From Hyphomicrobiales bacterium (GTDB taxonomy: Bacteria > Pseudomonadota > Alphaproteobacteria > Rhizobiales > JACESI01), in the NCBI GenBank assembly GCA_039973685.1, contig JBDWKL010000009.1:1-64000 (forward strand): DNA of 64,000 nucleotides. Reading direction: 5' to 3'. A program made the translations under genes and the position numbers. The first letter of the stretch is position 1. The number at the start of each line of letters is the position of its first letter. The notes under the pieces are model-generated. The model made no database searches. It worked only from the letters and a program-made list of their open reading frames with translations, and was not told where the DNA came from. Of this stretch, positions 1 through 64,000 are shown piece after piece.

Positions 1-962
1 AAGTAACGCGCTCTGCTGAACAGCCAGAACGCGCCGACCGCTTGAAGACAGCGCTCGACCGGCTTGATGTTCCGGTCCTACCTGCCAAAGATTTCGGCCC
101 CGGCCCCCGCGCTGCGGTTCATACGCCTGACTATTTGAATTTCTTAGAAACAGCCAATGAAGAATGGCAACGCCTCCCCGGTGGCGCGTCCAAAGAGGTG
201 ACCGCGAACATTCATCCAACCCGCTATCAAGGCACTTACCCCAAAGGAGTAGTTGGCCGCGCGGGATGGCATATGGCAGATACCTCCTGCCCGCTTGGCG
301 AGAACACCTTCAAAGCCGCTTGTGCCTCTGCCAACACAGCGCTTACCGCTGCTGAATTGGTACAATCGGGTGACCAACATGCCTATGCGCTTTGTCGCCC
401 ACCCGGCCATCATGCTTATGCTGATATGGCAGGCGGGTTTTGCTTTTTGAACAATTGCGCCATTGTCGCGCAGCAGTTGCGAAAGCATCACGACCGCGTC
501 GCCATATTGGATGTTGATGTGCATCACGGGAATGGCACACAGGGCATTTTTTATAACCGCCGCGATGTGCTGACAATTTCAATGCATTGTGATCCCGCCA
601 ATTATTATCCATTCCATTGGGGACATACCAATGAGCGTGGCGCGGGTGATGGCGAGGGTTTCAACCTTAATTTGCCTATGCCACCACATTCTGAGGACGA
701 TGTTTTTCTCAGTACGTTGGAGCAGGCAAAACGGACGATTTCCGCGTTTGCACCCTCTGTTCTTGTGGTCGCACTGGGGCTTGATGCGTCAGAGAAAGAC
801 CCGTTGCGCGGCTTAAGCGTTACAACAAAAGGTTTTGAGCAAATTGGGCGTTCGGTTGCTGAAATTGGGCTGCCGACAGTTTACGTTCAAGAAGGTGGGT
901 ATTTGTCTGACATATTAACAGATAACCTTGCAGCTTTTTTGGCAGGTGCCACGGCGACTTAA
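1..962 (+). CDS. HDAC-superfamily deacetylase (5' end outside window)
   Basis: This is a zinc-dependent histone deacetylase/acetylpolyamine amidohydrolase family protein, which hydrolyses acetyl-amide bonds. The core motifs are visible: CRPPGHHA, GGFCFLNN, the zinc-ligand stretch DVDVHHGNG, GLDASEKDP (a second zinc-ligand Asp; the usual following His is Ser here) and the terminal EGGY with the catalytic-type Tyr. The reading frame is open back to base 3. The residues before the TTG at 42 (EQPERADRLKTAL) match the family's N-terminal substrate-loop region, so the true start lies upstream of the window and TTG 42 is not a start. In bacteria such enzymes often act on acetylated polyamines or small amides; the substrate here cannot be read from sequence. 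It ends 177 bases before the hopanoid cyclase gene on the same strand. Confidence 0.85.
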   Translation, partial: VTRSAEQPERADRLKTALDRLDVPVLPAKDFGPGPRAAVHTPDYLNFLETANEEWQRLPGGASKEVTANIHPTRYQGTYPKGVVGRAGWHMADTSCPLGENTFKAACASANTALTAAELVQSGDQHAYALCRPPGHHAYADMAGGFCFLNNCAIVAQQLRKHHDRVAILDVDVHHGNGTQGIFYNRRDVLTISMHCDPANYYPFHWGHTNERGAGDGEGFNLNLPMPPHSEDDVFLSTLEQAKRTISAFAPSVLVVALGLDASEKDPLRGLSVTTKGFEQIGRSVAEIGLPTVYVQEGGYLSDILTDNLAAFLAGATAT

Positions 963-1085
963 GCAAAACGGCCACAAGCGTTGCCGTTGTTTACCCCAAT
1001 TCACGAAATTGCTCCCTTTGCCATCAAAAAGCTAGAATTTGGTCGCCATTCTAAGTAGGCTAAAGCAACATTAAGGTTGCTTTTT

Positions 1086-1104
1086 GCATACCCGAAAGGT
1101 ATGC
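1086..1104 (+). other. stem-loop upstream of squalene-hopene cyclase
   Basis: A perfect 7-bp inverted repeat (GCATACC / GGTATGC) with a 5-base CGAAA loop lies 36 bases before the cyclase start. No T-run follows on either strand, so it is not a classical terminator. It may shape the leader RNA or be an operator; function unknown. Confidence 0.4.
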
Positions 1105-1139
1105 GGCTTCATCGCTATTATTAGTGTAACAGGTTATCG

Positions 1140-3053
1140 ATGACGATTCACATTCAAGAGATTGAGGCTGTAGTCACATCTCAGCGCGCTGCGCTGTTTG
1201 ATGAGCAGAAGGACGACGGCCACTTTGTCTTCGAATTGGAGGCCGATGCCACCATCCCTTCTGAGTACATTTTGCTGCGCCATTTCCTTGGCGAAATTGA
1301 TGCGGAACGGGAAGAAAAAATTGCCCGTTATATTCGCACAGTGCAAAATGAAAATGGCTCATGGCCACTCTTTCACAATGGTGAAGGAAACATCTCTGCC
1401 AGCGTAAAAGGCTATTGGGCCTTAAAACTAGCAGGCGATGATATAGACGCAGACCACATGAAACGTGCGCGCGAATGGATACTTGCACAAGGCGGTGCAT
1501 CCACTGCCAATGTATTCACTCGCATCGCAATGGCCCTGTTTGGTCAAGTGCCGTGGCGTGCTGTTCCCACTATGCCGGTACAAATGATGTTGCAGCCGGT
1601 CTGGTCACCGTTTCACATTTCCAAAATGTCTTACTGGGCACGCACCGTTCTTGTGCCACTGCTCGTTTTGTTTGCCAAAAAGGCACAGGGCGACAACCCA
1701 ACAGGCAGAGACATCCGCGAACTCTTCGTTACCCCGCCTGAAAAAGAGAAAGTCTACAATGTGAACCATACTGGTTCTTATTGGGGCACTGCGTTCTTGC
1801 AACTTGATAAGTTTCTTCGCTTCATCGAACCGAATGCTCTAAAAGCTGGCAAGAAAAAAGCGATCAACAAAGCAGTTGAATTCTTTACCGAACGGCTAAA
1901 TGGCCAAGACGGCCTCGGAGCTATTTATCCTGCTATGGCCAACGCGGTTATGGCCTATCGTGCTCTTGGCTATGCTGATGACCATCCAGATATGGTGACC
2001 GCACGTGAAGCTGTTGAAAACTTGCTGACTGAGCGGGAAGATTCGATTTATTTCCAGCCTTGCCTCTCGCCTGTTTGGGATACATGTCTTGCCGCTCACG
2101 CGATCTTAGAATCAGGTGAGCGCGACGACCCAAAATTGAAAGCGTCGCTTGATTGGCTGAAAGAACGCCAGATTCTTGACCTTCGCGGTGACTGGGCTGT
2201 TCGCCGCCCTGACACACGACCAGGCGGCTGGGCTTTCCAATATGAAAATGCGCACTACCCTGATGTGGATGACACGGCAGTGGTGATCCTTGCGATGAAC
2301 AGGCAAGGAAGTTCAGATTACAATGAAGCGATAGAACGCGGCTGTGAGTGGTTGCTTGGTATGCAATCAACATCCGGCGGCTGGGGTGCTTTCGAACCTG
2401 AAAACGAGCACTTTTATCTCAACCACATTCCATTCGCTGATCATGGTGCTTTGCTCGACCCGCCAACAGTGGATGTGACGGCGCGCTGTGTCGGTGCACT
2501 CTCTCAGGTAGACAGCAAACGCTACAAACGCGCTATTGCTAAAGGTGTCGAGTTTATCAAGCGCGACCAAGAAAAAGATGGCTCTTGGTTTGGGCGTTGG
2601 GGTGCTAATTATATTTATGGAACATGGTCCGCTCTTGTTGCGCTTAAAGGCGCTGGCGAAGACATGAACCAACCCTACGTTCAAAAAGCGGTCCAATGGC
2701 TAAAAGCACAACAGCGCGAAGATGGCGGTTGGGGCGAAGGTCTTGAAACTTATGACGTGACGAAAAAAGGCTACGGCGAAGCATCAACCGCATCACAAAC
2801 CGCATGGGCGCTAATGGGCCTCATGTCTGCTGATGCCGTTGAAGATGAAGCTGTCCAAAAAGGCGTTAGCTACCTCACCCAAGCTCCAAAAGATGGCGCA
2901 CGGTGGGATGAGCAAAATTGGTCTGGAACAGGCTTCCCGCGCGTATTTTATCTAAAATACCACGGCTATGCGTCCTACTTCCCACTATGGGCCGTTGCAC
3001 GCTACCAAAACTTAATGGCGTCCAACGACCGTGAGGTTAAGTGGGGGCTTTAA
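1140..3053 (+). CDS. shc: squalene-hopene cyclase
   Basis: The enzyme cyclises squalene to hopene/hopanol, the first committed step of hopanoid synthesis, and is monotopically bound to the membrane. The 637-residue length is normal for the family. The catalytic DXDDTA motif is present as DVDDTA at residues 375-380; its middle Asp is the proton donor in characterised cyclases. Several QW-type repeats are visible (for example QNENGSW near the N-terminus, GGWGAF, DGSWFGRW, DGGWGE and SQTAWAL). The start is the ATG at 1140. No other hopanoid genes (hpnC/D/E or hpnH) lie within the window, so squalene must be supplied by genes elsewhere. A short stem-loop precedes the gene. Assignment is firm. Confidence 0.95.
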   Translation: MTIHIQEIEAVVTSQRAALFDEQKDDGHFVFELEADATIPSEYILLRHFLGEIDAEREEKIARYIRTVQNENGSWPLFHNGEGNISASVKGYWALKLAGDDIDADHMKRAREWILAQGGASTANVFTRIAMALFGQVPWRAVPTMPVQMMLQPVWSPFHISKMSYWARTVLVPLLVLFAKKAQGDNPTGRDIRELFVTPPEKEKVYNVNHTGSYWGTAFLQLDKFLRFIEPNALKAGKKKAINKAVEFFTERLNGQDGLGAIYPAMANAVMAYRALGYADDHPDMVTAREAVENLLTEREDSIYFQPCLSPVWDTCLAAHAILESGERDDPKLKASLDWLKERQILDLRGDWAVRRPDTRPGGWAFQYENAHYPDVDDTAVVILAMNRQGSSDYNEAIERGCEWLLGMQSTSGGWGAFEPENEHFYLNHIPFADHGALLDPPTVDVTARCVGALSQVDSKRYKRAIAKGVEFIKRDQEKDGSWFGRWGANYIYGTWSALVALKGAGEDMNQPYVQKAVQWLKAQQREDGGWGEGLETYDVTKKGYGEASTASQTAWALMGLMSADAVEDEAVQKGVSYLTQAPKDGARWDEQNWSGTGFPRVFYLKYHGYASYFPLWAVARYQNLMASNDREVKWGL

Positions 3054-3118
3054 GCAGGAATGCTTGAGGTTCACAAACGCGCGCGCTGATCTACCAAATT
3101 TATTCGCTCAAACAGACC

Positions 3119-3886
3119 CTATCTCGGTGCCATTCTGATCGCGCCGTCAAGGCGGATTGTTTCGCCGTTCAGCATTTCATTTTCTGCAATCGCCATCACC
3201 AAATTTGCATATTCTTCTGGCTTGCCGAGGCGTGAAGGGAATGGAACTTGTTTGCCAAGCGCATCTTGCACTTCTTCAGGCATAGCAAGCAGCATTGGCG
3301 TGCCGAAGATACCAGGTGCGATTGTCATAACGCGGATACCATCGCGTGAAAGATCGCGGGCCATAGGTAGCGTCATGCCTGCAACCGCTGCTTTTGAAGA
3401 ACCGTAGGCCACTTGACCCACTTGACCATCGAAGGCTGCAACAGAGGCCGTATTGACGATCACGCCCCGTTCGCCATCAGCTGTTAGTGGATCGGCTTCA
3501 GCCATCAATTGAGCTGCTTGGCTTGCTACGTTGAAGGTGCCGACCAGATTGATGTTGATGACCTTCTGGAATAAAGCCGCATCGTGAACCACACCTTTTG
3601 AAACTGTCTTTTGGGCAGGCGCGACGCCAGCACAGTTTACGCAGATGCGCAGAGTGCCGCATTCTTCTTTGACCGTTACCATCGCCGCTGCAACGCTTTC
3701 AGGGCTTGATACATCGACTTCAATGAAAATGCCTTCAATATCTTTGGCAACGGCAACGCCAGCCTCTTTATTCATATCAAAGATCGCAACGCTTACGCCC
3801 TTTGCCGCAAGAGCACGCGCTGTTGCTTCGCCAAGGCCAGATGCGCCACCAGTGACAATCGCTGCCAATTCATTGTTCAGTTTCAT
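3119..3886 (-). CDS. SDR-family 3-hydroxyacyl-CoA dehydrogenase (type 2, HSD10-like)
   Basis: This is a classical short-chain dehydrogenase of 255 residues. The NAD-binding TGGASGLG lies at residues 12-19, NCAG near residue 85, and the catalytic Ser/Tyr/Lys as NTAS and YGSSK near residues 147-163. The overall pattern, including the insertion ADPLTADGERGVIVNTAS, resembles mammalian 17-beta-HSD type 10 / bacterial 3-hydroxy-2-methylbutyryl-CoA dehydrogenases, which act in branched fatty-acid and isoleucine breakdown. It is convergent with the cyclase gene and lies downstream of the cox operon beyond a terminator, so it is probably a single-gene unit. Substrate assignment is by family resemblance only. 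Confidence 0.8.
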   Translation of the reverse strand: MKLNNELAAIVTGGASGLGEATARALAAKGVSVAIFDMNKEAGVAVAKDIEGIFIEVDVSSPESVAAAMVTVKEECGTLRICVNCAGVAPAQKTVSKGVVHDAALFQKVININLVGTFNVASQAAQLMAEADPLTADGERGVIVNTASVAAFDGQVGQVAYGSSKAAVAGMTLPMARDLSRDGIRVMTIAPGIFGTPMLLAMPEEVQDALGKQVPFPSRLGKPEEYANLVMAIAENEMLNGETIRLDGAIRMAPR

Positions 3887-3993
3887 GGTATTTCCTCAGT
3901 TATGTTGCCTGCATATTGCCTAGGCGCGACGCTTTAACAAGGTGCTAGAGCAGAAAACCAATTCGCAAAGCGGCAAAACCTTATGATCATAAA

Positions 3994-4018
3994 AAATCCC
4001 GACTTAAAGCCGGGATTT
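3994..4018 (-). terminator. rho-independent terminator of the cox operon
   Basis: An 8-bp stem (AAATCCCG / CGGGATTT) has a 9-base loop and a run of six A on the left side that reads as T on the minus strand. It sits 23 bases past the coxM stop. T residues also follow on the plus strand, so it may work in both directions. Confidence 0.8.
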
Positions 4019-4040
4019 CGTTTTTGCTATTTAATCAAAT

Positions 4041-4841
4041 CTAGCCAGCAGCTGAAACCGCACGGCCTGCCATTACTTTTACAATATTGGCCCGATAATC
4101 AGCCGATCCATGCATATCTTCCATGAGCTCGTCTGCATCAATGGAGATGCCTGCAATGGCATCAGCACTAAAGTTTGAACTAAGCGCTGCTTCCATCTCA
4201 GAAGCACGGAAGACACCGTCAGCGCCCGCCCCTGTTACAGCCACACGAACGGAGCCGTCTGCAAGTTCAGCTACGAAGGCACCTGCCAGCGCATAGCGTG
4301 AAGCAGGGTTATCAAACTTTGCGTAGGCTGCCCGTTTTGGTTTTGGAAAAGAGATTGAGACAATCACTTCATCATCTTCCAAGACGGTGCCAAACATGCC
4401 TTCAAAAAAGTCATCTGCGGCAATGGCACGGGTATTTGTGTTGACCGTTGCACCAAGCCCCAAAACGGCACTTGGATAATCAGCCGCCGGATCATTGTTT
4501 GCAACAGATCCGCCGAGCGTTCCCATGTTGCGCACCTGCGGATCACCGATGCCGCCTGCTAGAGCGGCAAGGGCTGGAATAGCGCTTTGCACATCCACTG
4601 ATCCCGCAACCGTTGCGTGAGTGGTGCCAGCACCAATAGTGACACTATCACCGTTAACAGTGATGCCCTGCAATTCTGGCAGGCCAGCCACGCTGATCAC
4701 ATCAGTTGGAGCGGCAAGGCGTTGTTTCATGGTTGGGATGAGCGTTTGCCCGCCGCCTAGAAACTTACCGTCGTCAGAAGACCCCATCGCGGAAACAGCG
4801 TCTGCGAGAGAGGATGGTTTTTGATATTTTGTTTCATACAT
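4041..4841 (-). CDS. coxM: molybdenum hydroxylase FAD subunit (CoxM-like)
   Basis: This 266-residue FAD-binding medium subunit passes electrons from the iron-sulfur subunit to the acceptor. Typical features are the N-terminal AGGQTLI-like stretch (seen as GGGQTLIPTMKQRL, residues about 30-43) and the second FAD segment IGDPQVRNMGTLGGS, followed by the CO dehydrogenase flavoprotein C-terminal domain. It is the last gene of a coxS-coxL-coxM operon, starting 11 bases after the coxL stop. The S-L-M order fits form II enzymes, whereas form I (true CO dehydrogenase) operons are M-S-L. The substrate is therefore uncertain. Confidence 0.88.
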   Translation of the reverse strand: MYETKYQKPSSLADAVSAMGSSDDGKFLGGGQTLIPTMKQRLAAPTDVISVAGLPELQGITVNGDSVTIGAGTTHATVAGSVDVQSAIPALAALAGGIGDPQVRNMGTLGGSVANNDPAADYPSAVLGLGATVNTNTRAIAADDFFEGMFGTVLEDDEVIVSISFPKPKRAAYAKFDNPASRYALAGAFVAELADGSVRVAVTGAGADGVFRASEMEAALSSNFSADAIAGISIDADELMEDMHGSADYRANIVKVMAGRAVSAAG

Positions 4842-4852
4842 CTTTTTTGTCC

Positions 4853-7219
4853 TTACTCTGCTGCTTCAGCCGTGCTGGCTGCTTGTATTGCGGCCCACAC
4901 TTTTTGTGGTGTTGCAGGCATGCTCAAATCATTGTTGCCAATTGCATTTGTGATCGCATTGATCACCGCTGGTGGAGAACCAATAGCCCCCGCCTCACCG
5001 CAGCCTTTAATGCCGAGCGGGTTGGATGGTGATAATGTTTCATGATGCGACACTTGGAACGACGGAAGGTCATCCGCGCGTGGCATACAGTAATCCATGA
5101 AGGATGCTGTCTCGAGTTGGCCGCTTTCACTATAGCTTGCCCCCTCAAGAAGTGCTTGGCCGATACCTTGCGCCAAACCACCATGAACCTGACCTTCAAC
5201 AATCATCGGATTGATGATTTTGCCGAAGTCATCAGCTGCCACGAAATCAATGATATCAGTGACGCCTGTTTGCGGATCAACTTCTACTTCGCAGATATAA
5301 GTACCTGCTGGGAAGGTGAAGTTTGCCGGATCATAAAACGCGCCTTCTTTAAGGCCCGGTTCCATGCCCTCTGGCAAATTGTGCGCGGTGTAAGCACCAA
5401 GGCAGACTTCATGCCAGTCAAGTTTCTTATCCGTACCGGACACTTTCACTTCGCCGTCTTCGATGACGATGTCGCCTTCATCTGCTTCAAGCAGGTGTGC
5501 TGCGATTTTCTTAGCTTTCGCTTCCACCTTATCAAGTGCTTTGACGATGGCTGAAATACCAACAGCGCCAGAACGGGAACCATAAGTACCCATACCAAAC
5601 TGCACCTTATCCGTATCGCCGTGGACGATTTGGATATTGTCTGTTGGTAGACCGAAACGATCAGACACCACTTGCGCGAATGTCGTCTCGTGGCCTTGGC
5701 CGTGACTGTGCGAGCCTGTCAAAATTTCGATGGTGCCGACTGGGTTCACGCGAACCTCAGCAGATTCCCAAAGACCAACACCAGCACCTAACGAACCAAC
5801 AGCCGCCGATGGCGCAATGCCGCAGGCTTCGATGTAGCAAGAAAAGCCAATGCCGCGCATTTTGCCTTGTGCTGCTGAGGCGGCTTTACGGGCTTCGAAA
5901 CCATCATAGTCAATCGCCCCTTTCGCAGCCTTCATCGACACGCCAAAATCACCGGCGTCGTAACACATGATAACAGGTGTTTGGTGCGGGAATTCTTGAA
6001 TGAAGTTTGCTTCACGCAGGTCAGACGGATCAACGCCCAATTCACGCGCTGCAGTCTCCATCATGCGCTCAATGAGGTAGGAGGCTTCTGGACGCCCTGC
6101 CCCACGGTAGGCATCAACTGGCACTGTATTTGTGTAGAGCGTTTGCACATTCGCGTGGATGTTTGGAATGTTATATTGGCCCGACAACAATGTTGCATAA
6201 AGATAGGTCGGCACAGATGATGAGAACAACGACATGTAAGCGCCAAGGTTTGCTTTCGTCGTAACCTTCAGCCCTGTAATCTTGTTGTTTGCATCAAACG
6301 CCATTTCAGCCGTTGAAACGTGATCGCGACCGTGTGCATCCGTCAAGAATGCTTCGGTGCGGTCAGATGTCCATTTAACAGGCCGTCCGCCAATTTTCAT
6401 GGAGGCCCAAAGACACACAATTTCTTCTGGGTAGATGTAAATCTTAGACCCAAATCCACCACCAACATCTGGCGCAATAACGCGCAGTTTATGCTCTGGT
6501 GCGACTTGATAAAACGCAGACAAAACAAGCCGTGCCACATGTGGGTTTTGGCTGGTTGTATAGAGCGTATAGTGCTCTTCTGCTGCATCGTAAGCAGCAT
6601 TGGCAGCACGCGGCTCCATCGCGTTTGGCACCAAGCGGTTATTGGTGATTTCCATACGTGTTACATGAGAGGCTCCAGCGATCGCTTCATCAGTTGCGGC
6701 TTCTTCGCCGATTTCCCAATCATAGATCAAATTGCCTGCCGCTTCTGGGTGAAGCTGTGGCGCGCCATCTGCTTGAGCCGCCGCCGCTGTTATCACAGCT
6801 GGAAGCACGTCCCAGTCAACATTGACAGCTTCAACGCCTGCTTCCGCAATTGCCTTTGAGCGACCGATCACAACAGCGACAGCCTCACCAACAAACCGAA
6901 CTGTTTCAGGTGCCATAGCAGGCCATGCGCCCATGTTCATTGGGGAACCATCTTTAGAATGGATCATCCAACCACAAATGATGTTGCCAATGCCATCACC
7001 AACCAATTGCTCGCCGGTCAAAACATCAATCACGCCGTCCATCGCTTTTGCAGCAGATGCGTCGATGGATTTTACTTTGGCGTGAGCATGTGGTGAGCGC
7101 ACGAAACGGGCATAGAGTTGACCTGGCAAGGTGATGTCGTCCGTATAACGACCGCGCCCTGTGATAAATCTTTTATCTTCTTTGCGCACCACGCGTGCGC
7201 CGATACCTTGAGCTGACAT
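4853..7219 (-). CDS. coxL: molybdenum hydroxylase large subunit, form II CoxL-like
   Basis: This 788-residue molybdopterin-cytosine-dinucleotide subunit belongs to the xanthine oxidase family. The decisive active-site loop reads AYRGAGR at residues 370-376, the signature of form II (putative) CO dehydrogenases. It lacks the AYXCSFR loop and the Cys that carries the Cu-Mo site of form I. The conserved GGGFGSK loop and the C-terminal GCGEAGAIG with the catalytic Glu are present. No coxG, coxD, coxE or coxF accessory gene is nearby. CO, an aldehyde or an N-heterocycle are all possible substrates. The gene lies 45 bases after coxS and just before coxM, in one operon. Confidence 0.88.
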   Translation of the reverse strand: MSAQGIGARVVRKEDKRFITGRGRYTDDITLPGQLYARFVRSPHAHAKVKSIDASAAKAMDGVIDVLTGEQLVGDGIGNIICGWMIHSKDGSPMNMGAWPAMAPETVRFVGEAVAVVIGRSKAIAEAGVEAVNVDWDVLPAVITAAAAQADGAPQLHPEAAGNLIYDWEIGEEAATDEAIAGASHVTRMEITNNRLVPNAMEPRAANAAYDAAEEHYTLYTTSQNPHVARLVLSAFYQVAPEHKLRVIAPDVGGGFGSKIYIYPEEIVCLWASMKIGGRPVKWTSDRTEAFLTDAHGRDHVSTAEMAFDANNKITGLKVTTKANLGAYMSLFSSSVPTYLYATLLSGQYNIPNIHANVQTLYTNTVPVDAYRGAGRPEASYLIERMMETAARELGVDPSDLREANFIQEFPHQTPVIMCYDAGDFGVSMKAAKGAIDYDGFEARKAASAAQGKMRGIGFSCYIEACGIAPSAAVGSLGAGVGLWESAEVRVNPVGTIEILTGSHSHGQGHETTFAQVVSDRFGLPTDNIQIVHGDTDKVQFGMGTYGSRSGAVGISAIVKALDKVEAKAKKIAAHLLEADEGDIVIEDGEVKVSGTDKKLDWHEVCLGAYTAHNLPEGMEPGLKEGAFYDPANFTFPAGTYICEVEVDPQTGVTDIIDFVAADDFGKIINPMIVEGQVHGGLAQGIGQALLEGASYSESGQLETASFMDYCMPRADDLPSFQVSHHETLSPSNPLGIKGCGEAGAIGSPPAVINAITNAIGNNDLSMPATPQKVWAAIQAASTAEAAE

Positions 7220-7264
7220 TTTCGTTTCCTCCCGAAACTAAAGTCAAAAAATAGATGAGCAAAA

Positions 7265-7753
7265 CTACTCGGCGGCTTCCGGCATACCTGCCATCGTTTC
7301 AGACGCGGCTTTAATCGCCTTTACGATGTTGTGGTAACCAGTACAGCGGCAAATGTTGCCTTCCAGTTCTGAGCGAATGGTCGCTTCATCAACAGGACCA
7401 CCATGGCGTTTCACCATATCAACAGCTGTCATAATCATGCCTGGCGTGCAGTAACCGCACTGTAGGCCGTGATGTTCGCGGAACGCTGCCTGCATTGGAT
7501 GAAGGTCCATCCCATCTGCCAAGCCCTCAATCGTTTTAACTTCCGCGCCTTCTGCGTGAGCAGCCAACATTGTGCAAGACTTAACCGCCTTGCCATCCAC
7601 ATGAACAACACAAGCGCCGCATTGGGATGTATCGCATCCAACGTGTGTGCCCGTTAATTCCAAATTTTCCCGCAAATAATCTACCAACAAAGTGCGGTCT
7701 TCGACATCTGCCGACCTAACCTCACCATTGACCGTCATCTTAACTGTGGTCAT
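7265..7753 (-). CDS. coxS: molybdenum hydroxylase [2Fe-2S] subunit (CoxS-like)
   Basis: The 162-residue small subunit carries two [2Fe-2S] clusters. The plant-ferredoxin-type ligands are C40, C45, C48 and C60 ([10 protein letters not shown]...C). The second cluster ligands are C99, C102, C135 and C137 (QCGYC ... ICRC). It is the first gene of the S-L-M operon, with a purine-rich GGAGGAT stretch just upstream of its ATG. The C-terminus extends slightly beyond the second cluster. The family assignment is firm; the substrate of the complex is not. Confidence 0.92.
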
Positions 7754-7891
7754 TTTCGATCCTCCTCCAAAACCTCGAAAGTAGAGTGTGGAACAAATTT
7801 AACCTTCATTGCAAGGGGTTGCGTGGTCTATTTATTCAAAGCCGATCAACATTGGCGTGAAGAGTGATGCTGGACCACGGTATAGTGGTGA

Positions 7892-8008
7892 TCAATACCA
7901 AGCGTCTGCGCACTCTGACTTCTTACGTTTAATGGTGTCCTTCAAAGCATCATCAACAGCTGCATCAATGATAAATCCCTCTGGACCTGTATCAACACCA
8001 CCAAGCAT
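7892..8008 (-). CDS. possible 38-residue ORF or gene remnant
   Basis: The 335-base stretch between coxS and the next gene holds no recognisable gene. One minus-strand frame reads MLGGVDTGPEGF... for 38 codons to a TGA at 7892. The same frame stays open upstream to a TAG next to 8062, adding a Cys-containing segment (VCNLEACPVVYQK). The composition looks protein-like, but the ATG has no Shine-Dalgarno sequence and I do not recognise the product. It could be a decayed gene end. Confidence 0.2.
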   Translation of the reverse strand: MLGGVDTGPEGFIIDAAVDDALKDTIKRKKSECADAWY

Positions 8009-8088
8009 TTTTTGATAAACGACTGGACACGCCTCGAGATTGCATACAAAATAAGCATACAACTATAAATACATATCAGGGGACATCC

Positions 8089-8373
8089 ATGGATCTTTCA
8101 CTTATCATTCAGCTCGCATCTGGTGCTATTGGCGGCAACGTAGCAGGTAAACTTATTCCAAGCATCAACCAAGGTGGGTTGATCAACTCAATCGGCGGCA
8201 TTGTCGGCGGTGGCGTGGGTGGCCAAATTCTAGGTGCAGTGCTTGGTGGGGCAGCGCCTGAAGCAGGTGGTGCTGACATTGGTGGCATTATCGGCAGCCT
8301 TGCAGGCGGCGGCGTTGGCGGCGGCGTGGTGCTTGCAGTCATCAGCTTTGTTCGCAACAAGCTTGGCAAATAA
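8089..8373 (+). CDS. small glycine-rich hydrophobic protein
   Basis: This is a 94-residue protein that is almost entirely hydrophobic and glycine-rich, with repeated GGIVGGGVGGQILG and GGIIGSLAGGGVGGG stretches and a basic C-terminus (VRNKLGK). The pattern suggests two or three closely packed helices in the inner membrane, or a glycine-zipper protein. An AGGGGA Shine-Dalgarno sequence lies at a normal distance before ATG 8089. Similar short conserved hypotheticals are widespread in alphaproteobacteria, but no function is known to me. A strong terminator follows at once, so it is a monocistronic unit. Confidence 0.65.
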   Translation: MDLSLIIQLASGAIGGNVAGKLIPSINQGGLINSIGGIVGGGVGGQILGAVLGGAAPEAGGADIGGIIGSLAGGGVGGGVVLAVISFVRNKLGK

Positions 8374-8394
8374 ACCAACTCAGATTTAAACAAG

Positions 8395-8432
8395 AAAATG
8401 CCGTGGTGGACAGATATCCACCACGGCATTTT
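8395..8432. terminator. strong bidirectional terminator
   Basis: A 16-bp perfect stem (AAAATGCCGTGGTGGA and its complement) with a 6-base loop CAGATA and flanking A and T runs sits between two convergent genes. It can end transcription of the glycine-rich protein gene and of the dehydrogenase gene coming from the other side. Confidence 0.9.
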
Positions 8433-8466
8433 TGTCAGTAGACCTTACTAAGTAAGGGGCCGTAAG

Positions 8467-10893
8467 CTAGCCACGCATGCGCTCATAGTTTGCATCAAAC
8501 AATGGCACGGTCTGAATAGTGGCTTTCAGCTTTTCTCCCAGCAATTCAATTTCAAAGCCGCCTGCTTCACTTGCAATCTCTTTCGGGATGTAACCCATCG
8601 CAACTGATTTTTGACTGTGATGAGCAAAACCGCCTGATGTTACCCAGCCTTTAACTTCGCCATTGTGATAGACAGGTTCGTCGCCAATCACATCCGCATT
8701 CTTTGCTTCAATAACAAAGGCACAAAGGCGCAGCTTACCGCCGTCCTCGCGCTCTTGAATTGCCGCAGCCTTACCAATGAAGTCAGCGTCTTTGCCATAA
8801 GCAACAAAACGATCAAGTCCCGATTCAAGCGGGCCATATACGGGGCGATATTCACGCGCCCATGTGCCGTAGTTTTTCTCAAGACGCATCGCATTCAATG
8901 CACGGCCACCGAACAAGGAAATACCAAGCTCTTCGCCTTCGCTCATCAACAGGTCAAAGACCATACGTTGATCTTCTGGCTTGATCCAAATCTCATAACC
9001 CATGTCACCGGTAAAGCTGACACGACCAACAAGACATTTCGCCATGCCGATATAAAGCTCACGAATATCCATAAACTTAAAGGCGGTTTTGGAAACATCC
9101 GCGTGTGTCACTTTCGCCAGCAGATCGCGAGCTTTCGGGCCAGCGATTGTGAGACCTGTTAAACTGACGCCAAGCGCCTCAACCACAACGGACCCATCAT
9201 CTGGCAGGTGCTGTTCAAACCAGCGCATGTGGTATTCTTCCGCGATACCAGAACCAGCGATGAACCATTTGCCATTACCGAGGTTTGCAAGTGAGAAATC
9301 GCCAATCACTTTGCCGTTTTCTTTCAGCATCGGCGCCAATGTCATGCGGCCTTCTTTTGGCAGCTTGCATGCTAGAATGCGGTCAAGCCATTCAGCTGCC
9401 CCCGATCCTGTGATGGTGTAATTGGCAAAGCCTGAAATTTCACCAAGTCCAACGCCTTCACGCACGCCCTTCACTTCGTTGGCGACATGTTCAAAGTCGG
9501 TTGATCGGTGCCAAGAGAACTCATCCTTCACCCCTTCTGGCGCAAACCAGAGCGGAATTTCAAGACCATAGGCTTGGCCCCATTGTGCGCCATGCGCTGA
9601 CAATTTGTCGTAGATCGCGGTTGTGCGAAGCGGACGGCCTGCTGGCAATTCTTCGTTCGGGAACTTGATTGAGAAGCGACGTGAATAGTTTTCCTGCACT
9701 TTTACATTGGTATATGCAGGTGTTGCCCAGTCACCATAACGGCCAATATCCATCGCAAAGATATCATAACCTGGATCGCCCTCGGTCATCCAATTTGCAA
9801 GGGTCAAACCAACGCCGCCGCCTTGGCTGAAGCCCGCCATAACCGCGCAGGCACACCAATAACCCGGTAAACCACGCACAGGACCAACCAACGGGTTACC
9901 GTCTGGTGCAAAGGTGAAGGGACCATTGATGATTTGTTTGATACCCGCGCGCTCAAACGCTGGGAAGTGTTTAAAGCCAACTTCCAATGATGGCGCGATA
10001 CGGTCGATATCTGGCTCAAGCAGCTCGTGACCAAATTCCCATGGCGTAGAGTGAACAGACCATGGCACACAGGCTTTTTCATAGGTGCCCATCAACATGC
10101 CGCCGCGCTCTTGGCGCAAGTAAAGTTCACCATCAAAATCGACGGCGTGGAAAACTTCTTTGCCAGTAGTCTTATTAATCTCGGCAACTTCCGGCATATC
10201 CTCAGTGATGAGGTACATATGCTCCATCGCCATAAGCGGAAGGTTTAACCCCACCATCTGTCCAACTTCACGCGCCCAAAGGCCACCAGCATTGACGACA
10301 TTCTCGGCGATGATTTCACCCTTATTGGTGATAACGCGCCATGTGCCATCGCGGTTTTGTGCAAGGTCTTCCACTTTGGTAAAGCGTTCAATGTCGGCAC
10401 CCAGTTTACGAGCAGCTTTTGCATAAGCGTGGGTAACCCCTGATGGGTCAAGGTGACCATCAACATAAGTTCTCACACCACCCACAAATTGGGACGGATC
10501 AAGAAGTGGCATTAATTCGTGCGCTTCTTCCGGTGTGATCAAATCAGCTTCAATGCCAAGATAGGTGCCCTTCGCAACAAGCCCTTTAAGCCAGTCCATC
10601 CGCTCAACGGTGGAAGCCATCATCACGCCACCTGTTAGGTGCACGCCAGTTTCTTGGCCGGAGGCTTCTTCAATCTCTTTATAAAGGTCGATTGTGTATT
10701 GCTGGAGCTTGGCAACATTGGGGTCACCATTGATTGTGTGCATGCCGCCTGCTGCGTGCCACGTTGAACCAGAGGTCAACTCATCGCGCTCTAAAAGAAC
10801 AATATCCGTCCATCCTGCTTTCGCTAGGTGATAAAGGACTGAACAGCCAACGACACCACCGCCGATAACCACTGCACGCGCATGAGTTCTCAT
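8467..10893 (-). CDS. dimethylglycine/sarcosine dehydrogenase-like flavoprotein with GcvT domain
   Basis: This 808-residue fusion has an N-terminal DAO-type FAD domain (GGGVVGCSVLYHLAKAG, residues 11-27), a central FAD-oxidoreductase domain (about 370-425), and C-terminal GcvT and GcvT_C domains (about 430-800) that bind tetrahydrofolate. The TWHAAGG motif places His46 where dimethylglycine and sarcosine dehydrogenases attach FAD covalently. Such enzymes oxidise N-methyl groups and hand formaldehyde to tetrahydrofolate as methylene-THF. The divergent gene encodes a GbdR-like regulator, the type that controls glycine betaine breakdown in pseudomonads. That supports dimethylglycine or sarcosine as substrate, but another N-methylated amine is possible. 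Confidence 0.85.
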   Translation of the reverse strand: MRTHARAVVIGGGVVGCSVLYHLAKAGWTDIVLLERDELTSGSTWHAAGGMHTINGDPNVAKLQQYTIDLYKEIEEASGQETGVHLTGGVMMASTVERMDWLKGLVAKGTYLGIEADLITPEEAHELMPLLDPSQFVGGVRTYVDGHLDPSGVTHAYAKAARKLGADIERFTKVEDLAQNRDGTWRVITNKGEIIAENVVNAGGLWAREVGQMVGLNLPLMAMEHMYLITEDMPEVAEINKTTGKEVFHAVDFDGELYLRQERGGMLMGTYEKACVPWSVHSTPWEFGHELLEPDIDRIAPSLEVGFKHFPAFERAGIKQIINGPFTFAPDGNPLVGPVRGLPGYWCACAVMAGFSQGGGVGLTLANWMTEGDPGYDIFAMDIGRYGDWATPAYTNVKVQENYSRRFSIKFPNEELPAGRPLRTTAIYDKLSAHGAQWGQAYGLEIPLWFAPEGVKDEFSWHRSTDFEHVANEVKGVREGVGLGEISGFANYTITGSGAAEWLDRILACKLPKEGRMTLAPMLKENGKVIGDFSLANLGNGKWFIAGSGIAEEYHMRWFEQHLPDDGSVVVEALGVSLTGLTIAGPKARDLLAKVTHADVSKTAFKFMDIRELYIGMAKCLVGRVSFTGDMGYEIWIKPEDQRMVFDLLMSEGEELGISLFGGRALNAMRLEKNYGTWAREYRPVYGPLESGLDRFVAYGKDADFIGKAAAIQEREDGGKLRLCAFVIEAKNADVIGDEPVYHNGEVKGWVTSGGFAHHSQKSVAMGYIPKEIASEAGGFEIELLGEKLKATIQTVPLFDANYERMRG

Positions 10894-11046
10894 TTAATTT
10901 CCTCCAACTGGCCTAAGGCCAAAATTGCACTCTTCATCAGTGCTTTCTTATCGGCTCGCCCAAGCGAACCGCTTTTTTAAAGTATCAAGTCAGATAAATT
11001 TCAGAAAATGCTTTTTCTCGACGCTTTTTTTTGCTTTTGTGACAAT

Positions 11047-11991
11047 ATGACAGAAAACTTCGGCTTCTTTTTAATTGGAGACTTTTCCATGATGAGCGTG
11101 GCGGCGGCAATTGAACCGCTGCGGGCTGCCAATCGTCATTTAGGCAAGACTGTTTATGCATGGCATTACTATAGCTTAGACGGTGAAGCGGTTCATGCGT
11201 CAAACGGCATGAAAGTCGATGTTCAAAGCGCGCTCAGCGATGCGCCTGTTCTGGATAGGCTGTTTGTTTCTGCAGGGCTCACCACCGACACACCAGAACG
11301 CTCACGCATCAACGCAACCCTGCAACGGGCGTCTAAAAGTGGGATCAATATCGGGGCCTTATCTGGTGGTACATTTTTACTTGCTCGGGCTGGTCTTATT
11401 GGTGACAGACGATGCACGGCCCACTGGGAGTTTTTGCCAAGCCTTCGCGACGCTTTTCCAGCGCTCAATGTGGAAGAGACCCTCTTCGTCAATGATGATA
11501 AATTGCTCACCTGCTCTGGTGGTGCTGCCAGCATGGATATGATGCTGCATCTCATCTCCATGAAGCATGGCGAAGAGACAGCTAGATTTGCCGGCAATCA
11601 GTTTCAGCATGATCGTTTACGCGAGGGCGGAGAGAGCCAGCGCGGTGGGCGTACAAACCGGAATACTCACCTGCCAGACCAAATGCAGCTTGCCATGAAA
11701 CTGATGCAAGACAATATCGAGCGACCACTAACAATCTCTGATATTTCAGAGAGATGCGGCATCCATACAAGACGCTTAGAGAGACACTTCAACCTCTGGC
11801 TCAAGACCACGCCGAAGGCTTATTATCAAATACAACGTCTCGAATGCGCCCACGATATGCTGCTGCATTCTAACAACCGATTGGCCGATATTAGCCAGAT
11901 GACGGGATTTTCAAGTCAGCCAAGTTTCAGCACGGCATATCGCAAACAATATGGTGAAACCCCGAGACAAACGCGCATGAGCGCCCGTTAG
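11047..11991 (+). CDS. GlxA/GbdR-like AraC-family transcriptional regulator
   Basis: The protein has an N-terminal DJ-1/PfpI-like ligand domain (FGFFLIGDFSMMSVAAAIEPLRAAN, residues about 4-28; the GALSGGTFLLARAGL nucleophile-elbow-like region near 105) and a C-terminal AraC double helix-turn-helix (about residues 215-310, ending GETPRQTR). GbdR, SouR and CdhR, which sense dimethylglycine/betaine, sarcosine and carnitine, have this architecture. I place the start at ATG 11047, where the conserved N-terminus begins; the frame opens at ATG 11008. Neither ATG has a clear Shine-Dalgarno sequence. It is divergent from the dimethylglycine dehydrogenase-like gene across about 150 bases, so it probably controls that gene. 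Ligand not provable from sequence. Confidence 0.82.
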   Translation: MTENFGFFLIGDFSMMSVAAAIEPLRAANRHLGKTVYAWHYYSLDGEAVHASNGMKVDVQSALSDAPVLDRLFVSAGLTTDTPERSRINATLQRASKSGINIGALSGGTFLLARAGLIGDRRCTAHWEFLPSLRDAFPALNVEETLFVNDDKLLTCSGGAASMDMMLHLISMKHGEETARFAGNQFQHDRLREGGESQRGGRTNRNTHLPDQMQLAMKLMQDNIERPLTISDISERCGIHTRRLERHFNLWLKTTPKAYYQIQRLECAHDMLLHSNNRLADISQMTGFSSQPSFSTAYRKQYGETPRQTRMSAR

Positions 11992-11999
11992 GCGAAGGC

Positions 12000-13658
12000 T
12001 TAACTTTCGTCGATCCAAACCTTGTCAAAATCCATCTCAAAAGTTGGATGCATGGTGTAGTTTTTAACCGCCTCAACATGGTGGCAATAAAGCGAACGCC
12101 AAAAAGGTTGAATGATCACGCCAGACTGCTGGAGAATGGATTGAATATCCACCATCACCAAACGCCGTTTTTCAGGATCAACAATCGCGAGCGCTTCATT
12201 GAGCTTTTGATCAAATTCAGGGTTTTCAAAAGCCGTCTCATTCCATGCTTCGCCAGAACGATAAGCAAGCGCCAAGACTTGAACGCCCAATGGCCTCATC
12301 GACCAATTGGTTGAGGAAAAAGGATGGGTTGCCCATTTCGACCAAAACTCTGACCCGGCAATGCTCTTGCGTTTAACCTTGATACCAGCGCCGCGCAGTT
12401 GGGTTGCAATGGCATCCGTGGTTTGTTCGCGCCAATCGCCTTTGACGGAAATAAGTGTATGCGTGAAACCGCTTTGCCCCGCCTCTTCCAGAAGTTTTCG
12501 AGATGCCTCTACATCGCGTTTGGGCGCAGGCAATTTCGCATATTCTGGATGAATGGGCGCGACATGGTGGTTTTCCGCCACCTTACCAAGGCTCGCGATA
12601 CCAAGCTGAAGGACGATGTTGTTATCAACGGCCAATTGAAGGGCACGGCGCACACGCTCATCATCATAAGGCGCGGTTTTCGCGTTGGTTCGGCAAACAA
12701 TAGTGGCCGCCGTATCGACCTCAGATTTAACAAACCCAAGACGGTCTAACACATTGACGAAATCGCCTGTGGTTTCGAAATTGACATCAACGATTTGAGT
12801 TTCGAAAAAGTCGACTTCAGTAACGGGATCAGTACCAGGATCAAGGAAATCAACACCATCTAAAAACGTCTCCCCACCCCACCAAGAATTATCCAAACGG
12901 CGACGCACTGAAGCACGGTCACCCACAACATGCTCTTGCATGACGAACGGACCAGTACCAATTGGAAACTTAGCATGATCACCATCATGCGCTTTTTCAA
13001 AATCACGATGAACAATCAAAGCAGGATAATCAGCCATGCCGGGAATAATGGTGATGTCAGGCTGCTTGAGGTTGAGCATCACCGTGTAATCATCAAGACG
13101 CTCAACAATGCCCTCAGCTAGCTGCTTGGTTTCAGAATCAATCAATGTCGCAAAACGGCCCGCCATGGAGTTGCCAATGACTGTTTTATCGCACCAGCGC
13201 GTGATGTTAAAAATCACGTCGTCTGCATTAAAGTCATCGCCGTTATTCCATTTCACACCTTTGCGTATGTGCAATGTATAAGTTTTGGCATCCTCTGAGA
13301 TGTCCCAGCTTTCAAGCAGCTTGCCTTCAAAGGTGAAGTTGGTTGTATATTTAACCAACGGGTCCAAGAACTGGCGCCCCATATTGCCCATAACAGGCCA
13401 ATCGTAAGTACGCGGGTCTTTGATTTCGAGGATCGCCATCGAGACGCGCAATATGCCGCCTTTAACGCCACGTAGGTCTTGAGTATCCGCACGGGCTGGA
13501 ACCGGCAAACCGATCATCGAATAGGCCGTTGCAGTGGTCGCGCCAAACATGCTGGCCAATGCCAAAAACTCGCGCCTATCCAAATTCCCTGTTTTCACAT
13601 TCTTTGAAAGGTCAGCAATTTTCTTTAGCATTTTTTTGCCCGACCTGCTTAAGGACAC
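12000..13658 (-). CDS. family 5 ABC-transporter solute-binding protein, TAT-exported
   Basis: This 552-residue periplasmic binding protein belongs to the peptide/nickel (SBP_bac_5) family, recognised by GGILRV near the mature N-terminus, [15 protein letters not shown] and the long two-lobe layout. The N-terminus carries a twin-arginine signal ([13 protein letters not shown], cleavage near PARADT), so it is exported folded. The first residues are uncertain; an internal Met at residue 10 is an alternative start. No permease or ATPase gene adjoins it, so it must work with a transporter encoded elsewhere or act as a sensor partner. The position near the betaine-type genes suggests a quaternary amine or peptide ligand, which is inference only. 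Confidence 0.85.
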
Positions 13659-13742
13659 AGCGACAACTCCGATTTATCTAGGTTAGGACGAATACGCCAA
13701 AAGGCGTTTTGATCTATACTCACCATCACACCGCAACGCGAC

Positions 13743-14807
13743 TTATGAAGCAACAGCAAAATACTGATCAATTGATGATTTTATTTGTGACAGTGCATCA
13801 TCGTCGACATCTAAGTGGGTGACACAGCGCATAATATCAGCTGGTGAACCGAGAATAATTCCCCGCTCCTTTAAGAAGTTATACAAAGGATCGCGGTGCT
13901 CATTAGAAATTGAGAGAAACACCATGTTCGTGTCCAATCGGCCTTCATGAACAGTGATCTCATCATAGTGCGATAGAATTTCGGCTAAGTTACGAGCCCG
14001 ACGATGGTCATCTGCGAGGCGGTCTACATGGTGCTCCAAGGCATACCGACCAGCTGCCGCCAGAATACCAACTTGCCGCATTCCACCCCCTAAGAGCTTT
14101 CGATTACGCCGTGCCTTTTGGACGAAGTCTTGCCCGCCCGCTAAGACAGACCCAACTGGTGCGCCCAACCCTTTGGAAAGACAAAGCGACACCGTATCAC
14201 AACAGGCAACCAGCTCTTTTGCCGAACGATTGGAACGAACAACAGCATTCATCAAACGCGCGCCATCCATATGAACAGCCAAGCCTTCACTCTTTGCAAA
14301 AGCAGCAAGGCTCTCGATGTTGTCTTGGTCTTGCAAGCGGCCATAGACCGTGTTCTCCAGACATAAAAGACGGCTGATTGGAAAATGTGGGTCGTCGGGT
14401 TTGATGGCGCCTTTCAAATCGTCGAGAGAGATCGCGCCTTTGTCATCAACCGGTAATTGGAACGGTGCAATGCCGCCAAGCACCGCCGCACCCGCCGCCT
14501 CGTAGCGCGCCACATGATTACAAACGCCTGAAATATATTCTTCACCTCGATTACAGTGGCTCAACATGGCAATCAAATTACTTTGCGTGCCCGACGCAAC
14601 AAAGACGGCTGCCTCTTTTCCCAAAAGGTTAGCCACCTCTTCTTCTAAAAGGCGAACAGTCGGGTCATCCCCATAAACATCATCCCCCACATCAGCCGTG
14701 GCCATCGCCTCGCGCATCGCAGTCGTTGGCTTTGTCACCGTGTCACTGCGCAAATCAATTGCGTTGGCAAAATTGCCTGTGTCCGACGCTGCTGGGTACA
14801 CGTTCAT
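13743..14807 (-). CDS. ltaE: low-specificity L-threonine aldolase
   Basis: This PLP enzyme splits threonine or allo-threonine into glycine and acetaldehyde. The N-terminal IDLRSDTVTKPT motif, GDDVYGDDPTV, HMDGARLMNA and the PLP-lysine segment SLCLSKGLGAPVGS are all present, and about 354 residues is the usual length. The start is ambiguous. ATG 14807 follows directly on an AGGAGA, whereas GTG 14801 has that sequence at an ideal distance; the TTG at 14819 lacks one. It is a single gene divergent from the formate dehydrogenase operon. Glycine output would join the C1 metabolism seen on both sides. Confidence 0.9.
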   Translation of the reverse strand: MNVYPAASDTGNFANAIDLRSDTVTKPTTAMREAMATADVGDDVYGDDPTVRLLEEEVANLLGKEAAVFVASGTQSNLIAMLSHCNRGEEYISGVCNHVARYEAAGAAVLGGIAPFQLPVDDKGAISLDDLKGAIKPDDPHFPISRLLCLENTVYGRLQDQDNIESLAAFAKSEGLAVHMDGARLMNAVVRSNRSAKELVACCDTVSLCLSKGLGAPVGSVLAGGQDFVQKARRNRKLLGGGMRQVGILAAAGRYALEHHVDRLADDHRRARNLAEILSHYDEITVHEGRLDTNMVFLSISNEHRDPLYNFLKERGIILGSPADIMRCVTHLDVDDDALSQIKSSIDQYFAVAS

Positions 14808-14945
14808 TCTCCTGTTCAAGACATGTTCTTAGATTGAATAGAATCCTGATTTGATATGCAAATACAATCGCTTAATGAGCATTATAGTGCAGAATTTTGT
14901 CAAATCGATTGAGCCACCAATACAATCATACAAATTTCAGAAACA

Positions 14946-14957
14946 AATCAATTGATT
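14946..14957. promoter_or_regulatory. 12-bp palindrome in the ltaE-fdh divergent region
   Basis: AATCAATTGATT is a perfect 12-base palindrome in the AT-rich, gene-free stretch between ltaE and the formate dehydrogenase operon (14808-15183). It may be an operator for either gene. It does not match the FNR box spacing. Confidence 0.35.
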
Positions 14958-14980
14958 ACATAAAAACAACGACCAACATA

Positions 14981-15016
14981 TGCTGCAAAGCAACAAAAAT
15001 ATTGCTGCATTGCAAC
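14981..15016 (+). promoter_or_regulatory. tandem 14-bp repeat upstream of the formate dehydrogenase operon
   Basis: TGCTGCA-N2-GCAAC occurs twice (14981-14994 and 15003-15016), with starts exactly 22 bases or two helical turns apart. Each copy contains a small inverted repeat (TTGC/GCAA type). Same-face tandem sites of this kind usually bind a dimeric activator. The repeats lie about 170 bases before the first gene of the operon. No regulator gene sits in the locus. Confidence 0.5.
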
Positions 15017-15183
15017 CAGAATTTATAGGTATATTTCCCGTAAAAAATAAAAGATTTTATGTCGAGTAATTTAGTAACCCATTGTTTTGTAATAATATTT
15101 TATAATTTGATAAATATTCTTCCTATTGCTAATCGAAAAAAATTATGGTTTCTTTTTGGCACGACATACATGCGGAGGATGGA

Positions 15184-15792
15184 ATGCAGGCTTCGGGAGC
15201 AGCCACAGTATCGAAGATTTCAGATGAGGATCGGTTGCGGGCGCAACTGTACACTCTGCTGGGGCACCTGCTTGCAAACGAACCATCCGAAGAAATGCTA
15301 ACAATAGTTCGCGGCCTTGAAGGCGACGATAGTGATCTTGGCAAGTCATTCCAAAAGTTAGCCGCACAAGCTGAAAAAGCAGGCGTTGATCAGGCCCGCC
15401 ACGAATACAATGATTTATTCATCGGCATGGGTCGTGGTGAACTTGTTCCTTATTGCTCCTATTACCTAACCGGTTTCTTGAACGAAAAGCCGCTCGCCAA
15501 ACTGCGCAACACAATGCGCGAGCTGAACATTAAACGTGCTGAAACGGTTAAAGAGCCGGAAGACGGCATTGGTTCGCTAATGGAGATGATGGCAGGGTTG
15601 ATTGACGGTAGCTTTGGTGAGCCTGCTGACAAAGCCACGCAGAAAGAATTTTTTGACCAGCATATAGGGTCATGGGCCTCATACTTTTTCAAAGATTTGG
15701 AAAAAGCTGAGACCGCAAAACTTTACAAGCCGGTTGGTGAAATCGGCAAACAATTTATGGAGATTGAAAACGCAGCTTTCTCAATGGAGTGA
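15184..15792 (+). CDS. TorD/NarJ-family chaperone for formate dehydrogenase
   Basis: This is a 202-residue all-helical TorD-like protein (YTLLGHLLANEPSEE near the N-terminus; HEYNDLFIGMGRGELVPYCSYYLTG in the middle, with the family's P-Y-x-S-x-Y pattern). Proteins of this family hold the TAT signal and apo-catalytic subunit of molybdo-enzymes until the cofactor is inserted. The start is ATG 15184, which has GGAGG at 15174-15178; the frame is also open from ATG 15145, but no ribosome site precedes that. It is the first gene of the fdh operon, so its client is almost certainly the FdhA encoded two genes later. Confidence 0.85.
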   Translation: MQASGAATVSKISDEDRLRAQLYTLLGHLLANEPSEEMLTIVRGLEGDDSDLGKSFQKLAAQAEKAGVDQARHEYNDLFIGMGRGELVPYCSYYLTGFLNEKPLAKLRNTMRELNIKRAETVKEPEDGIGSLMEMMAGLIDGSFGEPADKATQKEFFDQHIGSWASYFFKDLEKAETAKLYKPVGEIGKQFMEIENAAFSME

Positions 15793-15886
15793 GAGGTTAC
15801 GTTTTTCGGGGGGGCTGATGCTAGCCTCGCCGCGGCTTATTTGGCTGAACAGGAGACAATAGCATCGATTAACGAGGAGGTGCCTT

Positions 15887-16078
15887 ATGGCCCATAAAGA
15901 CGAAGTGACGGCAGACCGCCGTTCTTTCCTCAAGATGGCAAGTGTTGGAACACTTGCTAGTGGCGCAGCTGCACTTACTGGCGGCGCGGCGCAAGCGACT
16001 GAGGAAGTTGAAGTCCAAGGCTCTGGATATAGAGAGAGCGATCACGTCAAGAAAGTTTATGAATTATCACGGTTCTAA
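15887..16078 (+). CDS. formate dehydrogenase-region TAT-target miniprotein
   Basis: The 63-residue protein has a twin-arginine signal (DRRSFLKMASVGTL) and a short mature part of about 25 residues (EEVEVQGSGYRESDHVKKVYELSRF tail, ending in aromatic and basic residues). It corresponds to the small family known from formate dehydrogenase regions (TIGR02811, from memory). An AGGAGG precedes the ATG at the proper distance. The function is unknown; it may be a small periplasmic subunit or an assembly factor of the FdhABC complex. It lies between the chaperone and FdhA genes, and three stem-loops separate it from fdhA. Confidence 0.85.
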   Translation: MAHKDEVTADRRSFLKMASVGTLASGAAALTGGAAQATEEVEVQGSGYRESDHVKKVYELSRF

Positions 16079-16148
16079 AGAACCGCGTTGATTTGTGATT
16101 GTCCGACCATTGCGGTCGGTTGTTGGAGAAACCGGTCCATTTTGGACC
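16070..16148 (+). promoter_or_regulatory. three consecutive stem-loops between the TAT miniprotein and fdhA
   Basis: Hairpins lie at 16070-16085 (CGGTTCT / AGAACCG, 2-base loop), 16103-16119 (CCGACC / GGTCGG, 5-base loop) and 16134-16148 (GGTCCA / TGGACC, 3-base loop). The last ends three bases before the AGGAGG of fdhA. The first overlaps the stop codon of the miniprotein gene. None has a following T-run. They may stabilise or process the mRNA, or tune fdhA translation. Confidence 0.55.
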
Positions 16149-16161
16149 ACTAGGAGGTAAT

Positions 16162-19026
16162 ATGCTTAGGAAGAAGACAGGTGGGGTTGCGAATGGCCCC
16201 CGTTTGTCATCTGCCATTGCAGAACTGGCAAACACCGGCCTTGATCGCCGGGCGTTTTTGAGACGATCCGGTCTCGCCGTCGGAGGCATTGCTGCGGCAA
16301 GTGCTGTGACCGTCGGTACAGTTGAGAAAGCTCAGGCTCAATCATCTGCGGAAAAAAAGGTCGTAAAATCAATTTGTACACACTGCTCAGTGGGTTGTAC
16401 TGTTGTTGCGGAAGTTGAAGACGGCGTATGGGTTGGGCAAGAGCCTGGCTTTGATTCACCGTTCAACCTTGGTGCGCATTGCGCCAAAGGTGCTGCTGTC
16501 CGCGAACACGCTCACGGCGAACGTCGCTTGAAATATCCAATGAAATTGGTAAGCGGCAAGTGGGAACGTATGAGCTGGGATGATGCGATTGAAGAAGTGG
16601 GCGGTAAGCTCGATTCAATCCGCTCTGAAAGCGGTCCTGATTCCGTCTATTGGCTCGGTTCTGCCAAGCACAACAATGAGCAGGCTTACCTGTTCCGCAA
16701 ATTTGCTGCCTACTTCGGCACAAACAACGTGGACCACCAAGCCCGTATTTGTCACTCAACCACAGTTGCCGGTGTTGCAAACACCTGGGGCTATGGCGCG
16801 ATGACAAACTCCTATAATGACATCCACAATTCACGGTCAATCTTCGTGATCGGTGGCAACCCTGCTGAAGCGCACCCTGTGTCTCTTCTTCACCTGATGA
16901 AGGCGAAAGAAGAAAACAATGCGCCTGTTATCGTGTGTGACCCACGCTTTACCAGAACAGCTGCCCACGCAGACGAGTATGTCCGTTTCCGTCCTGGTAC
17001 GGATGTGGCGCTTGTTTGGGGCATTTTGTACCACATCTTCGACAATGGCTGGGAAGACAAAGAGTTCATCCGTCAGCGTGTTTGGGGTATGGACCAAATC
17101 GAGGGTGAAGTTAGAAAATGGAACCCAGAAGAAGTTGAACGGGTAACAGGCGTTCCGGGCTCACAGCTCAAACGCGTTGCACGTACACTTGCTCAAAACC
17201 GTCCAGGCACCGTTATCTGGTGTATGGGTGGCACACAGCACACCAATGGTAACAACAACACCCGTGCATACTGCATCTTGCAGTTGGCGCTCGGTAATAT
17301 GGGTAAAGCCGGTGGCGGTACCAATATCTTCCGTGGCCACGATAATGTACAAGGTGCAACCGACCTTGGCGTTCTGTCCCACACATTGCCTGGTTACTAT
17401 GGCCTGAAAACAGGATCATGGAAGCACTGGGCTCGTGTTTGGGAAACAGACTACGATTACATCCTTGATCGTTTCGAAAACAAAGAAATGATGGAAGGCA
17501 AAGGCATTCCGGTGTCTCGCTGGATCGATGGTGTTCTCGAAGATGCTGACAAGATTGACCAGCCGAACAATGTTCGCGGTATGGTTTTCTGGGGTCACGC
17601 ACCAAACTCACAGACACGACTACCTGATATGGCGAAGGCCATGGAAAAACTCGACGTTCTTGTCGTGATTGATCCATACCCAACCATGGCAGCTGTTATG
17701 TCTGAGAAGAAGGATGGTATTTACCTGCTTCCAGCTTCTACACAGTTTGAAACATACGGCTCAGTTACAGCTTCAAACCGCTCTATCCAGTGGCGCGAAA
17801 CTGTGTTTGATCCATTGTTTGAATCACTGCCAGATCACATCATCATCTATAAACTTGCGAAGAAATTCGGTTTTGCTGATGAGATGTTCAAAAACATCAA
17901 AGTGGAAAATGACACGCCGCACATTGAGGATGTCACCGCTGAGATCAATAAAGGCATGTGGACTATCGGGTATACTGGCCAGTCGCCAGAGCGCCTACGT
18001 TCACACATGGCAAACCAGCACACCTTCGACCGCACAACGCTTCAAGCTGTGGGCGGACCGAATGATGGTGAGTATTACGGTATGCCTTGGCCATGTTGGG
18101 GTACTCCAGAAATGGGTCACCCAGGCACGCCAATTCTTTACGATCCATCCAAACCAGTGGCTGAAGGTGGTTTGACCTTCCGTGCGCGCTTTGGTGTGGA
18201 ACGTGATGGTGACAACCTTCTTGCTGAAGGCTCATGGTCTGCTGGCTCAGAAATCGAAGACGGTTATCCTGAGTTCACAATGGCTATGTTGCAAAAACTT
18301 GGCTGGGATGGCGATCTAACCGATGATGAGCGTTCAGCAATTGACGCTGTTGCCGGTGAGAAAACCAACTGGAAAACTGACCTTTCAGGCGGTATCCAGC
18401 GGGTTGCTATCGAGCATGGTTGTGCACCGTTTGGTAACGCGAAAGCGCGGACCGTGGTCTGGACATTCCCAGATCCAATTCCGCTCCATCGTGAGCCACT
18501 TTACACAAACCGTCGCGATCTTGTGGAAGATTATCCGACCTATGAGGACCGTCAGGCTTACCGTCTGCCGACTGCTTATGCGTCAATCCAGAAGAACGAC
18601 TTCTCCAAAGACTTCCCAATGATTTTGACCTCTGGTCGTCTCGTTGAATATGAAGGTGGCGGTGAAGAATCTCGTTCTAACCCTTGGCTTGCTGAATTGC
18701 AGCAAGACATGTTTGTCGAAATCAATACATCGGACGCCAACACTCTTGGTATTCGTGATGGCAAGCAAGTTTGGCTGTATGGCCCAGAGGGTGGCAAGGT
18801 TAAAGTCATGGCACTGGTTACCGAGCGGGTTGCAAAAGGCGTTGCCTTTATGCCGTTCCACTTTGGTGGTCATTTCCAAGGCGTCGACCAACGCGACAAA
18901 TATCCGAAAGGTGCAGACCCATACGTCTTGGGTGAGGCATCAAATACGGCACAAACATATGGCTACGATTCGGTTACCCAAATGCAGGAAACCAAATGTA
19001 CGCTATGTCGCATCGAAGCTGCGTAG
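16162..19026 (+). CDS. fdhA: formate dehydrogenase catalytic subunit alpha (Mo/W-bis-MGD)
   Basis: This 954-residue catalytic subunit oxidises formate to CO2. A twin-arginine signal (LDRRAFLRRSGLAVGG, residues 27-42) directs the folded protein to the periplasm. The [4Fe-4S] ligands are C72, C75, C79 and C107. The metal ligand is an ordinary cysteine, C197 followed by H198 (ARICHS), in the place of selenocysteine in E. coli FdnG. The start is ATG 16162 with AGGAGG at 16152-16157; the frame also extends upstream to a TTG at 16099, but that region holds stem-loops and no ribosome site. The next gene encodes the four-cluster subunit. A tungstate importer 14 kb away raises the possibility that the metal is tungsten. 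Confidence 0.95.
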   Translation: MLRKKTGGVANGPRLSSAIAELANTGLDRRAFLRRSGLAVGGIAAASAVTVGTVEKAQAQSSAEKKVVKSICTHCSVGCTVVAEVEDGVWVGQEPGFDSPFNLGAHCAKGAAVREHAHGERRLKYPMKLVSGKWERMSWDDAIEEVGGKLDSIRSESGPDSVYWLGSAKHNNEQAYLFRKFAAYFGTNNVDHQARICHSTTVAGVANTWGYGAMTNSYNDIHNSRSIFVIGGNPAEAHPVSLLHLMKAKEENNAPVIVCDPRFTRTAAHADEYVRFRPGTDVALVWGILYHIFDNGWEDKEFIRQRVWGMDQIEGEVRKWNPEEVERVTGVPGSQLKRVARTLAQNRPGTVIWCMGGTQHTNGNNNTRAYCILQLALGNMGKAGGGTNIFRGHDNVQGATDLGVLSHTLPGYYGLKTGSWKHWARVWETDYDYILDRFENKEMMEGKGIPVSRWIDGVLEDADKIDQPNNVRGMVFWGHAPNSQTRLPDMAKAMEKLDVLVVIDPYPTMAAVMSEKKDGIYLLPASTQFETYGSVTASNRSIQWRETVFDPLFESLPDHIIIYKLAKKFGFADEMFKNIKVENDTPHIEDVTAEINKGMWTIGYTGQSPERLRSHMANQHTFDRTTLQAVGGPNDGEYYGMPWPCWGTPEMGHPGTPILYDPSKPVAEGGLTFRARFGVERDGDNLLAEGSWSAGSEIEDGYPEFTMAMLQKLGWDGDLTDDERSAIDAVAGEKTNWKTDLSGGIQRVAIEHGCAPFGNAKARTVVWTFPDPIPLHREPLYTNRRDLVEDYPTYEDRQAYRLPTAYASIQKNDFSKDFPMILTSGRLVEYEGGGEESRSNPWLAELQQDMFVEINTSDANTLGIRDGKQVWLYGPEGGKVKVMALVTERVAKGVAFMPFHFGGHFQGVDQRDKYPKGADPYVLGEASNTAQTYGYDSVTQMQETKCTLCRIEAA

Positions 19027-19038
19027 GAGGAGTATACA

Positions 19039-19635
19039 ATGGCTAGAATGACTTTCCTTTGTGACGCTGAACGCTGCATTGAATGCAACGCTTGTGTCAC
19101 AGCATGTAAGAATGAAAACGAAGTGGCGTGGGGTATTAACCGCCGTCGCGTGGTGACGTTGAAAGACGGTCAACCAGGCGAGCGCTCTTTGTCGATTGCT
19201 TGTATGCACTGCTCCGACGCTCCATGCTCGGCTGTTTGTCCGGTAGATTGTTTCTACCGCACAGACGACGGTGTGGTTCTGCACTCTAAAGACCTCTGCA
19301 TTGGCTGTGGTTATTGCTTCTACGCGTGTCCATTTGGCGCGCCGCAATATCCGCAAGTGTCAAACTTTGGTACACGCGGCAAGATGGACAAATGTACCTT
19401 CTGTGCTGGCGGTCCTGAAGAAGACCTGTCGCAAGCAGAGTTCGTCAAATACGGTCGCAACCGTTTGGCGGAAGGCAAATTGCCACTTTGTGCGGAAATG
19501 TGTTCCACAAAAGCTCTACTCGCTGGTGACGGCGATGTGGTCTCAGCTGTTTACCGCGAGCGCGTTGTCGCCCGTGGCTTCGGTTCAGGCGCATGGGGCT
19601 GGGGCACAGCTTACGGAACGAAAACCGGTGGCTAA
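19039..19635 (+). CDS. fdhB: formate dehydrogenase iron-sulfur subunit beta
   Basis: This is a 198-residue electron-transfer subunit with four [4Fe-4S] clusters. Ligand groups are CIECNACVTAC, CMHCSDAPCSAVCP, CIGCGYCFYACP and CTFC ... CAEMC. It carries electrons from FdhA to the membrane cytochrome b. It has no signal peptide and would be co-exported with FdhA. AGGAGGAG precedes ATG 19039, and the gap to fdhA is 12 bases. It lacks the C-terminal transmembrane anchor of E. coli FdnH, so membrane attachment depends on the gamma subunit. Confidence 0.93.
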   Translation: MARMTFLCDAERCIECNACVTACKNENEVAWGINRRRVVTLKDGQPGERSLSIACMHCSDAPCSAVCPVDCFYRTDDGVVLHSKDLCIGCGYCFYACPFGAPQYPQVSNFGTRGKMDKCTFCAGGPEEDLSQAEFVKYGRNRLAEGKLPLCAEMCSTKALLAGDGDVVSAVYRERVVARGFGSGAWGWGTAYGTKTGG

Positions 19636-19691
19636 ACCAGTTAACTCACCAGCATGCTTTAAGAGCTTAAGCTGTTGATTTGACACCTAAG

Positions 19692-19721
19692 AGGCGGCTT
19701 TTCGTTCCAGAAAAGCCGCCT
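19692..19721 (+). terminator. internal terminator between fdhB and the gamma subunit
   Basis: An 11-bp stem (AGGCGGCTTTT / AAAAGCCGCCT) with an 8-base loop is followed by TTTT. It lies inside the fdh gene series, 57 bases after the fdhB stop. It would lower expression of the downstream genes relative to fdhAB unless they have their own promoter in 19722-19817. Confidence 0.85.
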
Positions 19722-19817
19722 TTTTGCTAAAATCGACAAGCGCTGCAAAAAGCGCGTCTTTAAAAGATTTCAAGCGTCAGTCTTAAAATAAAAGACAACG
19801 CAATAGGGAGTGTATCC

Positions 19818-20969
19818 GTGCCTTACGATACCAATTTGAATACACACAAAAACCGTGCACCGCGTGCTGCCGTGAAGCAGCGTTCTGTCGGCCAGTGGAT
19901 GGCTATTTTATGGCTAATGGCGTCAGTGCTTTTCATTGGTGCGCTTTTGCTTGCACCCACAATGAGCCACGCGCAAACAGCTGAAAGCCCTGTGGCAGGC
20001 AATGTGCCGGGTGGCTCTTCTGGTGCAACGTCAGATTCAGAATTATGGCGAGCACTCAAGGGTGGCGAAAAGCTTACAACCCAAAACAAAGACCCAAATG
20101 CTGGTGTTGCCATTCAAACCAACGGCCAAGAATGGCGGATCATTAAAAACGGATCTTACCCCACCTATTCAGCTTGGGGCATTCTTGGAACCATCGGCAT
20201 TTTATGTTTGTTCTTCGCGATCCGAGGGCGCATCCGCATTGGACATGGCGGCCCGACTGGCGAAACCATCTCACGCTTCAAATTGATCGAACGCCTCGGC
20301 CATTGGCTGCTTGCTTCAAGCTTTATCATTTTGGCGCTAACGGGATTAAACTTGGTCTACGGTAAAGACTTACTCTTGCCGCTGATTGGCAAAGAAGCCT
20401 TTGCATCCATCACCATATTTGGAAAACTGATCCACAATTACGTGGCCTTCTCCTTCATGTTGGCTCTCATTTGGGTTGCGATCGCCTGGATTGCCTACAA
20501 CATCCCTCACCCACGTGACCTTATGTGGTTCCTGCGCGGGGGCGGCATTTTGGGCGGTGGACATCCACCAGCTAAAAAATTCAATGCTGGACAGAAGGTG
20601 ATTTTCTGGGTGGTGATCTTGGGCGGTCTGTCCTTGTCACTTTCTGGTTGGACACTCTTGTTCCCCTTCACAACCGAACATTTCGCCTCCACATTTGGCG
20701 TCGTGAATTCAATATTCGGTAGCGAATTGCCAACCGCTTTGTCCCCCTTGCAAGAACAGCAATTGGCTCAGCTATGGCACGGCATCATGTCAGTTATCAT
20801 GACCTGCATCATCATCGCGCACATCTATATCGGCTCCATCGGTATGGAAGGCGCTGCTGCTGCCATGACAACAGGTGATGTTGACCGCACATGGGCGTCT
20901 GAACACCACAGCCTTTGGGTTGAGGAAGAAGATGCAAAATCTGACCGCGCAGTCCAAGCGGCGGAATGA
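19818..20969 (+). CDS. fdhC: formate dehydrogenase gamma subunit, cytochrome b556
   Basis: This 383-residue membrane cytochrome b accepts electrons from FdhB and reduces quinone. An N-terminal hydrophobic segment (about 30-50, ending SHAQT) looks like a signal or first helix. A periplasmic stretch follows, then about five transmembrane helices: residues near 115-130, 155-175, 190-225, 255-275 and 315-340. The heme-binding type His residues occur in ERLGHWLLA, LIHNYVAF and AQLWHGIMS. The start is GTG 19818, preceded by AGGGAG. It is longer than E. coli FdnI because of the N-terminal extension, as in other formate dehydrogenase gamma subunits of this type. Confidence 0.92.
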   Translation: MPYDTNLNTHKNRAPRAAVKQRSVGQWMAILWLMASVLFIGALLLAPTMSHAQTAESPVAGNVPGGSSGATSDSELWRALKGGEKLTTQNKDPNAGVAIQTNGQEWRIIKNGSYPTYSAWGILGTIGILCLFFAIRGRIRIGHGGPTGETISRFKLIERLGHWLLASSFIILALTGLNLVYGKDLLLPLIGKEAFASITIFGKLIHNYVAFSFMLALIWVAIAWIAYNIPHPRDLMWFLRGGGILGGGHPPAKKFNAGQKVIFWVVILGGLSLSLSGWTLLFPFTTEHFASTFGVVNSIFGSELPTALSPLQEQQLAQLWHGIMSVIMTCIIIAHIYIGSIGMEGAAAAMTTGDVDRTWASEHHSLWVEEEDAKSDRAVQAAE

Positions 20970-20985
20970 AACGAGTGATCGCGTC

Positions 20986-22368
20986 ATGGGCGTTGTGGAT
21001 CACCAGTTACTAAAATTTAAAAGCGCGGCCTTTGCTGTCGCGCTTTTAACTGTGCTTGCACCAAGTGTTGCAAAAGCCAACCCATTTCCTGACAAGTTAG
21101 AAGGCCACGGCGGACCAATCCGTTCCATTGCCGTGTCTGATGACGGCAAAACCGCCCTCACCGCTTCATTTGATTATGGGATTATCGTTTGGGATTTATC
21201 ACCCCACGGCGCGAAAATACGCCACCGCCTTTCAGGCCACGATGCTGCCGTCAATGATGCCGTCTTCGTATCTGGCTCAAACGAAATCGTCTCCGTATCA
21301 GATGACGGTAGCTTTGCTATTTGGAACAGTGAGACGGGCGAACTTTTAGAAAAGATGGCCGACACGCCGGTCAAAGTTCTCGATGCAGCCACGTCACCAG
21401 ATGGCAAGATGGCGGCAATTGCACGTTGGGACGGCACCGCCCGCTTGTTTGATATAAAAGCGCGCAAAGAAATCGCGAAACTTGAAGGCCATCGCGGCAA
21501 CGTTAATTCTGTCACATTCTCAACAGACAGCAAAACGGTTTACACTGGTTCATATGATGGCACCGTGCGGGCATGGCGTTCTGATGATGGTGCGCTTATC
21601 GATCAGGTCTATAACCACGGTTGGGGCATCAACGTCATTGCCGCAGCCCCTGACAACACGCTCTTCTTCGGCGGCTTAGATGGCACTGTTAGTGCTGTCG
21701 ACGCAAAAACGGGCACGCTGAAAAAAGAGCTTTCAAAATTCGACCGCCCCGTCCTCGCCCTCACCTTGTCACCAGATGGCAAGACCTTGGCAAGTGGCAA
21801 TGGCGCTGGTTTCGTCAACCTATATGACACGACAACCCTCACCCAAAAACGCGACGCAGCAGGATCATTCGGCCCTATATGGGGCATTGCCTTCACTGGT
21901 AACAACGATGCGCTTTATCTGGTGGGATTGGATGATTTTGCCAGCTGGCACCCGCTTGGCAAAGGCGCAAAACTGAAGCCTGTCAAAAGCAAATTCCCGC
22001 GCCGTTTTCAATTATCCAATGCTGAGAGCGAAGGCCAATTAGAGTTTCAGCGAAAATGCTCTGTCTGTCACACTTTAACGCCTGATGGCGCGAACCGCGC
22101 GGGGCCGACGCTCTATGACGTCTTTGGCCGCAAGGCTGGCACCTTGGACGGATACACTTTTTCAAAGGCTATTATCGCGTCAAATATCATCTGGAATGCC
22201 AAAACCATCGCACAATTGTTCGATGATGGGCCTGATGTGATGATACCTGGGACAAAAATGCCTGTTCAACGATTAAAATCGATTGAAAGACGCGACGAAC
22301 TGGTAGAGTTTTTAAAGAAAGCAACAGCACCACAGGGTGCTGTAAAACAGGGAGATACAAAACAATGA
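20986..22368 (+). CDS. exported WD40-repeat protein fused to cytochrome c
   Basis: The 460-residue protein begins with a signal peptide (AAFAVALLTVLAPSVAKA), has about seven WD40 repeats (roughly residues 35-325, for example GHGGPIRSIAVSDDGKTALTAS) and ends in a class I cytochrome c domain. The heme motif CSVCH is at residues 358-362, with a likely Met ligand in GTKMPV. I chose ATG 20986 because the signal peptide starts there; the frame is open further upstream over the fdhC end. It starts 16 bases after fdhC, so it probably belongs to the formate dehydrogenase unit. It could dock to the complex through the propeller and take or pass electrons in the periplasm. This role is inference. Confidence 0.85.
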   Translation: MGVVDHQLLKFKSAAFAVALLTVLAPSVAKANPFPDKLEGHGGPIRSIAVSDDGKTALTASFDYGIIVWDLSPHGAKIRHRLSGHDAAVNDAVFVSGSNEIVSVSDDGSFAIWNSETGELLEKMADTPVKVLDAATSPDGKMAAIARWDGTARLFDIKARKEIAKLEGHRGNVNSVTFSTDSKTVYTGSYDGTVRAWRSDDGALIDQVYNHGWGINVIAAAPDNTLFFGGLDGTVSAVDAKTGTLKKELSKFDRPVLALTLSPDGKTLASGNGAGFVNLYDTTTLTQKRDAAGSFGPIWGIAFTGNNDALYLVGLDDFASWHPLGKGAKLKPVKSKFPRRFQLSNAESEGQLEFQRKCSVCHTLTPDGANRAGPTLYDVFGRKAGTLDGYTFSKAIIASNIIWNAKTIAQLFDDGPDVMIPGTKMPVQRLKSIERRDELVEFLKKATAPQGAVKQGDTKQ

Positions 22369-22502
22369 AATCTATTATTGGCGGTATCGTCATTATGGTC
22401 ATCGTCGCCTTTGTTGGCGGCTCACTCTTCAATGCAACATTCAGCCAAACCGCTGGTGAAACACATGTTTCGCAAAACGGTTCTGTTCGGTTGGGTAACT
22501 AG
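22365..22502 (+). CDS. 45-residue single-span membrane peptide
   Basis: The ATG overlaps the stop of the WD40-cytochrome c gene (ATGA), which indicates translational coupling. The peptide has one N-terminal hydrophobic helix (IIGGIVIMVIVAFVGGSLF) and a short polar tail of about 24 residues ending RLGN. A GGGAG lies 12 bases upstream. I do not recognise the family. Its position between cytochrome and accessory genes suggests a membrane anchor or small subunit of the formate dehydrogenase complex. Confidence 0.6.
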   Translation: MKSIIGGIVIMVIVAFVGGSLFNATFSQTAGETHVSQNGSVRLGN

Positions 22503-22527
22503 GGCTTGGTCCCAAAGAAAGAACACT

Positions 22528-22722
22528 ATGTCAGAAGAAACATTCAACATGTCGATGCGCAAATTTCTCAAGCAAGTCGGTGTGACATCACAGCAAGAAA
22601 TTGAACGCATCGTGCGCGACAGCAATCTTGCTGGACAATCAAATTTGAAAGTGAAAGTTGTCCTCACCGCAGAAGGCACAGACCTAAATCATGTGGTCGA
22701 TGGCAACATTGAGCTTGGCTGA
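22528..22722 (+). CDS. DUF6494 family protein
   Basis: This is a 64-residue cytoplasmic protein beginning MSEETFNMSMRKFLKQVGVTSQ, the conserved core of DUF6494 (recognised from memory). It is charged and predicted helical at the N-terminus, with a short beta-type C-terminal half (KVKVVLTAEG). I place the start at ATG 22528, where conservation begins; the frame is open further upstream. It lies 25 bases after the 45-residue peptide and 3 bases before the next gene. Function unknown; the family travels with formate dehydrogenase loci. Confidence 0.75.
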   Translation: MSEETFNMSMRKFLKQVGVTSQQEIERIVRDSNLAGQSNLKVKVVLTAEGTDLNHVVDGNIELG

Positions 22723-22725
22723 TTA

Positions 22726-23454
22726 ATGACCCCACAATTCCCACCCATGATGAGCGGCCACGAATTAAAGGCCGATCAAAGCCCTGCCCGCAAAGCAGTT
22801 GGCGGTGCTGTAAAAGGTAAATACAGCGCCGGTGACATTTTGTGGGTACGCGATGAAGATACCCTTGATTGCGCCATCGTGTTGGAACCTGAGGTTTCAC
22901 GCGAAGAAGCATTGTCGATGGTGTTCACCAAGATGGTGGCCATTGGTGACGCGGTGGGTGCCATCGCACCGCCAGAAATCGCCATCACGTATCATTGGCC
23001 CAACAAGGTGCTGGCAAACGGCGCCTTGATTGGCAAAGTTGACGCGATCTTCAGCGAACGTGACCAAGACGGTTCGCCCGTTTTCATGGTGCTCGCCATC
23101 AATCTCAAAGTCCGACCAACAGCGGATAATATTGATCCAGGCCTTGATGAAAGCCAAACCACTTTATGGGACGAAGGCTGTGGCGATCTTGACGCGCTTC
23201 AAGTACTCGATTCAATGGCCCGCCATTTCATGACATGGATCCACACATGGGAAGAAGAAGGCATGCAGCCCATTCTCACCCAACTTGATGGCCGAATGGA
23301 ACAAGGTCATGCCCTCTCAGTTGGCGGTGAGAACGGGAGCTTTCTGGGGTTAGATGAGCATGCCAATTTGATCTTGAAAAAAGAAGCAGGTGGCAGTGCT
23401 GTGATAAAAGCCATCGATGTGCTCAACACCAGCCTTGAGGCGCATCTGCCATGA
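22726..23454 (+). CDS. biotin/lipoate-protein-ligase-like protein with DUF4444 tail, probably non-ligase
   Basis: This 242-residue protein resembles the catalytic core of BirA/LplA ligases but with altered motifs. The ligand-loop region reads ARKAVGGAVKGKYSAGDILW where ligases have a GRGRRG-type loop. The lysine-containing KWPND motif is HWPNK (HWPNKVLANGALIGKV). A C-terminal domain of about 60 residues (GHALSVGGENGSFLGLDEHANLIL) matches the small SH3-like DUF4444 part. Loss of the key Lys and Asp makes normal adenylation-transfer doubtful. It may bind a cofactor or scaffold a partner. It is tightly placed between DUF6494 and DUF6505 genes; its stop overlaps the next start. Confidence 0.72.
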   Translation: MTPQFPPMMSGHELKADQSPARKAVGGAVKGKYSAGDILWVRDEDTLDCAIVLEPEVSREEALSMVFTKMVAIGDAVGAIAPPEIAITYHWPNKVLANGALIGKVDAIFSERDQDGSPVFMVLAINLKVRPTADNIDPGLDESQTTLWDEGCGDLDALQVLDSMARHFMTWIHTWEEEGMQPILTQLDGRMEQGHALSVGGENGSFLGLDEHANLILKKEAGGSAVIKAIDVLNTSLEAHLP

Positions 23455-23933
23455 AGATGTTAAAGACCATCCATTTTGACCAGACCGACGGCAACGTTTA
23501 CGAGCATCCTGCTGGTACGGACGAATGGGCAATTTCCGGTGCCTTCGCTTTTTCACGGCTTGAAGAAGATGAGATCAAGGGCAAACTGAAACAAGCTTTT
23601 TCAAACGGCTTTCTGTCACTGGAAAATTTTGGTCGTGCAACCTTTGCAACAGTGGCTGAGATTGAAGCTGATCAGAAAACAGAACTGACCGAAAAGCTCG
23701 CTCAACATTTTCATGAAAGCTATGGCGCACCATCGACCAATGTCGCTTTGCCTGTTGCTGGCCACGAGATTGAGTACATTGAATCCCTATGTGCGGAACA
23801 CCCAATCAACACCGTGTTTACTGTCCGTCGTTTTTTTGATGACAACGGCGATATGCGCGAAGAATTTAGAACCGTTACGCCACCATCCGAGCCGATCCAC
23901 ACGAAGATTTGGGAGATCGTCGAAGATGAATGA
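23451..23933 (+). CDS. DUF6505 family protein
   Basis: This 160-residue protein is recognised from memory as DUF6505 (start MLKTIHFDQTD; middle DEWAISGAFAF, GFLSLENFGRATFATV; end EEFRTVTP). It has no signal peptide or membrane segment. The start overlaps the preceding stop (ATGA), and its own stop overlaps the next gene by 8 bases, so translation of the three genes is coupled. No catalytic motif is evident to me. The function is unknown, but strict linkage with formate dehydrogenase genes suggests a maturation or regulatory role. Confidence 0.75.
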   Translation: MKMLKTIHFDQTDGNVYEHPAGTDEWAISGAFAFSRLEEDEIKGKLKQAFSNGFLSLENFGRATFATVAEIEADQKTELTEKLAQHFHESYGAPSTNVALPVAGHEIEYIESLCAEHPINTVFTVRRFFDDNGDMREEFRTVTPPSEPIHTKIWEIVEDE

Positions 23934-24966
23934 TCAAGCTGACACCACACAAGACTTCTGGAAATCAGCGGGTTTTCATCTCGTCAACAAAAATGCCGAT
24001 GGCTGGCTAGAAGTCACCGCCGACTTGCTGCGTGCTTATTACACGCGGCCAGAAATTCACCCAATTGACGAATCCTGTGCGGATGAGCACCGCGTGTTCG
24101 AAGCCTTGATGAGTGATCCGTTTATGACGGTCAGCGATGAAGACATTGCCACCATCAAAGATGCAGCGGCACAAGAAAACTACCGCGTCATTCTGGGCTA
24201 TCGTGATTTTCTCATCAAGCACGGTTCTATTGAAGCAGCTTATAGCGCGCTGTTTAATAGCGGTGAGAACATCACCATCCCGCCGATTTTCATTGATCAA
24301 CTGACCCATCTGATCATGCGCAATGTCATGGATGGCACACACGATCCAATGCAGCTACGTGCTGCCGAACTTTTCTTCCGCGATCAAAAAGTCACCACTG
24401 ACGATGGCCAACTGATGTTTGCCGACAGCGAAATCCTCGACATGCGCCAGAAAGACGGTGGTCTTGGTGGATTGGGCGCGCTGATTGCAGAAAGTGGAAC
24501 GCCCTTGCGCGATGTGTCGCTCGATATTTTAAGCGAGGAAAACAAGGACACCTATAAAGAGCGTTCTGACCGTTTCGATACAGCGATCGATTTCCGCTTT
24601 ACAGAACCCGCCAATGACGCCTTTGCACGGGTGATTGAGAAGTGGGTCGGCCACTTCTTCAAAATCCGCGTGCGGGTGCAGGCCATGCAAACCATCAAGG
24701 ATGATGCATGGCGTTGGCATGTTGGGCTGGACGCTGCGGCCAATGATTATCTCAATAAGCTTTATCAAGGCGAGATCGAGTTTGACCCGACGACCACGAA
24801 ACTCGCAGGACTATTCAGCCTCACATTTCTAAATCGTAACGACGCAGATAAACGCCTTGGCGATAAGCCCGTTTATCTAGGGCTTGCGATGGACAGCAAT
24901 AATGAGGTTAAATTAAAACCACAAAACCTTTTGACCAATCTACCGGTGCGAAAGGCGAACAGCTGA
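23926..24966 (+). CDS. DUF6352 family protein
   Basis: This 346-residue cytoplasmic protein is recognised from memory as DUF6352. The N-terminal DFWKSAGFHLVNKNADGWL, LRAYYTRPEIHPIDESC, IDQLTHLIMRNVMDG, AAELFFRDQKVT and W-G-H-F-F-K-I-R-V segments appear conserved. I take ATG 23926, where the family N-terminus begins; the frame is open upstream over DUF6505. No cofactor motif is obvious. It is the largest of the uncharacterised cytoplasmic proteins in the formate dehydrogenase region. A role in cofactor insertion or complex assembly is a guess from context. Confidence 0.75.
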   Translation: MNDQADTTQDFWKSAGFHLVNKNADGWLEVTADLLRAYYTRPEIHPIDESCADEHRVFEALMSDPFMTVSDEDIATIKDAAAQENYRVILGYRDFLIKHGSIEAAYSALFNSGENITIPPIFIDQLTHLIMRNVMDGTHDPMQLRAAELFFRDQKVTTDDGQLMFADSEILDMRQKDGGLGGLGALIAESGTPLRDVSLDILSEENKDTYKERSDRFDTAIDFRFTEPANDAFARVIEKWVGHFFKIRVRVQAMQTIKDDAWRWHVGLDAAANDYLNKLYQGEIEFDPTTTKLAGLFSLTFLNRNDADKRLGDKPVYLGLAMDSNNEVKLKPQNLLTNLPVRKANS

Positions 24967-24993
24967 GACACTCAGCCTACAGGGAGAGAGCAA

Positions 24994-25329
24994 ATGACAA
25001 CGGCAAATGACGAACGGTTCCTTCATGGCATACCTGCGCGATTTATAATCGGTTTGATCGGCGTGGTCTGTCTCGGGTTTATCGTAACCCACTGGAATGA
25101 AGAAGTGATGGCACTTGGAAGTTCATCGTCAAACGATAACGCTGTGCAAGCCTCGCAAGCAACAAACGGCGGGCGCGTATCAGAAGCGAACCCAGAACTA
25201 GCCGCCTGCCTCGACGAGCGCCTCGGCCATGTAGCACAAATGCAAGAAGACGGCGTGATCAGCGAAAAACAGGCAGCAGCCTTCTCACAACGCGCAACAT
25301 CGCTTTGTAACGTGCAGAACCCATCTTAA
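24994..25329 (+). CDS. single-span membrane protein of unknown function
   Basis: This is a 111-residue protein with one transmembrane helix (FIIGLIGVVCLGFIVTH, about residues 17-33), a polar linker rich in Ser, Asn and Gln, and a helical C-terminal segment with two Cys (AACLDERLGHVAQMQEDGVIS ... LCNVQ). AGGGAG precedes the ATG. It is the last gene before the terminator, so it closes the formate dehydrogenase unit. The topology suggests a periplasmic tail whose two cysteines could form a disulfide. I do not recognise the family. Confidence 0.6.
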   Translation: MTTANDERFLHGIPARFIIGLIGVVCLGFIVTHWNEEVMALGSSSSNDNAVQASQATNGGRVSEANPELAACLDERLGHVAQMQEDGVISEKQAAAFSQRATSLCNVQNPS

Positions 25330-25404
25330 TACGCCCATTTTAAACGCGCTGGATCAGCCATTTAGAAGGCTATCAAACGTTACAGTTGCAAAGCTGATAA
25401 ACAA

Positions 25405-25433
25405 AAAAGCCCCGACATGATATCGGGGCTTTT
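25405..25433. terminator. bidirectional terminator closing the fdh operon
   Basis: An 11-bp stem (AAAAGCCCCGA / TCGGGGCTTTT) with a 7-base loop and A/T flanks lies between the convergent fdh unit and the superoxide reductase gene. It suits both strands. Confidence 0.9.
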
Positions 25434-25452
25434 ATTATCGATTAAACGGGGC

Positions 25453-25878
25453 CTATACCTTGAAGCCAGTGATCCATACATCGTGTAAGTTACACATGGA
25501 CAGGGCATAAAGTTGACCGCTTTGGCCTTTGAGGCTGTGTTGAGTAATTGGTGCGTCTTTGTCTGGATCGAATAGCTTTTCATCGACCAGCTGGAAATTT
25601 TCATCCAACAATTGATGCTTGACGATGTAGTGTTCAAAGCCACGCATTTCATGACCCGTTACGATTTCAATATTTGACGCCGTGCGTTCAATCGTAGGTG
25701 CGTGCCCTTTTTCTTTTCCAGCCCAGCGTCCTGGGTTTTCAGATGTAAAAAAGACAGTGCCAGCAAGTGGGCCATTTAGACCAGCCTTTTCTCCTGCTTG
25801 CGCACTAATCGTATTCAAGATGACAGGTGCAGTAGTACCAACAAGTCCTGCCTTCAAAATAATTCGACGATTAATCAT
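25453..25878 (-). CDS. TAT-exported superoxide reductase (desulfoferrodoxin family)
   Basis: This 141-residue protein begins with a twin-arginine signal (INRRIILKAGLVGTT, cleavage after AQA). It carries the pattern of the neelaredoxin/superoxide reductase iron site: GHAPTIE (first His), GHEMRGFEHYIVKH (two or three His) and MCNLHDVW (Cys plus His). Superoxide reductases reduce superoxide to peroxide without making oxygen and are normally cytoplasmic in anaerobes. The spacing in the middle histidine region is divergent, so activity should not be assumed. Placement next to the formate dehydrogenase operon suggests protection of oxygen-sensitive periplasmic enzyme. SoxY-like or other Ig-fold folds are alternatives. 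Confidence 0.68.
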   Translation of the reverse strand: MINRRIILKAGLVGTTAPVILNTISAQAGEKAGLNGPLAGTVFFTSENPGRWAGKEKGHAPTIERTASNIEIVTGHEMRGFEHYIVKHQLLDENFQLVDEKLFDPDKDAPITQHSLKGQSGQLYALSMCNLHDVWITGFKV

Positions 25879-26053
25879 CCTTATTATCCTCCTAGTTTTG
25901 GTTTCTCCTCATTCCATAGTGGGCTGGTATCAAAACTTGTCTAGGGGCAAGAAGCCTGTTCTCACGTGCTTTTGAAAGGTTGTTATAATCTGCTCCACAC
26001 AAACGGCATCTAATAGCAAAATTGCCAAACCATGCATTGAGCGAATATGCGAC

Positions 26054-27202
26054 CTATCGCCTTATCTTCACATGGCTTTGGTTCAATTCAGAAACCTCAG
26101 AACACCCCATCAACCGCATATCGCGTTCCAATTCCGCACGCATAAGGCCAAGGGCGCGATCCACACCAGGCTGTCCGGCGGCTGCAAGTGGATAAAGATA
26201 ATAGCGCCCAACACCGACGGCTTTCGCCCCTAGAGCAAGCGCTTTGAGAACATGGGTGCCACGCTGGATACCGCCGTCGATAATCACATCAAGCTTATCG
26301 CCAACGGCGTCGACGATCTCACTCAATTGATCAAAGGCCGTGCGTGATCCATCGAGTTGTCGCCCTCCATGATTTGAGAGGATAATGCCCGTGCATCCAA
26401 TGTCTGCAGCACGCTTTGCATCTTCAACGCTCATAATACCTTTAAGGCAAAATTGTCCGTCCCATTCTGCAACCATTTTGGCAACGTCATCCCAATTCAT
26501 TGATGGGTCAAGCATATCGGTGAAGTAGCGCCCGATAGACATTGCTCCACCACCCATGTCGACATGTTCGTCCAATTGCGGCAATCGGAACCGCTCATGG
26601 GTCACGTAGTTGATGCCCCACATAGGCTTCATTGCAAACTGGGCAAGGCCGCCGAGTGTGAGGCGGAAGGGGATGGAAAAACCAGTGCGCAGATCACGCT
26701 CACGGTTTCCGCCTGTAATCGAATCCACCGTCAGCATCATCACCTCAATGCCCGCCTCTTTCGCCCGCTGCATCATTGCTGAGTTAAGGCCGCGATCTTT
26801 GTGGAAATAGAATTGATAGACTTGTGGATTGGCGTGCTTTTTACGCAGTTCTTCCATACTCACCGTACCAAGAGAGGAGACGCCAAACATGGTGCCGTGT
26901 TTTTCAGCCGCCGCCGCAACTGCGCGCTCGCCTTGGTGATGGAATAATCGTTGCAGAGCCGTCGGCGAGCAATAGACAGGCATATCGAGTTTTTGCCCCA
27001 TCACCTCAACTGATAGATCAACATCACTCACACCGCGAAGGACATTTGGAACCAAATCACAATCGTCGAAGGAAGATGTATTACGGCGCATCGTGCCTTC
27101 ATCATCAGAGCCGCCATCAATATAATTGAATATCGGCCCAGGCAGACGCTTGCGCGCAAGGGTTCTAAAATCATGGTGATTGTGACACTGCGCCAGACCC
27201 AT
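26054..27202 (-). CDS. lldD: FMN-dependent L-lactate dehydrogenase / alpha-hydroxyacid oxidase
   Basis: The 382-residue FMN enzyme of the LldD/glycolate oxidase family oxidises an L-alpha-hydroxy acid, passing electrons to quinone or oxygen. Visible motifs are FNYIDGGSDDE near residue 25, YCSPTALQRLFH, the catalytic-His stretch LSNHGGRQLDGS near residue 275 and the phosphate-binding DGGIQRG. It is a single gene with repeated ATTGGT boxes in its upstream region. L-lactate is the most likely substrate given length and motifs, but other hydroxy acids fit too. Confidence 0.87.
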   Translation of the reverse strand: MGLAQCHNHHDFRTLARKRLPGPIFNYIDGGSDDEGTMRRNTSSFDDCDLVPNVLRGVSDVDLSVEVMGQKLDMPVYCSPTALQRLFHHQGERAVAAAAEKHGTMFGVSSLGTVSMEELRKKHANPQVYQFYFHKDRGLNSAMMQRAKEAGIEVMMLTVDSITGGNRERDLRTGFSIPFRLTLGGLAQFAMKPMWGINYVTHERFRLPQLDEHVDMGGGAMSIGRYFTDMLDPSMNWDDVAKMVAEWDGQFCLKGIMSVEDAKRAADIGCTGIILSNHGGRQLDGSRTAFDQLSEIVDAVGDKLDVIIDGGIQRGTHVLKALALGAKAVGVGRYYLYPLAAAGQPGVDRALGLMRAELERDMRLMGCSEVSELNQSHVKIRR

Positions 27203-27233
27203 TGATAACTCCTATTCAATGACGATTATTATA

Positions 27234-27279
27234 ATTGGTATATCCTATAAGCTAAAATTGGTAAATAAACTAGACCAAT
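27234..27279 (-). promoter_or_regulatory. ATTGGT repeats, candidate GntR/LldR-type operator of lldD
   Basis: ATTGGT occurs at 27234-27239 and 27257-27262, 23 bases apart. The second copy pairs with ACCAAT at 27274-27279 as an inverted repeat with an 11-base spacer. FadR/LldR-type regulators bind TTGGT/ACCAA half-sites. The rest of the 314-base gap (27203-27516) holds no gene that I can support. No regulator gene is adjacent. Confidence 0.45.
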
Positions 27280-27482
27280 AATTAAATAGGTTAGTTTTTC
27301 ACAACCACGAGGTCACACGAAAGCGGAAGCGATCGTTCAAGACTCGGCTGAAGACGCCTCTACAGCGTCCAATATCTGTTTAGGTTATGCGGCTAATGCG
27401 GCCCAACACCCCCTCAATAAAATCAAAAGGGTTGAGATCGCGGACCAACGCTTCTCAATAATACAAGCAAGCAAAGATAAAA

Positions 27483-27503
27483 GGCGGGGTAATTTACCCC
27501 ACC
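27483..27503 (-). terminator. terminator downstream of the polyferredoxin gene
   Basis: GGGGT / ACCCC pairs around AATTT, with flanking GG/CC pairs interrupted by one mismatch. On the minus strand TTTT follows. It lies 14 bases past the polyferredoxin stop. Confidence 0.65.
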
Positions 27504-27516
27504 TCTTTGATGTGTC

Positions 27517-29547
27517 TTAGTGCTTGATCAGGAAGTCTTCCATCGATAGCCCCTGCTCTTCGCTATCAATGTAATCTTGCGTCGTACGAATACGAGGACG
27601 CTCGCCTCCAGTGAACGGATCACCGCCTGCTTCTGCTTGGGCTTCCACGCGGCAATCACCGCACATTTTGATAAGCTCTGAACGGCTTTCGTCGGCGAAC
27701 ATATAGTGCTTGCCTGCTAGCTGGTCAGAGATGCGGTTGATGGTTGATTTGGTCGCGAAGGGTGTGCCGCATCGAATACACTCGAAAGGCTCTTCTTCCT
27801 TTAGGGTGATCGGCTGCATGGCGGCGGCTGAAAAATCAAGTTGCGGTTCAAGAGTGAGCGCTTTTTCAGGACAGGTCTTTACGCATAACGAACATTGCAC
27901 GCAGGCTTGTTCAACAAAGCGCAATTTCGGTTCGCCCGGTGTGTCCATCAACGCATTGGCCGGACAGGTGGAAACGCACGCCATACACAAAGTGCAGGCT
28001 TCCAAATTCATCGCAACACGGCCATAAGGCGATTGCTCAGGCAAGGCGATTGGGCCTTCAACGTTTGAGCTTTCTGCAAGTTTTGCAACGGCCATGCGGG
28101 CAAGACTGCGCTTCTCACCGCTCGCTACAAAACTATGCGGTGCACGTTCGCACGCATCAAGATCATAGAGCAGGTTTTCCAAAAGCTCAGGATCAGGTTC
28201 AGTTGAACACTGCAGCGAACCACCTAGCTCTAGGCCTGAAAGCATTGCTTCAACAAGTTCGATTTCAAGATTAAGACCGGACAATTCATCTTGCTTTTGT
28301 GGATCACATAAAAACACGATATCACCGAAGCCTGCCACCAAGGCTGCCAACATTTCTGTATGGCCAAACACAGTTGGTGAATGGACAGCCATTGGCAATG
28401 TGTTCGCCGGAAGCCCACGCGAGAACCGAGCCATCGCGTCAATGATTGGCGTTCCAAAACTATCATCATGCACCAAAAGCACAGGCTTTGTGCCACCCGC
28501 GCTATGGTAGGTTTCGCTCAATGTCATCAAGCGTGTGACCATATCTTGACGGGTCGGGAAATTATAGGAGATCGCGCCTGTTGGACAAACCGAATGGCAA
28601 GAACCACAACCACCGCAAACCAGTGGGTCAATCTCGACATTCTCACCATTAGGCGTGATTGCACCTGCAGGGCATACATCCAGACAGTTAGAGCAGCCTG
28701 TTTTTTGGTTGCGCGAATGGGCACAGATATTGGCGTCATACTCCACATAGATCGGCTTTTCGAACTCGCCAACCATATCGCTTAGATCGAAGACTGCCCG
28801 CATCAAGGCTGCTTGGTCGGTCGGCTCGACATGCACATAGCCATCACGCTTTTCGTGCCCCACCATAAGAGGCGTATCGCCACTCACATCAAGGATAAGG
28901 CTGCATGTTGAATTGACATCGTCTTTTGCCATGATGAAGCTTGGCTCGTGGCGCGATGAAGGCACCAAGGCGGCGTGGTCATCAACGATCACTTTAAACC
29001 CGCCGAATGCGCCTGCAACCGATTTAATTCGGCCTTTGTAAATCGCAAAATCGAGTGTTTGGGGCAACACCACATCACTGGCATCTGTAAGGATTAGTGT
29101 GACAGATAGGCGCGACGATAAAAGCTTAGCTGCTTCCAAGGCTTCTTGACCACGACCATAAACAAGGCACAAGCCATCTGATTGAATGGTACGAAGGCGC
29201 GGTGGTTCTGCGTTATGAAGTGCTTCTTTAATGAGGGCAGCAATCTTAGGCGTCGTTGACGCTTCATCCGTGCTCCAGCCTGCCCGTTCGCGAATGTTGA
29301 CGAACCGTGGTGTTGCTTGAAGCCCCTCTTCCTCGATGATCTCACCGAACAAAGGCGCTTCCTGCGTACAGGCGATAATCAATTCGCCCTCGCCAGTTGC
29401 CTCGCGCTCAAAAGCGCTTAGGTCACGCCGACACAAATTTGAATGAACCTTGAGGTCTCCAACACCCAGAGCATCACCAAGTGCTGCCCCATCAAGTTCC
29501 ATAGTTTTTTCGCAATTACAAACCAATATACGCGACGTCTCGCCCAT
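27517..29547 (-). CDS. polyferredoxin-type 4Fe-4S protein of the formate dehydrogenase region
   Basis: This is a 676-residue soluble protein with four ferredoxin-type cluster motifs: C275/285/288/292 (first spacing unusual), C311/314/317/321, C518/521/524/528 and C549/552/555/559. Further Cys pairs are C590/C593 and C629/C632, a possible zinc or extra cluster site. The N-terminal domain has conserved-looking C10, C12, C39 and C60 (VCNCEKTM, LCRRDL, ACTQEA), reminiscent of heterodisulfide-reductase A ends. No flavin motif is clear. It is divergent from the DUF3305/DUF3306 genes, and this trio recurs near formate dehydrogenase. It may be a cytoplasmic electron donor for maturation or a redox link. 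Role unproven. Confidence 0.82.
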   Translation of the reverse strand: MGETSRILVCNCEKTMELDGAALGDALGVGDLKVHSNLCRRDLSAFEREATGEGELIIACTQEAPLFGEIIEEEGLQATPRFVNIRERAGWSTDEASTTPKIAALIKEALHNAEPPRLRTIQSDGLCLVYGRGQEALEAAKLLSSRLSVTLILTDASDVVLPQTLDFAIYKGRIKSVAGAFGGFKVIVDDHAALVPSSRHEPSFIMAKDDVNSTCSLILDVSGDTPLMVGHEKRDGYVHVEPTDQAALMRAVFDLSDMVGEFEKPIYVEYDANICAHSRNQKTGCSNCLDVCPAGAITPNGENVEIDPLVCGGCGSCHSVCPTGAISYNFPTRQDMVTRLMTLSETYHSAGGTKPVLLVHDDSFGTPIIDAMARFSRGLPANTLPMAVHSPTVFGHTEMLAALVAGFGDIVFLCDPQKQDELSGLNLEIELVEAMLSGLELGGSLQCSTEPDPELLENLLYDLDACERAPHSFVASGEKRSLARMAVAKLAESSNVEGPIALPEQSPYGRVAMNLEACTLCMACVSTCPANALMDTPGEPKLRFVEQACVQCSLCVKTCPEKALTLEPQLDFSAAAMQPITLKEEEPFECIRCGTPFATKSTINRISDQLAGKHYMFADESRSELIKMCGDCRVEAQAEAGGDPFTGGERPRIRTTQDYIDSEEQGLSMEDFLIKH

Positions 29548-29708
29548 TCAGTCCTCCCAAACTGTTTGAAGCGATAGAGAACCACGCCTTTGACCGTTTA
29601 GCAAACATTGCGCGCCAAAAAACTCAATTTAATCAGAGTGCTGTCAATTCTAGGATGACAAGCGGGTTCATTTGAGGCTAGACTTTACATACATTCGGGA
29701 GGAAACCG

Positions 29709-30269
29709 ATGGGCGATCATCAAACCGAAGACATTGAAGACGTACTAACGAAGCGAGAACTATCAATTCCCCTTGGTATAGTCTTAGAAAAACGAAAATC
29801 CACGCACCCTTGGGGTGATTGGATTTTGCGGCCTGTGTCCGTGTTACCAGGTGCTGGCCCTGTCAATGATTGGGTGTCGTTGCACAAGCATGAAGGTGTT
29901 GAGCATTTTCACATCGCAACCTTGCCGCTCACCCTTCACCGCAAAGAGACGGAAGCTTTTAAAATCAACATCGAAAGCGAAAGCCCGCACCTCTATGTGG
30001 TTATGCGCGAAGATGATGAGAGCGAAGAGCGGCCAGTTAGTGTGCATGTGGTGACCGCTTCCCCTTATGACGCTCAAGATTATATGGATACATCTGAAGA
30101 CTTGATCGAGAAAGTCCCGATGCCTGACAGTATTTTGGAATGGATCAAAGCCTTCATCAATGAGCACCATGTTGAGGAAACATTCAAAAAGCGACGTCGG
30201 GATAAATTGAATGTTGAAGATCAGAAATTCGGCAAACAGCCAATTTTCACTTCACCAACCCGCCATTAA
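29709..30269 (+). CDS. DUF3305 domain protein
   Basis: This is a 186-residue cytoplasmic protein of the DUF3305 family (core IPLGIVLEKRKSTHPWGDWILRPVSVLPGA, followed by a beta-rich middle and a helical C-terminus ending in basic residues). The family occurs with formate dehydrogenase and TorD genes in proteobacteria. GGGAGG precedes the ATG. The upstream 161-base divergent region contains TGTCA-N9-TGACA (29642-29660), a possible operator. Function unknown; an assembly role is an inference from linkage. Confidence 0.82.
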   Translation: MGDHQTEDIEDVLTKRELSIPLGIVLEKRKSTHPWGDWILRPVSVLPGAGPVNDWVSLHKHEGVEHFHIATLPLTLHRKETEAFKINIESESPHLYVVMREDDESEERPVSVHVVTASPYDAQDYMDTSEDLIEKVPMPDSILEWIKAFINEHHVEETFKKRRRDKLNVEDQKFGKQPIFTSPTRH

Positions 30270-30292
30270 TCAGGATATTTGCAGGATCAATC

Positions 30293-30982
30293 ATGGCGAC
30301 AGAAGATGACAAAGGTTTTTTCTCACGTTGGTCCGGCCGCAAACGGGCCATAGCGGCAGGTGATGATGTTGTTCAAGATGATCCACACTTAGCGCCGCCC
30401 GTTGATCTGGTAGAGCCTGAAAACGCCGAAGAAGAAACCGCGCGTCTAGCTGAATTGACCGCCAACCGCGAAGCAGCAGAAGCAATTGATATTGAGGCGC
30501 TCGACTACGATTCTGATTATTCCACGTTCTTCAAAGAGGGTGTGCCACCGTTATTAAAACAAAAAGCCATGCGGCTTTTATGGCGCTCCAATCCTGTCCT
30601 CGCCAATATTGACGGGCTTTGCGATTATGATGAGAATTTCGGTGATCCATCGCTTATCTTGGAAAAATTCGAATCTGCTTACCAAATTGGCAAAGGTTAC
30701 TTTGTCGAAGATAAAGAAGATGTCGAAGAAGAAGTTGCCTCTGATGAAGCCCTCGAAGCGGACTTAGAAAATACTGAAGGCGATGACAACTTAGCTGACG
30801 CAAGCGAACAAGAAGAGACTGCAGACGACGAAGTTACTGAGCCTGAATTGACCACGAATGATAATGTTGAGCTTGCTCAAAATGAGACTGATGATCAACT
30901 CGCGAGCGATTTTGAGCTAGAAGAAGTGGCACTAGAACGCCCCCGCGTCTCATTACGCAAGAGACTTCAGTTCGAGAGTTAG
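30293..30982 (+). CDS. DUF3306 domain protein
   Basis: This is a 229-residue DUF3306 family protein. The N-terminus FFSRWSGRKRAI and the core DYDSDYSTFFKEGVPPLLKQKAMRLLWRSNPV are typical. The C-terminal half (about 140-215) is strongly acidic and low in complexity, probably disordered, ending with a basic RKRLQFES tail. It starts 23 bases after DUF3305, so the two are co-transcribed and probably act together in the formate dehydrogenase system. No enzymatic motif is seen. The acidic tail could act as a chaperone-like or metal-buffering region, which is speculation. Confidence 0.8.
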   Translation: MATEDDKGFFSRWSGRKRAIAAGDDVVQDDPHLAPPVDLVEPENAEEETARLAELTANREAAEAIDIEALDYDSDYSTFFKEGVPPLLKQKAMRLLWRSNPVLANIDGLCDYDENFGDPSLILEKFESAYQIGKGYFVEDKEDVEEEVASDEALEADLENTEGDDNLADASEQEETADDEVTEPELTTNDNVELAQNETDDQLASDFELEEVALERPRVSLRKRLQFES

Positions 30983-31172
30983 CCTTATAACTGTCTGTTA
31001 TTAAAACAAATTATCCAACATCAACGCTCCAACAACCAATCACGCTGCTGTGACTAACGGTGAGGTTTTGCTTTCGCTTGTTTGATTTGCATGTGTGAAA
31101 GGATGCGTCCATCTTAAGTACAAGAGAAGTAGGCCCATTGGCGCCAAATTTCACTTTGCATTGAGGTAGATT

Positions 31173-31292
31173 ATGAAAACACTTTTGATCTCAGCTTTCG
31201 CTTCCGCCGTTCTTGTTGCAGGTGTGGCTTATGCTGATAACGCCCCAACATCACAAGCGTTGCTAGAGACTTCTATCGCTACGTCAAAATAA
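31173..31292 (+). CDS. 39-residue secreted peptide
   Basis: ATG 31173 has a GAGGT ribosome site six bases upstream. The peptide has a clear signal sequence (LLISAFASAVLVAGVAYA) and a mature part of only about 18 residues (DNAPTSQALLETS...). A terminator follows 41 bases after the stop, so it has the layout of an independent gene. The family is unknown to me. The preceding 190 bases after DUF3306 hold no other gene. Confidence 0.6.
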   Translation: MKTLLISAFASAVLVAGVAYADNAPTSQALLETSIATSK

Positions 31293-31333
31293 GACCCCGC
31301 CAAAGCAATGGGCCAAATCTCCGGAAATACTAT

Positions 31334-31354
31334 AAAAGCGGTCATACCGCTTTT
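31334..31354 (+). terminator. terminator after the 39-residue peptide gene
   Basis: A 9-bp stem (AAAAGCGGT / ACCGCTTTT) with a 3-base CAT loop is followed by a T-rich run to 31360. It also faces the convergent oxidoreductase gene. Confidence 0.85.
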
Positions 31355-31385
31355 TCTTTTGCCTAAATTTTGAAACCAACGGCAA

Positions 31386-32402
31386 TCAAAGAACGACTTT
31401 CTGTCCACTCTCATTGGATTGATAAATCGCGTCGACGAGCTTTAAAATAGCGAGATAGTCGCGGCCAGTATTTTCAAACCGGCCCGCACCCTTAAATGCA
31501 TCAACGACGTGTTGCTGCAGCGTATAGACGCAATCACCAGCGAACCCATCGTTGGTTTCTGGACCTTGATAAAGCACCGTGCTTTCAACCGCGCCAAACG
31601 CTCGCAACCGCACCACCCCCTCACCATCAAGCGACAAGGTGCCTTTGGTGCCCTCAATTTGACATTCACCAAAGGTTTGTCGGCAATTGCAGCTTGCGTG
31701 GTCAAGGTGGCGATTACCATCAAAAAGCGCCTGTTTGCCACCATCAAATTCCATGATGAAATAGCCAGCATCTTCGCCCTTAATATCGTCATTCATACGG
31801 CGAAGGTCCGCGTAAATGCTGGATGGTTTCCCCATCAAAAAACAAAATGTATCAACCCAATGAACGCCTGTTTCATGGATCAGGAACTTTTCCATTGATT
31901 GGAAATAGGGCTGCCGATCAAGATAAGCCTCGCACCCTTGGCCATCACCTGTGCGAAGTTTGAAGGTAAGTTGATGAACATCCCCCACCTGCCCCTTATC
32001 CATCGCGTCTTTCATGATACGATACCAAGGTTGAAAGCGGAAGTTCTCATGGATAATAAGCGGAATACCTGCTTCTTCGCATAGGTTCACCGCCCGTTCG
32101 GCTTCTTCAATCGACCTACAAAAAGGCTTTTGGCAAATCAGAAGATCAACGCCAGCGCTTACGCATTCTTGGATCAATTCATAATGCGTATGAGGCGGGG
32201 TGATGATATCGACCACATTAGGCGCATGGTTTTTGACCATCGTTTTAATGTCTGAATAGGCAGCAAGGCCTGTCTCTTTCGCCGCATCAATATTTTGATC
32301 AACGGCTGCAACCAAGGCTACGCCGTCAATGCGTTTCCATGCCTGATGGTGAAATTGGCTAAAATACCCAGCGCCAACACATGCAACCTTTATCACACCC
32401 AC
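31386..32402 (-). CDS. Gfo/Idh/MocA-family NAD(P)-dependent oxidoreductase
   Basis: This 338-residue dehydrogenase of sugar or inositol type has an N-terminal Rossmann fold (VACVGAGYFSQFHH, residues 5-18), the EKP-like motif as CQKPF near residue 95, and a C-terminal alpha/beta domain with HETGVHWVD carrying the catalytic-type His. The substrate cannot be inferred. It stands alone between the terminator and the DedA-like gene. Confidence 0.85.
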   Translation of the reverse strand: MGVIKVACVGAGYFSQFHHQAWKRIDGVALVAAVDQNIDAAKETGLAAYSDIKTMVKNHAPNVVDIITPPHTHYELIQECVSAGVDLLICQKPFCRSIEEAERAVNLCEEAGIPLIIHENFRFQPWYRIMKDAMDKGQVGDVHQLTFKLRTGDGQGCEAYLDRQPYFQSMEKFLIHETGVHWVDTFCFLMGKPSSIYADLRRMNDDIKGEDAGYFIMEFDGGKQALFDGNRHLDHASCNCRQTFGECQIEGTKGTLSLDGEGVVRLRAFGAVESTVLYQGPETNDGFAGDCVYTLQQHVVDAFKGAGRFENTGRDYLAILKLVDAIYQSNESGQKVVL

Positions 32403-32461
32403 TGATCCTATTTTCTAAGCGGCCTTATTATTTCAAACTTACCTGTTCGCCACAAAAGACA

Positions 32462-32902
32462 CTAGCCAACCCATTGAAGAGCGAGTGCTGCAACCAATAG
32501 GTATCGAGCGAATTTGGCAATTGCGACCAAAGCAACAAAGCTCCAAAGCGGTTCTCGCAAGAAACCAGCAACCACGGTCAAAGGATCGCCGATAACAGGC
32601 ACCCAGCTTAACAGTAAGCTCCAGCGCCCATATTTGCGATACCAACCGCTCGCCCGCTCCATGCCTTCAACCGACACGGGAAACCATTTTCGATCGTGAA
32701 AACGTTCAAAGCCGCGTCCCAGCACCCAATTGACGATAGCACCAAGCGTGTTGCCAAGGCCTGCGGCCAATATCAGCAGACTCACAGAATAATCACCCCC
32801 TATTATAAGGGCAGCAAGACCAAGTTCTGACTGAGCAGGTAAAATCGTGGCGGCAAGGAACGCGACCGAGAATAAGCCTGCATAAACGGCAATATCACTC
32901 AT
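32462..32902 (-). CDS. YqaA-like small DedA-family membrane protein
   Basis: This is a 146-residue inner-membrane protein with about four helices and the SNARE-associated/DedA signature region (GNTLGAIVNWVLGRGFERF; WVPVIGDPLTVVAGFLREP). It corresponds to the short YqaA subgroup. DedA relatives are thought to move lipids across membranes. It follows DUF3144 and the tup genes by 30 bases, so it may be the distal gene of that transcript; a link to tungstate uptake is not implied by the family. Confidence 0.8.
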   Translation of the reverse strand: MSDIAVYAGLFSVAFLAATILPAQSELGLAALIIGGDYSVSLLILAAGLGNTLGAIVNWVLGRGFERFHDRKWFPVSVEGMERASGWYRKYGRWSLLLSWVPVIGDPLTVVAGFLREPLWSFVALVAIAKFARYLLVAALALQWVG

Positions 32903-32932
32903 GAAAAAATTGCCACGGCAGGCTTCAAAAGA

Positions 32933-33223
32933 TTAAACGTTTGGATCGGCGAGATGATTTCGAAGCATTTCACCATAGGTTTTCATCATCTCATTCACGT
33001 ATGCTTCTTGATCATCAACCTCAACAATGTTCTTGCCAACATGAGCGTTGTATCGCGAGGCGGCATAAAGAAATGCCATGTGAAGATCCGTCGCTTTGAC
33101 CTTTTGGTTTTGCCGATTGGCGACATCAATGAAGCCATCAGCAACCTTTAAAAAGGCAGCCGTATCGAGTGTACCCTCAGCACGGGCCGCACGACGCTCT
33201 TCGCGATTTCCGTCATCTTTCAT
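32933..33223 (-). CDS. DUF3144 domain protein
   Basis: This is a 96-residue soluble helical protein matching DUF3144 (FLKVADGFIDVANRQ and FLYAASRYNAHV). The start overlaps the tupA stop by four bases (ATGA type), so it is translationally coupled to the tungstate importer genes. No function is known. The N-terminus is charged (REERRAARAEG). Confidence 0.72.
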   Translation of the reverse strand: MKDDGNREERRAARAEGTLDTAAFLKVADGFIDVANRQNQKVKATDLHMAFLYAASRYNAHVGKNIVEVDDQEAYVNEMMKTYGEMLRNHLADPNV

Positions 33224-34044
33224 GATGCATCCACTTTTTTAGCGTTTGGGACAAACAAGGTCTGCCCGTCAATTTGATAGGTGCCGATTAGCTTTTGTGC
33301 TTTCTCACTTACCAACCATGCTTCCAACTTCTTGGCCAAGCTTGATTTGATGTGAGGGTGTTTCTCAGCGTTCAGCGTCAACAAAGCATATTGGTTGAAT
33401 AATTTCGGATCACCCCAATTCAACAAAGCTAGGTTGCCTTTGTTTTTGAAGTTCAGCCACGACGCACGGTCGGCCAGAATATAGGCGTTCATGCCGCTTG
33501 CAATGTTCAGCGCCGCCCCCATTCCAGCACCAACTTCGCGGTACCAGGAACTATCATGAGCCGCAGTATCAAAGCCTGCCGCTTTCCAAAGTGAGATTTC
33601 ACGTTTGTGGGTACCGCTTTCATCGCCGCGAGAGACGAAGGGTGATTTTGTGGTCGCGATATTCTTGAGGGCTGTATGGGCGTTTTTGCCATCAGCTAGT
33701 TTCGCCGGATCGTCCTTTGGTCCGATGAAGACGAAATCATTGTACATAATCTCGGTGCGGCGCGTTCCAAAACCTTCTTCAATGAAAAGCTCTTCAGCCT
33801 TTTTAGAATGAACCAGAACCGCATCCACATCACCTTGGCGGCCAAGCTTCAAGGCTTGTCCTGTGCCAACCACAAGCAGATGCACGTCAAGCCCCGTGTC
33901 TTTCTTGATCGCAGGTAGAAGCACATCTGACAGGCCAGAATTATGAAAAGATGTCGTTACAGCAAGGCGCATCGTGTCAGCTGCGTTTGCAAAAGAACTC
34001 ATCCAAAAGAAGCTGAGCGACAACACCCAAGCAAGCATACGCAT
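33220..34044 (-). CDS. tupA: tungstate ABC importer, periplasmic binding protein
   Basis: This is a 274-residue binding protein with a signal peptide (about residues 1-21, ending FANA). The oxyanion-binding start TTSFHNSGLSDVLLP, the stretch VVGTGQALKLGRQGDVDAVLVHSKKAEE and YNDFVFIGP are characteristic of TupA rather than ModA. It binds tungstate with very high selectivity in characterised members. Its start overlaps the tupC stop. The importer would serve tungsten or molybdenum enzymes such as the formate dehydrogenase upstream. Confidence 0.88.
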   Translation of the reverse strand: MRMLAWVLSLSFFWMSSFANAADTMRLAVTTSFHNSGLSDVLLPAIKKDTGLDVHLLVVGTGQALKLGRQGDVDAVLVHSKKAEELFIEEGFGTRRTEIMYNDFVFIGPKDDPAKLADGKNAHTALKNIATTKSPFVSRGDESGTHKREISLWKAAGFDTAAHDSSWYREVGAGMGAALNIASGMNAYILADRASWLNFKNKGNLALLNWGDPKLFNQYALLTLNAEKHPHIKSSLAKKLEAWLVSEKAQKLIGTYQIDGQTLFVPNAKKVDAS

Positions 34045-34760
34045 TACACAATTTCTCCTTCAACAAACCGTCGCGCTTCATCGCTTTGCGGTTTCTTCCA
34101 GAAGGAGTTTGCCTCAGTATTTTCAAGCAGTCGAGCCTCATGTAGGAAAATAATATTCTTCGCCAATCGTCTGGCTTGCCCCATATCATGGGTGGTCATG
34201 ATAATTTCAACACCATCAAGAACAGCTTGCTGGATCAACGCTTCAATATCGCGCATTGCCTGTGCATCAAGGCTGGCCGTCGGTTCGTCGAGCAAGAGCA
34301 GATCAGGCTTCGTCACCAAGGCGCGGGCAATGGCGAGCTTTTGTGCTTCGCCGCCAGAAAGAAACGTCGCCCGTGTTGTCTCGCTGCCCTTCAAGCCAAC
34401 TCGTTCAATCATCGCCAGAGCGCTTTGTCTCGCTTCATCACGCGCAACACCGCGAAGCGACAGCGGGTAGATCACATTATCTAAAGCCGAACGCCTCAGC
34501 ATGATTGGTTTTTGAAACACGAAACTCTGCTTGCTACGCACCTGCTGAATATCATCGACGGCAAAAGCCACACGCCCTTGTCGTGCTCTTTCCAGCCCAT
34601 GGATAAGCCGTAGCAAGGTCGTCTTACCAGCGCCATTAGGACCGATGATCATTGTCGGCCCGCCAGCATCAATGGTGGTGGAAACAGGCCCAACCAAAAC
34701 TTTCGAGCGTTTTGAAACGACAGCCTCTTCAAGGCGGATGGGAAGGAGTGTGCTCACCAT
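34044..34760 (-). CDS. tupC: tungstate ABC importer, ATPase
   Basis: This is a 238-residue ABC ATPase with Walker A GPNGAGKTT (about residues 39-47), signature LSGGEAQKLAIARAL and Walker B LLLLDEPTASLD. It lies between tupB and tupA with overlaps on both sides, so the three form one operon. The C-terminus has no regulatory TOBE domain of the ModC type, which fits TupC. Confidence 0.87.
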   Translation of the reverse strand: MVSTLLPIRLEEAVVSKRSKVLVGPVSTTIDAGGPTMIIGPNGAGKTTLLRLIHGLERARQGRVAFAVDDIQQVRSKQSFVFQKPIMLRRSALDNVIYPLSLRGVARDEARQSALAMIERVGLKGSETTRATFLSGGEAQKLAIARALVTKPDLLLLDEPTASLDAQAMRDIEALIQQAVLDGVEIIMTTHDMGQARRLAKNIIFLHEARLLENTEANSFWKKPQSDEARRFVEGEIV

Positions 34761-35458
34761 GTTCCCTCCCGTTCTGTTTTAGAGACAGTGTGGATCAAAA
34801 GGTTCAGCACGACAGCGATCATGATCAAGACGATGCCCAGCGCTAAGGCGAGCGAGAAATCGCCCTTCCCTGTTTCAAGCGCGATAGCGGTCGTGAGCAC
34901 GCGAGTTACATGATCAATGTTACCGCCAACAATCATAATCGCACCAACCTCACCAATTGCCCGCCCAAAGCCTGCAAGCACTGCTGTTAGCAAAGCGCGA
35001 CGGGCATCAAACAATAAGGTGATTACGCGCTGCCAACGGCTTGTGCCGATGGAGATCAGCAAATCATGATAATTCGCCCATAGATCGCGGATGGATTGGT
35101 GAGTGATTGAAATGAGGATCGGAAGAATAATGATAACCTGAGCAATCACCATTGCTGTTGGGGTGAACAATAAGTCCAACACACCAAACGGACCAGAGCG
35201 CGACAGCAAGATATAAACCACGAGGCCTACAACAACCGGCGGCAAGCCCATGAAAGCGTTGATGATGGCAATGACATAGCGGCGAAAGCGAAAGCGGCGC
35301 ACAGCAATCCACGCACCAAAGGGAAGACCGATTAAAGACGCGATCACCACAGCAGTAATTGTCACTTGCAGGGAGCGCCAGACGATTTCCATTAAATCCG
35401 CATCGAAACTGACCAAAAGCCAGAATGCGTGACTGAGTGCTGCAATGATGTCAGCCAT
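34754..35458 (-). CDS. tupB: tungstate ABC importer, permease
   Basis: This is a 234-residue inner-membrane permease with about five helices. The EAA-loop region reads AVLAGFGRAIGEVGAIMIVGGNI near residue 160-180, typical of TupB/CysT-type permeases. It is the first gene of tupB-tupC-tupA and overlaps tupC by seven bases. No molybdate-binding regulator gene is nearby. Confidence 0.87.
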   Translation of the reverse strand: MADIIAALSHAFWLLVSFDADLMEIVWRSLQVTITAVVIASLIGLPFGAWIAVRRFRFRRYVIAIINAFMGLPPVVVGLVVYILLSRSGPFGVLDLLFTPTAMVIAQVIIILPILISITHQSIRDLWANYHDLLISIGTSRWQRVITLLFDARRALLTAVLAGFGRAIGEVGAIMIVGGNIDHVTRVLTTAIALETGKGDFSLALALGIVLIMIAVVLNLLIHTVSKTEREGTW

Positions 35459-35502
35459 GTCGTTTAGTCCGAAGAGTTACGCCGTAGTTCATCGTGCTTG
35501 AT

Positions 35503-35871
35503 CTAGTCTTTCTTCAATGTTTCAGCGTAAGCGACTAAGGGATCAATATCATCAATTGTCAAAAAGATAAGCACTGTTGTTGGAGGATCTTGAGGATAAT
35601 CAAAACCTTCAATCCGCACCACAGAAGGATGCGGCCTGCGCACGTGGAAGGTTTGGAAGCGCTCGCGCCAATCATCCAGCTCATTGACCATGAGTTGAAA
35701 CGACGGTGTCGACGAAATACCGCCCTTGGGATTGATGTCTCCCACCACATGGCAACGCGTGCAATGCTGGCCAGCGGTCTTCTTACCAGCCGCAATTTCA
35801 GCATCATTGGCATGAGCTGTAGTCGCACCCAACAAGGCGAATATAGGTAGTATGAAACGCAACTTCCTCAT
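35503..35871 (-). CDS. exported class I cytochrome c
   Basis: This is a 122-residue periplasmic cytochrome with a signal peptide (residues about 1-22, ending THA), heme motif CTRCH and a likely Met ligand. I chose ATG 35871, which has GGGAGG just upstream; the frame is also open from GTG 35898. A PQDPPTTVLIF segment near the C-terminus resembles other single-heme cytochromes of unknown partner. It lies 45 bases upstream of tupB on the same strand, so it could be the first gene of the tungstate transcript. It may accept electrons from formate oxidation. Confidence 0.8.
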   Translation of the reverse strand: MRKLRFILPIFALLGATTAHANDAEIAAGKKTAGQHCTRCHVVGDINPKGGISSTPSFQLMVNELDDWRERFQTFHVRRPHPSVVRIEGFDYPQDPPTTVLIFLTIDDIDPLVAYAETLKKD

Positions 35872-35936
35872 CTGTCCTCCCAACAGCTGATAGGACACAG
35901 GTTAAGTGAGAACGAGGAATTTGCAAGTATCTCTGT

Positions 35937-36623
35937 TTAAGCTTTCAAAAAGTCGCGAATATAGGCAGCAATGCGGTCGTTATCGACCGAGGTGCTAAGG
36001 GTTTCGATCGCGTCATTTGATAGCTCATCACTAAAAGTCAAACCGCGACGAACCTCAATGAGATCACTCATGAAATCGGCATTAAATTCTGGGTGTGGTT
36101 GGAAGCTGATTGCTTTGCCTTGGTAGCTAATTGCCGCATTTTCGCAAAACGGCGACGACCCGATCACTTTTGCATCGTTTGGTAGTTCAACCACTTGGTC
36201 TTGGTGCACAGCATTAATGCGGATTGGTTCTGGTCCATTACCGAGATCAATCTCATAATCATGAACGCCAAGCCCCCATCCGCCGTCAAACTTCACCACC
36301 TTGCCACCGAGTGCTTGCGCCATTACCTGATGCCCGAAGCAAATACCCACAAGCGGAACATTCGCAGCATAGGCGTCGCGAATAAACTCTTCTAAAGCTG
36401 GAATGAAAGCATGATCTTCATAGGCACCATGCGCTGATCCGCTTAGGACATAGGCATCGCATTCATTGACGTTTGAGGGGAACTTTTGATCAACGACAAA
36501 ATAGTCTTGAAATTCGAATCCGTCAGAGCCAATCAGCCGTTCGAAAAAACCGCCATACTCGCCATAGGCCTCGACGAGTTCTTCACGCACGTGGCCTGTT
36601 ATTAGGATACCAATTTTTTTCAT
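35937..36623 (-). CDS. class I glutamine amidotransferase
   Basis: This is a 228-residue GATase1 protein of the GuaA-N-terminal-like type. The nucleophile elbow GICFGHQVMAQALGG (Cys near residue 96) and the His-Glu pair in FQPHPEFNADF complete the triad. It starts four bases after potI, so it belongs to the polyamine cluster. In that setting it could hydrolyse a gamma-glutamylated intermediate, paired with the PuuA-like synthetase upstream, though it is not a classic PuuD. Confidence 0.82.
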   Translation of the reverse strand: MKKIGILITGHVREELVEAYGEYGGFFERLIGSDGFEFQDYFVVDQKFPSNVNECDAYVLSGSAHGAYEDHAFIPALEEFIRDAYAANVPLVGICFGHQVMAQALGGKVVKFDGGWGLGVHDYEIDLGNGPEPIRINAVHQDQVVELPNDAKVIGSSPFCENAAISYQGKAISFQPHPEFNADFMSDLIEVRRGLTFSDELSNDAIETLSTSVDNDRIAAYIRDFLKA

Positions 36624-36627
36624 GCGT

Positions 36628-37452
36628 CTAAGCCTGACTTTGAGCCAATTTCAATCGTTTTTCTTGCCGCCACATCAACACACCAGCAACAATAACGCCA
36701 AGCGCTACGGCACCAATGAGCAGCGTTGCAACCGCGTTGATTTCGGGTGTAACACCAAGGCGAACCTTTGAGAAGATTACAATTGGCAAAGTGGACGAAG
36801 AAGGGCCAGAAACGAAACTTGCAATAACCAGATCATCGAGCGATAGGGTGAAAGCGAGCAACCAACCAGATATCATGGCAGGCATAATGGTTGGCAATGT
36901 TATATCCCAAAACACTCTTGCTGGTCGTGCGCCAAGATCCATCGCGGCTTCTTCGATGGAACGGTCAACCGACACCAAACGTGATTGCACAACAACCGCA
37001 ATATAGGCCATGGCGAAGGTGGTGTGAGCGATGATGATCGTCGATTTACCGCGTCCTGCGGGCCAGCCAAATGCGGCTTCCATCGCGATGAAAAGCAAGA
37101 GCAATGAGAGGCCCGTAATCACTTCTGGCATAACGAGCGGTGCGGTCACCGCACCTGACAAGGTCAAGCGCCCGCGAAACTTTTTGAAACGAACGAGTGC
37201 GAAGGCTGCCAATGTTCCAAGCACGAGAGCAAGGCTTGCGCTGATGAAGGCGATTTCCAAGGAAAGATAGGCAGCATTGAGTATCTGCTCATTCTCCAGC
37301 AACGCCCCATACCATTTCACTGAAAAACCAGACCAGACTGTTGCAAGGCGCGATTCATTAAATGAGTAAACAACAAGCCACACAATCGGCCCATATAAAA
37401 ACGCAAAACCCAGTGTGACTGCAATGAGGAGGGAACTAGATCGACGTTGCAT
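36628..37452 (-). CDS. potI: spermidine/putrescine ABC importer, permease
   Basis: This is a 274-residue permease with about six helices. The EAA loop reads EEAAMDLGARPARVFWDITLP. I take ATG 37452 with GAGGAGG directly upstream; the frame is open to 37548 but overlaps potH and lacks a ribosome site. It lies two bases after the potH stop. It is the partner of PotH in the putrescine-type PotFGHI importer. Confidence 0.88.
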   Translation of the reverse strand: MQRRSSSLLIAVTLGFAFLYGPIVWLVVYSFNESRLATVWSGFSVKWYGALLENEQILNAAYLSLEIAFISASLALVLGTLAAFALVRFKKFRGRLTLSGAVTAPLVMPEVITGLSLLLLFIAMEAAFGWPAGRGKSTIIIAHTTFAMAYIAVVVQSRLVSVDRSIEEAAMDLGARPARVFWDITLPTIMPAMISGWLLAFTLSLDDLVIASFVSGPSSSTLPIVIFSKVRLGVTPEINAVATLLIGAVALGVIVAGVLMWRQEKRLKLAQSQA

Positions 37453-37454
37453 CG

Positions 37455-38378
37455 CTATGCCTCCTCTTTTTGTTGTGCGCGAAGGAACATCGTTGGCAAC
37501 ACAATGAGGAGCAGCATCACAACAGCCACGGCAGAAGCAACAGGCCAATCGCGGTTGGAGAAGAATTCATCCCACAAGACACGGCCAATCATCAATGTAT
37601 CTGGTCCACCAAGGAGCGCTGGAATAACAAACTCACCAACGGCGGGAATAAACACAAGCAGCGAGCCTGCCATGATGCCCGGGATGGACAGAGGAAGCGT
37701 TACCGTGAGAAACGCCTTAACAGGTCGCGACCCAAGATCGGCAGCGGCTTCCAACAAGGTGCCATCGAGTTTTGCAAGGTTCGCATAAAGCGGCAAAATC
37801 ATGAACGGTAGGTAGGTGTAGACGATGCCGAGATACGTCGCAAAATCGGTTTGCAAAAGCTGCAAAGGTTCATCGATGATACCAAGGGACAAAAGCGCTG
37901 AACTCAAAATACCCTTCGGCTTTAAAATTCCGATCCACGCATAAACCCGCAGCAGGAATGACGTCCAAAAAGGCAAGATGATCATCAGCAACAAGATCGC
38001 CCGAAAAGCCCCCTCTTGCTTCGCGATATAATAGGCCATCGGGTAGCCGATCAACAGGCAGATGAGCGTGGAGAAGAAAGCAATCGTTACGCTCTCAAGA
38101 TAGGCTTTATAATAAAGGCTGTCCTCGATCAGATAAGCGTAGTTGCCAAAATTGAGGGTGAATTTCAGGAAATTATCATCGGACCATTCAAACAATGGGA
38201 GATAGGGAGGCCGCGCAAGCGCTGCCTCTGAGACAGAAATTTTCAGAACAAGAAACAGCGGTAAGATGAAAAAGACGAACAACCAGATGAGCGGCACCAA
38301 GACAACCAGAGTGCGGCCTGACGGGATGAACCGCCCTCGCCCCAGTCTTGCCGTTCCAGCATCATCAGCCATGCTCAT
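37455..38378 (-). CDS. potH: spermidine/putrescine ABC importer, permease
   Basis: This is a 307-residue permease with a longer N-terminal region and about six helices (for example LVVLVPLIWLFVFFILPLFLVL). The EAA loop EAAADLGSRPVKAFLTVTLP is present. Its start overlaps the potG stop by four bases. It pairs with PotI. Confidence 0.88.
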   Translation of the reverse strand: MSMADDAGTARLGRGRFIPSGRTLVVLVPLIWLFVFFILPLFLVLKISVSEAALARPPYLPLFEWSDDNFLKFTLNFGNYAYLIEDSLYYKAYLESVTIAFFSTLICLLIGYPMAYYIAKQEGAFRAILLLMIILPFWTSFLLRVYAWIGILKPKGILSSALLSLGIIDEPLQLLQTDFATYLGIVYTYLPFMILPLYANLAKLDGTLLEAAADLGSRPVKAFLTVTLPLSIPGIMAGSLLVFIPAVGEFVIPALLGGPDTLMIGRVLWDEFFSNRDWPVASAVAVVMLLLIVLPTMFLRAQQKEEA

Positions 38379-39514
38379 GAGACAAGCACCACGCCAGCGC
38401 TATCGTCCCAACTGACGTATACATCTTCTTCCCATGTGATCGCATCTTGGCGTCGGTCGGTATTGGGTGTTGTCACTCGCAGCATTTTACCCGATGCAAG
38501 CTTGATCAGATAGACTGACTGCCCCCCCAGATAGGCGATGTCGTCGACTTTGCCTGCGCAAACATTATGCTTCTGCTTGGGCTTCGTGCGGCTGATTTTG
38601 ATTTTCTCTGGGCGCACAGCAAAGGCGACCTTTTGATTAAGCACGCAGGAAATTGAATGCCCAACCCGCAATTCACTCTCCGCTTCAGGGGAGCGAACGC
38701 CTGTTGCTTTTTCATTGTCGGTTGAAATCACACCCTCAAACAAGTTCACCGACCCTACGAAATCTGCAACGAAGCGGCTTTGTGGATATTCATAAATATC
38801 GCGCGGCTCACCCACCTGAATGATGCGGCCCTTATCCATCACACCAATACGGGTAGAAAGCGTCATCGCCTCTTCTTGGTCGTGGGTTACAACGACGAAT
38901 GTAACGCCCAATTCTTCTTGAATGTTGACCAGTTCAAATTGTGTTTCTTCGCGCAGTTTTTTGTCTAACGCACCAAGCGGCTCATCAAGCAACAGGAGCT
39001 TCGGTTTCTTCGCCAAAGCTCGCGCAAGAGCAACACGCTGACGTTGACCGCCAGAAAGCTGATGTGGTTTTCTTTTGGCAAATTCCTCAAGCTGAACGAG
39101 TCTCAGCATCTCTTCTACGCGGGTGTTGATCTCAGCCTTCGCCATGCCATCACGCTTCAAGCCGTAGGCAATGTTATTCATAACACTCATGTGCGGAAAC
39201 AACGCGTAAGACTGGAACATCATATTCACAGGGCGCTCATAGGGTGGCACGCCTGTCATGTCTTGTCCGTCAATTTCAACAGTGCCGCCTGTTATGTCTT
39301 CAAAGCCAGACAACATCCGCAAAAGCGTAGACTTGCCGCAGCCAGAACCGCCTAACAAACAGAAGAGCTCGCCCTGATAAATATCCAAACTGATATTGTC
39401 GACAGCAGTAAAGGCGCCATAATTTTTGGTGACATTTTGTATTCGAATAAAGGGGGTAGCACTTGGATCAGTCCAAGGTTTGTTTAGCGTATACTGGCCC
39501 AACTGCTGTTCCAT
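38375..39514 (-). CDS. potG: spermidine/putrescine ABC importer, ATPase
   Basis: This is a 379-residue ATPase with Walker A GGSGCGKSTLL, signature LSGGQRQRVALARAL, Walker B LLLLDEPLGALD and a C-terminal TOBE regulatory domain (about residues 290-375). It is the second gene of potFGHI, separated from potF by a terminator-like hairpin. Confidence 0.9.
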   Translation of the reverse strand: MEQQLGQYTLNKPWTDPSATPFIRIQNVTKNYGAFTAVDNISLDIYQGELFCLLGGSGCGKSTLLRMLSGFEDITGGTVEIDGQDMTGVPPYERPVNMMFQSYALFPHMSVMNNIAYGLKRDGMAKAEINTRVEEMLRLVQLEEFAKRKPHQLSGGQRQRVALARALAKKPKLLLLDEPLGALDKKLREETQFELVNIQEELGVTFVVVTHDQEEAMTLSTRIGVMDKGRIIQVGEPRDIYEYPQSRFVADFVGSVNLFEGVISTDNEKATGVRSPEAESELRVGHSISCVLNQKVAFAVRPEKIKISRTKPKQKHNVCAGKVDDIAYLGGQSVYLIKLASGKMLRVTTPNTDRRQDAITWEEDVYVSWDDSAGVVLVS

Positions 39515-39535
39515 TTTACCCTCACCTTTAAAAAA

Positions 39536-39559
39536 GGCGGCATTTTAAAAAGTGCCGCC
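39536..39559 (-). terminator. intergenic attenuator between potF and potG
   Basis: A 7-bp stem (GGCGGCA / TGCCGCC) with a 10-base loop is followed on the minus strand by six T. It sits between the binding-protein gene and the rest of the transporter operon, so partial termination would give more PotF than PotGHI. Confidence 0.75.
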
Positions 39560-39572
39560 CTTTCAAACTAAC

Positions 39573-40667
39573 TTACTGGCCAGTTTTGATTTTAGTCCAT
39601 GCACGTGTTTGTGAACGCTCATAACGAGCGGAACGAACCGCCGCAGCTGTGAGCTTATTCTTCACTTCGTCTGATGGGTAGATTGCAGGATCGCCTGTTA
39701 CGTCTTTGTCGATCAGATCGAACGATGCTGAGTTGCCATTCGCATAATAAACGTAGTCTGAAATCTCAGCAATGATGTCTGGGCGCATGATAAAGTCGAG
39801 GAACTTGTGCGCATTATCAACATGCTTGGCATCCGTTGGAATTGCCATCATGTCAAACCAGATCAACGTGCCTTCTTTAGGAATTGTATAACCTATTTCA
39901 ACACCTTTATCAGCTTCCGCCGCACGGTCACGCGCTTGGAAAACATCGCCAGACCAACCGACAGCGATACATGTGTCGCCGTTTGCTAGATCGGAAATAT
40001 ACTGACTTGAATGGAAATAACGAATGCTTGGGCGGACTGCTTCCAGTGCTGCTTGAGCTTTTTCAAGATCAGCTTTGTCTTCAGAGTTTGGATCAAGATC
40101 AAGCGCATCTTTCACACTTTGAAGCACATCATCTGGCGCATCCAAAAAGGAAACACCGCAATCAGCAAACTTAGATACAACATCTGGTTTCAACACCAAA
40201 TCCCAGCTATCCGTCGGCGCGTCTGCCATACGTTCAGCGATCAATTTTGTGTTGTAGCCAATGCCAACTGTGCCCCACATATAGGTAATTGCATGCTCGT
40301 TGTTTGGATCGTGTAGAGCCACGCGCGCTGCAATTTCAGGGTCTAAATTTTTCCAGTTCGGCAACTTGCTCTTATCAAGCTTTTGGAAAACACCGGCTTT
40401 AATTTGACGCGCTAGAAAGCTAGAGCTTGGCACAACAACATCATAACCAGTGCTGCCAGCAAGAAGCTTTGCTTCCAAAACTTCGTTTGAATCAAACACG
40501 TCATAATTGACTTTAATGCCTGTTTCAGTTTCGAATTTTTTTATTGTCTCTTCAGCAATATAATCCGACCAATTATATATATTCAAAACTTTCTCATCAG
40601 CAGCTAACGCTGAGTAAGAAAAGAACATCGCAGTTGCGACACTGCCCAATAAAATTTTGCTTTTCAC
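39573..40667 (-). CDS. potF: putrescine/spermidine-binding protein
   Basis: This is a 364-residue periplasmic binding protein of the PotD/PotF type with a signal peptide ending LAADEK. The typical IYNWSDYIAEETIKKFE and NYDVFDSNEVLEAKLLAG stretches are present. It has a GTG start preceded by GGGGAGA. It lies first in potFGHI and directly after the PuuA-like gene. PotF-type (putrescine) is more likely than PotD, but ligand specificity is not readable with certainty. Confidence 0.88.
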   Translation of the reverse strand: MKSKILLGSVATAMFFSYSALAADEKVLNIYNWSDYIAEETIKKFETETGIKVNYDVFDSNEVLEAKLLAGSTGYDVVVPSSSFLARQIKAGVFQKLDKSKLPNWKNLDPEIAARVALHDPNNEHAITYMWGTVGIGYNTKLIAERMADAPTDSWDLVLKPDVVSKFADCGVSFLDAPDDVLQSVKDALDLDPNSEDKADLEKAQAALEAVRPSIRYFHSSQYISDLANGDTCIAVGWSGDVFQARDRAAEADKGVEIGYTIPKEGTLIWFDMMAIPTDAKHVDNAHKFLDFIMRPDIIAEISDYVYYANGNSASFDLIDKDVTGDPAIYPSDEVKNKLTAAAVRSARYERSQTRAWTKIKTGQ

Positions 40668-40752
40668 GACTTTCTCCCCGGTGCAGTCAAAATTGATCTT
40701 TCACTATAAACATTTACGACACTTGGGAAAGCCTGAAAAATATACAGTGCTA

Positions 40753-42072
40753 TCAAACAGTCTCCACATAAGTTTCGTATTCGAATTTAGAAATCTGTGC
40801 ACCAAAGATAACCTGCTCTTGCTCTTTGCACGCCACCACCATGCGCATCAAACGTGGATCAAAAAGTACGTTATTTTTATCAAACATCTTGAAGGCACTC
40901 ACGGCCTGCACCCAGTTCAATGGAAGTTCCGAACGGTCTGCATCATAAGCGTTACCAACCACCGGTTCACTTGGCACCAATTCCTCATTCATCCCATAAA
41001 GCGCAGCACCCATTATGGCTGCTAAAACCATGTAAGGGTTCGCATCTGCACCCGCGACGCGGTGTTCTATACGGCGGGCTTTTGGCGGTGAATTGGGAAC
41101 TCGCAGTGCCGTGAGGCGGTTATCATATCCCCAAACTATTTTCGTTGGCGCAAAACTGCCAGGTAAGAACCGACGGTAAGAGTTTGCGTGAGGGGCAAAC
41201 AAAAGCATATGGCTTTGCATAAACATTTCTAGCCCAGCCAAAGCATGGCGCATGACAGGTGTTCCCTCGTCGCCACCATTGTCAAAAATATTATTGCCAT
41301 CAGCATCCAACACACTGAAATGCACATGCAACCCATTGCCTGCGCCATCGCCAAATGGCTTGGCCATAAAGGTTGCTTCCAAACCGTGTTTTACTGCAAC
41401 GCCTTTGATGATGCGTTTTAAGAAATACGTATTGTCGGCAATTTTCACAGCACCTGGTTGGTGTTTCAGATTGATCTCATATTGCCCAGGACTGGCCTCA
41501 GAGATTGCAGCACCAAGACCAACACCCCAAGCATCCGCGGTCTCATAGACTTCCTTGAAGAACGCTTCCTTCTCCTGCATCGCATCAATGCATTCAACGG
41601 CGGCACTCGTTTTCAAGCGGCCATCACCATCAGGTTGGAACGCTCCGTCATTACGTTTTACCAGATGAAATTCAAGCTCTGTCGCTGAGACAACCGACAG
41701 GCCTTTTGCAGCATATTCTGCCTCAATCTTCGCAAGGGCACCACGCGGGCAAACCCCATTGGGGGTTCCACCCTCTTCCACCATCATGATTGGGATCAGG
41801 CTGGTCGGTTCATCAAACCAACTCTGAAGTAATGTGCCGCGATCTGTTGGGCGAAAATAGCCATCCGCATCACCATTATCGAACACCTGCGCACTATTCT
41901 CGATGTCATTGCCCCAAATATCCACACCGACAATGGAAAGCGGCATACGAACGCCGTCTTTGATGGAGGATTTGATATAGTCGCCCGTCAAACGCTTGCC
42001 ACGCAAAATACCGTTATAATCAACGATCGCCATCATGGCTGTTTCTGGATCATCTTTGGGTTTGGAGCTCAT
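40753..42072 (-). CDS. puuA: gamma-glutamylpolyamine synthetase (PuuA-like)
   Basis: This 439-residue enzyme is of the glutamine-synthetase superfamily (type GSIII-like/PuuA). ATP/Glu-site motifs GNGLHVHFS, LFAPHANSYRRF and the RIEHRVAGADANPYM stretch are present. It would ligate glutamate to putrescine or another amine as the first step of the gamma-glutamyl pathway. I take ATG 42072, where the conserved N-terminus begins; the frame is open to 42120. It lies 85 bases before potF on the same strand and is divergent from ccmA. Ethanolamine or other monoamines are alternative substrates. Confidence 0.82.
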   Translation of the reverse strand: MSSKPKDDPETAMMAIVDYNGILRGKRLTGDYIKSSIKDGVRMPLSIVGVDIWGNDIENSAQVFDNGDADGYFRPTDRGTLLQSWFDEPTSLIPIMMVEEGGTPNGVCPRGALAKIEAEYAAKGLSVVSATELEFHLVKRNDGAFQPDGDGRLKTSAAVECIDAMQEKEAFFKEVYETADAWGVGLGAAISEASPGQYEINLKHQPGAVKIADNTYFLKRIIKGVAVKHGLEATFMAKPFGDGAGNGLHVHFSVLDADGNNIFDNGGDEGTPVMRHALAGLEMFMQSHMLLFAPHANSYRRFLPGSFAPTKIVWGYDNRLTALRVPNSPPKARRIEHRVAGADANPYMVLAAIMGAALYGMNEELVPSEPVVGNAYDADRSELPLNWVQAVSAFKMFDKNNVLFDPRLMRMVVACKEQEQVIFGAQISKFEYETYVETV

Positions 42073-42150
42073 TTTGCATTTACGCCATAGTATGGTTAGA
42101 AGAAGCAACGTTATAGCCACGCACCAAAAAAGAAAATCCCCTATTTTTCA

Positions 42151-42807
42151 ATGCCGCAAAACCACCACCTCTCTTTGACACTCACATTAAAAAACCTCGC
42201 CTGTGTGCGTGGCGACAAGCTTTTGTTTGAAGGGTTTTCGCTCGAAGCGACGGGGGGTGAGATCGTGGAAATAAAGGGCCCGAACGGGATTGGAAAATCA
42301 AGCCTTCTGCGCATTATCGCAGGGTTAGCGCCTGCTTATGAGGGCGAAGTGGTTTTGACCTCAGATGAGGAGACTGATTTAGCAATCGAAGATCACGCTC
42401 ATTTTCTCTCGCACCAAAATGCCTTGAAAGAAGGATTGAGTGTCTCGGAGAATTTGACCTTTTGGCACCAGTTTTCCATAGATCAAGGCCTATCGCCAAA
42501 CCAAGCGCTTGAACAAGTCGCCCTTCCTCATTTGGCAGATCTTCCTGTCGGCGTTTTATCCGCTGGACAAAAACGGCGCGTTGCCTTCGCCCGTCTATTG
42601 GTTGATCGCCGCGCAATTTGGCTGCTTGATGAACCGACAGCTGCCCTTGATGCAAGTGCGGATAAATTGGTGGGGGACTTGATTTCAAATCATGCAAAAT
42701 CCGGCGGCATCGTGCTTGCCGCGACCCACCTTCCCTTGCAAATTGATACCCCTAAAGTGAGCGTTAAAACCGTTCAGTTGGGCGAATATCAAGGAGGGCA
42801 AAGCTAA
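42151..42807 (+). CDS. ccmA: cytochrome c biogenesis ATPase CcmA
   Basis: This is a 218-residue ABC ATPase with Walker A GPNGIGKSSLLR, signature LSAGQKRRVAFARL and Walker B IWLLDEPTAALD. CcmA with CcmB drives release of heme-bound CcmE. Start and end fit the family length. The stop overlaps the ccmB start. Confidence 0.92.
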   Translation: MPQNHHLSLTLTLKNLACVRGDKLLFEGFSLEATGGEIVEIKGPNGIGKSSLLRIIAGLAPAYEGEVVLTSDEETDLAIEDHAHFLSHQNALKEGLSVSENLTFWHQFSIDQGLSPNQALEQVALPHLADLPVGVLSAGQKRRVAFARLLVDRRAIWLLDEPTAALDASADKLVGDLISNHAKSGGIVLAATHLPLQIDTPKVSVKTVQLGEYQGGQS

Positions 42808-43484
42808 TGGCGCTTTGGACTCTCTATCGCTTTGAAACGCGCCTTGCCATGACATCCGGCGGCGGCATGCTAACCGGCGTCATCTTCTTTCTATCGCTTG
42901 TCACCATGATCCCATTTGCCATTGGGCCGGACCTACCACTGCTTGCGAAAATTGGGCCTGCGATTTTGTGGATCGGCGCGTTGCTTTCAACATTGCTCGG
43001 GCTTGATCGTCTATTCAAAATTGATCAAGAAGACGGAACGCTTGATGCTTTGCGCCTGAGCCATCAGTCACTGGAAATGATTGTGTTTGTAAAGTGCATC
43101 GCCCATTGGACTGTCAGCGTCTTACCCCTCGTTGTTGCTGCCCCATTGTTTGGGCTTTTGCTTAACATGGAAGTTGCGGGCATGGCCTCGATTGCTGGCA
43201 CATTACTGGTTGGAACACCTGCGCTTACCTTCTTAGGAGCGATTGGTGCAGGCTTAACCGTTGGGCTTCGTCGTGGTGGGCTGCTTCTGCCAATCTTGAT
43301 CTTGCCACTTACGATACCCGTCGTGATCTTCGGCGTTGCGGCAAGTGTTGCAGGTAGTCAAATTGGGATTGATGCAGCGGTTAATTTCAAAACGCCGTTT
43401 TTGTTCTTATGTGCAATGACGTTATTCAGCGCCGTATTATCCCCCATTGCGAGCGCATGGGCGATCCGTTTGAATGACAGCTAG
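42807..43484 (+). CDS. ccmB: cytochrome c biogenesis membrane protein CcmB
   Basis: This is a 225-residue membrane protein with six predicted helices (for example MLTGVIFFLSLVTMIPFAIGP near residue 20-40 and PILILPLTIPVVIFG near 160). It overlaps ccmA by one base. The usual next genes ccmC, ccmD and ccmG are not here; the convergent ccmH gene follows after nine bases. Confidence 0.92.
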   Translation: MALWTLYRFETRLAMTSGGGMLTGVIFFLSLVTMIPFAIGPDLPLLAKIGPAILWIGALLSTLLGLDRLFKIDQEDGTLDALRLSHQSLEMIVFVKCIAHWTVSVLPLVVAAPLFGLLLNMEVAGMASIAGTLLVGTPALTFLGAIGAGLTVGLRRGGLLLPILILPLTIPVVIFGVAASVAGSQIGIDAAVNFKTPFLFLCAMTLFSAVLSPIASAWAIRLNDS

Positions 43485-43493
43485 CGCAGAAGC

Positions 43494-43961
43494 CTAATCG
43501 AGCTTCTTTAAAATCTCTTCGAGTGCTGTTTCTTCTTCGTCTGATAATTCAGCAGATGCTGCAATATCCTCTTGTGAGCGCTTTCTCAAAAAGAACAACA
43601 CCAATAGGCCGAAGATTAGAGCCCCAAAAGGTGATCCCCACAACAACAATGTGTGCCCCCCGAAGCGAGGTTTCAACAAGACGTATTCACCGTAGCGATC
43701 AACAATAAAATCGACCACTGCCTCATCATCATCACCTGCCGTCAATCGCTCACGCACAAGCACGCGTAGGTCTTTTGCAAGCTGCGCATCTGAATCGTCG
43801 ATTGATTGGTTTTGACAAACAAGGCAGCGCAGTTTCGTCGAGATTTCTCGTGCGCGTAGTTCTAGCGCTGGGTCGGCCAGCACTTCGTCTGGGTTTACCG
43901 CTCTTACAGGACCAACCAGCATAAAGGTCATAAGTAGAAGAACGAGGAACCGCATAACCAA
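43494..43961 (-). CDS. ccmH: cytochrome c biogenesis protein CcmH/CycL
   Basis: This is a 155-residue periplasm-facing thiol protein with a signal/anchor, the apocytochrome-reducing motif RCLVCQNQS and a C-terminal transmembrane helix (LLLWGSPFGALIFGLLVLFF). It is the last gene of ccmI-ccmE-ccmF-ccmH, two bases after ccmF. Confidence 0.92.
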   Translation of the reverse strand: MVMRFLVLLLMTFMLVGPVRAVNPDEVLADPALELRAREISTKLRCLVCQNQSIDDSDAQLAKDLRVLVRERLTAGDDDEAVVDFIVDRYGEYVLLKPRFGGHTLLLWGSPFGALIFGLLVLFFLRKRSQEDIAASAELSDEEETALEEILKKLD

Positions 43962-43963
43962 CC

Positions 43964-45949
43964 CTACTCCGCTGCCTGCAAGGAGGCCACTTTAGCATCC
44001 CCGCGTTTTGGAACACCAATGCGCAACCTTCGATCTGCAAGAGATAAAGCGCCACCGATGAACATCAAGATCGTACCATACCATATTAACGTAACATAAG
44101 GCTTCCAATAAGCCCGAACCACCGTTGTACCATCCTCACTCACATCACCAAGCGACATATAAAGCTGCGAGAAGCCGTAAGTTGCAATGCTCGATTCAGT
44201 TGTTGGGAATTGGCGGGCTGGATAGACGCGTTTTGCTGGTTCAAGCTGATCAATCAGCTTGCCATTATAACGCACATCAAAAACCGCGACGTCTTGAACG
44301 TAGTTTGCATGACGCTCTGGCCGGATGGCTTTGAAAGTCATTGTATAACCAGCCGTCTCAATCGTCTGGCCAATTTTCACCTCTTCAAAAACTTCAGTGC
44401 CATAGGCCGTCACCGCGACAGCGCCAAGCATGGTGACACCCATGCCCGCATGACCGAGCGCTGCCCCATAACTTGCACGCGGCAAATGACGGAGGCGGCG
44501 TAATGTCTCGCTGAAATCCACCTGAAACGCTTTCGCCCGCCATAAAACTTCTGAGATTGATCCAACAATCATCCAGACGCCAACGGCAATACCAAGAGGT
44601 GCTAAAACAGGGCCGTCATTGGTCATCACATAAACGATGAAGGCCGCAAGGATCGCAAGGCCGAGTGCTGCAAGCAGCCGCTGCATAACGCCTAGCAGAT
44701 CACCGCGCTTCCATGTCATGAACGGGCCAAATGGCATGGCGAGTAAAAGCGGAATGGTAAGTGGTATCATCGTTAGATTGAAGAAAGGAGGACCGACGGA
44801 AATCTTAGCACCCGTTACCGCTTCATAGCCAAGGGGATAGAGCGTGCCGATTAGGACCGTCAAAGTCGCAGCAGACAAGAATAGGTTGTTCAACACCAAC
44901 GCCCCTTCACGACTAACTGGTGCAAACAGTCCGCCTTGGGTGAGCGAAGAAGAACGCCATGCAAACAGAGCTAGCGAGCCACCGATAAAGATAATCAAGA
45001 TACCCAAAATCACGATACCGCGCGTTGGGTCTGTGGCGAACGAATGAACCGACGTCAAAACACCTGAGCGCACAAGGAACGTGCCGAGCAGGCTGAGTGA
45101 GAAAGTGAGGATTGCAAGCAGAACCGTCCACACACGCAGTGCGTTTCTCTTCTCCACAACGATGGCTGAATGCAACAGCGCCGTGCCCGCAAGCCACGGC
45201 ATGAAGCTGGCATTCTCAACCGGATCCCAGAACCACCAGCCGCCCCAACCAAGTTCATAATAAGCCCAGTAAGAGCCCATAGAAATACCGATGGTAAGGA
45301 ACATCCAAGCAAGCAACGCCCAAGGCCGCACCCATCGCGCCCATGCACTATCAAGCTTGCCTTCCAGCAAAGCGGCAATCGCAAATGAGAAGGTGATCGA
45401 GAAGCCGACATAACCTAGATACAAGAGCGGCGGATGGATTGCGAGCCCGATGTCTTGCAACAGTGGGTTCAAGTCTTGGCCCTCAACAGGCGCAGGGCTC
45501 AAGCGTTCAAACGGGTTTGATGTGAAGATCAAGAACATCAAGAAAGCAACGCCAATCCAGCCTTGAACACCAAGCACATTGGCTTTCAGTTTTATCGGGA
45601 GATGACGACCGAATGCTGCGACCAAAGCCCCAAAAAACGATAGGATTACAATCCACATCAACATGGAGCCTTCGTGATTGCCCCATGTGCCTGAAATCTT
45701 AAAAATCAGAGGCTTATCTGTATGCGAATTTTCATAAACATTCTTGATGGAAAAATCAGATACCAAATAGCCATGCATCAAAATGGCAAAGGAAAGCCCA
45801 ACCAGCAAAAACTGCATCAAGGACAGTGGCCCAGCCGTTTCCATCAACCGCTGGTCACCAATACGCGCGCCCCATATTGGCACCACTGATTGCAGCAGCG
45901 TCAAAACAAGGGCGAGGATCAGCGCATAATGTCCAAGTTCAACAATCAC
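43964..45949 (-). CDS. ccmF: heme lyase CcmF/CycK
   Basis: This is a 661-residue multi-helix membrane protein. The tryptophan-rich WWD heme-handling motif reads WGGWWFWDPVEN, and conserved His residues flank it. It ligates heme from CcmE to the apocytochrome CXXCH. It lies between ccmE (28 bases upstream) and ccmH. Confidence 0.95.
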   Translation of the reverse strand: MIVELGHYALILALVLTLLQSVVPIWGARIGDQRLMETAGPLSLMQFLLVGLSFAILMHGYLVSDFSIKNVYENSHTDKPLIFKISGTWGNHEGSMLMWIVILSFFGALVAAFGRHLPIKLKANVLGVQGWIGVAFLMFLIFTSNPFERLSPAPVEGQDLNPLLQDIGLAIHPPLLYLGYVGFSITFSFAIAALLEGKLDSAWARWVRPWALLAWMFLTIGISMGSYWAYYELGWGGWWFWDPVENASFMPWLAGTALLHSAIVVEKRNALRVWTVLLAILTFSLSLLGTFLVRSGVLTSVHSFATDPTRGIVILGILIIFIGGSLALFAWRSSSLTQGGLFAPVSREGALVLNNLFLSAATLTVLIGTLYPLGYEAVTGAKISVGPPFFNLTMIPLTIPLLLAMPFGPFMTWKRGDLLGVMQRLLAALGLAILAAFIVYVMTNDGPVLAPLGIAVGVWMIVGSISEVLWRAKAFQVDFSETLRRLRHLPRASYGAALGHAGMGVTMLGAVAVTAYGTEVFEEVKIGQTIETAGYTMTFKAIRPERHANYVQDVAVFDVRYNGKLIDQLEPAKRVYPARQFPTTESSIATYGFSQLYMSLGDVSEDGTTVVRAYWKPYVTLIWYGTILMFIGGALSLADRRLRIGVPKRGDAKVASLQAAE

Positions 45950-45977
45950 AGTATCTGGTCCTCATGTCGTCCAAAGC

Positions 45978-46430
45978 TTAGTTCGTTTTCGCCGATGGGT
46001 CTTTCCAAACGCCTTGTTCTTTCAAAGCTTCGGCGACTTCCTTCGGCACATAGTTCTCGTCATGTTTGGCAAGCACAGTTTTTGCCACAAAGATATTCTC
46101 ACCATTGGCTTCACCATCCAGCACCACGCCTTGCCCCTCGCGGAAGAGGTCTGGCAAAATGCCTTCATAGCGTACTTTAATGATGTTTTCAGTATCCGTC
46201 ACGGTGAAGCGGTGATTGGTGCCATCTTTGACCCAACTGCCATCTTCCACCAAGCCACCAATACGAATTTTCTGCCCCTCAACCAAGCCTTCGCGGGCAA
46301 TGTCTGATGGCGATTTAAACAGAGTGATTTGATCATTGAGCGCCGTAAGCACAAGCCCAACCGCCACACTGAGGACAACGCCTGCAATGCCAATCAAAAT
46401 CAGTCGGTTCTTCTTTTTTGCCTTACGCAT
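45978..46430 (-). CDS. ccmE: heme chaperone CcmE/CycJ
   Basis: This is a 150-residue membrane-anchored OB-fold protein with an N-terminal helix (LILIGIAGVVLSVAVGLVL). The covalent heme His is in KHDENYVP, and Tyr is near by. It shuttles heme to CcmF. It lies between ccmI and ccmF. Confidence 0.94.
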   Translation of the reverse strand: MRKAKKKNRLILIGIAGVVLSVAVGLVLTALNDQITLFKSPSDIAREGLVEGQKIRIGGLVEDGSWVKDGTNHRFTVTDTENIIKVRYEGILPDLFREGQGVVLDGEANGENIFVAKTVLAKHDENYVPKEVAEALKEQGVWKDPSAKTN

Positions 46431-46458
46431 AAGCGATCAAACCTATCTTTCTATTTAG

Positions 46459-47604
46459 CTAAAGCCCTTGAGCCTTTGCCGATTCGTTTAAACTATCTGT
46501 CGCGCTTTCATTGCCTGAGAAATGGGCCAAAGCACGACTTAGCGCATCTTTTGCCTGATCTTTACGACCCAGCACCATATAAGCCTGAACGAGACGGTTC
46601 CATCCTATCAAATCATCAGGTTCGTCATTCAAGCGATTGGCCAGTCGTGAGACCATGCCCTCAATCAATTCATTACGCTCAACAGAAGACAATTGCTTTG
46701 CGGCGTCAACCTGCTCATCTGTCGGGTTTTGCTCTTGCGCTTTAAGGGAAGCCAAAGCGTTTTTTGCTGTAGCAAGCCATGGTGGATTATCACTTCCAAA
46801 CCGCTCGATCAAATCCGTCCAAGCCGCGATGCCTTCTGCCGTCTTATTTTGTTGCGTCAAACCAACGGCTAGAAAGAAAAATGCGGTCGCATCATTGGGC
46901 GCGTTTTGGCTCGCCTGCTCAAGCACCTCAAAAGTCTCACCGCTAACATTCCCTTCGTTCTTGGCTATCAGAACTTGCCCAAGACCTAACTGTGCCTGCC
47001 CCTTAGAAGCCTTGTCATCACCAGCGAGCGCTAGCCATTTGCGAAAAGCATTTTCTGCGTCCTCCAAGCGATTCATGCGGCGATAAATTGGAGCGAGAGC
47101 TTGCCAGCCCTTTATGTCATCTCCATTGGTCTCAAGATGTTTTTCAATCTGCGACACAATCAAGTTGATGTCTTGGTTTTCAGGTGGCTGAGAAAGACGG
47201 GCTGAAATGGGTTGGTCTGGTAAATTGGGACTGCCCAAATACTGATAAGCACCAACAGCCAACACAGGGATAAGTATAATGCTAATCCAAGGATAAAGCC
47301 GACCCGTCTTCGTTGCCGATTCGTCGTCTTGGGCCACGGATTGTTCAAGCGTCAAAAGACGGCGGCCAAGTTCAGCCCTTGCACCCTTTGCTTCTTCATC
47401 ATTGAGGAGGCCACGCTCGCGGTCACGTTCGATCTCATCAAGCTGATCAATCAAAACGTGGCGCGTGCCTTCCTGAGTGTCGTCTGTTCCTGCAAGGTCG
47501 CCCTGTCGCGGTTTTTCGCGCACTAAAGGCCAGATAGCTGACAAGATGCCAGCAAGGGTCAAAATTCCGGCGACAATCCAAAAGAATAAAGAGTGAATTT
47601 CCAT
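46459..47604 (-). CDS. ccmI: cytochrome c biogenesis protein CcmI/CycH
   Basis: This is a 381-residue protein with two N-terminal transmembrane helices (about residues 5-25 and 105-125) and a TPR-rich periplasmic domain (about 160-370). It presents apocytochromes to the heme lyase. It is the first gene of the ccmIEFH operon. The 143-base gap upstream to the next gene holds no clear feature. Confidence 0.9.
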   Translation of the reverse strand: MEIHSLFFWIVAGILTLAGILSAIWPLVREKPRQGDLAGTDDTQEGTRHVLIDQLDEIERDRERGLLNDEEAKGARAELGRRLLTLEQSVAQDDESATKTGRLYPWISIILIPVLAVGAYQYLGSPNLPDQPISARLSQPPENQDINLIVSQIEKHLETNGDDIKGWQALAPIYRRMNRLEDAENAFRKWLALAGDDKASKGQAQLGLGQVLIAKNEGNVSGETFEVLEQASQNAPNDATAFFFLAVGLTQQNKTAEGIAAWTDLIERFGSDNPPWLATAKNALASLKAQEQNPTDEQVDAAKQLSSVERNELIEGMVSRLANRLNDEPDDLIGWNRLVQAYMVLGRKDQAKDALSRALAHFSGNESATDSLNESAKAQGL

Positions 47605-47747
47605 GATCTATTCGTTTAATTTTACTCGCCAAGGGGTGCGGAAAATCAGCGCCCAACAAGGCCTAACCGCTCAGCCCTAGGTATAGACTACTTGCTCCAA
47701 AGGGCAACTAACTTAGGCCTAAACTAGATGTTACTAAGGGCTCTTTT

Positions 47748-48716
47748 TTAGGAATGCGACGGAGCGTCATCTTGCAGATAAATTTCGATGATTTCATCAA
47801 AGTTCGCATCGCCCTGAAATCCCATTGCGATGGCAGTTGTTGCAGCAAATGCTTTTGGCCATCCCATAACGATGTTTTTAATCGCATCATCGGCTTCTTC
47901 TTGAATGAGGTTTGTAGCGATAGAACCTGCTGCCCGCTCAAGAGCCGCAATCATTTCTTCCACCGAGGCGCTAACCCCAGGTAGGCTCAGAGCGCGAGAT
48001 TTTGGCAATCCATCGGTTTGAACGCTGCCTGCATGAGCAAGGTTAAAAATCGCACGCCGAGGGCTTTGGAACCAATGGCGGACAGTGCGCGGCACAGGCA
48101 AAATTGCCTTCTCACCATTTAACGGCTCGCGGATAATACCAGAGTAAAAACCTGATGCGGCCTTATTGGGTTTGCCCGGTCTCACGGTGATTGTCGGCAG
48201 CCTTAGTGATATTCCATCAATGAAGCCTTTGCGGGAATAGTCCGCCACCATCAACTCACCCATCGCCTTTTGCGTACCATAACTTGAAAGTGGCGTCAGG
48301 CGTTGGTCATCTGGAATGAGGTCTGGCAACGGTGTGCCGAATACTGCGAGGGAAGACGAAAACACGAAACGTGGGCAATAGCTGCCATCTACAGATTGTT
48401 TGCGAATTGCTTCCAGCAAATTGCGCGTCCCGTCGAGATTGATCGCATTTCCTTTTTCGAAATTCTCCTCCGCCTCGCCTGAGACGATGGCTGCTAAATG
48501 ATAGATCACATCTGGCTTTGCGTCGATCAACTGGCTCGCAGCCTCAGCGTTTGAAATATCAGCAACCTCTATGCGAACATCACCATCAAAGCCTTCTGGA
48601 TGAGCAGGCGCAAAAATATCAGCGAGAGTAAAAGTAGAAACACCACCCCGTGCCACCAGTTGGCCAACCAATTTACGGCCCAACATGCCGCTCGCCCCTG
48701 TAATCAAAACATGCAT
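47748..48716 (-). CDS. denD: D-erythronate dehydrogenase-like SDR (extended)
   Basis: This is a 322-residue extended SDR with the NAD motif GASGMLGRKL (about residues 7-16) and the catalytic Tyr-Lys as SSYGTQKAMGE. The whole pattern, including HLAAIVSGEAEENFEKG and LRLPTITVRPGKPNKAASGFYS, matches DenD-type enzymes, which oxidise D-erythronate to 2-oxotetronate. The usual partner genes of tetronate catabolism (otnK, otnC) are absent here, so the physiological substrate is uncertain. It is the last gene of a three-gene unit. Confidence 0.78.
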   Translation of the reverse strand: MHVLITGASGMLGRKLVGQLVARGGVSTFTLADIFAPAHPEGFDGDVRIEVADISNAEAASQLIDAKPDVIYHLAAIVSGEAEENFEKGNAINLDGTRNLLEAIRKQSVDGSYCPRFVFSSSLAVFGTPLPDLIPDDQRLTPLSSYGTQKAMGELMVADYSRKGFIDGISLRLPTITVRPGKPNKAASGFYSGIIREPLNGEKAILPVPRTVRHWFQSPRRAIFNLAHAGSVQTDGLPKSRALSLPGVSASVEEMIAALERAAGSIATNLIQEEADDAIKNIVMGWPKAFAATTAIAMGFQGDANFDEIIEIYLQDDAPSHS

Positions 48717-48719
48717 GGT

Positions 48720-49556
48720 TTAAATCATCCCTGCTTTGCGGGCTTTAAACACTTTGCCAATCGTTCTGATCTTCGTCAGCGAAGACAAGTCGCCCTCTTC
48801 CAACATGGCTTGCGTTGCCAAATAAGCGCCATCCATCGCCGCATTATAAAGCATGGAACCAAGGCTGATACGCACAGCACCTGCCGCTTCTAATTCTGAA
48901 ACAGAATGATTGGCGAAAGCACCAGCGGCAAGCGCATTGATCGGTGCAGTGGTTGCGGCGCGCACTTTTTCAAGGGCTGCTAGGTCTGGCAATTGTGGGG
49001 CATAAATACAATCAGCACCGACTGCTTCATAGGCTTTGAGGCGGTGGATTGCTTCATCAACATCATAGGCATTGATCATGACGCCATCGGCTCGTGCGCA
49101 AAGTTGGAATGGAAAACCTGCCGCGCGGGCGGCTTCAACACCTGCCTTGATGCGAGCGACAGAGAGATCGAAATCGATCACAGGATTGCCGTTCACCATA
49201 TTGACGTCTTCGATCGAACAACCAGCAAGACCTGCATCAATCGCGGCTTTCACCGTGAGCGCTACATCTTCAGGGCTTTCGCCATAACCAAACTCAAAAT
49301 CACCGCTAACCGGTAGGTCCGTCGCCTTTGCAATTTCGCCCGCATGAGCAACGGCAAGGTCGCGGCTAACCGCATTTTTACCGTCGAATGTGCCGATGGT
49401 TCCCGCATGGCCCGCACTGGTTGTCGCCAGCGCTTTAGCCCCTTGGCCTGCAAACATTTGTGCTGACCCAATATCCCAAGGGTTAGGCAGGATGAACGCT
49501 TTTCCCCCTTGGTGAAGCGCTTTGAAGGTTTCTGCTTTTTCTGCCTGTGTCGCCAT
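48720..49556 (-). CDS. isocitrate lyase/PEP mutase family protein
   Basis: This is a 278-residue TIM-barrel protein of the ICL/PEP-mutase superfamily (FILPNPWDIGSAQMF; SGDFEFGYGESPEDV; GCSIEDVN with the acidic metal ligands). Family members are lyases, decarboxylases or mutases acting on 2-hydroxy/keto acids such as oxaloacetate or 2-methylisocitrate. It lacks the KKCGH-type isocitrate lyase motif. It lies 11 bases after the acyl-CoA synthetase gene and three bases before denD. Confidence 0.82.
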   Translation of the reverse strand: MATQAEKAETFKALHQGGKAFILPNPWDIGSAQMFAGQGAKALATTSAGHAGTIGTFDGKNAVSRDLAVAHAGEIAKATDLPVSGDFEFGYGESPEDVALTVKAAIDAGLAGCSIEDVNMVNGNPVIDFDLSVARIKAGVEAARAAGFPFQLCARADGVMINAYDVDEAIHRLKAYEAVGADCIYAPQLPDLAALEKVRAATTAPINALAAGAFANHSVSELEAAGAVRISLGSMLYNAAMDGAYLATQAMLEEGDLSSLTKIRTIGKVFKARKAGMI

Positions 49557-49567
49557 GATTTGAACCT

Positions 49568-51202
49568 TTATGTTGTGAGTTTTTTACGCAATTCAAATTT
49601 TTGTATTTTGCCCGTCGCCGTTTTTGGCAACTCTTCGAAGTAAACCGATTTAGGGCATTTAAACCCAGCCAAATGTTCCCGCGTGAAAGCGATAATTTCG
49701 TCTTCTGTCGCCTCTTCTCCCGGTTTTAGCTCAAGGAAAGCAGCTGGTGTTTCGCCCCATTTTTCATCGGGCTTTGCGACCACTGCAGCCAACAATACGG
49801 CTGGGTGTTTTGTGAGAATACTCTCAACTTCAACGGATGAAATATTCTCGCCGCCTGAAATGATAATGTCTTTCAGACGATCTTTGATTTGGATGTAATT
49901 ATTCGGATGGATCACTGCCAAATCGCCAGAGTGGAAAACGCCGCCCTTAAAGGCTACATCGGTTGCCTCAGTATTTTTGAAATAGCCTTTCATCACGCAG
50001 TTTCCGCGCAATACAATCTCGCCAATGGTTTCACCATCACGAGGCACAGGCTTACCCGTTTCAACGTCCCAAATATCAACGGGCGTCATATTATTAAAAG
50101 CAACGCCCTGTCTTGATTGAAGCGCTGCTTGTTCTTCGATGGGAAGATCACCCCATGCTTCTTGCCAGCAACATTCGGTCACGTGGCCATAAGTTTCCGT
50201 CAGCCCATAAACATGGGTCACGTTGAGACCAAGCTTACTTGACGCTTCCAAAATGGCAGGCGGTGGCGGGGCGCCAGCGGTATAGACATTGACCTCATGA
50301 TCAAAATCTCGGCGCTCATCATCTTTTGCGTTGACCAACAAAGAGAGCACAATCGGCGCACCGCCAAAGTGGGTGACTTCATGGTCTGCGATGAGGTCGA
50401 ACATGTCTTTTGCAACGACATTACGGCAGCACACAATGGTCGCCGCCATCGCCGTCATCGCCCACGCATGGCACCAGCCATTACAATGGAACATCGGCAC
50501 GATATACATATAGGTCGGGTGAAGTGGAACAGGCCAGCTCATGATCGTGCCTGTCGCCATTAAATGAGCACCACGGTGATGATAGACCACTCCCTTAGGG
50601 CGGCCAGTAGAGCCAGACGTAAAGTTAAGCGCCATGGCTTCCCATTCATCTTCTGGCATAATGATGTCAGCAGCAGGGTCGCCTGTTTCGAGCAATTCCT
50701 CATAGGTCATGTCACCGAGGCATTCACCACCCTGTGGCAAAGGCATGGCTTGCTCATCAACAATATCTACCACAACAATATCATCACGCCCTGAGAGCTT
50801 GATCGCTTCTTTTACCGTGTCTGAAAACTGCGTATCTGCAAGAACAACTTTGGCCTCACCGAATTCGAAAATATACCCGACCGTATCAGCATCAAGACGC
50901 ACGTTGATGGTGTTTAAAACCGCGCCCGCCATGTTGACGGCATAATGCGCTTCAAAAATTTCTGGCGTGTTGAGCGCGAGCACAGAAACCACATCGCCCT
51001 TTTCAACTCCAAGCTTTCTCAATGCGGAAGATGCCCGCACGCACCGCTCATATGTCTCGGCCCATGTATAGCGACGATTGCCATATACGACCGACTGGCG
51101 ATTAGGGTAGATATCCTTTGTACGGATCAAAAATGAGAGCGGTGTCAGCGGCTCATAGTTGGCGGCGTTCTTATCAAAAACTTCAAAATCAGCACGGCTC
51201 AT
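49568..51202 (-). CDS. AMP-forming acyl-CoA synthetase
   Basis: This is a 544-residue ANL-superfamily enzyme with the AMP motif TSGSTGRPKG (residue about 190), YGLTETYGH and the C-terminal lysine loop KTATGKIQK. It activates a carboxylic acid to its CoA thioester. The close relatives are medium-chain/3-methylthiopropionate (DmdB-type) and branched-chain ligases. As DmdA is encoded 8 kb away, a DmdB function is possible but unproven. It is first in the operon with the ICL/PEPM and DenD genes. Confidence 0.85.
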   Translation of the reverse strand: MSRADFEVFDKNAANYEPLTPLSFLIRTKDIYPNRQSVVYGNRRYTWAETYERCVRASSALRKLGVEKGDVVSVLALNTPEIFEAHYAVNMAGAVLNTINVRLDADTVGYIFEFGEAKVVLADTQFSDTVKEAIKLSGRDDIVVVDIVDEQAMPLPQGGECLGDMTYEELLETGDPAADIIMPEDEWEAMALNFTSGSTGRPKGVVYHHRGAHLMATGTIMSWPVPLHPTYMYIVPMFHCNGWCHAWAMTAMAATIVCCRNVVAKDMFDLIADHEVTHFGGAPIVLSLLVNAKDDERRDFDHEVNVYTAGAPPPPAILEASSKLGLNVTHVYGLTETYGHVTECCWQEAWGDLPIEEQAALQSRQGVAFNNMTPVDIWDVETGKPVPRDGETIGEIVLRGNCVMKGYFKNTEATDVAFKGGVFHSGDLAVIHPNNYIQIKDRLKDIIISGGENISSVEVESILTKHPAVLLAAVVAKPDEKWGETPAAFLELKPGEEATEDEIIAFTREHLAGFKCPKSVYFEELPKTATGKIQKFELRKKLTT

Positions 51203-51282
51203 TTAGTGCCCTCTCCCAGTCGGTATTTCGTAAAATTATAGGTACGGAAATGTATGACGAGGTCAAGCATTCTTGCACATGA

Positions 51283-51801
51283 TCATTCAAAATATTGGTT
51301 GACCTCTTCAGGCGAATAAAAATACCACTTCGAGGGTTTAGGGTGCTTTATTGGAATGCGATAAGAGTCAAAATCCGACTCGATCGTCGTCCCATCAAGC
51401 GGAAAAATACCAGCTGGCTCTACACCACAAGTTTTCAACGCGTTCCATACCTGTTTGGGAGCTTCGTTCCTACGAGCAGATTTAAAGAACAATCGATCAA
51501 AACCTAGACTCTCATAGGCAAGACTTTGCGGGGCGCGGGTATTAACGATCACAAGCCATGCTATGGTCGAGCCGAACTTACCCGCAATGACTTCATATCT
51601 ATGACGTCCGTTACTATAAGGATAAGCATAACCGAAACGATATCCTAGGCTTTTGCTGTTCCCGATATAGCCTTGTTGGTTGTTGACGCATTCAATCAGT
51701 TCCGTGCCAACAAGATTCCTTTGAGCGTGATCTGGCTGACTGGCCCCCATCAGAGAGATAAAGCAAGTCACAACAAACAAAATGAGGCTCGAGCGTAGCA
51801 T
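51283..51801 (-). CDS. exported hypothetical protein
   Basis: This is a 172-residue protein with a signal peptide (SLILFVVTCFISLMGASQ). Two Cys (LIECVNN and LKTCGVE) may form a disulfide. The sequence is rich in Tyr and Phe and shows no known domain to me. It stands alone between the acyl-CoA synthetase gene and the chemoreceptor gene; the distance to both suggests its own promoter. Confidence 0.6.
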   Translation of the reverse strand: MLRSSLILFVVTCFISLMGASQPDHAQRNLVGTELIECVNNQQGYIGNSKSLGYRFGYAYPYSNGRHRYEVIAGKFGSTIAWLVIVNTRAPQSLAYESLGFDRLFFKSARRNEAPKQVWNALKTCGVEPAGIFPLDGTTIESDFDSYRIPIKHPKPSKWYFYSPEEVNQYFE

Positions 51802-51895
51802 TCCAATTAGATATGTATTGGGTGCTAGCGTTGCTAGTGGAAAAGAACGATTTAAGTTTAACTAAGCAGCGCCATCAAGATAACATTGAATGAAA

Positions 51896-51920
51896 AAAGG
51901 CGTGCTGAGAGCACGCCTTT
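51896..51920 (-). terminator. terminator of the chemoreceptor gene
   Basis: An 11-bp stem (AAAGGCGTGCT / AGCACGCCTTT) with a 3-base GAG loop is followed on the minus strand by more T residues. It lies 34 bases past the chemoreceptor stop. Confidence 0.88.
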
Positions 51921-51953
51921 CAACCAATTTTGATACAAGCTATTTGTTTGTTA

Positions 51954-53666
51954 CTAGCCGTAATTTTTTACCTTCTCGAGGAAGCCTGTAATCTTGACGA
52001 GGCTGTCTTTCGTGGCGCCGTCAATTTGGGATGCTATTTGCTGAACTTGCGCAGCGTTTTCACGCGTGCCATCTGCAGACGTCGACATCGTGGACATGCT
52101 TTCCGACACATTGCGTGTGCCGTCCGATGCGCTCATCGCATTTTTTGCAATTTCTTGGACCACGTGCCGCTGCTGTTCAACAGCTGTCGCAATAGAGCTG
52201 GTGATTTCATGCATTTCCACAACCGTTTTCGTTACCGAAGTGATCGCCTTGGAAGCTTCCATGGTCTCGGCTTGGATCGAAGAAATTTGATTGCTAATCT
52301 CTTCTGTCGCTTTTGTTGTTTGAGTTGAAAGACCTTTAACTTCCGAAGCAACAACTGAGAACCCTCGACCAGCTTCCCCAGCCCGCGCCGCTTCAATGGT
52401 CGCATTCAAAGCTAACAGATTTGTTTGCTCAGCAATGTCATTGATTAACCCGACGACTTCGCCAATTTTAGAAGCTGCGATTGTTAACTGTTCAACCTTT
52501 TGACTGGTCTCGCCACCTTCAGTTGCAGCCTTGGATGCAATTTTAGATGAGGCGTCAACCTGATTGCCAATCTCGGCAACCGAAACGCTAAGTTCTTCCG
52601 TCGCTGATGCGACTGTATCTACACTGGTTGACGCTGTCGTTGCACCGGTCATAACAGCACGGCTCTCGTTCAACGTGCTGTCGGCCATGCTGTTCAGTGC
52701 GTCTGTGGAAGATGTGAGTTCAGAAACCCCGTCTTTAACCACATTCATGATATTCATAATCTCATGATCGAATGCAGAACATTCATCCTGCAAGGCTGCA
52801 TTTCGTTGTACCAATTCCTCTTCTTCGTCACGGCGAGCCGTCAGCAAGGTTTGACGTTCTTGTTCATTCTCAATGAATACTTTAACCGCCTTGGCCATTT
52901 TGCCAATTTCATCTGGTCGGTCCGCATCAACAACAGCAAGATCAGATTTGCCGTTAGCCAATTCTTGCATGATAAAGGTCAAACGACTGATCGGCTTCGC
53001 GATATTGCGGAATGAGATAATTGCGAGAATGAAAGCCAGCAACGCGCTGCCCAAACCGAAAATAGTTTGAATTTTCACCTGAGCCCAAAACTGTTCGTTT
53101 ATGTCATCTACATAGACGCCAGTGCCAATAAACCAAGACCACCCGGCGATAGGCTCACCCCATCCGTATTTATCAAACAAAGGGTCTTCGCCATTGACCT
53201 GAGACGCACCGGGTTTAGCCCATTGATAGCTAACAATATCACCGCCGCGTTTAGCAGCATCGATCAATTCTTGGATAAGAAGAACACCATTCTTGTCCTT
53301 TAGATCGTATAGATTTTTTCCAATGAGCTTTTCTTTGATATGGAATTTATTGACCCCATCATAGTCGTAGGCAAAAATATAATTGCCGTTGTCAAAACGC
53401 ATGCCCTTCAAGGCAACGAAAGCTGCATTTTCAGCTTCTTCACGCGTCATCTCACCCGCTTTTTCCTTCGCAACAAACTGGTTCACGATACCAGCTGCCG
53501 TTTGGGAAATATGTTGAACCGCGAGAGTACGCTCCTTTAATATCGATTGGTATGTCGCTTGAATGGTGAATACCATCAACCCTGAAATAACCAACATTAA
53601 AAGCACAACCGGAAGAATGATCTTCCCTGACAAGGATATTTTATTAACAAAAAGCACGTTCATCAC
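51954..53666 (-). CDS. methyl-accepting chemotaxis protein with single-Cache sensor
   Basis: This is a 570-residue chemoreceptor. Transmembrane helix 1 is near residues 14-34. A periplasmic single Cache (sCache_2) sensor spans about 40-190, with the pattern [12 protein letters not shown] and [14 protein letters not shown]. Helix 2 lies about 195-215, followed by HAMP (about 215-270). The signalling domain contains the highly conserved hairpin tip ([19 protein letters not shown]). Such Cache sensors bind small organic acids or amines. No CWXXF pentapeptide is present at the C-terminus. There are no che genes nearby. Confidence 0.92.
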
Positions 53667-53724
53667 CTAAAACATAGAATTAATTCTCATAATGATAGAT
53701 AATTATGGTTAATTAAAAATAACC

Positions 53725-53829
53725 TTAAGCAAGTGCCTCTTGGGTGATTACGTGATCCTCTAATTTCTTAAACGCAGGCGCATTTTTATTGACCTCAACA
53801 TTCAGCTTTTGGAAATCAATAAATAAAGA
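53725..53829 (-). other. in-frame coding-like extension after the fadJ-like stop
   Basis: The frame of the next gene upstream continues beyond its TAG (53832-53830) for 34 codons to a TAA at 53727-53725, reading DFQKLNVEVNKNAPAF... with normal protein composition. The preceding product ends in a family-typical LRN, so this is more likely a remnant of a lost gene or chance than a real extension. Confidence 0.3.
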
Positions 53830-56151
53830 CTAATTTCGCAAAGTGCCCTCGCCATTCAACATCGCATCAATGCGGGCTTTGGTTTGAGTAGTCTTTGCCA
53901 AAATCAAAAAGCTTGAACGTTCCAAGTCATACAGATCTTGTTCCGTTGCATCGCGAGGCTCAGCATCTGGGCCACCTGTCACAATACGAGCAATGGCACT
54001 TGCAACTGTCACATCATGCGGCATGAAGATGCCATCGTCACGGCCCTTCTCTAAGAAAGCGACCATCTCGGCATAGACCTTACCGCCAACCAAATGGAAG
54101 CTTGGTTCTTGCGGCGGCGTATAGTCACCTGCCAACTCTCCGACGATGCGCACAGCACCATCGACCAAACGATCGCGGTTCATTACTTCCTCGTCACGCT
54201 CAGGCAAGAAGTAGCAATATTTGGCAGACTGATTTGGCGAGGCTCCTGTTTGGCTGTACCCGACTTGATTGAAAGTGTTCCATGCAGCTTTCTCCCAATC
54301 ACCCGTTTTCTCATACCAACGATGAAGCGTTTCTTTGACACCGCCGCCACCTGGCACAACGCCAACGGTGCACTCCACCAAGCCCATCACGGTGTTGGTG
54401 TGAGCCAGCACCTTGTCGCAATGTGCAATCACCTCATAGCCACCGCCAAGGGTTAAGCCAGAGGGCGCGCCGACGACGGGCTTGTTGCAATATTTTAGCG
54501 TGCGGCAGGCTTGCTGAAAATCGTTGAGGAAGACATCAATACCGTCCCAATCTTGTGCTGCCATCATCTCTTGAAAACGGACAAGATTGACGCCCGCTGA
54601 AAAGTGTTGACCGTCATTGTGAATGATGATCCCGCGACCTTTTGAGTTGGCTGCTTCTTCCACGATCTTCATGCAATCAGCATCAAGCGCATTGGCTTTG
54701 GTGTGGAATTCAACAAGGTGAATATCGCCGTCCAATTTGAACAGGCTTGCTGATGGATTCTCATTGACGGGTACGAGCGTCTGGCGGGTCATATGGAAGC
54801 GCACAACACCGTCTGGCAAGTTCACCGGACGATACGTGCGGTCTGCATGACGCACCAAAAGCGCGCCGCCTTCTGCCTTATAAATTGGCTCGCCCGCGCA
54901 GTCTCTCAGATAGTCTGGAATATCCAAACCTTCTGCCTCACAACGCTTGGTGAAAGCATCAACACCGAGCTCATCTAACATCTCAAACGGACCTTTGACC
55001 CAGTTATAGCCAAGCTTCATCGCATCATCGATATCTTGCGGTGTTTGGGTGACATCTGGAATCAAGTGGGCTGAATACCTCAGAACTCGATTCAAGAAGT
55101 TCCAACAAAATTGTGCTTCAATATCAGTACCTTCTGCTAGATAACTTAAACCTTTTTGCTCACCTAATACCGCACGTTCAGGTAGGCTATCAGCGCGAGG
55201 ACGATAAGATTTTGATTCAAGATCATAGGCGTATTTAGTGCCGTCTTCATCTTCTTTGTAAAAACCACCTAAGCCCTTTTGGCCCGTATAGCCTTCTGCA
55301 CATAGATTGTTGATGATGGCGTTTTCTTCACCCACTGGATGGAAGGCATCGCCCTGCGGTAAGATGGAGCGTAGCGAGCGCACCACGTCGGCCATGAGGT
55401 CAAGACCAATCAAATCATAAAGGCCGAAGCAACCCGTTTTTGGAATACCCATCGGGCGACCCATTAGGGCGTCTGCTTGCTCAACAGTGAGGCCAAGCTT
55501 CATCGCTTCATCAATGCCCACTTGCAGCGCGAAGACGCCAACGCGATTTCCGAGGAAGCCTGGTGTGTCCGCACATTGCACGACGCCTTTACCGAGAATA
55601 CGGTCGCAAAAATCGGCGGCTGTATCCATCACCCAATCAGCAGTCTTCTCACCGCGCACAAGCTCCAGCAAGCGCATGTAACGGACTGGATTAAAGAAGT
55701 GCGTAATACAAAAACGCTCAGCAAATTTCGCGTCCATTTCTTCAATCAAAAGCGAGATCGGAATGGTCGATGTATTGGACGCGACAATGGCCTCGTCTTT
55801 GATCAGCGGCTCAAGACTTTTATAAAGCTGGCGCTTAATATCAAGACGTTCAACGATCGCTTCAACGATCAAATCACAGTCGCCCACCATCGCAAGATCA
55901 TCGTCGATATTACCAATCTCGATGTTATCAAGCACGCCCTTATGAACAAGCGCTGGCGGATCAGATTTTTTCAAACGATCAAGCGCGCGTTCTGTCACTG
56001 CGTTACGGCTATCCCCATCTGAAGCAATATCCAGCAGCACAACTGGATAACCAGCATTAGCCACCTGCCCCGCAATACCAGACCCCATGGTGCCTGCGCC
56101 AATGACACATACTTTTTTGATTTTATCGCCTGGCTTAATCATGCTTGCCAC
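53830..56151 (-). CDS. bifunctional 3-hydroxyacyl-CoA dehydrogenase / enoyl-CoA hydratase
   Basis: This is a 773-residue beta-oxidation type protein with the dehydrogenase first and the crotonase last. The NAD motif VIGAGTMGSGIAGQVANAG is near residue 18. HCDH domains span about 15-430 (FFNPVRYMRLLELVRGEKT and CADTPGFLGNRVG typical). The crotonase-like domain covers roughly 460-720 (IIIHNDGQHFSAGVNL; VVGAPSGLTLGGGYE). This order is opposite to E. coli FadB/FadJ. Its start overlaps the preceding gene by 13 bases, placing it last in the dmdA-metY operon. A role in methylthioacryloyl-CoA metabolism is possible, but an ordinary fatty-acid role is equally compatible. Confidence 0.87.
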   Translation of the reverse strand: MASMIKPGDKIKKVCVIGAGTMGSGIAGQVANAGYPVVLLDIASDGDSRNAVTERALDRLKKSDPPALVHKGVLDNIEIGNIDDDLAMVGDCDLIVEAIVERLDIKRQLYKSLEPLIKDEAIVASNTSTIPISLLIEEMDAKFAERFCITHFFNPVRYMRLLELVRGEKTADWVMDTAADFCDRILGKGVVQCADTPGFLGNRVGVFALQVGIDEAMKLGLTVEQADALMGRPMGIPKTGCFGLYDLIGLDLMADVVRSLRSILPQGDAFHPVGEENAIINNLCAEGYTGQKGLGGFYKEDEDGTKYAYDLESKSYRPRADSLPERAVLGEQKGLSYLAEGTDIEAQFCWNFLNRVLRYSAHLIPDVTQTPQDIDDAMKLGYNWVKGPFEMLDELGVDAFTKRCEAEGLDIPDYLRDCAGEPIYKAEGGALLVRHADRTYRPVNLPDGVVRFHMTRQTLVPVNENPSASLFKLDGDIHLVEFHTKANALDADCMKIVEEAANSKGRGIIIHNDGQHFSAGVNLVRFQEMMAAQDWDGIDVFLNDFQQACRTLKYCNKPVVGAPSGLTLGGGYEVIAHCDKVLAHTNTVMGLVECTVGVVPGGGGVKETLHRWYEKTGDWEKAAWNTFNQVGYSQTGASPNQSAKYCYFLPERDEEVMNRDRLVDGAVRIVGELAGDYTPPQEPSFHLVGGKVYAEMVAFLEKGRDDGIFMPHDVTVASAIARIVTGGPDAEPRDATEQDLYDLERSSFLILAKTTQTKARIDAMLNGEGTLRN

Positions 56152-56687
56152 CGTCCCTCTCGAATAAATTCAATCACATTGGTCGCATCATTTTGTTGAA
56201 GGTCGTCAACGATCTGGAATGCTCTGTCTTGATATTGCATCGTAATTGGCGCGCGTTTTGTGCGGCCTGTGGAGTTGCTGGAGAAGAGCTTCGAGCTTTT
56301 CTTGTATTGCCAACCGATCACATCAATTTCGGCCACTTCAAACTCTTCGCTGTTTAGCACGACGTCCTTTTGCAGCTTTTGATAGCGCACCCAGCCGTCT
56401 TTGCGTTCAAGCGTTTCAAAACCAAAGCGCACCCATTCATAGCGCTGCCATGCACCGTGAATGTTCAAGCTCATGCCAAATAAAATAAAGGCGAAAACAG
56501 CGAGCGCTGGAATGTCGTCATGGAAAGAACGGCCAAAGTCTGAGAACAGCACAACGACAGCGGCAAACACCATTAAGGCAGCCGTGGCTCCCATATCAAG
56601 GAGTGGACGTTTTGTGTCGAGGGCGCGAATGGTGAGTGTTTGCTCACCCTTGGCTTTAGCCAAATGGAAACGGTCTGGATCGGTCAT
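56139..56687 (-). CDS. small two-helix membrane protein of unknown function
   Basis: This is a 182-residue protein with two adjacent transmembrane segments (about 34-50 and 60-76; ATAALMVFAAVVVLF and ALAVFAFILFGMSL) and a cytoplasmic or periplasmic C-terminal domain rich in Lys, Phe and Trp (WVRYQKLQKDVVLN). It resembles PH-like membrane domains in layout, but I do not recognise the family. It lies three bases after the hydrolase gene and overlaps the dehydrogenase gene, so it is co-expressed with both. Confidence 0.65.
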   Translation of the reverse strand: MTDPDRFHLAKAKGEQTLTIRALDTKRPLLDMGATAALMVFAAVVVLFSDFGRSFHDDIPALAVFAFILFGMSLNIHGAWQRYEWVRFGFETLERKDGWVRYQKLQKDVVLNSEEFEVAEIDVIGWQYKKSSKLFSSNSTGRTKRAPITMQYQDRAFQIVDDLQQNDATNVIEFIREGRWQA

Positions 56688-56690
56688 GAC

Positions 56691-57479
56691 TTATAAAAAC
56701 GCTCCGAGCGCTTCGTTCACTTCACGCGGATTTTCTGGCGGCAGCATGTGACCAGCGCCCTTGACGACGACAAGCTTATTGTCCGTCAAAGCTTCGGCCA
56801 GTTTCAAACCACCCTTAAGCGGAGTCATTTTATCTTTTTCAGCCAAAATGCAAAGAGTCGGGCACGTGATTTTACCCGCTGCTTCAAGACCAGACTTGTA
56901 TGCATTGCAAGCATTTAGGTCTGCTGCCAAAGCACCCTCAGCGTTCGATGCCATCAACTGCTTGCCTGCACCGATGAGAGAGGCACCAGGCACCGTATTA
57001 TCAAAGCTGTGACCAAATGCGCCAGAACCCCAAGACATCATGGCGCTGATGGCTTTTGGTTCTTTGGTTTCGGCCATATTCACCAGATGATCATTCACCG
57101 GCACAGCAAAAGAGCCTGCGATGAAAGCGATTTTCGATACGCGGTCGGCATAGCGAGCACCGAGCTCCAAGGCCACGAGGCATCCTTGGCTATGACCAAC
57201 GATAATGGCTTCAGGCACTTTGATGGCGTCCATAAGGGCAATCACCCAATCCGCCATATCTTCGATGCTCGTAAGCGGCGCGCCAGCTGATAAGCCGTGA
57301 CCCGGAAAATCGGGTGCCAGCACATTGTAGCCCCAATAAGAATAGGTGCGCACTTGTTGGGTCCATGAAAGGCGGCTTTGGCCTGAACCGTGTAGGAAGA
57401 TGACCAGTGGTTGGTCTGCTTGATGATCTTTGCCACCTGTTGAGGCGAAGACTGCTGAACCGTTGATGTCTATCCGCAT
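56691..57479 (-). CDS. alpha/beta hydrolase
   Basis: This is a 262-residue hydrolase with HGSGQSR oxyanion region (about residue 30), nucleophile elbow GHSQG (about residue 96), acid residue in LAEKDKMTP and His in GAGHMLP. Its start ATG overlaps the metY stop (TAATG). The 262-residue length excludes homoserine acetyltransferase (MetX), which is larger. Substrate unknown; an ester or thioester product of the operon is plausible. Confidence 0.82.
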   Translation of the reverse strand: MRIDINGSAVFASTGGKDHQADQPLVIFLHGSGQSRLSWTQQVRTYSYWGYNVLAPDFPGHGLSAGAPLTSIEDMADWVIALMDAIKVPEAIIVGHSQGCLVALELGARYADRVSKIAFIAGSFAVPVNDHLVNMAETKEPKAISAMMSWGSGAFGHSFDNTVPGASLIGAGKQLMASNAEGALAADLNACNAYKSGLEAAGKITCPTLCILAEKDKMTPLKGGLKLAEALTDNKLVVVKGAGHMLPPENPREVNEALGAFL

Positions 57480-58813
57480 TATTCCGCCGCCTCTTGTGCC
57501 TGTGCGCTTGCAACCTTTTTCGCTGCCCGCAATCCTTTGTCAAAATCTGCTTTGAGATCGTTGATGTCTTCAAGACCAACAGACAAACGGATCATGTCTT
57601 CTGACAAACCACCGATAATCATGTCTTCTTCTGAGATATGACTGTGGGTTGTGGAGGCTGGATGGATGACCAGTGTTTTCGCGTCGCCCACATTTGCAAG
57701 GTGGGAGGCAAGCTCTACGTTTTCGATGAAGGCAGCACCGCCATCGCGACCACCCGCCACGCCAAAGGCAATCACCGCACTCGCACCTTTTGGCAACATG
57801 CGGTTTGCAAGCTCATGGTCTGGGTGATCTTTCAAATGCGGATGCCGCACCCATGTCACCTGATCGTGGTTGGCAAGGTACTCAAGCAGCGCATTGGTGT
57901 TTTCCATATGGCGCGCCATGCGAAGCGGCAAAGTCTCGATACCCTGCAAAAGGTAAAACGCTGTTTGTGGCGCCATGCTTGGGCCGAAATTATACATCGC
58001 TTCCATACGAATACGCATGGTCAGCGCAACAGGGCCGCACTCTTCCCAAAACACCATGCCGTCCATCGCATAATGCGGTTCTGCAAGGGTTGGGAATTTG
58101 AAAGAACCATCGGCGTTTTTAATACCCCAATCGAAATTACCGCCATCAACAACGGCGCCACCAACAGCAAGGCCATGACCGCCCAGCCATTTCGTGACTG
58201 AGTGCACCACAACATTAGCACCATGCTCTAGCGGCTTGAAGAGATAAGGCGTTGTGAAGGTGTTATCGACGATCACAGGCACGCCAGCTTCCTTGGCAAT
58301 TTCACCAACGGCTGGCAGGTCCATAATATTAAGGCCCGGATTGCCGACGATTTCACCGAAGATCAATTTCGTGTTCGGGCGGATTGCAGCCTTAATGCCA
58401 TCAAGGTCATCAGCGGAAACGAAAGTCGTCTCGACGCCAAAACGCGGCAGAGTGTTTTTCATCAAGTTGATGTTGGCACCATAAAGCTGCGCGGTGGATA
58501 CGATATGATCACCACTCGAGACCAAGCACATGATCGCCGCATGAAGCGCTGCCATGCCGGACGCTGTCGCCGTACAAGCCGCACCGCCGTCTAACGCTGC
58601 AAGGCGTTGTTCAAGCACTGCCACCGTCGGGTTAGAGATGCGTGAATAAAGATGCCCGCCCTCTTCCATATTATAGAGCGCTGCCGCATGACGACTATCG
58701 CGAAATACGTAAGACGTGGTTTGATGGATTGGCACAGCTCGCGAACCGTGGTCGCTATCTGGCGTATGGCCAGCGTGCAGGCTCAGCGTATCAAAATTAT
58801 AAAAATCACTCAT
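57479..58813 (-). CDS. metY: O-acetylhomoserine sulfhydrylase
   Basis: This is a 444-residue PLP enzyme of the Cys/Met metabolism family that makes homocysteine from O-acetylhomoserine and sulfide, or methionine directly from methanethiol. The PLP lysine lies in VVHSVTKWLGGHG, and QTTSYVFRDSRHAA and YSRISNPTVAVLE at the N-terminus are typical of MetY. It lies 67 bases after dmdA on the same strand, and its stop overlaps the hydrolase start. Next to a DMSP demethylase the natural thiol donor could be methanethiol, which is an inference. Confidence 0.9.
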   Translation of the reverse strand: MSDFYNFDTLSLHAGHTPDSDHGSRAVPIHQTTSYVFRDSRHAAALYNMEEGGHLYSRISNPTVAVLEQRLAALDGGAACTATASGMAALHAAIMCLVSSGDHIVSTAQLYGANINLMKNTLPRFGVETTFVSADDLDGIKAAIRPNTKLIFGEIVGNPGLNIMDLPAVGEIAKEAGVPVIVDNTFTTPYLFKPLEHGANVVVHSVTKWLGGHGLAVGGAVVDGGNFDWGIKNADGSFKFPTLAEPHYAMDGMVFWEECGPVALTMRIRMEAMYNFGPSMAPQTAFYLLQGIETLPLRMARHMENTNALLEYLANHDQVTWVRHPHLKDHPDHELANRMLPKGASAVIAFGVAGGRDGGAAFIENVELASHLANVGDAKTLVIHPASTTHSHISEEDMIIGGLSEDMIRLSVGLEDINDLKADFDKGLRAAKKVASAQAQEAAE

Positions 58814-58880
58814 GGCGTTTCTCCCTTGAGCATTTTTCTAAACACTCTTTGCGACGAATTCCATCTTAGTTTTTAAATGG

Positions 58881-59993
58881 TCAGATTTTAAATGGAAGCG
58901 CTGTTGTGGTGGCTTCTCTCTCGCCATACTCAGTTTGGATCGTAACTTTGTTGCCTTCATCAGCAAGCCCAACCTTAATCAACCCAAGGCCAATATTGGC
59001 ATCAAGGCGCGGCGAATAAGCAGCAGCAGAACAAAGGCCAACCTTTTTACCGTCTTGGTAGACCTTCCAACGATGTTGGTTTGAACCAGAAAATTTCTCA
59101 CCGTCGATGACGTAACCCGTCATGCGGCGTTTCGCGCCTCTTGCCTTAATCCGCTTTAGTGCGTCTTTGCCGATGAAATCGACATCTTGTTCAAGGTCGC
59201 ACAGTTTACCCATGCCAACCTCATAAGGATTGGTATCGTCATCCGTATCTGCACCCATGGACAAAAGCCCACTTTCAATGCGCTCAATATAATTTGGTGC
59301 GCCTGGACCGATGTCATAAGGGCGTCCGGCTTCTTCGATGATATCCCAAAGCTCTGTCCCGCGGTGATGATCCATCAGATAAATTTCAAAACCGCCTTGT
59401 TTGCTCCAGCCCGATTTTGCAACAACGACGGGAATGCCTTGGATCATGGTTTGGTTGAAGCCGAAGAACTTCAAATCATCAACCCAGTCACCACATACTT
59501 GGCGGACAACTTCTGAAGCCTTCGGGCCTTGAACTGCAAGCGGGCTGATGTCTGGCTCATCAATTGAAACATTCATGCCGCGCTCAGCCGCGATGGCACG
59601 CGCCCACCAAAGTAGGTCTTGGTCTGCAATTGAAATCCAATATTCATTGGCAGAGATTGGCAGCATCACAGGGTCATTCATCAAGATGCCACGGTGATCA
59701 CAAATCGGGATGTAGCGCCCCTGCCCAATCTTCACTTTCTCAAGATTGCGCGGTGTCAAAATGCTGGCAAGTTCCAGCGCGTCTTTGCCCATAATGCGGA
59801 CCTGCCGCTCAACGGACACATCCCACATGGAAACGCCCTCAGTCAGCCGGCGATATTCCGCTACTGGATCACCATAAGACACCGGAAAGCACACATGGTT
59901 ATAGGTCGAAAAATGACTAACCCCTGCGCGAACAGTCGCATCAAAGAATGCAGATTTTTTAATGCGTGGCCCAAAGGCAAACTGGAATGTCAT
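58881..59993 (-). CDS. dmdA: DMSP demethylase (DmdA-type GcvT-family methyltransferase)
   Basis: This is a 370-residue aminomethyltransferase-fold protein, close to the 369-residue Pelagibacter enzyme. Segments MWDVSVERQV, YWISIADQDLLWWA, GWSKQGGFEIYL and NYIERIESGLLSMGAD match DmdA from memory rather than GcvT. DmdA moves a methyl group from dimethylsulfoniopropionate to tetrahydrofolate, leaving 3-methylthiopropionate. I take ATG 59993, which follows GGAG at eight bases; the frame also extends to a TTG at 60014 that lacks a ribosome site. DmdA clades include members of unknown activity, so the substrate needs phylogeny. Confidence 0.72.
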   Translation of the reverse strand: MTFQFAFGPRIKKSAFFDATVRAGVSHFSTYNHVCFPVSYGDPVAEYRRLTEGVSMWDVSVERQVRIMGKDALELASILTPRNLEKVKIGQGRYIPICDHRGILMNDPVMLPISANEYWISIADQDLLWWARAIAAERGMNVSIDEPDISPLAVQGPKASEVVRQVCGDWVDDLKFFGFNQTMIQGIPVVVAKSGWSKQGGFEIYLMDHHRGTELWDIIEEAGRPYDIGPGAPNYIERIESGLLSMGADTDDDTNPYEVGMGKLCDLEQDVDFIGKDALKRIKARGAKRRMTGYVIDGEKFSGSNQHRWKVYQDGKKVGLCSAAAYSPRLDANIGLGLIKVGLADEGNKVTIQTEYGEREATTTALPFKI

Positions 59994-60093
59994 AAGCTGG
60001 ACTCCGATGAACAATACTTAAAAAAACCGCTAGCTTAAATTCTTTGCATGAGCGCGATAATTACGTCGTAAGTTTGCCGAATTGCGACCTTCT

Positions 60094-61236
60094 TTATTCA
60101 AACACTAATGCAGGCGCTTCTTTTGCATTTGGCCCTTCGCTATCTTCAAGCGATGCCCATACTTTACCCGCGATATCGCGGTAAATTCCGGCATGCTCAG
60201 AATCTGGTTCCGAGACCACAATAGGTGTACCTGCATCCGAGGTTTCACGCACGCGCATAGCCAGTGGCACTTCACCCAAGAACGGCACGCCAATACGGTC
60301 TGCTTCTTCACGTGCGCCACCATGTCCGAAAATATCAGAACGGTCGCCACACGATGGGCAGATGAAGTAACTCATATTTTCAACAATGCCCAAAAGCGGC
60401 ACATCAACTTTGCGGAACATGTTGAGGCCTTTGCGGGCATCAATAAGCGCCAAATCTTGCGGGGTTGAAACGATCACAGCACCAGAGAGCGGCACTTGCT
60501 GCGCCATGGTCAATTGTGCATCACCCGTTCCAGGCGGCATGTCGACGATCAACACATCAAGCTCACCCCAAGCGACTTCGCGCAGCATTTGAGTGAGAGC
60601 AGAAATGACCATTGGACCGCGCCAAATCATCGGTGTGTCTTCTTCCACCAAGAAACCCATCGACATCACTTTAATGCCAAAGTTTTCCATTGGGTGAAGC
60701 AGACGACCTTCTGCTTGTGGACGCCCAGTTAGGCCAAGCAAACGTGGCATGGAAGGGCCATAAATATCCGCATCCAACACGCCGACCTTCTGCCCATTTG
60801 CGGCAAGGCCAAGTGCTAGGTTGATGGATGTTGTGGATTTGCCAACGCCGCCTTTGCCGGAGGCCACAGCAACAATGTGCTTTACGCCGGGCACGCCAGC
60901 TTTGGTTTCTTCTTGCGCTTTCGGTGGCGGGGTCATCTGTGGTTTGGGTGCGGCAGGCTTTGGTGCTGGGCTAGCAGAGCCTGCGGTTTTTTCAGCCGTT
61001 AGAACAGCGGTTACTTTTTCAACACCATCAATATCCATGACAGCCGTTTCAGCCGCCTTACGCAAAGGTTCAAGTTCTTGCGCACGATCGGCTGGCACAG
61101 ACACGGAAAACATTACCTTGCCAGCATTGACGTAAATGTCTGATACGAGCCCTAGTGACATTAAGTCACCAGTAAGGTCAGGCCCTTTGACCTTGGCCAA
61201 TTGCTTTTTTACAGCCTCTTTAATCGCATCACTCAT
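60094..61236 (-). CDS. apbC: Mrp/NBP35-type iron-sulfur cluster carrier ATPase
   Basis: This is a 380-residue P-loop ATPase of the Mrp/ApbC/Ind1 family, loading [4Fe-4S] clusters into apoproteins. An N-terminal MIP18-like domain spans about residues 5-80. A Pro/Ala linker (about 85-110) leads to the deviant Walker motif GKGGVGKST at residues 127-135. The cluster-bridging CPSC motif lies near residue 280 (FICPSCGD). It stands as a single gene after dmdA, on the same strand. Confidence 0.92.
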   Translation of the reverse strand: MSDAIKEAVKKQLAKVKGPDLTGDLMSLGLVSDIYVNAGKVMFSVSVPADRAQELEPLRKAAETAVMDIDGVEKVTAVLTAEKTAGSASPAPKPAAPKPQMTPPPKAQEETKAGVPGVKHIVAVASGKGGVGKSTTSINLALGLAANGQKVGVLDADIYGPSMPRLLGLTGRPQAEGRLLHPMENFGIKVMSMGFLVEEDTPMIWRGPMVISALTQMLREVAWGELDVLIVDMPPGTGDAQLTMAQQVPLSGAVIVSTPQDLALIDARKGLNMFRKVDVPLLGIVENMSYFICPSCGDRSDIFGHGGAREEADRIGVPFLGEVPLAMRVRETSDAGTPIVVSEPDSEHAGIYRDIAGKVWASLEDSEGPNAKEAPALVFE

Positions 61237-61332
61237 TGGTCACTTCCTGTTAGATAGTCTCATCAGGAAGCTAGCGGTATGCCTCTCAAGGTCAAGCAAA
61301 AAGAACCAAAGGCATGCCGATTTTTAAGAGCG

Positions 61333-62748
61333 TTAGCTGACCTTTGGTTTTGCAGGCCCGCGCCAAGGCTGTTTCTTGAAGAAAGCAACGAAATAAGCAA
61401 CGCCGATCAAAGTGATCATACCACCGATATTCACAACCGCTGAATGAAGCCAACGCCATTCCGTTCTTGGTGCTGTGATATGGAACGGGTGATCGACTGG
61501 CGGATAGAATGTGTAGCCAATGATTTGCGCAAACACCATTGAGAAGAGGAAAATAGCGAGAGACTGCTGACCAACCGTCATGACGATCTTAACAAACTTA
61601 CCCCATAGGCCAGAGGAGATAAGACGCTTACCGCCCTCGCCCACAGCAAGCCAAGCAAGATAGCCAACACTCAAGAAGTGAATGAAGCGGAAGAGACCGA
61701 AATCTGTTTTCCAAATCAACCAACGAATATCAGCACGCCATTCTTTAAGCGGTGTTGCTTTGAGCCATGCATTCAAATCCGCATCAAACGTCAAACCATT
61801 ATAGAAACGGAAATAGGCAAGCGGCATGGTGATGACGATGAAAGCAATCGCCAAGATAATCAGTGTTTTGCTAACAGGAGGGCGTGGCAACCAGCCGCGC
61901 ATGAAGGCGAAACCTGCAAAGAAAATCAACTGCCAACCAAATGGATTGAAGAACCACTGACGCGATTTAAATCCGTTTTGTGCCTCTTGGGGAATCTCTC
62001 CACCATGATACCAGTTAGACCAACCTTCATGGTTCCATGGTTCTGCGGGGAAGCGGAAAATGCTGCTTTGCATTCCGTAATACCAATTGTACCAAGCCTC
62101 AATATTGGTCGCGAGCCATAACCCTACGCAAAACGCAATCGCTGCGTAAGGTGAGATGCGAGACAGACCCATGACGATTGGGATCATGAACAACACCACG
62201 ATATACATTGGCAAAATATCAAAGTAGTTCGGCACATAAGTCAGCGACATCAGACCGAGCAATTGCTGCGGTGTATCAAGCTCAAAGAAGTTCATGAGAT
62301 TGAGGCGCGTTTTCATAAAGTCACCGTGGTCGCCGATAACATCAATCCACGACACCCACAAACAGATCACGATGAACATGCCGATATGCGCCCAGTAGAC
62401 CTGCCAAACACGGTGCACAACACGGGCAGCGCCCATGAACCAACTGTGACGATCAAAAACGGAAGCAAAGGCAAGCGCTGATGCCATGCCGGAACAAAAA
62501 ACGAAAATCTCCGTCGCATCAGAAAAGCCGAAGCGTGCCGGAATCCACAATGTCCAAGAATTCCAAGACGTGTGGGCGATTAAAATGATGAACATGGCAA
62601 TGCCACGGAAAAAGTCGAGACGAGGATCGCGCGGTTTTTTTACCTTGGAAAGGTCCATACCAGCAGTCGGATCGTTTGACTTGGCTTTATCGTTGGCGGC
62701 AACAGTTGTTACGCTTGCCAATTTTTCGGGAGTGGCTTGTTCATTCAT
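61333..62748 (-). CDS. opgC: OpgC-family membrane acyltransferase
   Basis: This is a 471-residue protein with about ten transmembrane helices. It carries the OpgC opening RLDFFRGIAMFIILIAH (about residue 40), which places a His-containing acyltransferase-type motif at the first helix. OpgC succinylates osmoregulated periplasmic glucans. The N-terminal 35 residues are polar and probably cytoplasmic. No opgG/opgH genes are nearby. Confidence 0.88.
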   Translation of the reverse strand: MNEQATPEKLASVTTVAANDKAKSNDPTAGMDLSKVKKPRDPRLDFFRGIAMFIILIAHTSWNSWTLWIPARFGFSDATEIFVFCSGMASALAFASVFDRHSWFMGAARVVHRVWQVYWAHIGMFIVICLWVSWIDVIGDHGDFMKTRLNLMNFFELDTPQQLLGLMSLTYVPNYFDILPMYIVVLFMIPIVMGLSRISPYAAIAFCVGLWLATNIEAWYNWYYGMQSSIFRFPAEPWNHEGWSNWYHGGEIPQEAQNGFKSRQWFFNPFGWQLIFFAGFAFMRGWLPRPPVSKTLIILAIAFIVITMPLAYFRFYNGLTFDADLNAWLKATPLKEWRADIRWLIWKTDFGLFRFIHFLSVGYLAWLAVGEGGKRLISSGLWGKFVKIVMTVGQQSLAIFLFSMVFAQIIGYTFYPPVDHPFHITAPRTEWRWLHSAVVNIGGMITLIGVAYFVAFFKKQPWRGPAKPKVS

Positions 62749-62868
62749 TTTATAAAATAACTCTGATCATTCAGACCGACATCAAACACAAATTTCAATT
62801 GTGCTCGCTCTACGGAGCGCTCGACTTGGGTTCGTGCTTTCACTAGCCTCTAAAACCTTGAGATGCAA

Positions 62869-64000
62869 CTAAGCAGAAATTGCGATCACTTTCGCGTCTG
62901 ATGTTGGGGTTTCCAATTCAAATTTCTCATTCACAGCAGCGACAGAGCGGTTGTGAGCGTATGAATCTTCCTGACTACGGCGCCAAGTTCTATCCTCAAT
63001 CAGCGCTTTTGCTTCTTGATAGCACCCAGCCTTTAGTCCGGCATCAATTGTCATGCGTTCAAATGTGTCACGCTGCGCATGGCTTCCGCCAATTTGCTGC
63101 ATTTGTGGGCGGGCAGCACTTAGCATTTTAAAGGCATTGCTATAGTCGCCAGAATAGTAAGCTTTCAACCCTTGCGCCGCCGATACGCCAGCAACTTGGT
63201 TGACGTCATCCATGTCGCGTTTGCCGTATTGAGCATTGTTGCTCATGGTGGCAATCAACTTGTCCATCGCGTCAACATTGTTAGAGCGGCCAAGCGCTTG
63301 CATGTAGTGGAGATCTGCGAAGATCACGCAATTATCATCCGTGCGGCGCTCACAAAGGGCGTTCAGCTCATCCCATCGATCGCCAACATAAACCCCAAGC
63401 CCCTCAAGGCGAGCGAGCAATGATGTAGCATTTGAGATATCACGATAATCATCTGTTTGCTCTTTACGAATGTCATTATCGTAAAGTTCCAGAACTTTGA
63501 CGTAATTGCCCACTTCAAGATAGTGAAGCGCTAAATGCCAAAAGAAGTGGAAGGAGAAGTTGTTGCAATGAGCCCATTGCTTTTCGCGTGTTTCAAGCCA
63601 TTTAATGCCTGTCTCAGCGCGTGCAGTCATGTCATAGACGTGAGCCACAGCATGCAGACCCCATGCATCATCGGGGCAAAGCTCAACCGCTTGTTGGCCA
63701 AATTTTTCTGCAGCCTTATAATCACCAGTTTCTTCTAGGGCGAAGGCATGGCAACCGTAAATATAACCAGTTGCAAAATGATCCGGATCGAAACGATCAA
63801 CGGCTTTCAAGCTTGAAGCACGAAGACCAAAACGATCCCCCAGCATGAAGCGCAAGGCATGAACCATTTTAAAGGCCATCGCGTCATGAGCTTCAGATTC
63901 AAAAACACCCTCAAGCACTTTGGCAGCGAGGTACCACTGGCCTTTGTGGGCAAGTTTTAGTGATTCAACGTAAGCTGCTTCGCGTAGCGGCAAGAAACCA
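62869..64000 (-). CDS. TPR protein of the TTC38 family (5' end outside window)
   Basis: The visible part is about 375 residues, with tetratricopeptide-like helical pairs (GQWYLAAKVLEGVFESE; FALEETGDYKAAEKFGQQAVELCPDDAWGLHAVAHVYDM). The pattern and the HFFWHLALHYLEVG segment match the TTC38-type proteins found in bacteria and eukaryotes. The frame is open through the right edge beyond the TTG at 63993, so the true start lies outside. Family members are about 450 residues, so roughly 75 are missing. Function unknown. Confidence 0.82.
   Translation of the reverse strand, partial: GFLPLREAAYVESLKLAHKGQWYLAAKVLEGVFESEAHDAMAFKMVHALRFMLGDRFGLRASSLKAVDRFDPDHFATGYIYGCHAFALEETGDYKAAEKFGQQAVELCPDDAWGLHAVAHVYDMTARAETGIKWLETREKQWAHCNNFSFHFFWHLALHYLEVGNYVKVLELYDNDIRKEQTDDYRDISNATSLLARLEGLGVYVGDRWDELNALCERRTDDNCVIFADLHYMQALGRSNNVDAMDKLIATMSNNAQYGKRDMDDVNQVAGVSAAQGLKAYYSGDYSNAFKMLSAARPQMQQIGGSHAQRDTFERMTIDAGLKAGCYQEAKALIEDRTWRRSQEDSYAHNRSVAAVNEKFELETPTSDAKVIAISA

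Follow-up and report, generated by a model that had tools for sequence, protein, structure and literature searches.

Companion genes of a periplasmic formate dehydrogenase in a Hyphomicrobiales bacterium, a probable helper set for building the enzyme and connecting it to respiration

What do the many companion genes around a formate dehydrogenase (FDH) do for the enzyme? This question is raised by a locus of a Hyphomicrobiales bacterium (assembly GCA_039973685.1, contig JBDWKL010000009.1), in which fdhABC is surrounded by a series of genes of little-described families; the whole stretch of 64,000 nucleotides that was analysed is called the window below. Part of such a set is known from fdhGHI loci, where a TAT peptide, a Fer4 protein, DUF3305 and DUF3306 stand beside the FDH genes and NarJ-family chaperones (Bay et al. 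2015, PMC4464133), a companionship which the window shares. BPL2, DUF6505, DUF6352, DUF6494, p45, the WD40-cytochrome c and the Tup-like importer (Table 1) are not among the fdhGHI companions in the available part of that paper. The initial annotation regarded the companions as uncharacterised; the TorD, TAT, Fer4, DUF3305 and DUF3306 part of the set is not new, and for DUF6352, DUF6505 and DUF6494 no paper was found in the open-licence literature.

The enzyme and the layout of its locus

When the open reading frames were checked with Pfam and NCBIfam profiles, every gene named in the initial annotation was present and in the order given there, with some starts corrected, namely to ATG 16162 for FdhA (preceded by AGGAGG, the longest ORF starting at TTG 16099), ATG 20986 for the WD40-cytochrome c, ATG 22528 for DUF6494 and ATG 23926 for DUF6352. 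The scores for PF02613, PF16917 and the five DUFs (DUF6352, DUF6505, DUF6494, DUF3305 and DUF3306) exceed the Pfam gathering cut-offs. The tight spacing claimed for 22365-24966 was likewise found, the gaps from the WD40-cytochrome c to DUF6352 being -4 to 25 nt (WD40-cytochrome c/p45 -4, p45/DUF6494 25, DUF6494/BPL2 3, BPL2/DUF6505 -4) apart from one of -8 nt (DUF6505/DUF6352), and 27 nt separate DUF6352 from the gene of the 111-aa protein. Two minus-strand genes split the island, one superoxide-reductase-like (25453-25878) and one for an FMN-dependent dehydrogenase (26054-27202), and neither was found in the nearest relative, L054. No RNA family reached Rfam gathering scores between 14800 and 36000. 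Among the named loci, which are the best 80 of 570 confirmed stretches and are biased towards relatives of the window, the TorD/NarJ-like chaperone occurs in 40, the polyferredoxin (for which hydropathy predicts no membrane span) in 47, DUF3306 as a locus neighbour in 47, and an ORF resembling the 111-aa protein in 25.

Table 1. Features of the formate dehydrogenase locus, in positions of the window
Feature	Position	Strand	Basis or character
TorD/NarJ-like chaperone	15145..15792	+	PF02613 97.7 bits, cut-off 22.2
TAT mini-protein, 63 aa	15887..16078	+	TIGR02811 'formate dehydrogenase region TAT target', 51.6 bits, cut-off 48.45
FdhA, 954 aa	16162..19026	+	PF04879, PF00384, PF01568; Tat-type leader DRRAFLRRSGL; Cys in ARICHSTT
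FdhB, 198 aa, 18 Cys	19039..19635	+	4Fe-4S families; no membrane span by hydropathy
Terminator-like hairpin, then T5	19693..19720	+	fold -24.8 kcal/mol
FdhC, cytochrome b561-type gamma subunit	19818..20969	+	TIGR01583 143.1 bits, cut-off 115.85
WD40-cytochrome c, 460 aa	20986..22368	+	WD40 PF00400; hydrophobic N terminus, one CxxCH
p45, 45-aa single-span microprotein	22365..22502	+	conservation across loci; C-terminal end ..SVRLGN
DUF6494, 64 aa	22528..22722	+	PF20104 102.6 bits
BPL2, biotin/lipoate-ligase-fold protein without catalytic residues	22726..23454	+	PF16917 195.1 bits, cut-off 27
DUF6505, 160 aa, soluble	23451..23933	+	PF20115 181 bits; AlphaFold2 pLDDT 91.6
DUF6352, 346 aa, soluble	23926..24966	+	PF19879 279 bits; pLDDT 92.8; longest ORF begins 23713
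111-aa protein	24994..25329	+	one N-terminal span, then two-cysteine tail
Polyferredoxin, 676 aa, 29 Cys	27517..29547	-	four Fer4 stretches
DUF3305	29709..30269	+	PF11749 136 bits
DUF3306	30293..30982	+	PF11748 71.5 bits
Tup-like oxyanion (tungstate/molybdate) ABC importer, three genes	33220..35458	-	TupA model 4.9e-64, TupB model 3.1e-52

FdhA combines Fe4S4, molybdopterin and MGD-binding domains with a Tat leader, and the cysteine of its ARICHSTT motif is presumably the catalytic residue. FdhC scores above the curated cut-off for a cytochrome b gamma subunit, and after an N-terminal extension of about 149 aa its residues 150-372 align with chain C of 1KQF. The 182-nt gap between fdhB and fdhC contains a terminator-like hairpin, and hairpins with a T-rich tail occur in 16 of 42 such gaps as against 2 of 420 mononucleotide shuffles, a weaker control than dinucleotide shuffles.

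The nearest solved structure of FdhA is chain A of 9VAP (E=0, 1414 bits over 930 residues), and FdhB matches its chain B (E=1.2e-100, 339 bits), so by sequence comparison FdhAB of the window is closest to the tungsten FDH of Shewanella oneidensis, with which it also shares the similarly short FdhB. The two differ in that our search found no 9VAP chain matching FdhC, the TAT mini-protein or p45. The Shewanella enzyme is described as oxygen-tolerant and tungsten-containing (PMC13397495), with W and Cys reported for it (section 2.4.3 of that source). The metal of the window enzyme should be W or Mo, and the likeness to 9VAP together with the nearby importer would fit W.

This importer lies 2.2 kb downstream of the island. 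Both its TupA and TupB matches are under the curated cut-offs, the TupA equivalog NF041772 giving 216.3 bits against 400, a cut-off which none of the 142 genomes of the class sample (below) reached; because of this TupA score we call the importer Tup-like and leave its substrate as tungstate or molybdate. A TupA-like gene is present in 20 of the 22 FdhA genomes of that sample versus 26 of the 120 others, and the importer is a probable source of the cofactor metal.

Association of the companions with FdhA

Co-occurrence had been set beforehand as the check on the companions, and it gave a strong tie to FdhA for DUF3305, DUF6352, BPL2, DUF6505 and p45. The class sample consists of 142 genomes of the same class, about one per family, 22 of which have this type of FdhA (counted only at E<=1e-100), and all 22 have DUF3305. 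DUF6352 occurs in 20 of the 142, 19 of them with FdhA (Fisher p 1.6e-19). FDH-type BPL2 was found in 15 genomes, every one with FdhA, and is missing in 7 of the 22; 14 of the 15 were aligned and one (G071) was included by score alone (148 bits), and the PF16917 match of G087 (114.7 bits) was left out because L041 is a canonical BirA. DUF6505 occurs in 13 genomes, 12 with FdhA, and is missing in 10 of the 22, a count from which a match under the cut-off (G091) was dropped and in which a degenerate copy with an internal stop (G119) was kept as the genome without FdhA. In a phylum sample of 349 genomes, few of them common to the class sample, all 23 genomes with DUF6352 have FdhA; since 30 of its 53 FdhA genomes lack DUF6352, this protein is not strictly required for the enzyme type.

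The association of the companion genes with FdhA is real and survives unlinking. Both FdhA and DUF6352 are present in six genomes where some 18 kb or more separate the two or they are on different contigs, and in the single-contig genome G028 the distances to FdhA are about 280 kb for DUF6352, 378 kb for DUF6505 and 560 kb for DUF6494. The neighbours examined of such stand-alone DUF6352 genes are housekeeping genes and give no functional clue. It could be supposed that the genes merely hitch-hike, by shared ancestry or by transfer of one island, with no common function, and the recurrence of the whole block in one order in many of the best 80 of 570 loci would agree with this; however, the six unlinked genomes, the spread of the class sample over families and the 23 of 23 in the phylum sample speak against it and make it very improbable.

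For DUF6494 a tie to formate dehydrogenase alone did not hold, as 8 of the 25 class genomes that have it are without FdhA and 17 are with it. In five loci sdhA and sdhB are no more than about 3.5 kb away from it (two of these genomes, G028 and G087, have FdhA elsewhere), and in two others, by reading of translations, it is beside ccm genes. Such neighbourhoods favour the view that part of the set, DUF6494 foremost, serves membrane-bound redox enzymes in general (FDH, succinate dehydrogenase, cytochrome c maturation) and was only recruited here, a view rendered unlikely by the shares of DUF6352 (19/20), BPL2 (15/15) and p45 (16/17) genomes with FdhA. The initial proposal that the companions mature, regulate or wire up the complex can be refined: BPL2, DUF6505, DUF6352, DUF3305 and DUF3306, predicted to have neither signal nor span, fit maturation, and the WD40-cytochrome c, p45 and the 111-aa protein, predicted to be in the membrane or exported, fit wiring. 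DUF6494 is not specific to FDH.

Soluble companions as candidates for maturation

One comparison is with Escherichia coli, where FdhD and FdhE serve FDH-N and FDH-O, which like the window enzyme are periplasmic Mo/W enzymes with cytoplasmic maturation before Tat export (PMC10609526). The window genome differs in that it has no match to FdhE (PF04216), nor has any of the 22 FdhA genomes. In the class sample of 142 genomes 4 have an FdhE match at E<=0.001, all of them without FdhA, and 3 have one over the cut-off, a rarity because of which its absence is not significant alone (Fisher p=1). FdhE has four CX2C motifs according to the same source, and the DUF6352 alignment has no invariant cysteine; this, with the lack of any match, speaks on sequence grounds against DUF6352 as a distant FdhE.

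BPL2 belongs to the biotin/lipoate ligase fold family (PF16917) by both the cut-off and homology to a solved structure, 3BFM, which its family profile matches over positions 4-243 (E=1.2e-65). The molecule name of 3BFM, 'biotin protein ligase-like protein of unknown function', assigns no role, and here its family is placed in FDH loci. BPL2 aligns only with the ligase half of BirA. Compared with the canonical BirA L041 it lacks the Gly-rich nucleotide loop; the KWPND lysine is replaced in 37 of 37 BPL2 sequences and the second ligase lysine in 36 of 37 (kept only in L092), the window included in both. We take these loop and lysines to be the nucleotide-binding and catalytic motifs of the ligase, and their loss should exclude BPL2 as an active lipoate or biotin ligase.

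BPL2, DUF6505 and DUF6352 have no predicted span, and none of their alignments has an invariant cysteine. The confident models of DUF6352 and DUF6505 gave no Foldseek match in PDB at E<=0.001, an absence which does not show a new fold, and their best VIA Z values of 3.5 (rmsd 4.7, 68 aligned) and 3.1 (rmsd 4.8, 72 aligned) are at noise level, so that the fold searches gave no functional hint.

As for DUF3305, its window copy matches residues 222-380 of 382 in NF011058 (E=5.5e-25), a model of a MobA-DUF3305 fusion; it stands alone, with 87.7 bits against a full-protein cut-off of 820. Two loci (L043 and L045) have fdhD followed by a mobA-like gene and then DUF3305, the mobA-like gene being assigned by a motif.

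These soluble proteins might instead control expression or W/Mo homeostasis and have no part in enzyme assembly. Among the best 80 of 570 loci, 9 have TupA-like genes and 8 have an HTH-PBP_like regulator, which would suit such a role, but profile searches with BPL2, DUF6505, DUF6352 and DUF6494 gave no DNA-binding or metal-binding family, the alignments of the first three have no invariant cysteine, and the part of regulator already has its candidate in the HTH-PBP_like protein; we consider this quite improbable.

A proposed electron outlet and mechanism

The WD40-cytochrome c has a CSVCH motif (residue 395 in the numbering of the 497-aa ORF), and its C terminus is cytochrome c-550-like with a score under that model's cut-off. 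The 111-aa protein has no match in Pfam or NCBIfam, and the two cysteines of its tail recur in the L032 homologue. Between them, p45 is a conserved microprotein, new here, without a match to any Pfam or NCBIfam model. A p45-like ORF follows FdhC or the WD40-cytochrome c in 33 of 46 loci versus 2 of 835 background windows, a count which is not blind because the VRL criterion was picked after inspection of the data, the identical criterion being applied to the background. A profile built from those loci was then searched in another set, the 142 class genomes, where 44 matched at E<=0.1; the count is limited to the 17 with E<=1e-5, 16 with FdhA and 1 without. At this threshold p45 is missing in 6 of the 22 FdhA genomes, and G096, whose match of 4.5e-4 is on the same contig as its FDH locus, is not included. 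Pizza-propeller matches to the profile were put down to chance (best E 0.0079, 14 residues only). In G051 p45 is on a separate contig with no query gene within about 6 kb. In four loci p45 lies between a WD40 gene and a cytochrome c gene that are not fused, and in five others p45 adjoins FdhC with no WD40-cytochrome nearby, a retention which weakens a partnership of p45 with the WD40 protein.

We put a probability of roughly 0.6 on a periplasmic respiratory FdhABC with its own cytoplasmic maturation set, standing in for FdhE, and with a membrane and periplasmic electron outlet. The mechanism that we infer would start from a Cys-ligated W or Mo bis-PGD enzyme of the Shewanella oneidensis FdhAB type, the Tup-like importer supplying the oxyanion and DUF3305 and DUF3306 acting at the FdhD/MobA step, where the cofactor is prepared and delivered. 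The TorD-like chaperone would hold the Tat leader of FdhA, the polyferredoxin may provide electrons or Fe-S clusters, and BPL2, DUF6505 and DUF6352 could form a non-catalytic complex that holds or checks FdhA and FdhB before Tat export, where E. coli has FdhE. FdhC, p45 and the WD40-cytochrome c would make a docking station, with p45 as the membrane anchor of the propeller-cytochrome and with a way out for electrons from FdhB and FdhC to a cytochrome c. Only tentatively do we go further and suggest a second kind of FDH assembly, in which a pseudo-ligase scaffold of BPL2 with DUF6505 and DUF6352, possibly of new folds, replaces the checking by FdhE, and VRL-tagged p45 anchors the WD40-cytochrome c, so that formate electrons pass to cytochrome c directly and not only to quinone.

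New in this study are the conservation of p45, the identity of BPL2 as a member of the 3BFM family with lost ligase residues, DUF6352 and DUF6505 without a PDB match, the FdhE absence, the Tup-like importer and the kinship to 9VAP. There is demand for metal-dependent formate dehydrogenases in CO2 reduction, and little is known of how they mature; for the Shewanella-type enzyme the locus offers a short set of helper genes that can be tested. The idea of DUF6494 as a formate-dehydrogenase-only protein is corrected, and the orphan structure 3BFM, the families DUF6352 and DUF6505, and p45 gain an FDH context, in which about ten helper genes travel with the enzyme and probably serve to assemble it and link it to respiration.

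Association of the helper genes with FdhA

That the helper genes around fdhABC are associated with FdhA is a reading to which we give a probability of about 0.95. Of 142 genomes from the window's class, nearly all belonging to different families, 22 have FdhA (E<=1e-100). DUF3305 occurs in all 22 and in one FdhA-negative genome (G125), DUF6352 in 19 of them and in one without FdhA (G007), DUF6505 above the cut-off in 13 genomes, 12 of these FdhA-positive, the FDH-type biotin/lipoate-ligase-fold protein BPL2 in 15, all FdhA-positive, and DUF6494 in 25, FdhA accompanying it in 17. A 31-member profile of p45, a 45-aa single-span peptide, matches 17 genomes at E<=1e-5, namely 16 FdhA-positive ones and G007. 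Fisher p-values against FdhA for these six families range from 9e-11 to 6e-25, uncorrected for the tree. The initial annotation had proposed co-occurrence with fdhA as a test, and its outcome strongly favours a tie to FdhA for DUF3305, DUF6352, BPL2 and DUF6505; DUF6494 is not FDH-specific, as eight of its genomes lack FdhA.

The DUF6352 contig of G007 starts beside p45, WD40 and cytochrome genes, so that FdhA may simply be unassembled there. Of 349 genomes sampled from the phylum, 53 carry FdhA and 23 DUF6352; since all 23 are FdhA-positive and 30 FdhA genomes have no DUF6352, DUF6352 accompanies FdhA and the converse does not hold. Where both occur in the class sample (19 genomes), they lie within about 15 kb in 11 and apart in six (G028, G051, G087, G105, G128, G135); in G001 the contigs of both end inside fdhB, and the G064 assembly is too fragmented to judge. 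DUF6352, DUF6505 and DUF6494 lie about 280, 378 and 560 kb from FdhA on the single contig of G028. G125, without FdhA at 1e-100, carries polyferredoxin, DUF3305, DUF3306 and fdhD (locus L052); this set may be accessory to another enzyme, or FdhA may have been lost. G119, also without FdhA, has a degenerate DUF6505-like stretch with an internal stop codon (L053).

Scanning GTDB species genomes with the DUF6352 profile confirmed at least 570 stretches; the 80 best serve here as the named loci. Among the 40 of these best 80 with full 10-kb flanks, the neighbours are FdhA (33), BPL2 (32), DUF3305 (32), DUF3306 (31), polyferredoxin (29), WD40-cytochrome c (28), DUF6494 (25) and DUF6505 (24).

DUF6494 is different from the other helpers. 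A partner was sought at seven of its eight FdhA-negative genomes (all but G030): it lies beside sdhA and sdhB in three (L023, L024, L050) and ccm genes in two (L025, L026; translations read by eye), and no partner was recognised at L027 and L049. It is also near sdhAB in two FdhA-positive genomes (L022 in G028, L051 in G087) and lies beside fdhD at L033. DUF6494 may serve membrane redox enzymes in general.

Gene order and transcription

The host genome comprises 3.2 Mb in 55 contigs. Four gene starts of the island were reassigned from ribosome-binding sites or homologue ends.

Features of the window and of comparison loci (L-numbers)
Feature	Position	Strand
Twelve genes: TorD/NarJ-like chaperone, TAT mini-protein, FdhA, FdhB, FdhC, WD40-cytochrome c, p45, DUF6494, BPL2 (PF16917), DUF6505, DUF6352, 111-aa single-span protein	15145-25329	+
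Strong hairpin, then five T	19693-19720	
p45	22365-22502	+
BPL2	22726-23454	+
Superoxide-reductase-type protein (PF01880, Tat-like start), FMN-dependent dehydrogenase (PF01070)	25453-27202	-
Polyferredoxin (next)		-
DUF3305, DUF3306 (then)		+
Tup-like importer	33220-35458	
Lipoprotein-like ORF	L033:10669-10869	
Do/HtrA-type serine protease	L055:7935-8543	
Mrp/NUBPL-type Fe-S carrier ATPase	L028:13944-15005; L029:7107-8210	
HTH_17 + PBP_like (PF12727) regulator	L031:16619-17515	

From FdhC through the 111-aa gene the genes overlap or all but touch, with gaps of 16, -4, 25, 3, -4, -8 and 27 nt. The fdhB-fdhC gap is 182 nt and holds the hairpin, so fdhC and the genes downstream may form a separate or an attenuated transcription unit. 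T-rich-tailed hairpins were found in 16 of 42 such gaps of the named loci (best 80 of at least 570) against 2 of 420 shuffled gaps, and GGCGGC stems recur in those of several relatives. In several loci a small lipoprotein-like ORF lies between fdhB and fdhC; the one at L033 has no family match.

The PF01880 and PF01070 genes split the island. They look like a later insertion, because the nearest named DUF6352 relative among the best 80 of at least 570 stretches (L054, a Hyphomicrobiales MAG, 73 percent identical, same gene order) has only a short gap there. Other named loci often carry the protease gene between p45 and DUF6494, where the window has no space for it; two FDH loci carry the Fe-S carrier gene between DUF6494 and BPL2. 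The HTH_17/PBP_like protein, near DUF6494 or BPL2 (also in L014 and L016), is a candidate W/Mo-responsive regulator.

Enzyme, probable metal supply and helper proteins

The closest solved structure to FdhA and FdhB by sequence search is 9VAP, the Shewanella oneidensis FdhAB, which section 2.4.3 of a 2026 review (PMC13397495) describes as an oxygen-tolerant Cys-W enzyme; in the window's enzyme the metal may be W or Mo. At 198 residues, FdhB is shorter than the 294-residue chain B of 1KQF, and no membrane span is predicted in it; FdhC can be aligned to chain C of that structure from residue 150 onward only. The importer lies 2.2 kb past DUF3306; in the class sample, 20 of 22 FdhA genomes encode a TupA-like protein, against 26 of 120 others.

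BPL2 lacks the Gly-rich loop present in the canonical BirA of L041; at the KWPND position none of 37 sequences has Lys, and the second Lys is kept in one (L092). Its profile matches 3BFM (E 1.2e-65), which is described as biotin protein ligase-like without an assigned function. For DUF6352 and DUF6505, modelled with pLDDT 92.8 and 91.6, sequence searches of the solved structures gave no match (best E 0.4), nor did a fold search at E<=0.001, and the hits of a second fold search stayed at noise level. Fe-S clusters in them are unlikely, as their invariant residues include no Cys.

DUF3305 of the window matches the DUF3305 part of the MobA-DUF3305 model, and L043 and L045 have the row fdhD, mobA-like gene (presumably so, from its motif) and DUF3305 upstream of the FDH genes; this match and gene order link DUF3305 to cofactor preparation. 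FdhE, described in PMC10609526 as an E. coli factor for periplasmic FDHs, has no match in the host genome, and none of the class sample's FdhA genomes has one either; it is rare across the class as a whole, FdhA-negative genomes included.

The p45 ORF is real. In 46 loci FdhC is present and 600 bp of sequence follow it or the WD40-cytochrome; 33 of them have in that stretch an ORF of 41-58 aa whose N terminus holds a membrane span and whose tail carries [VA]RL at or close to its end, against 2 of 835 windows elsewhere in those loci on both strands. All 31 members of the profile share Met1, Arg42 and Leu43, and no Pfam or NCBIfam model matched. In most loci the neighbour of p45 is a WD40 gene, a cytochrome c gene or FdhC. 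At L042, L043, L127 and L155 the WD40 and cytochrome c domains are encoded separately, on opposite strands, and p45 lies between the two genes; at L040 they are likewise separate, and p45 is on the cytochrome gene's outer side. In the window they are fused into a single protein, which suggests physical partnership. An exclusive pairing of p45 with WD40 is argued against by L085, L086, L088, L093 and L104, where p45 follows FdhC with no cytochrome nearby, and by G051, where it is distant from every query gene.

A possible division of the island

The chaperone, TAT peptide, Fer4, DUF3305 and DUF3306 part is already known from fdh operons drawn by Bay et al. 2015 (PMC4464133). In the open-licence literature, outside which most subscription journals fall, we found no report of BPL2, DUF6505, DUF6352, p45 or WD40-cytochrome c in an FDH role. 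Predicted location, cysteine content, the DUF3305-MobA/FdhD link, the lack of any FdhE match and the grouping of the WD40-cytochrome, p45 and FdhC lead us to divide the island into a putative cytoplasmic assembly set and a putative membrane and periplasmic outlet, with each mechanistic step inferred. A role of the soluble set in assembly is somewhat favoured, and the chance that the membrane set serves as electron outlet is about even.
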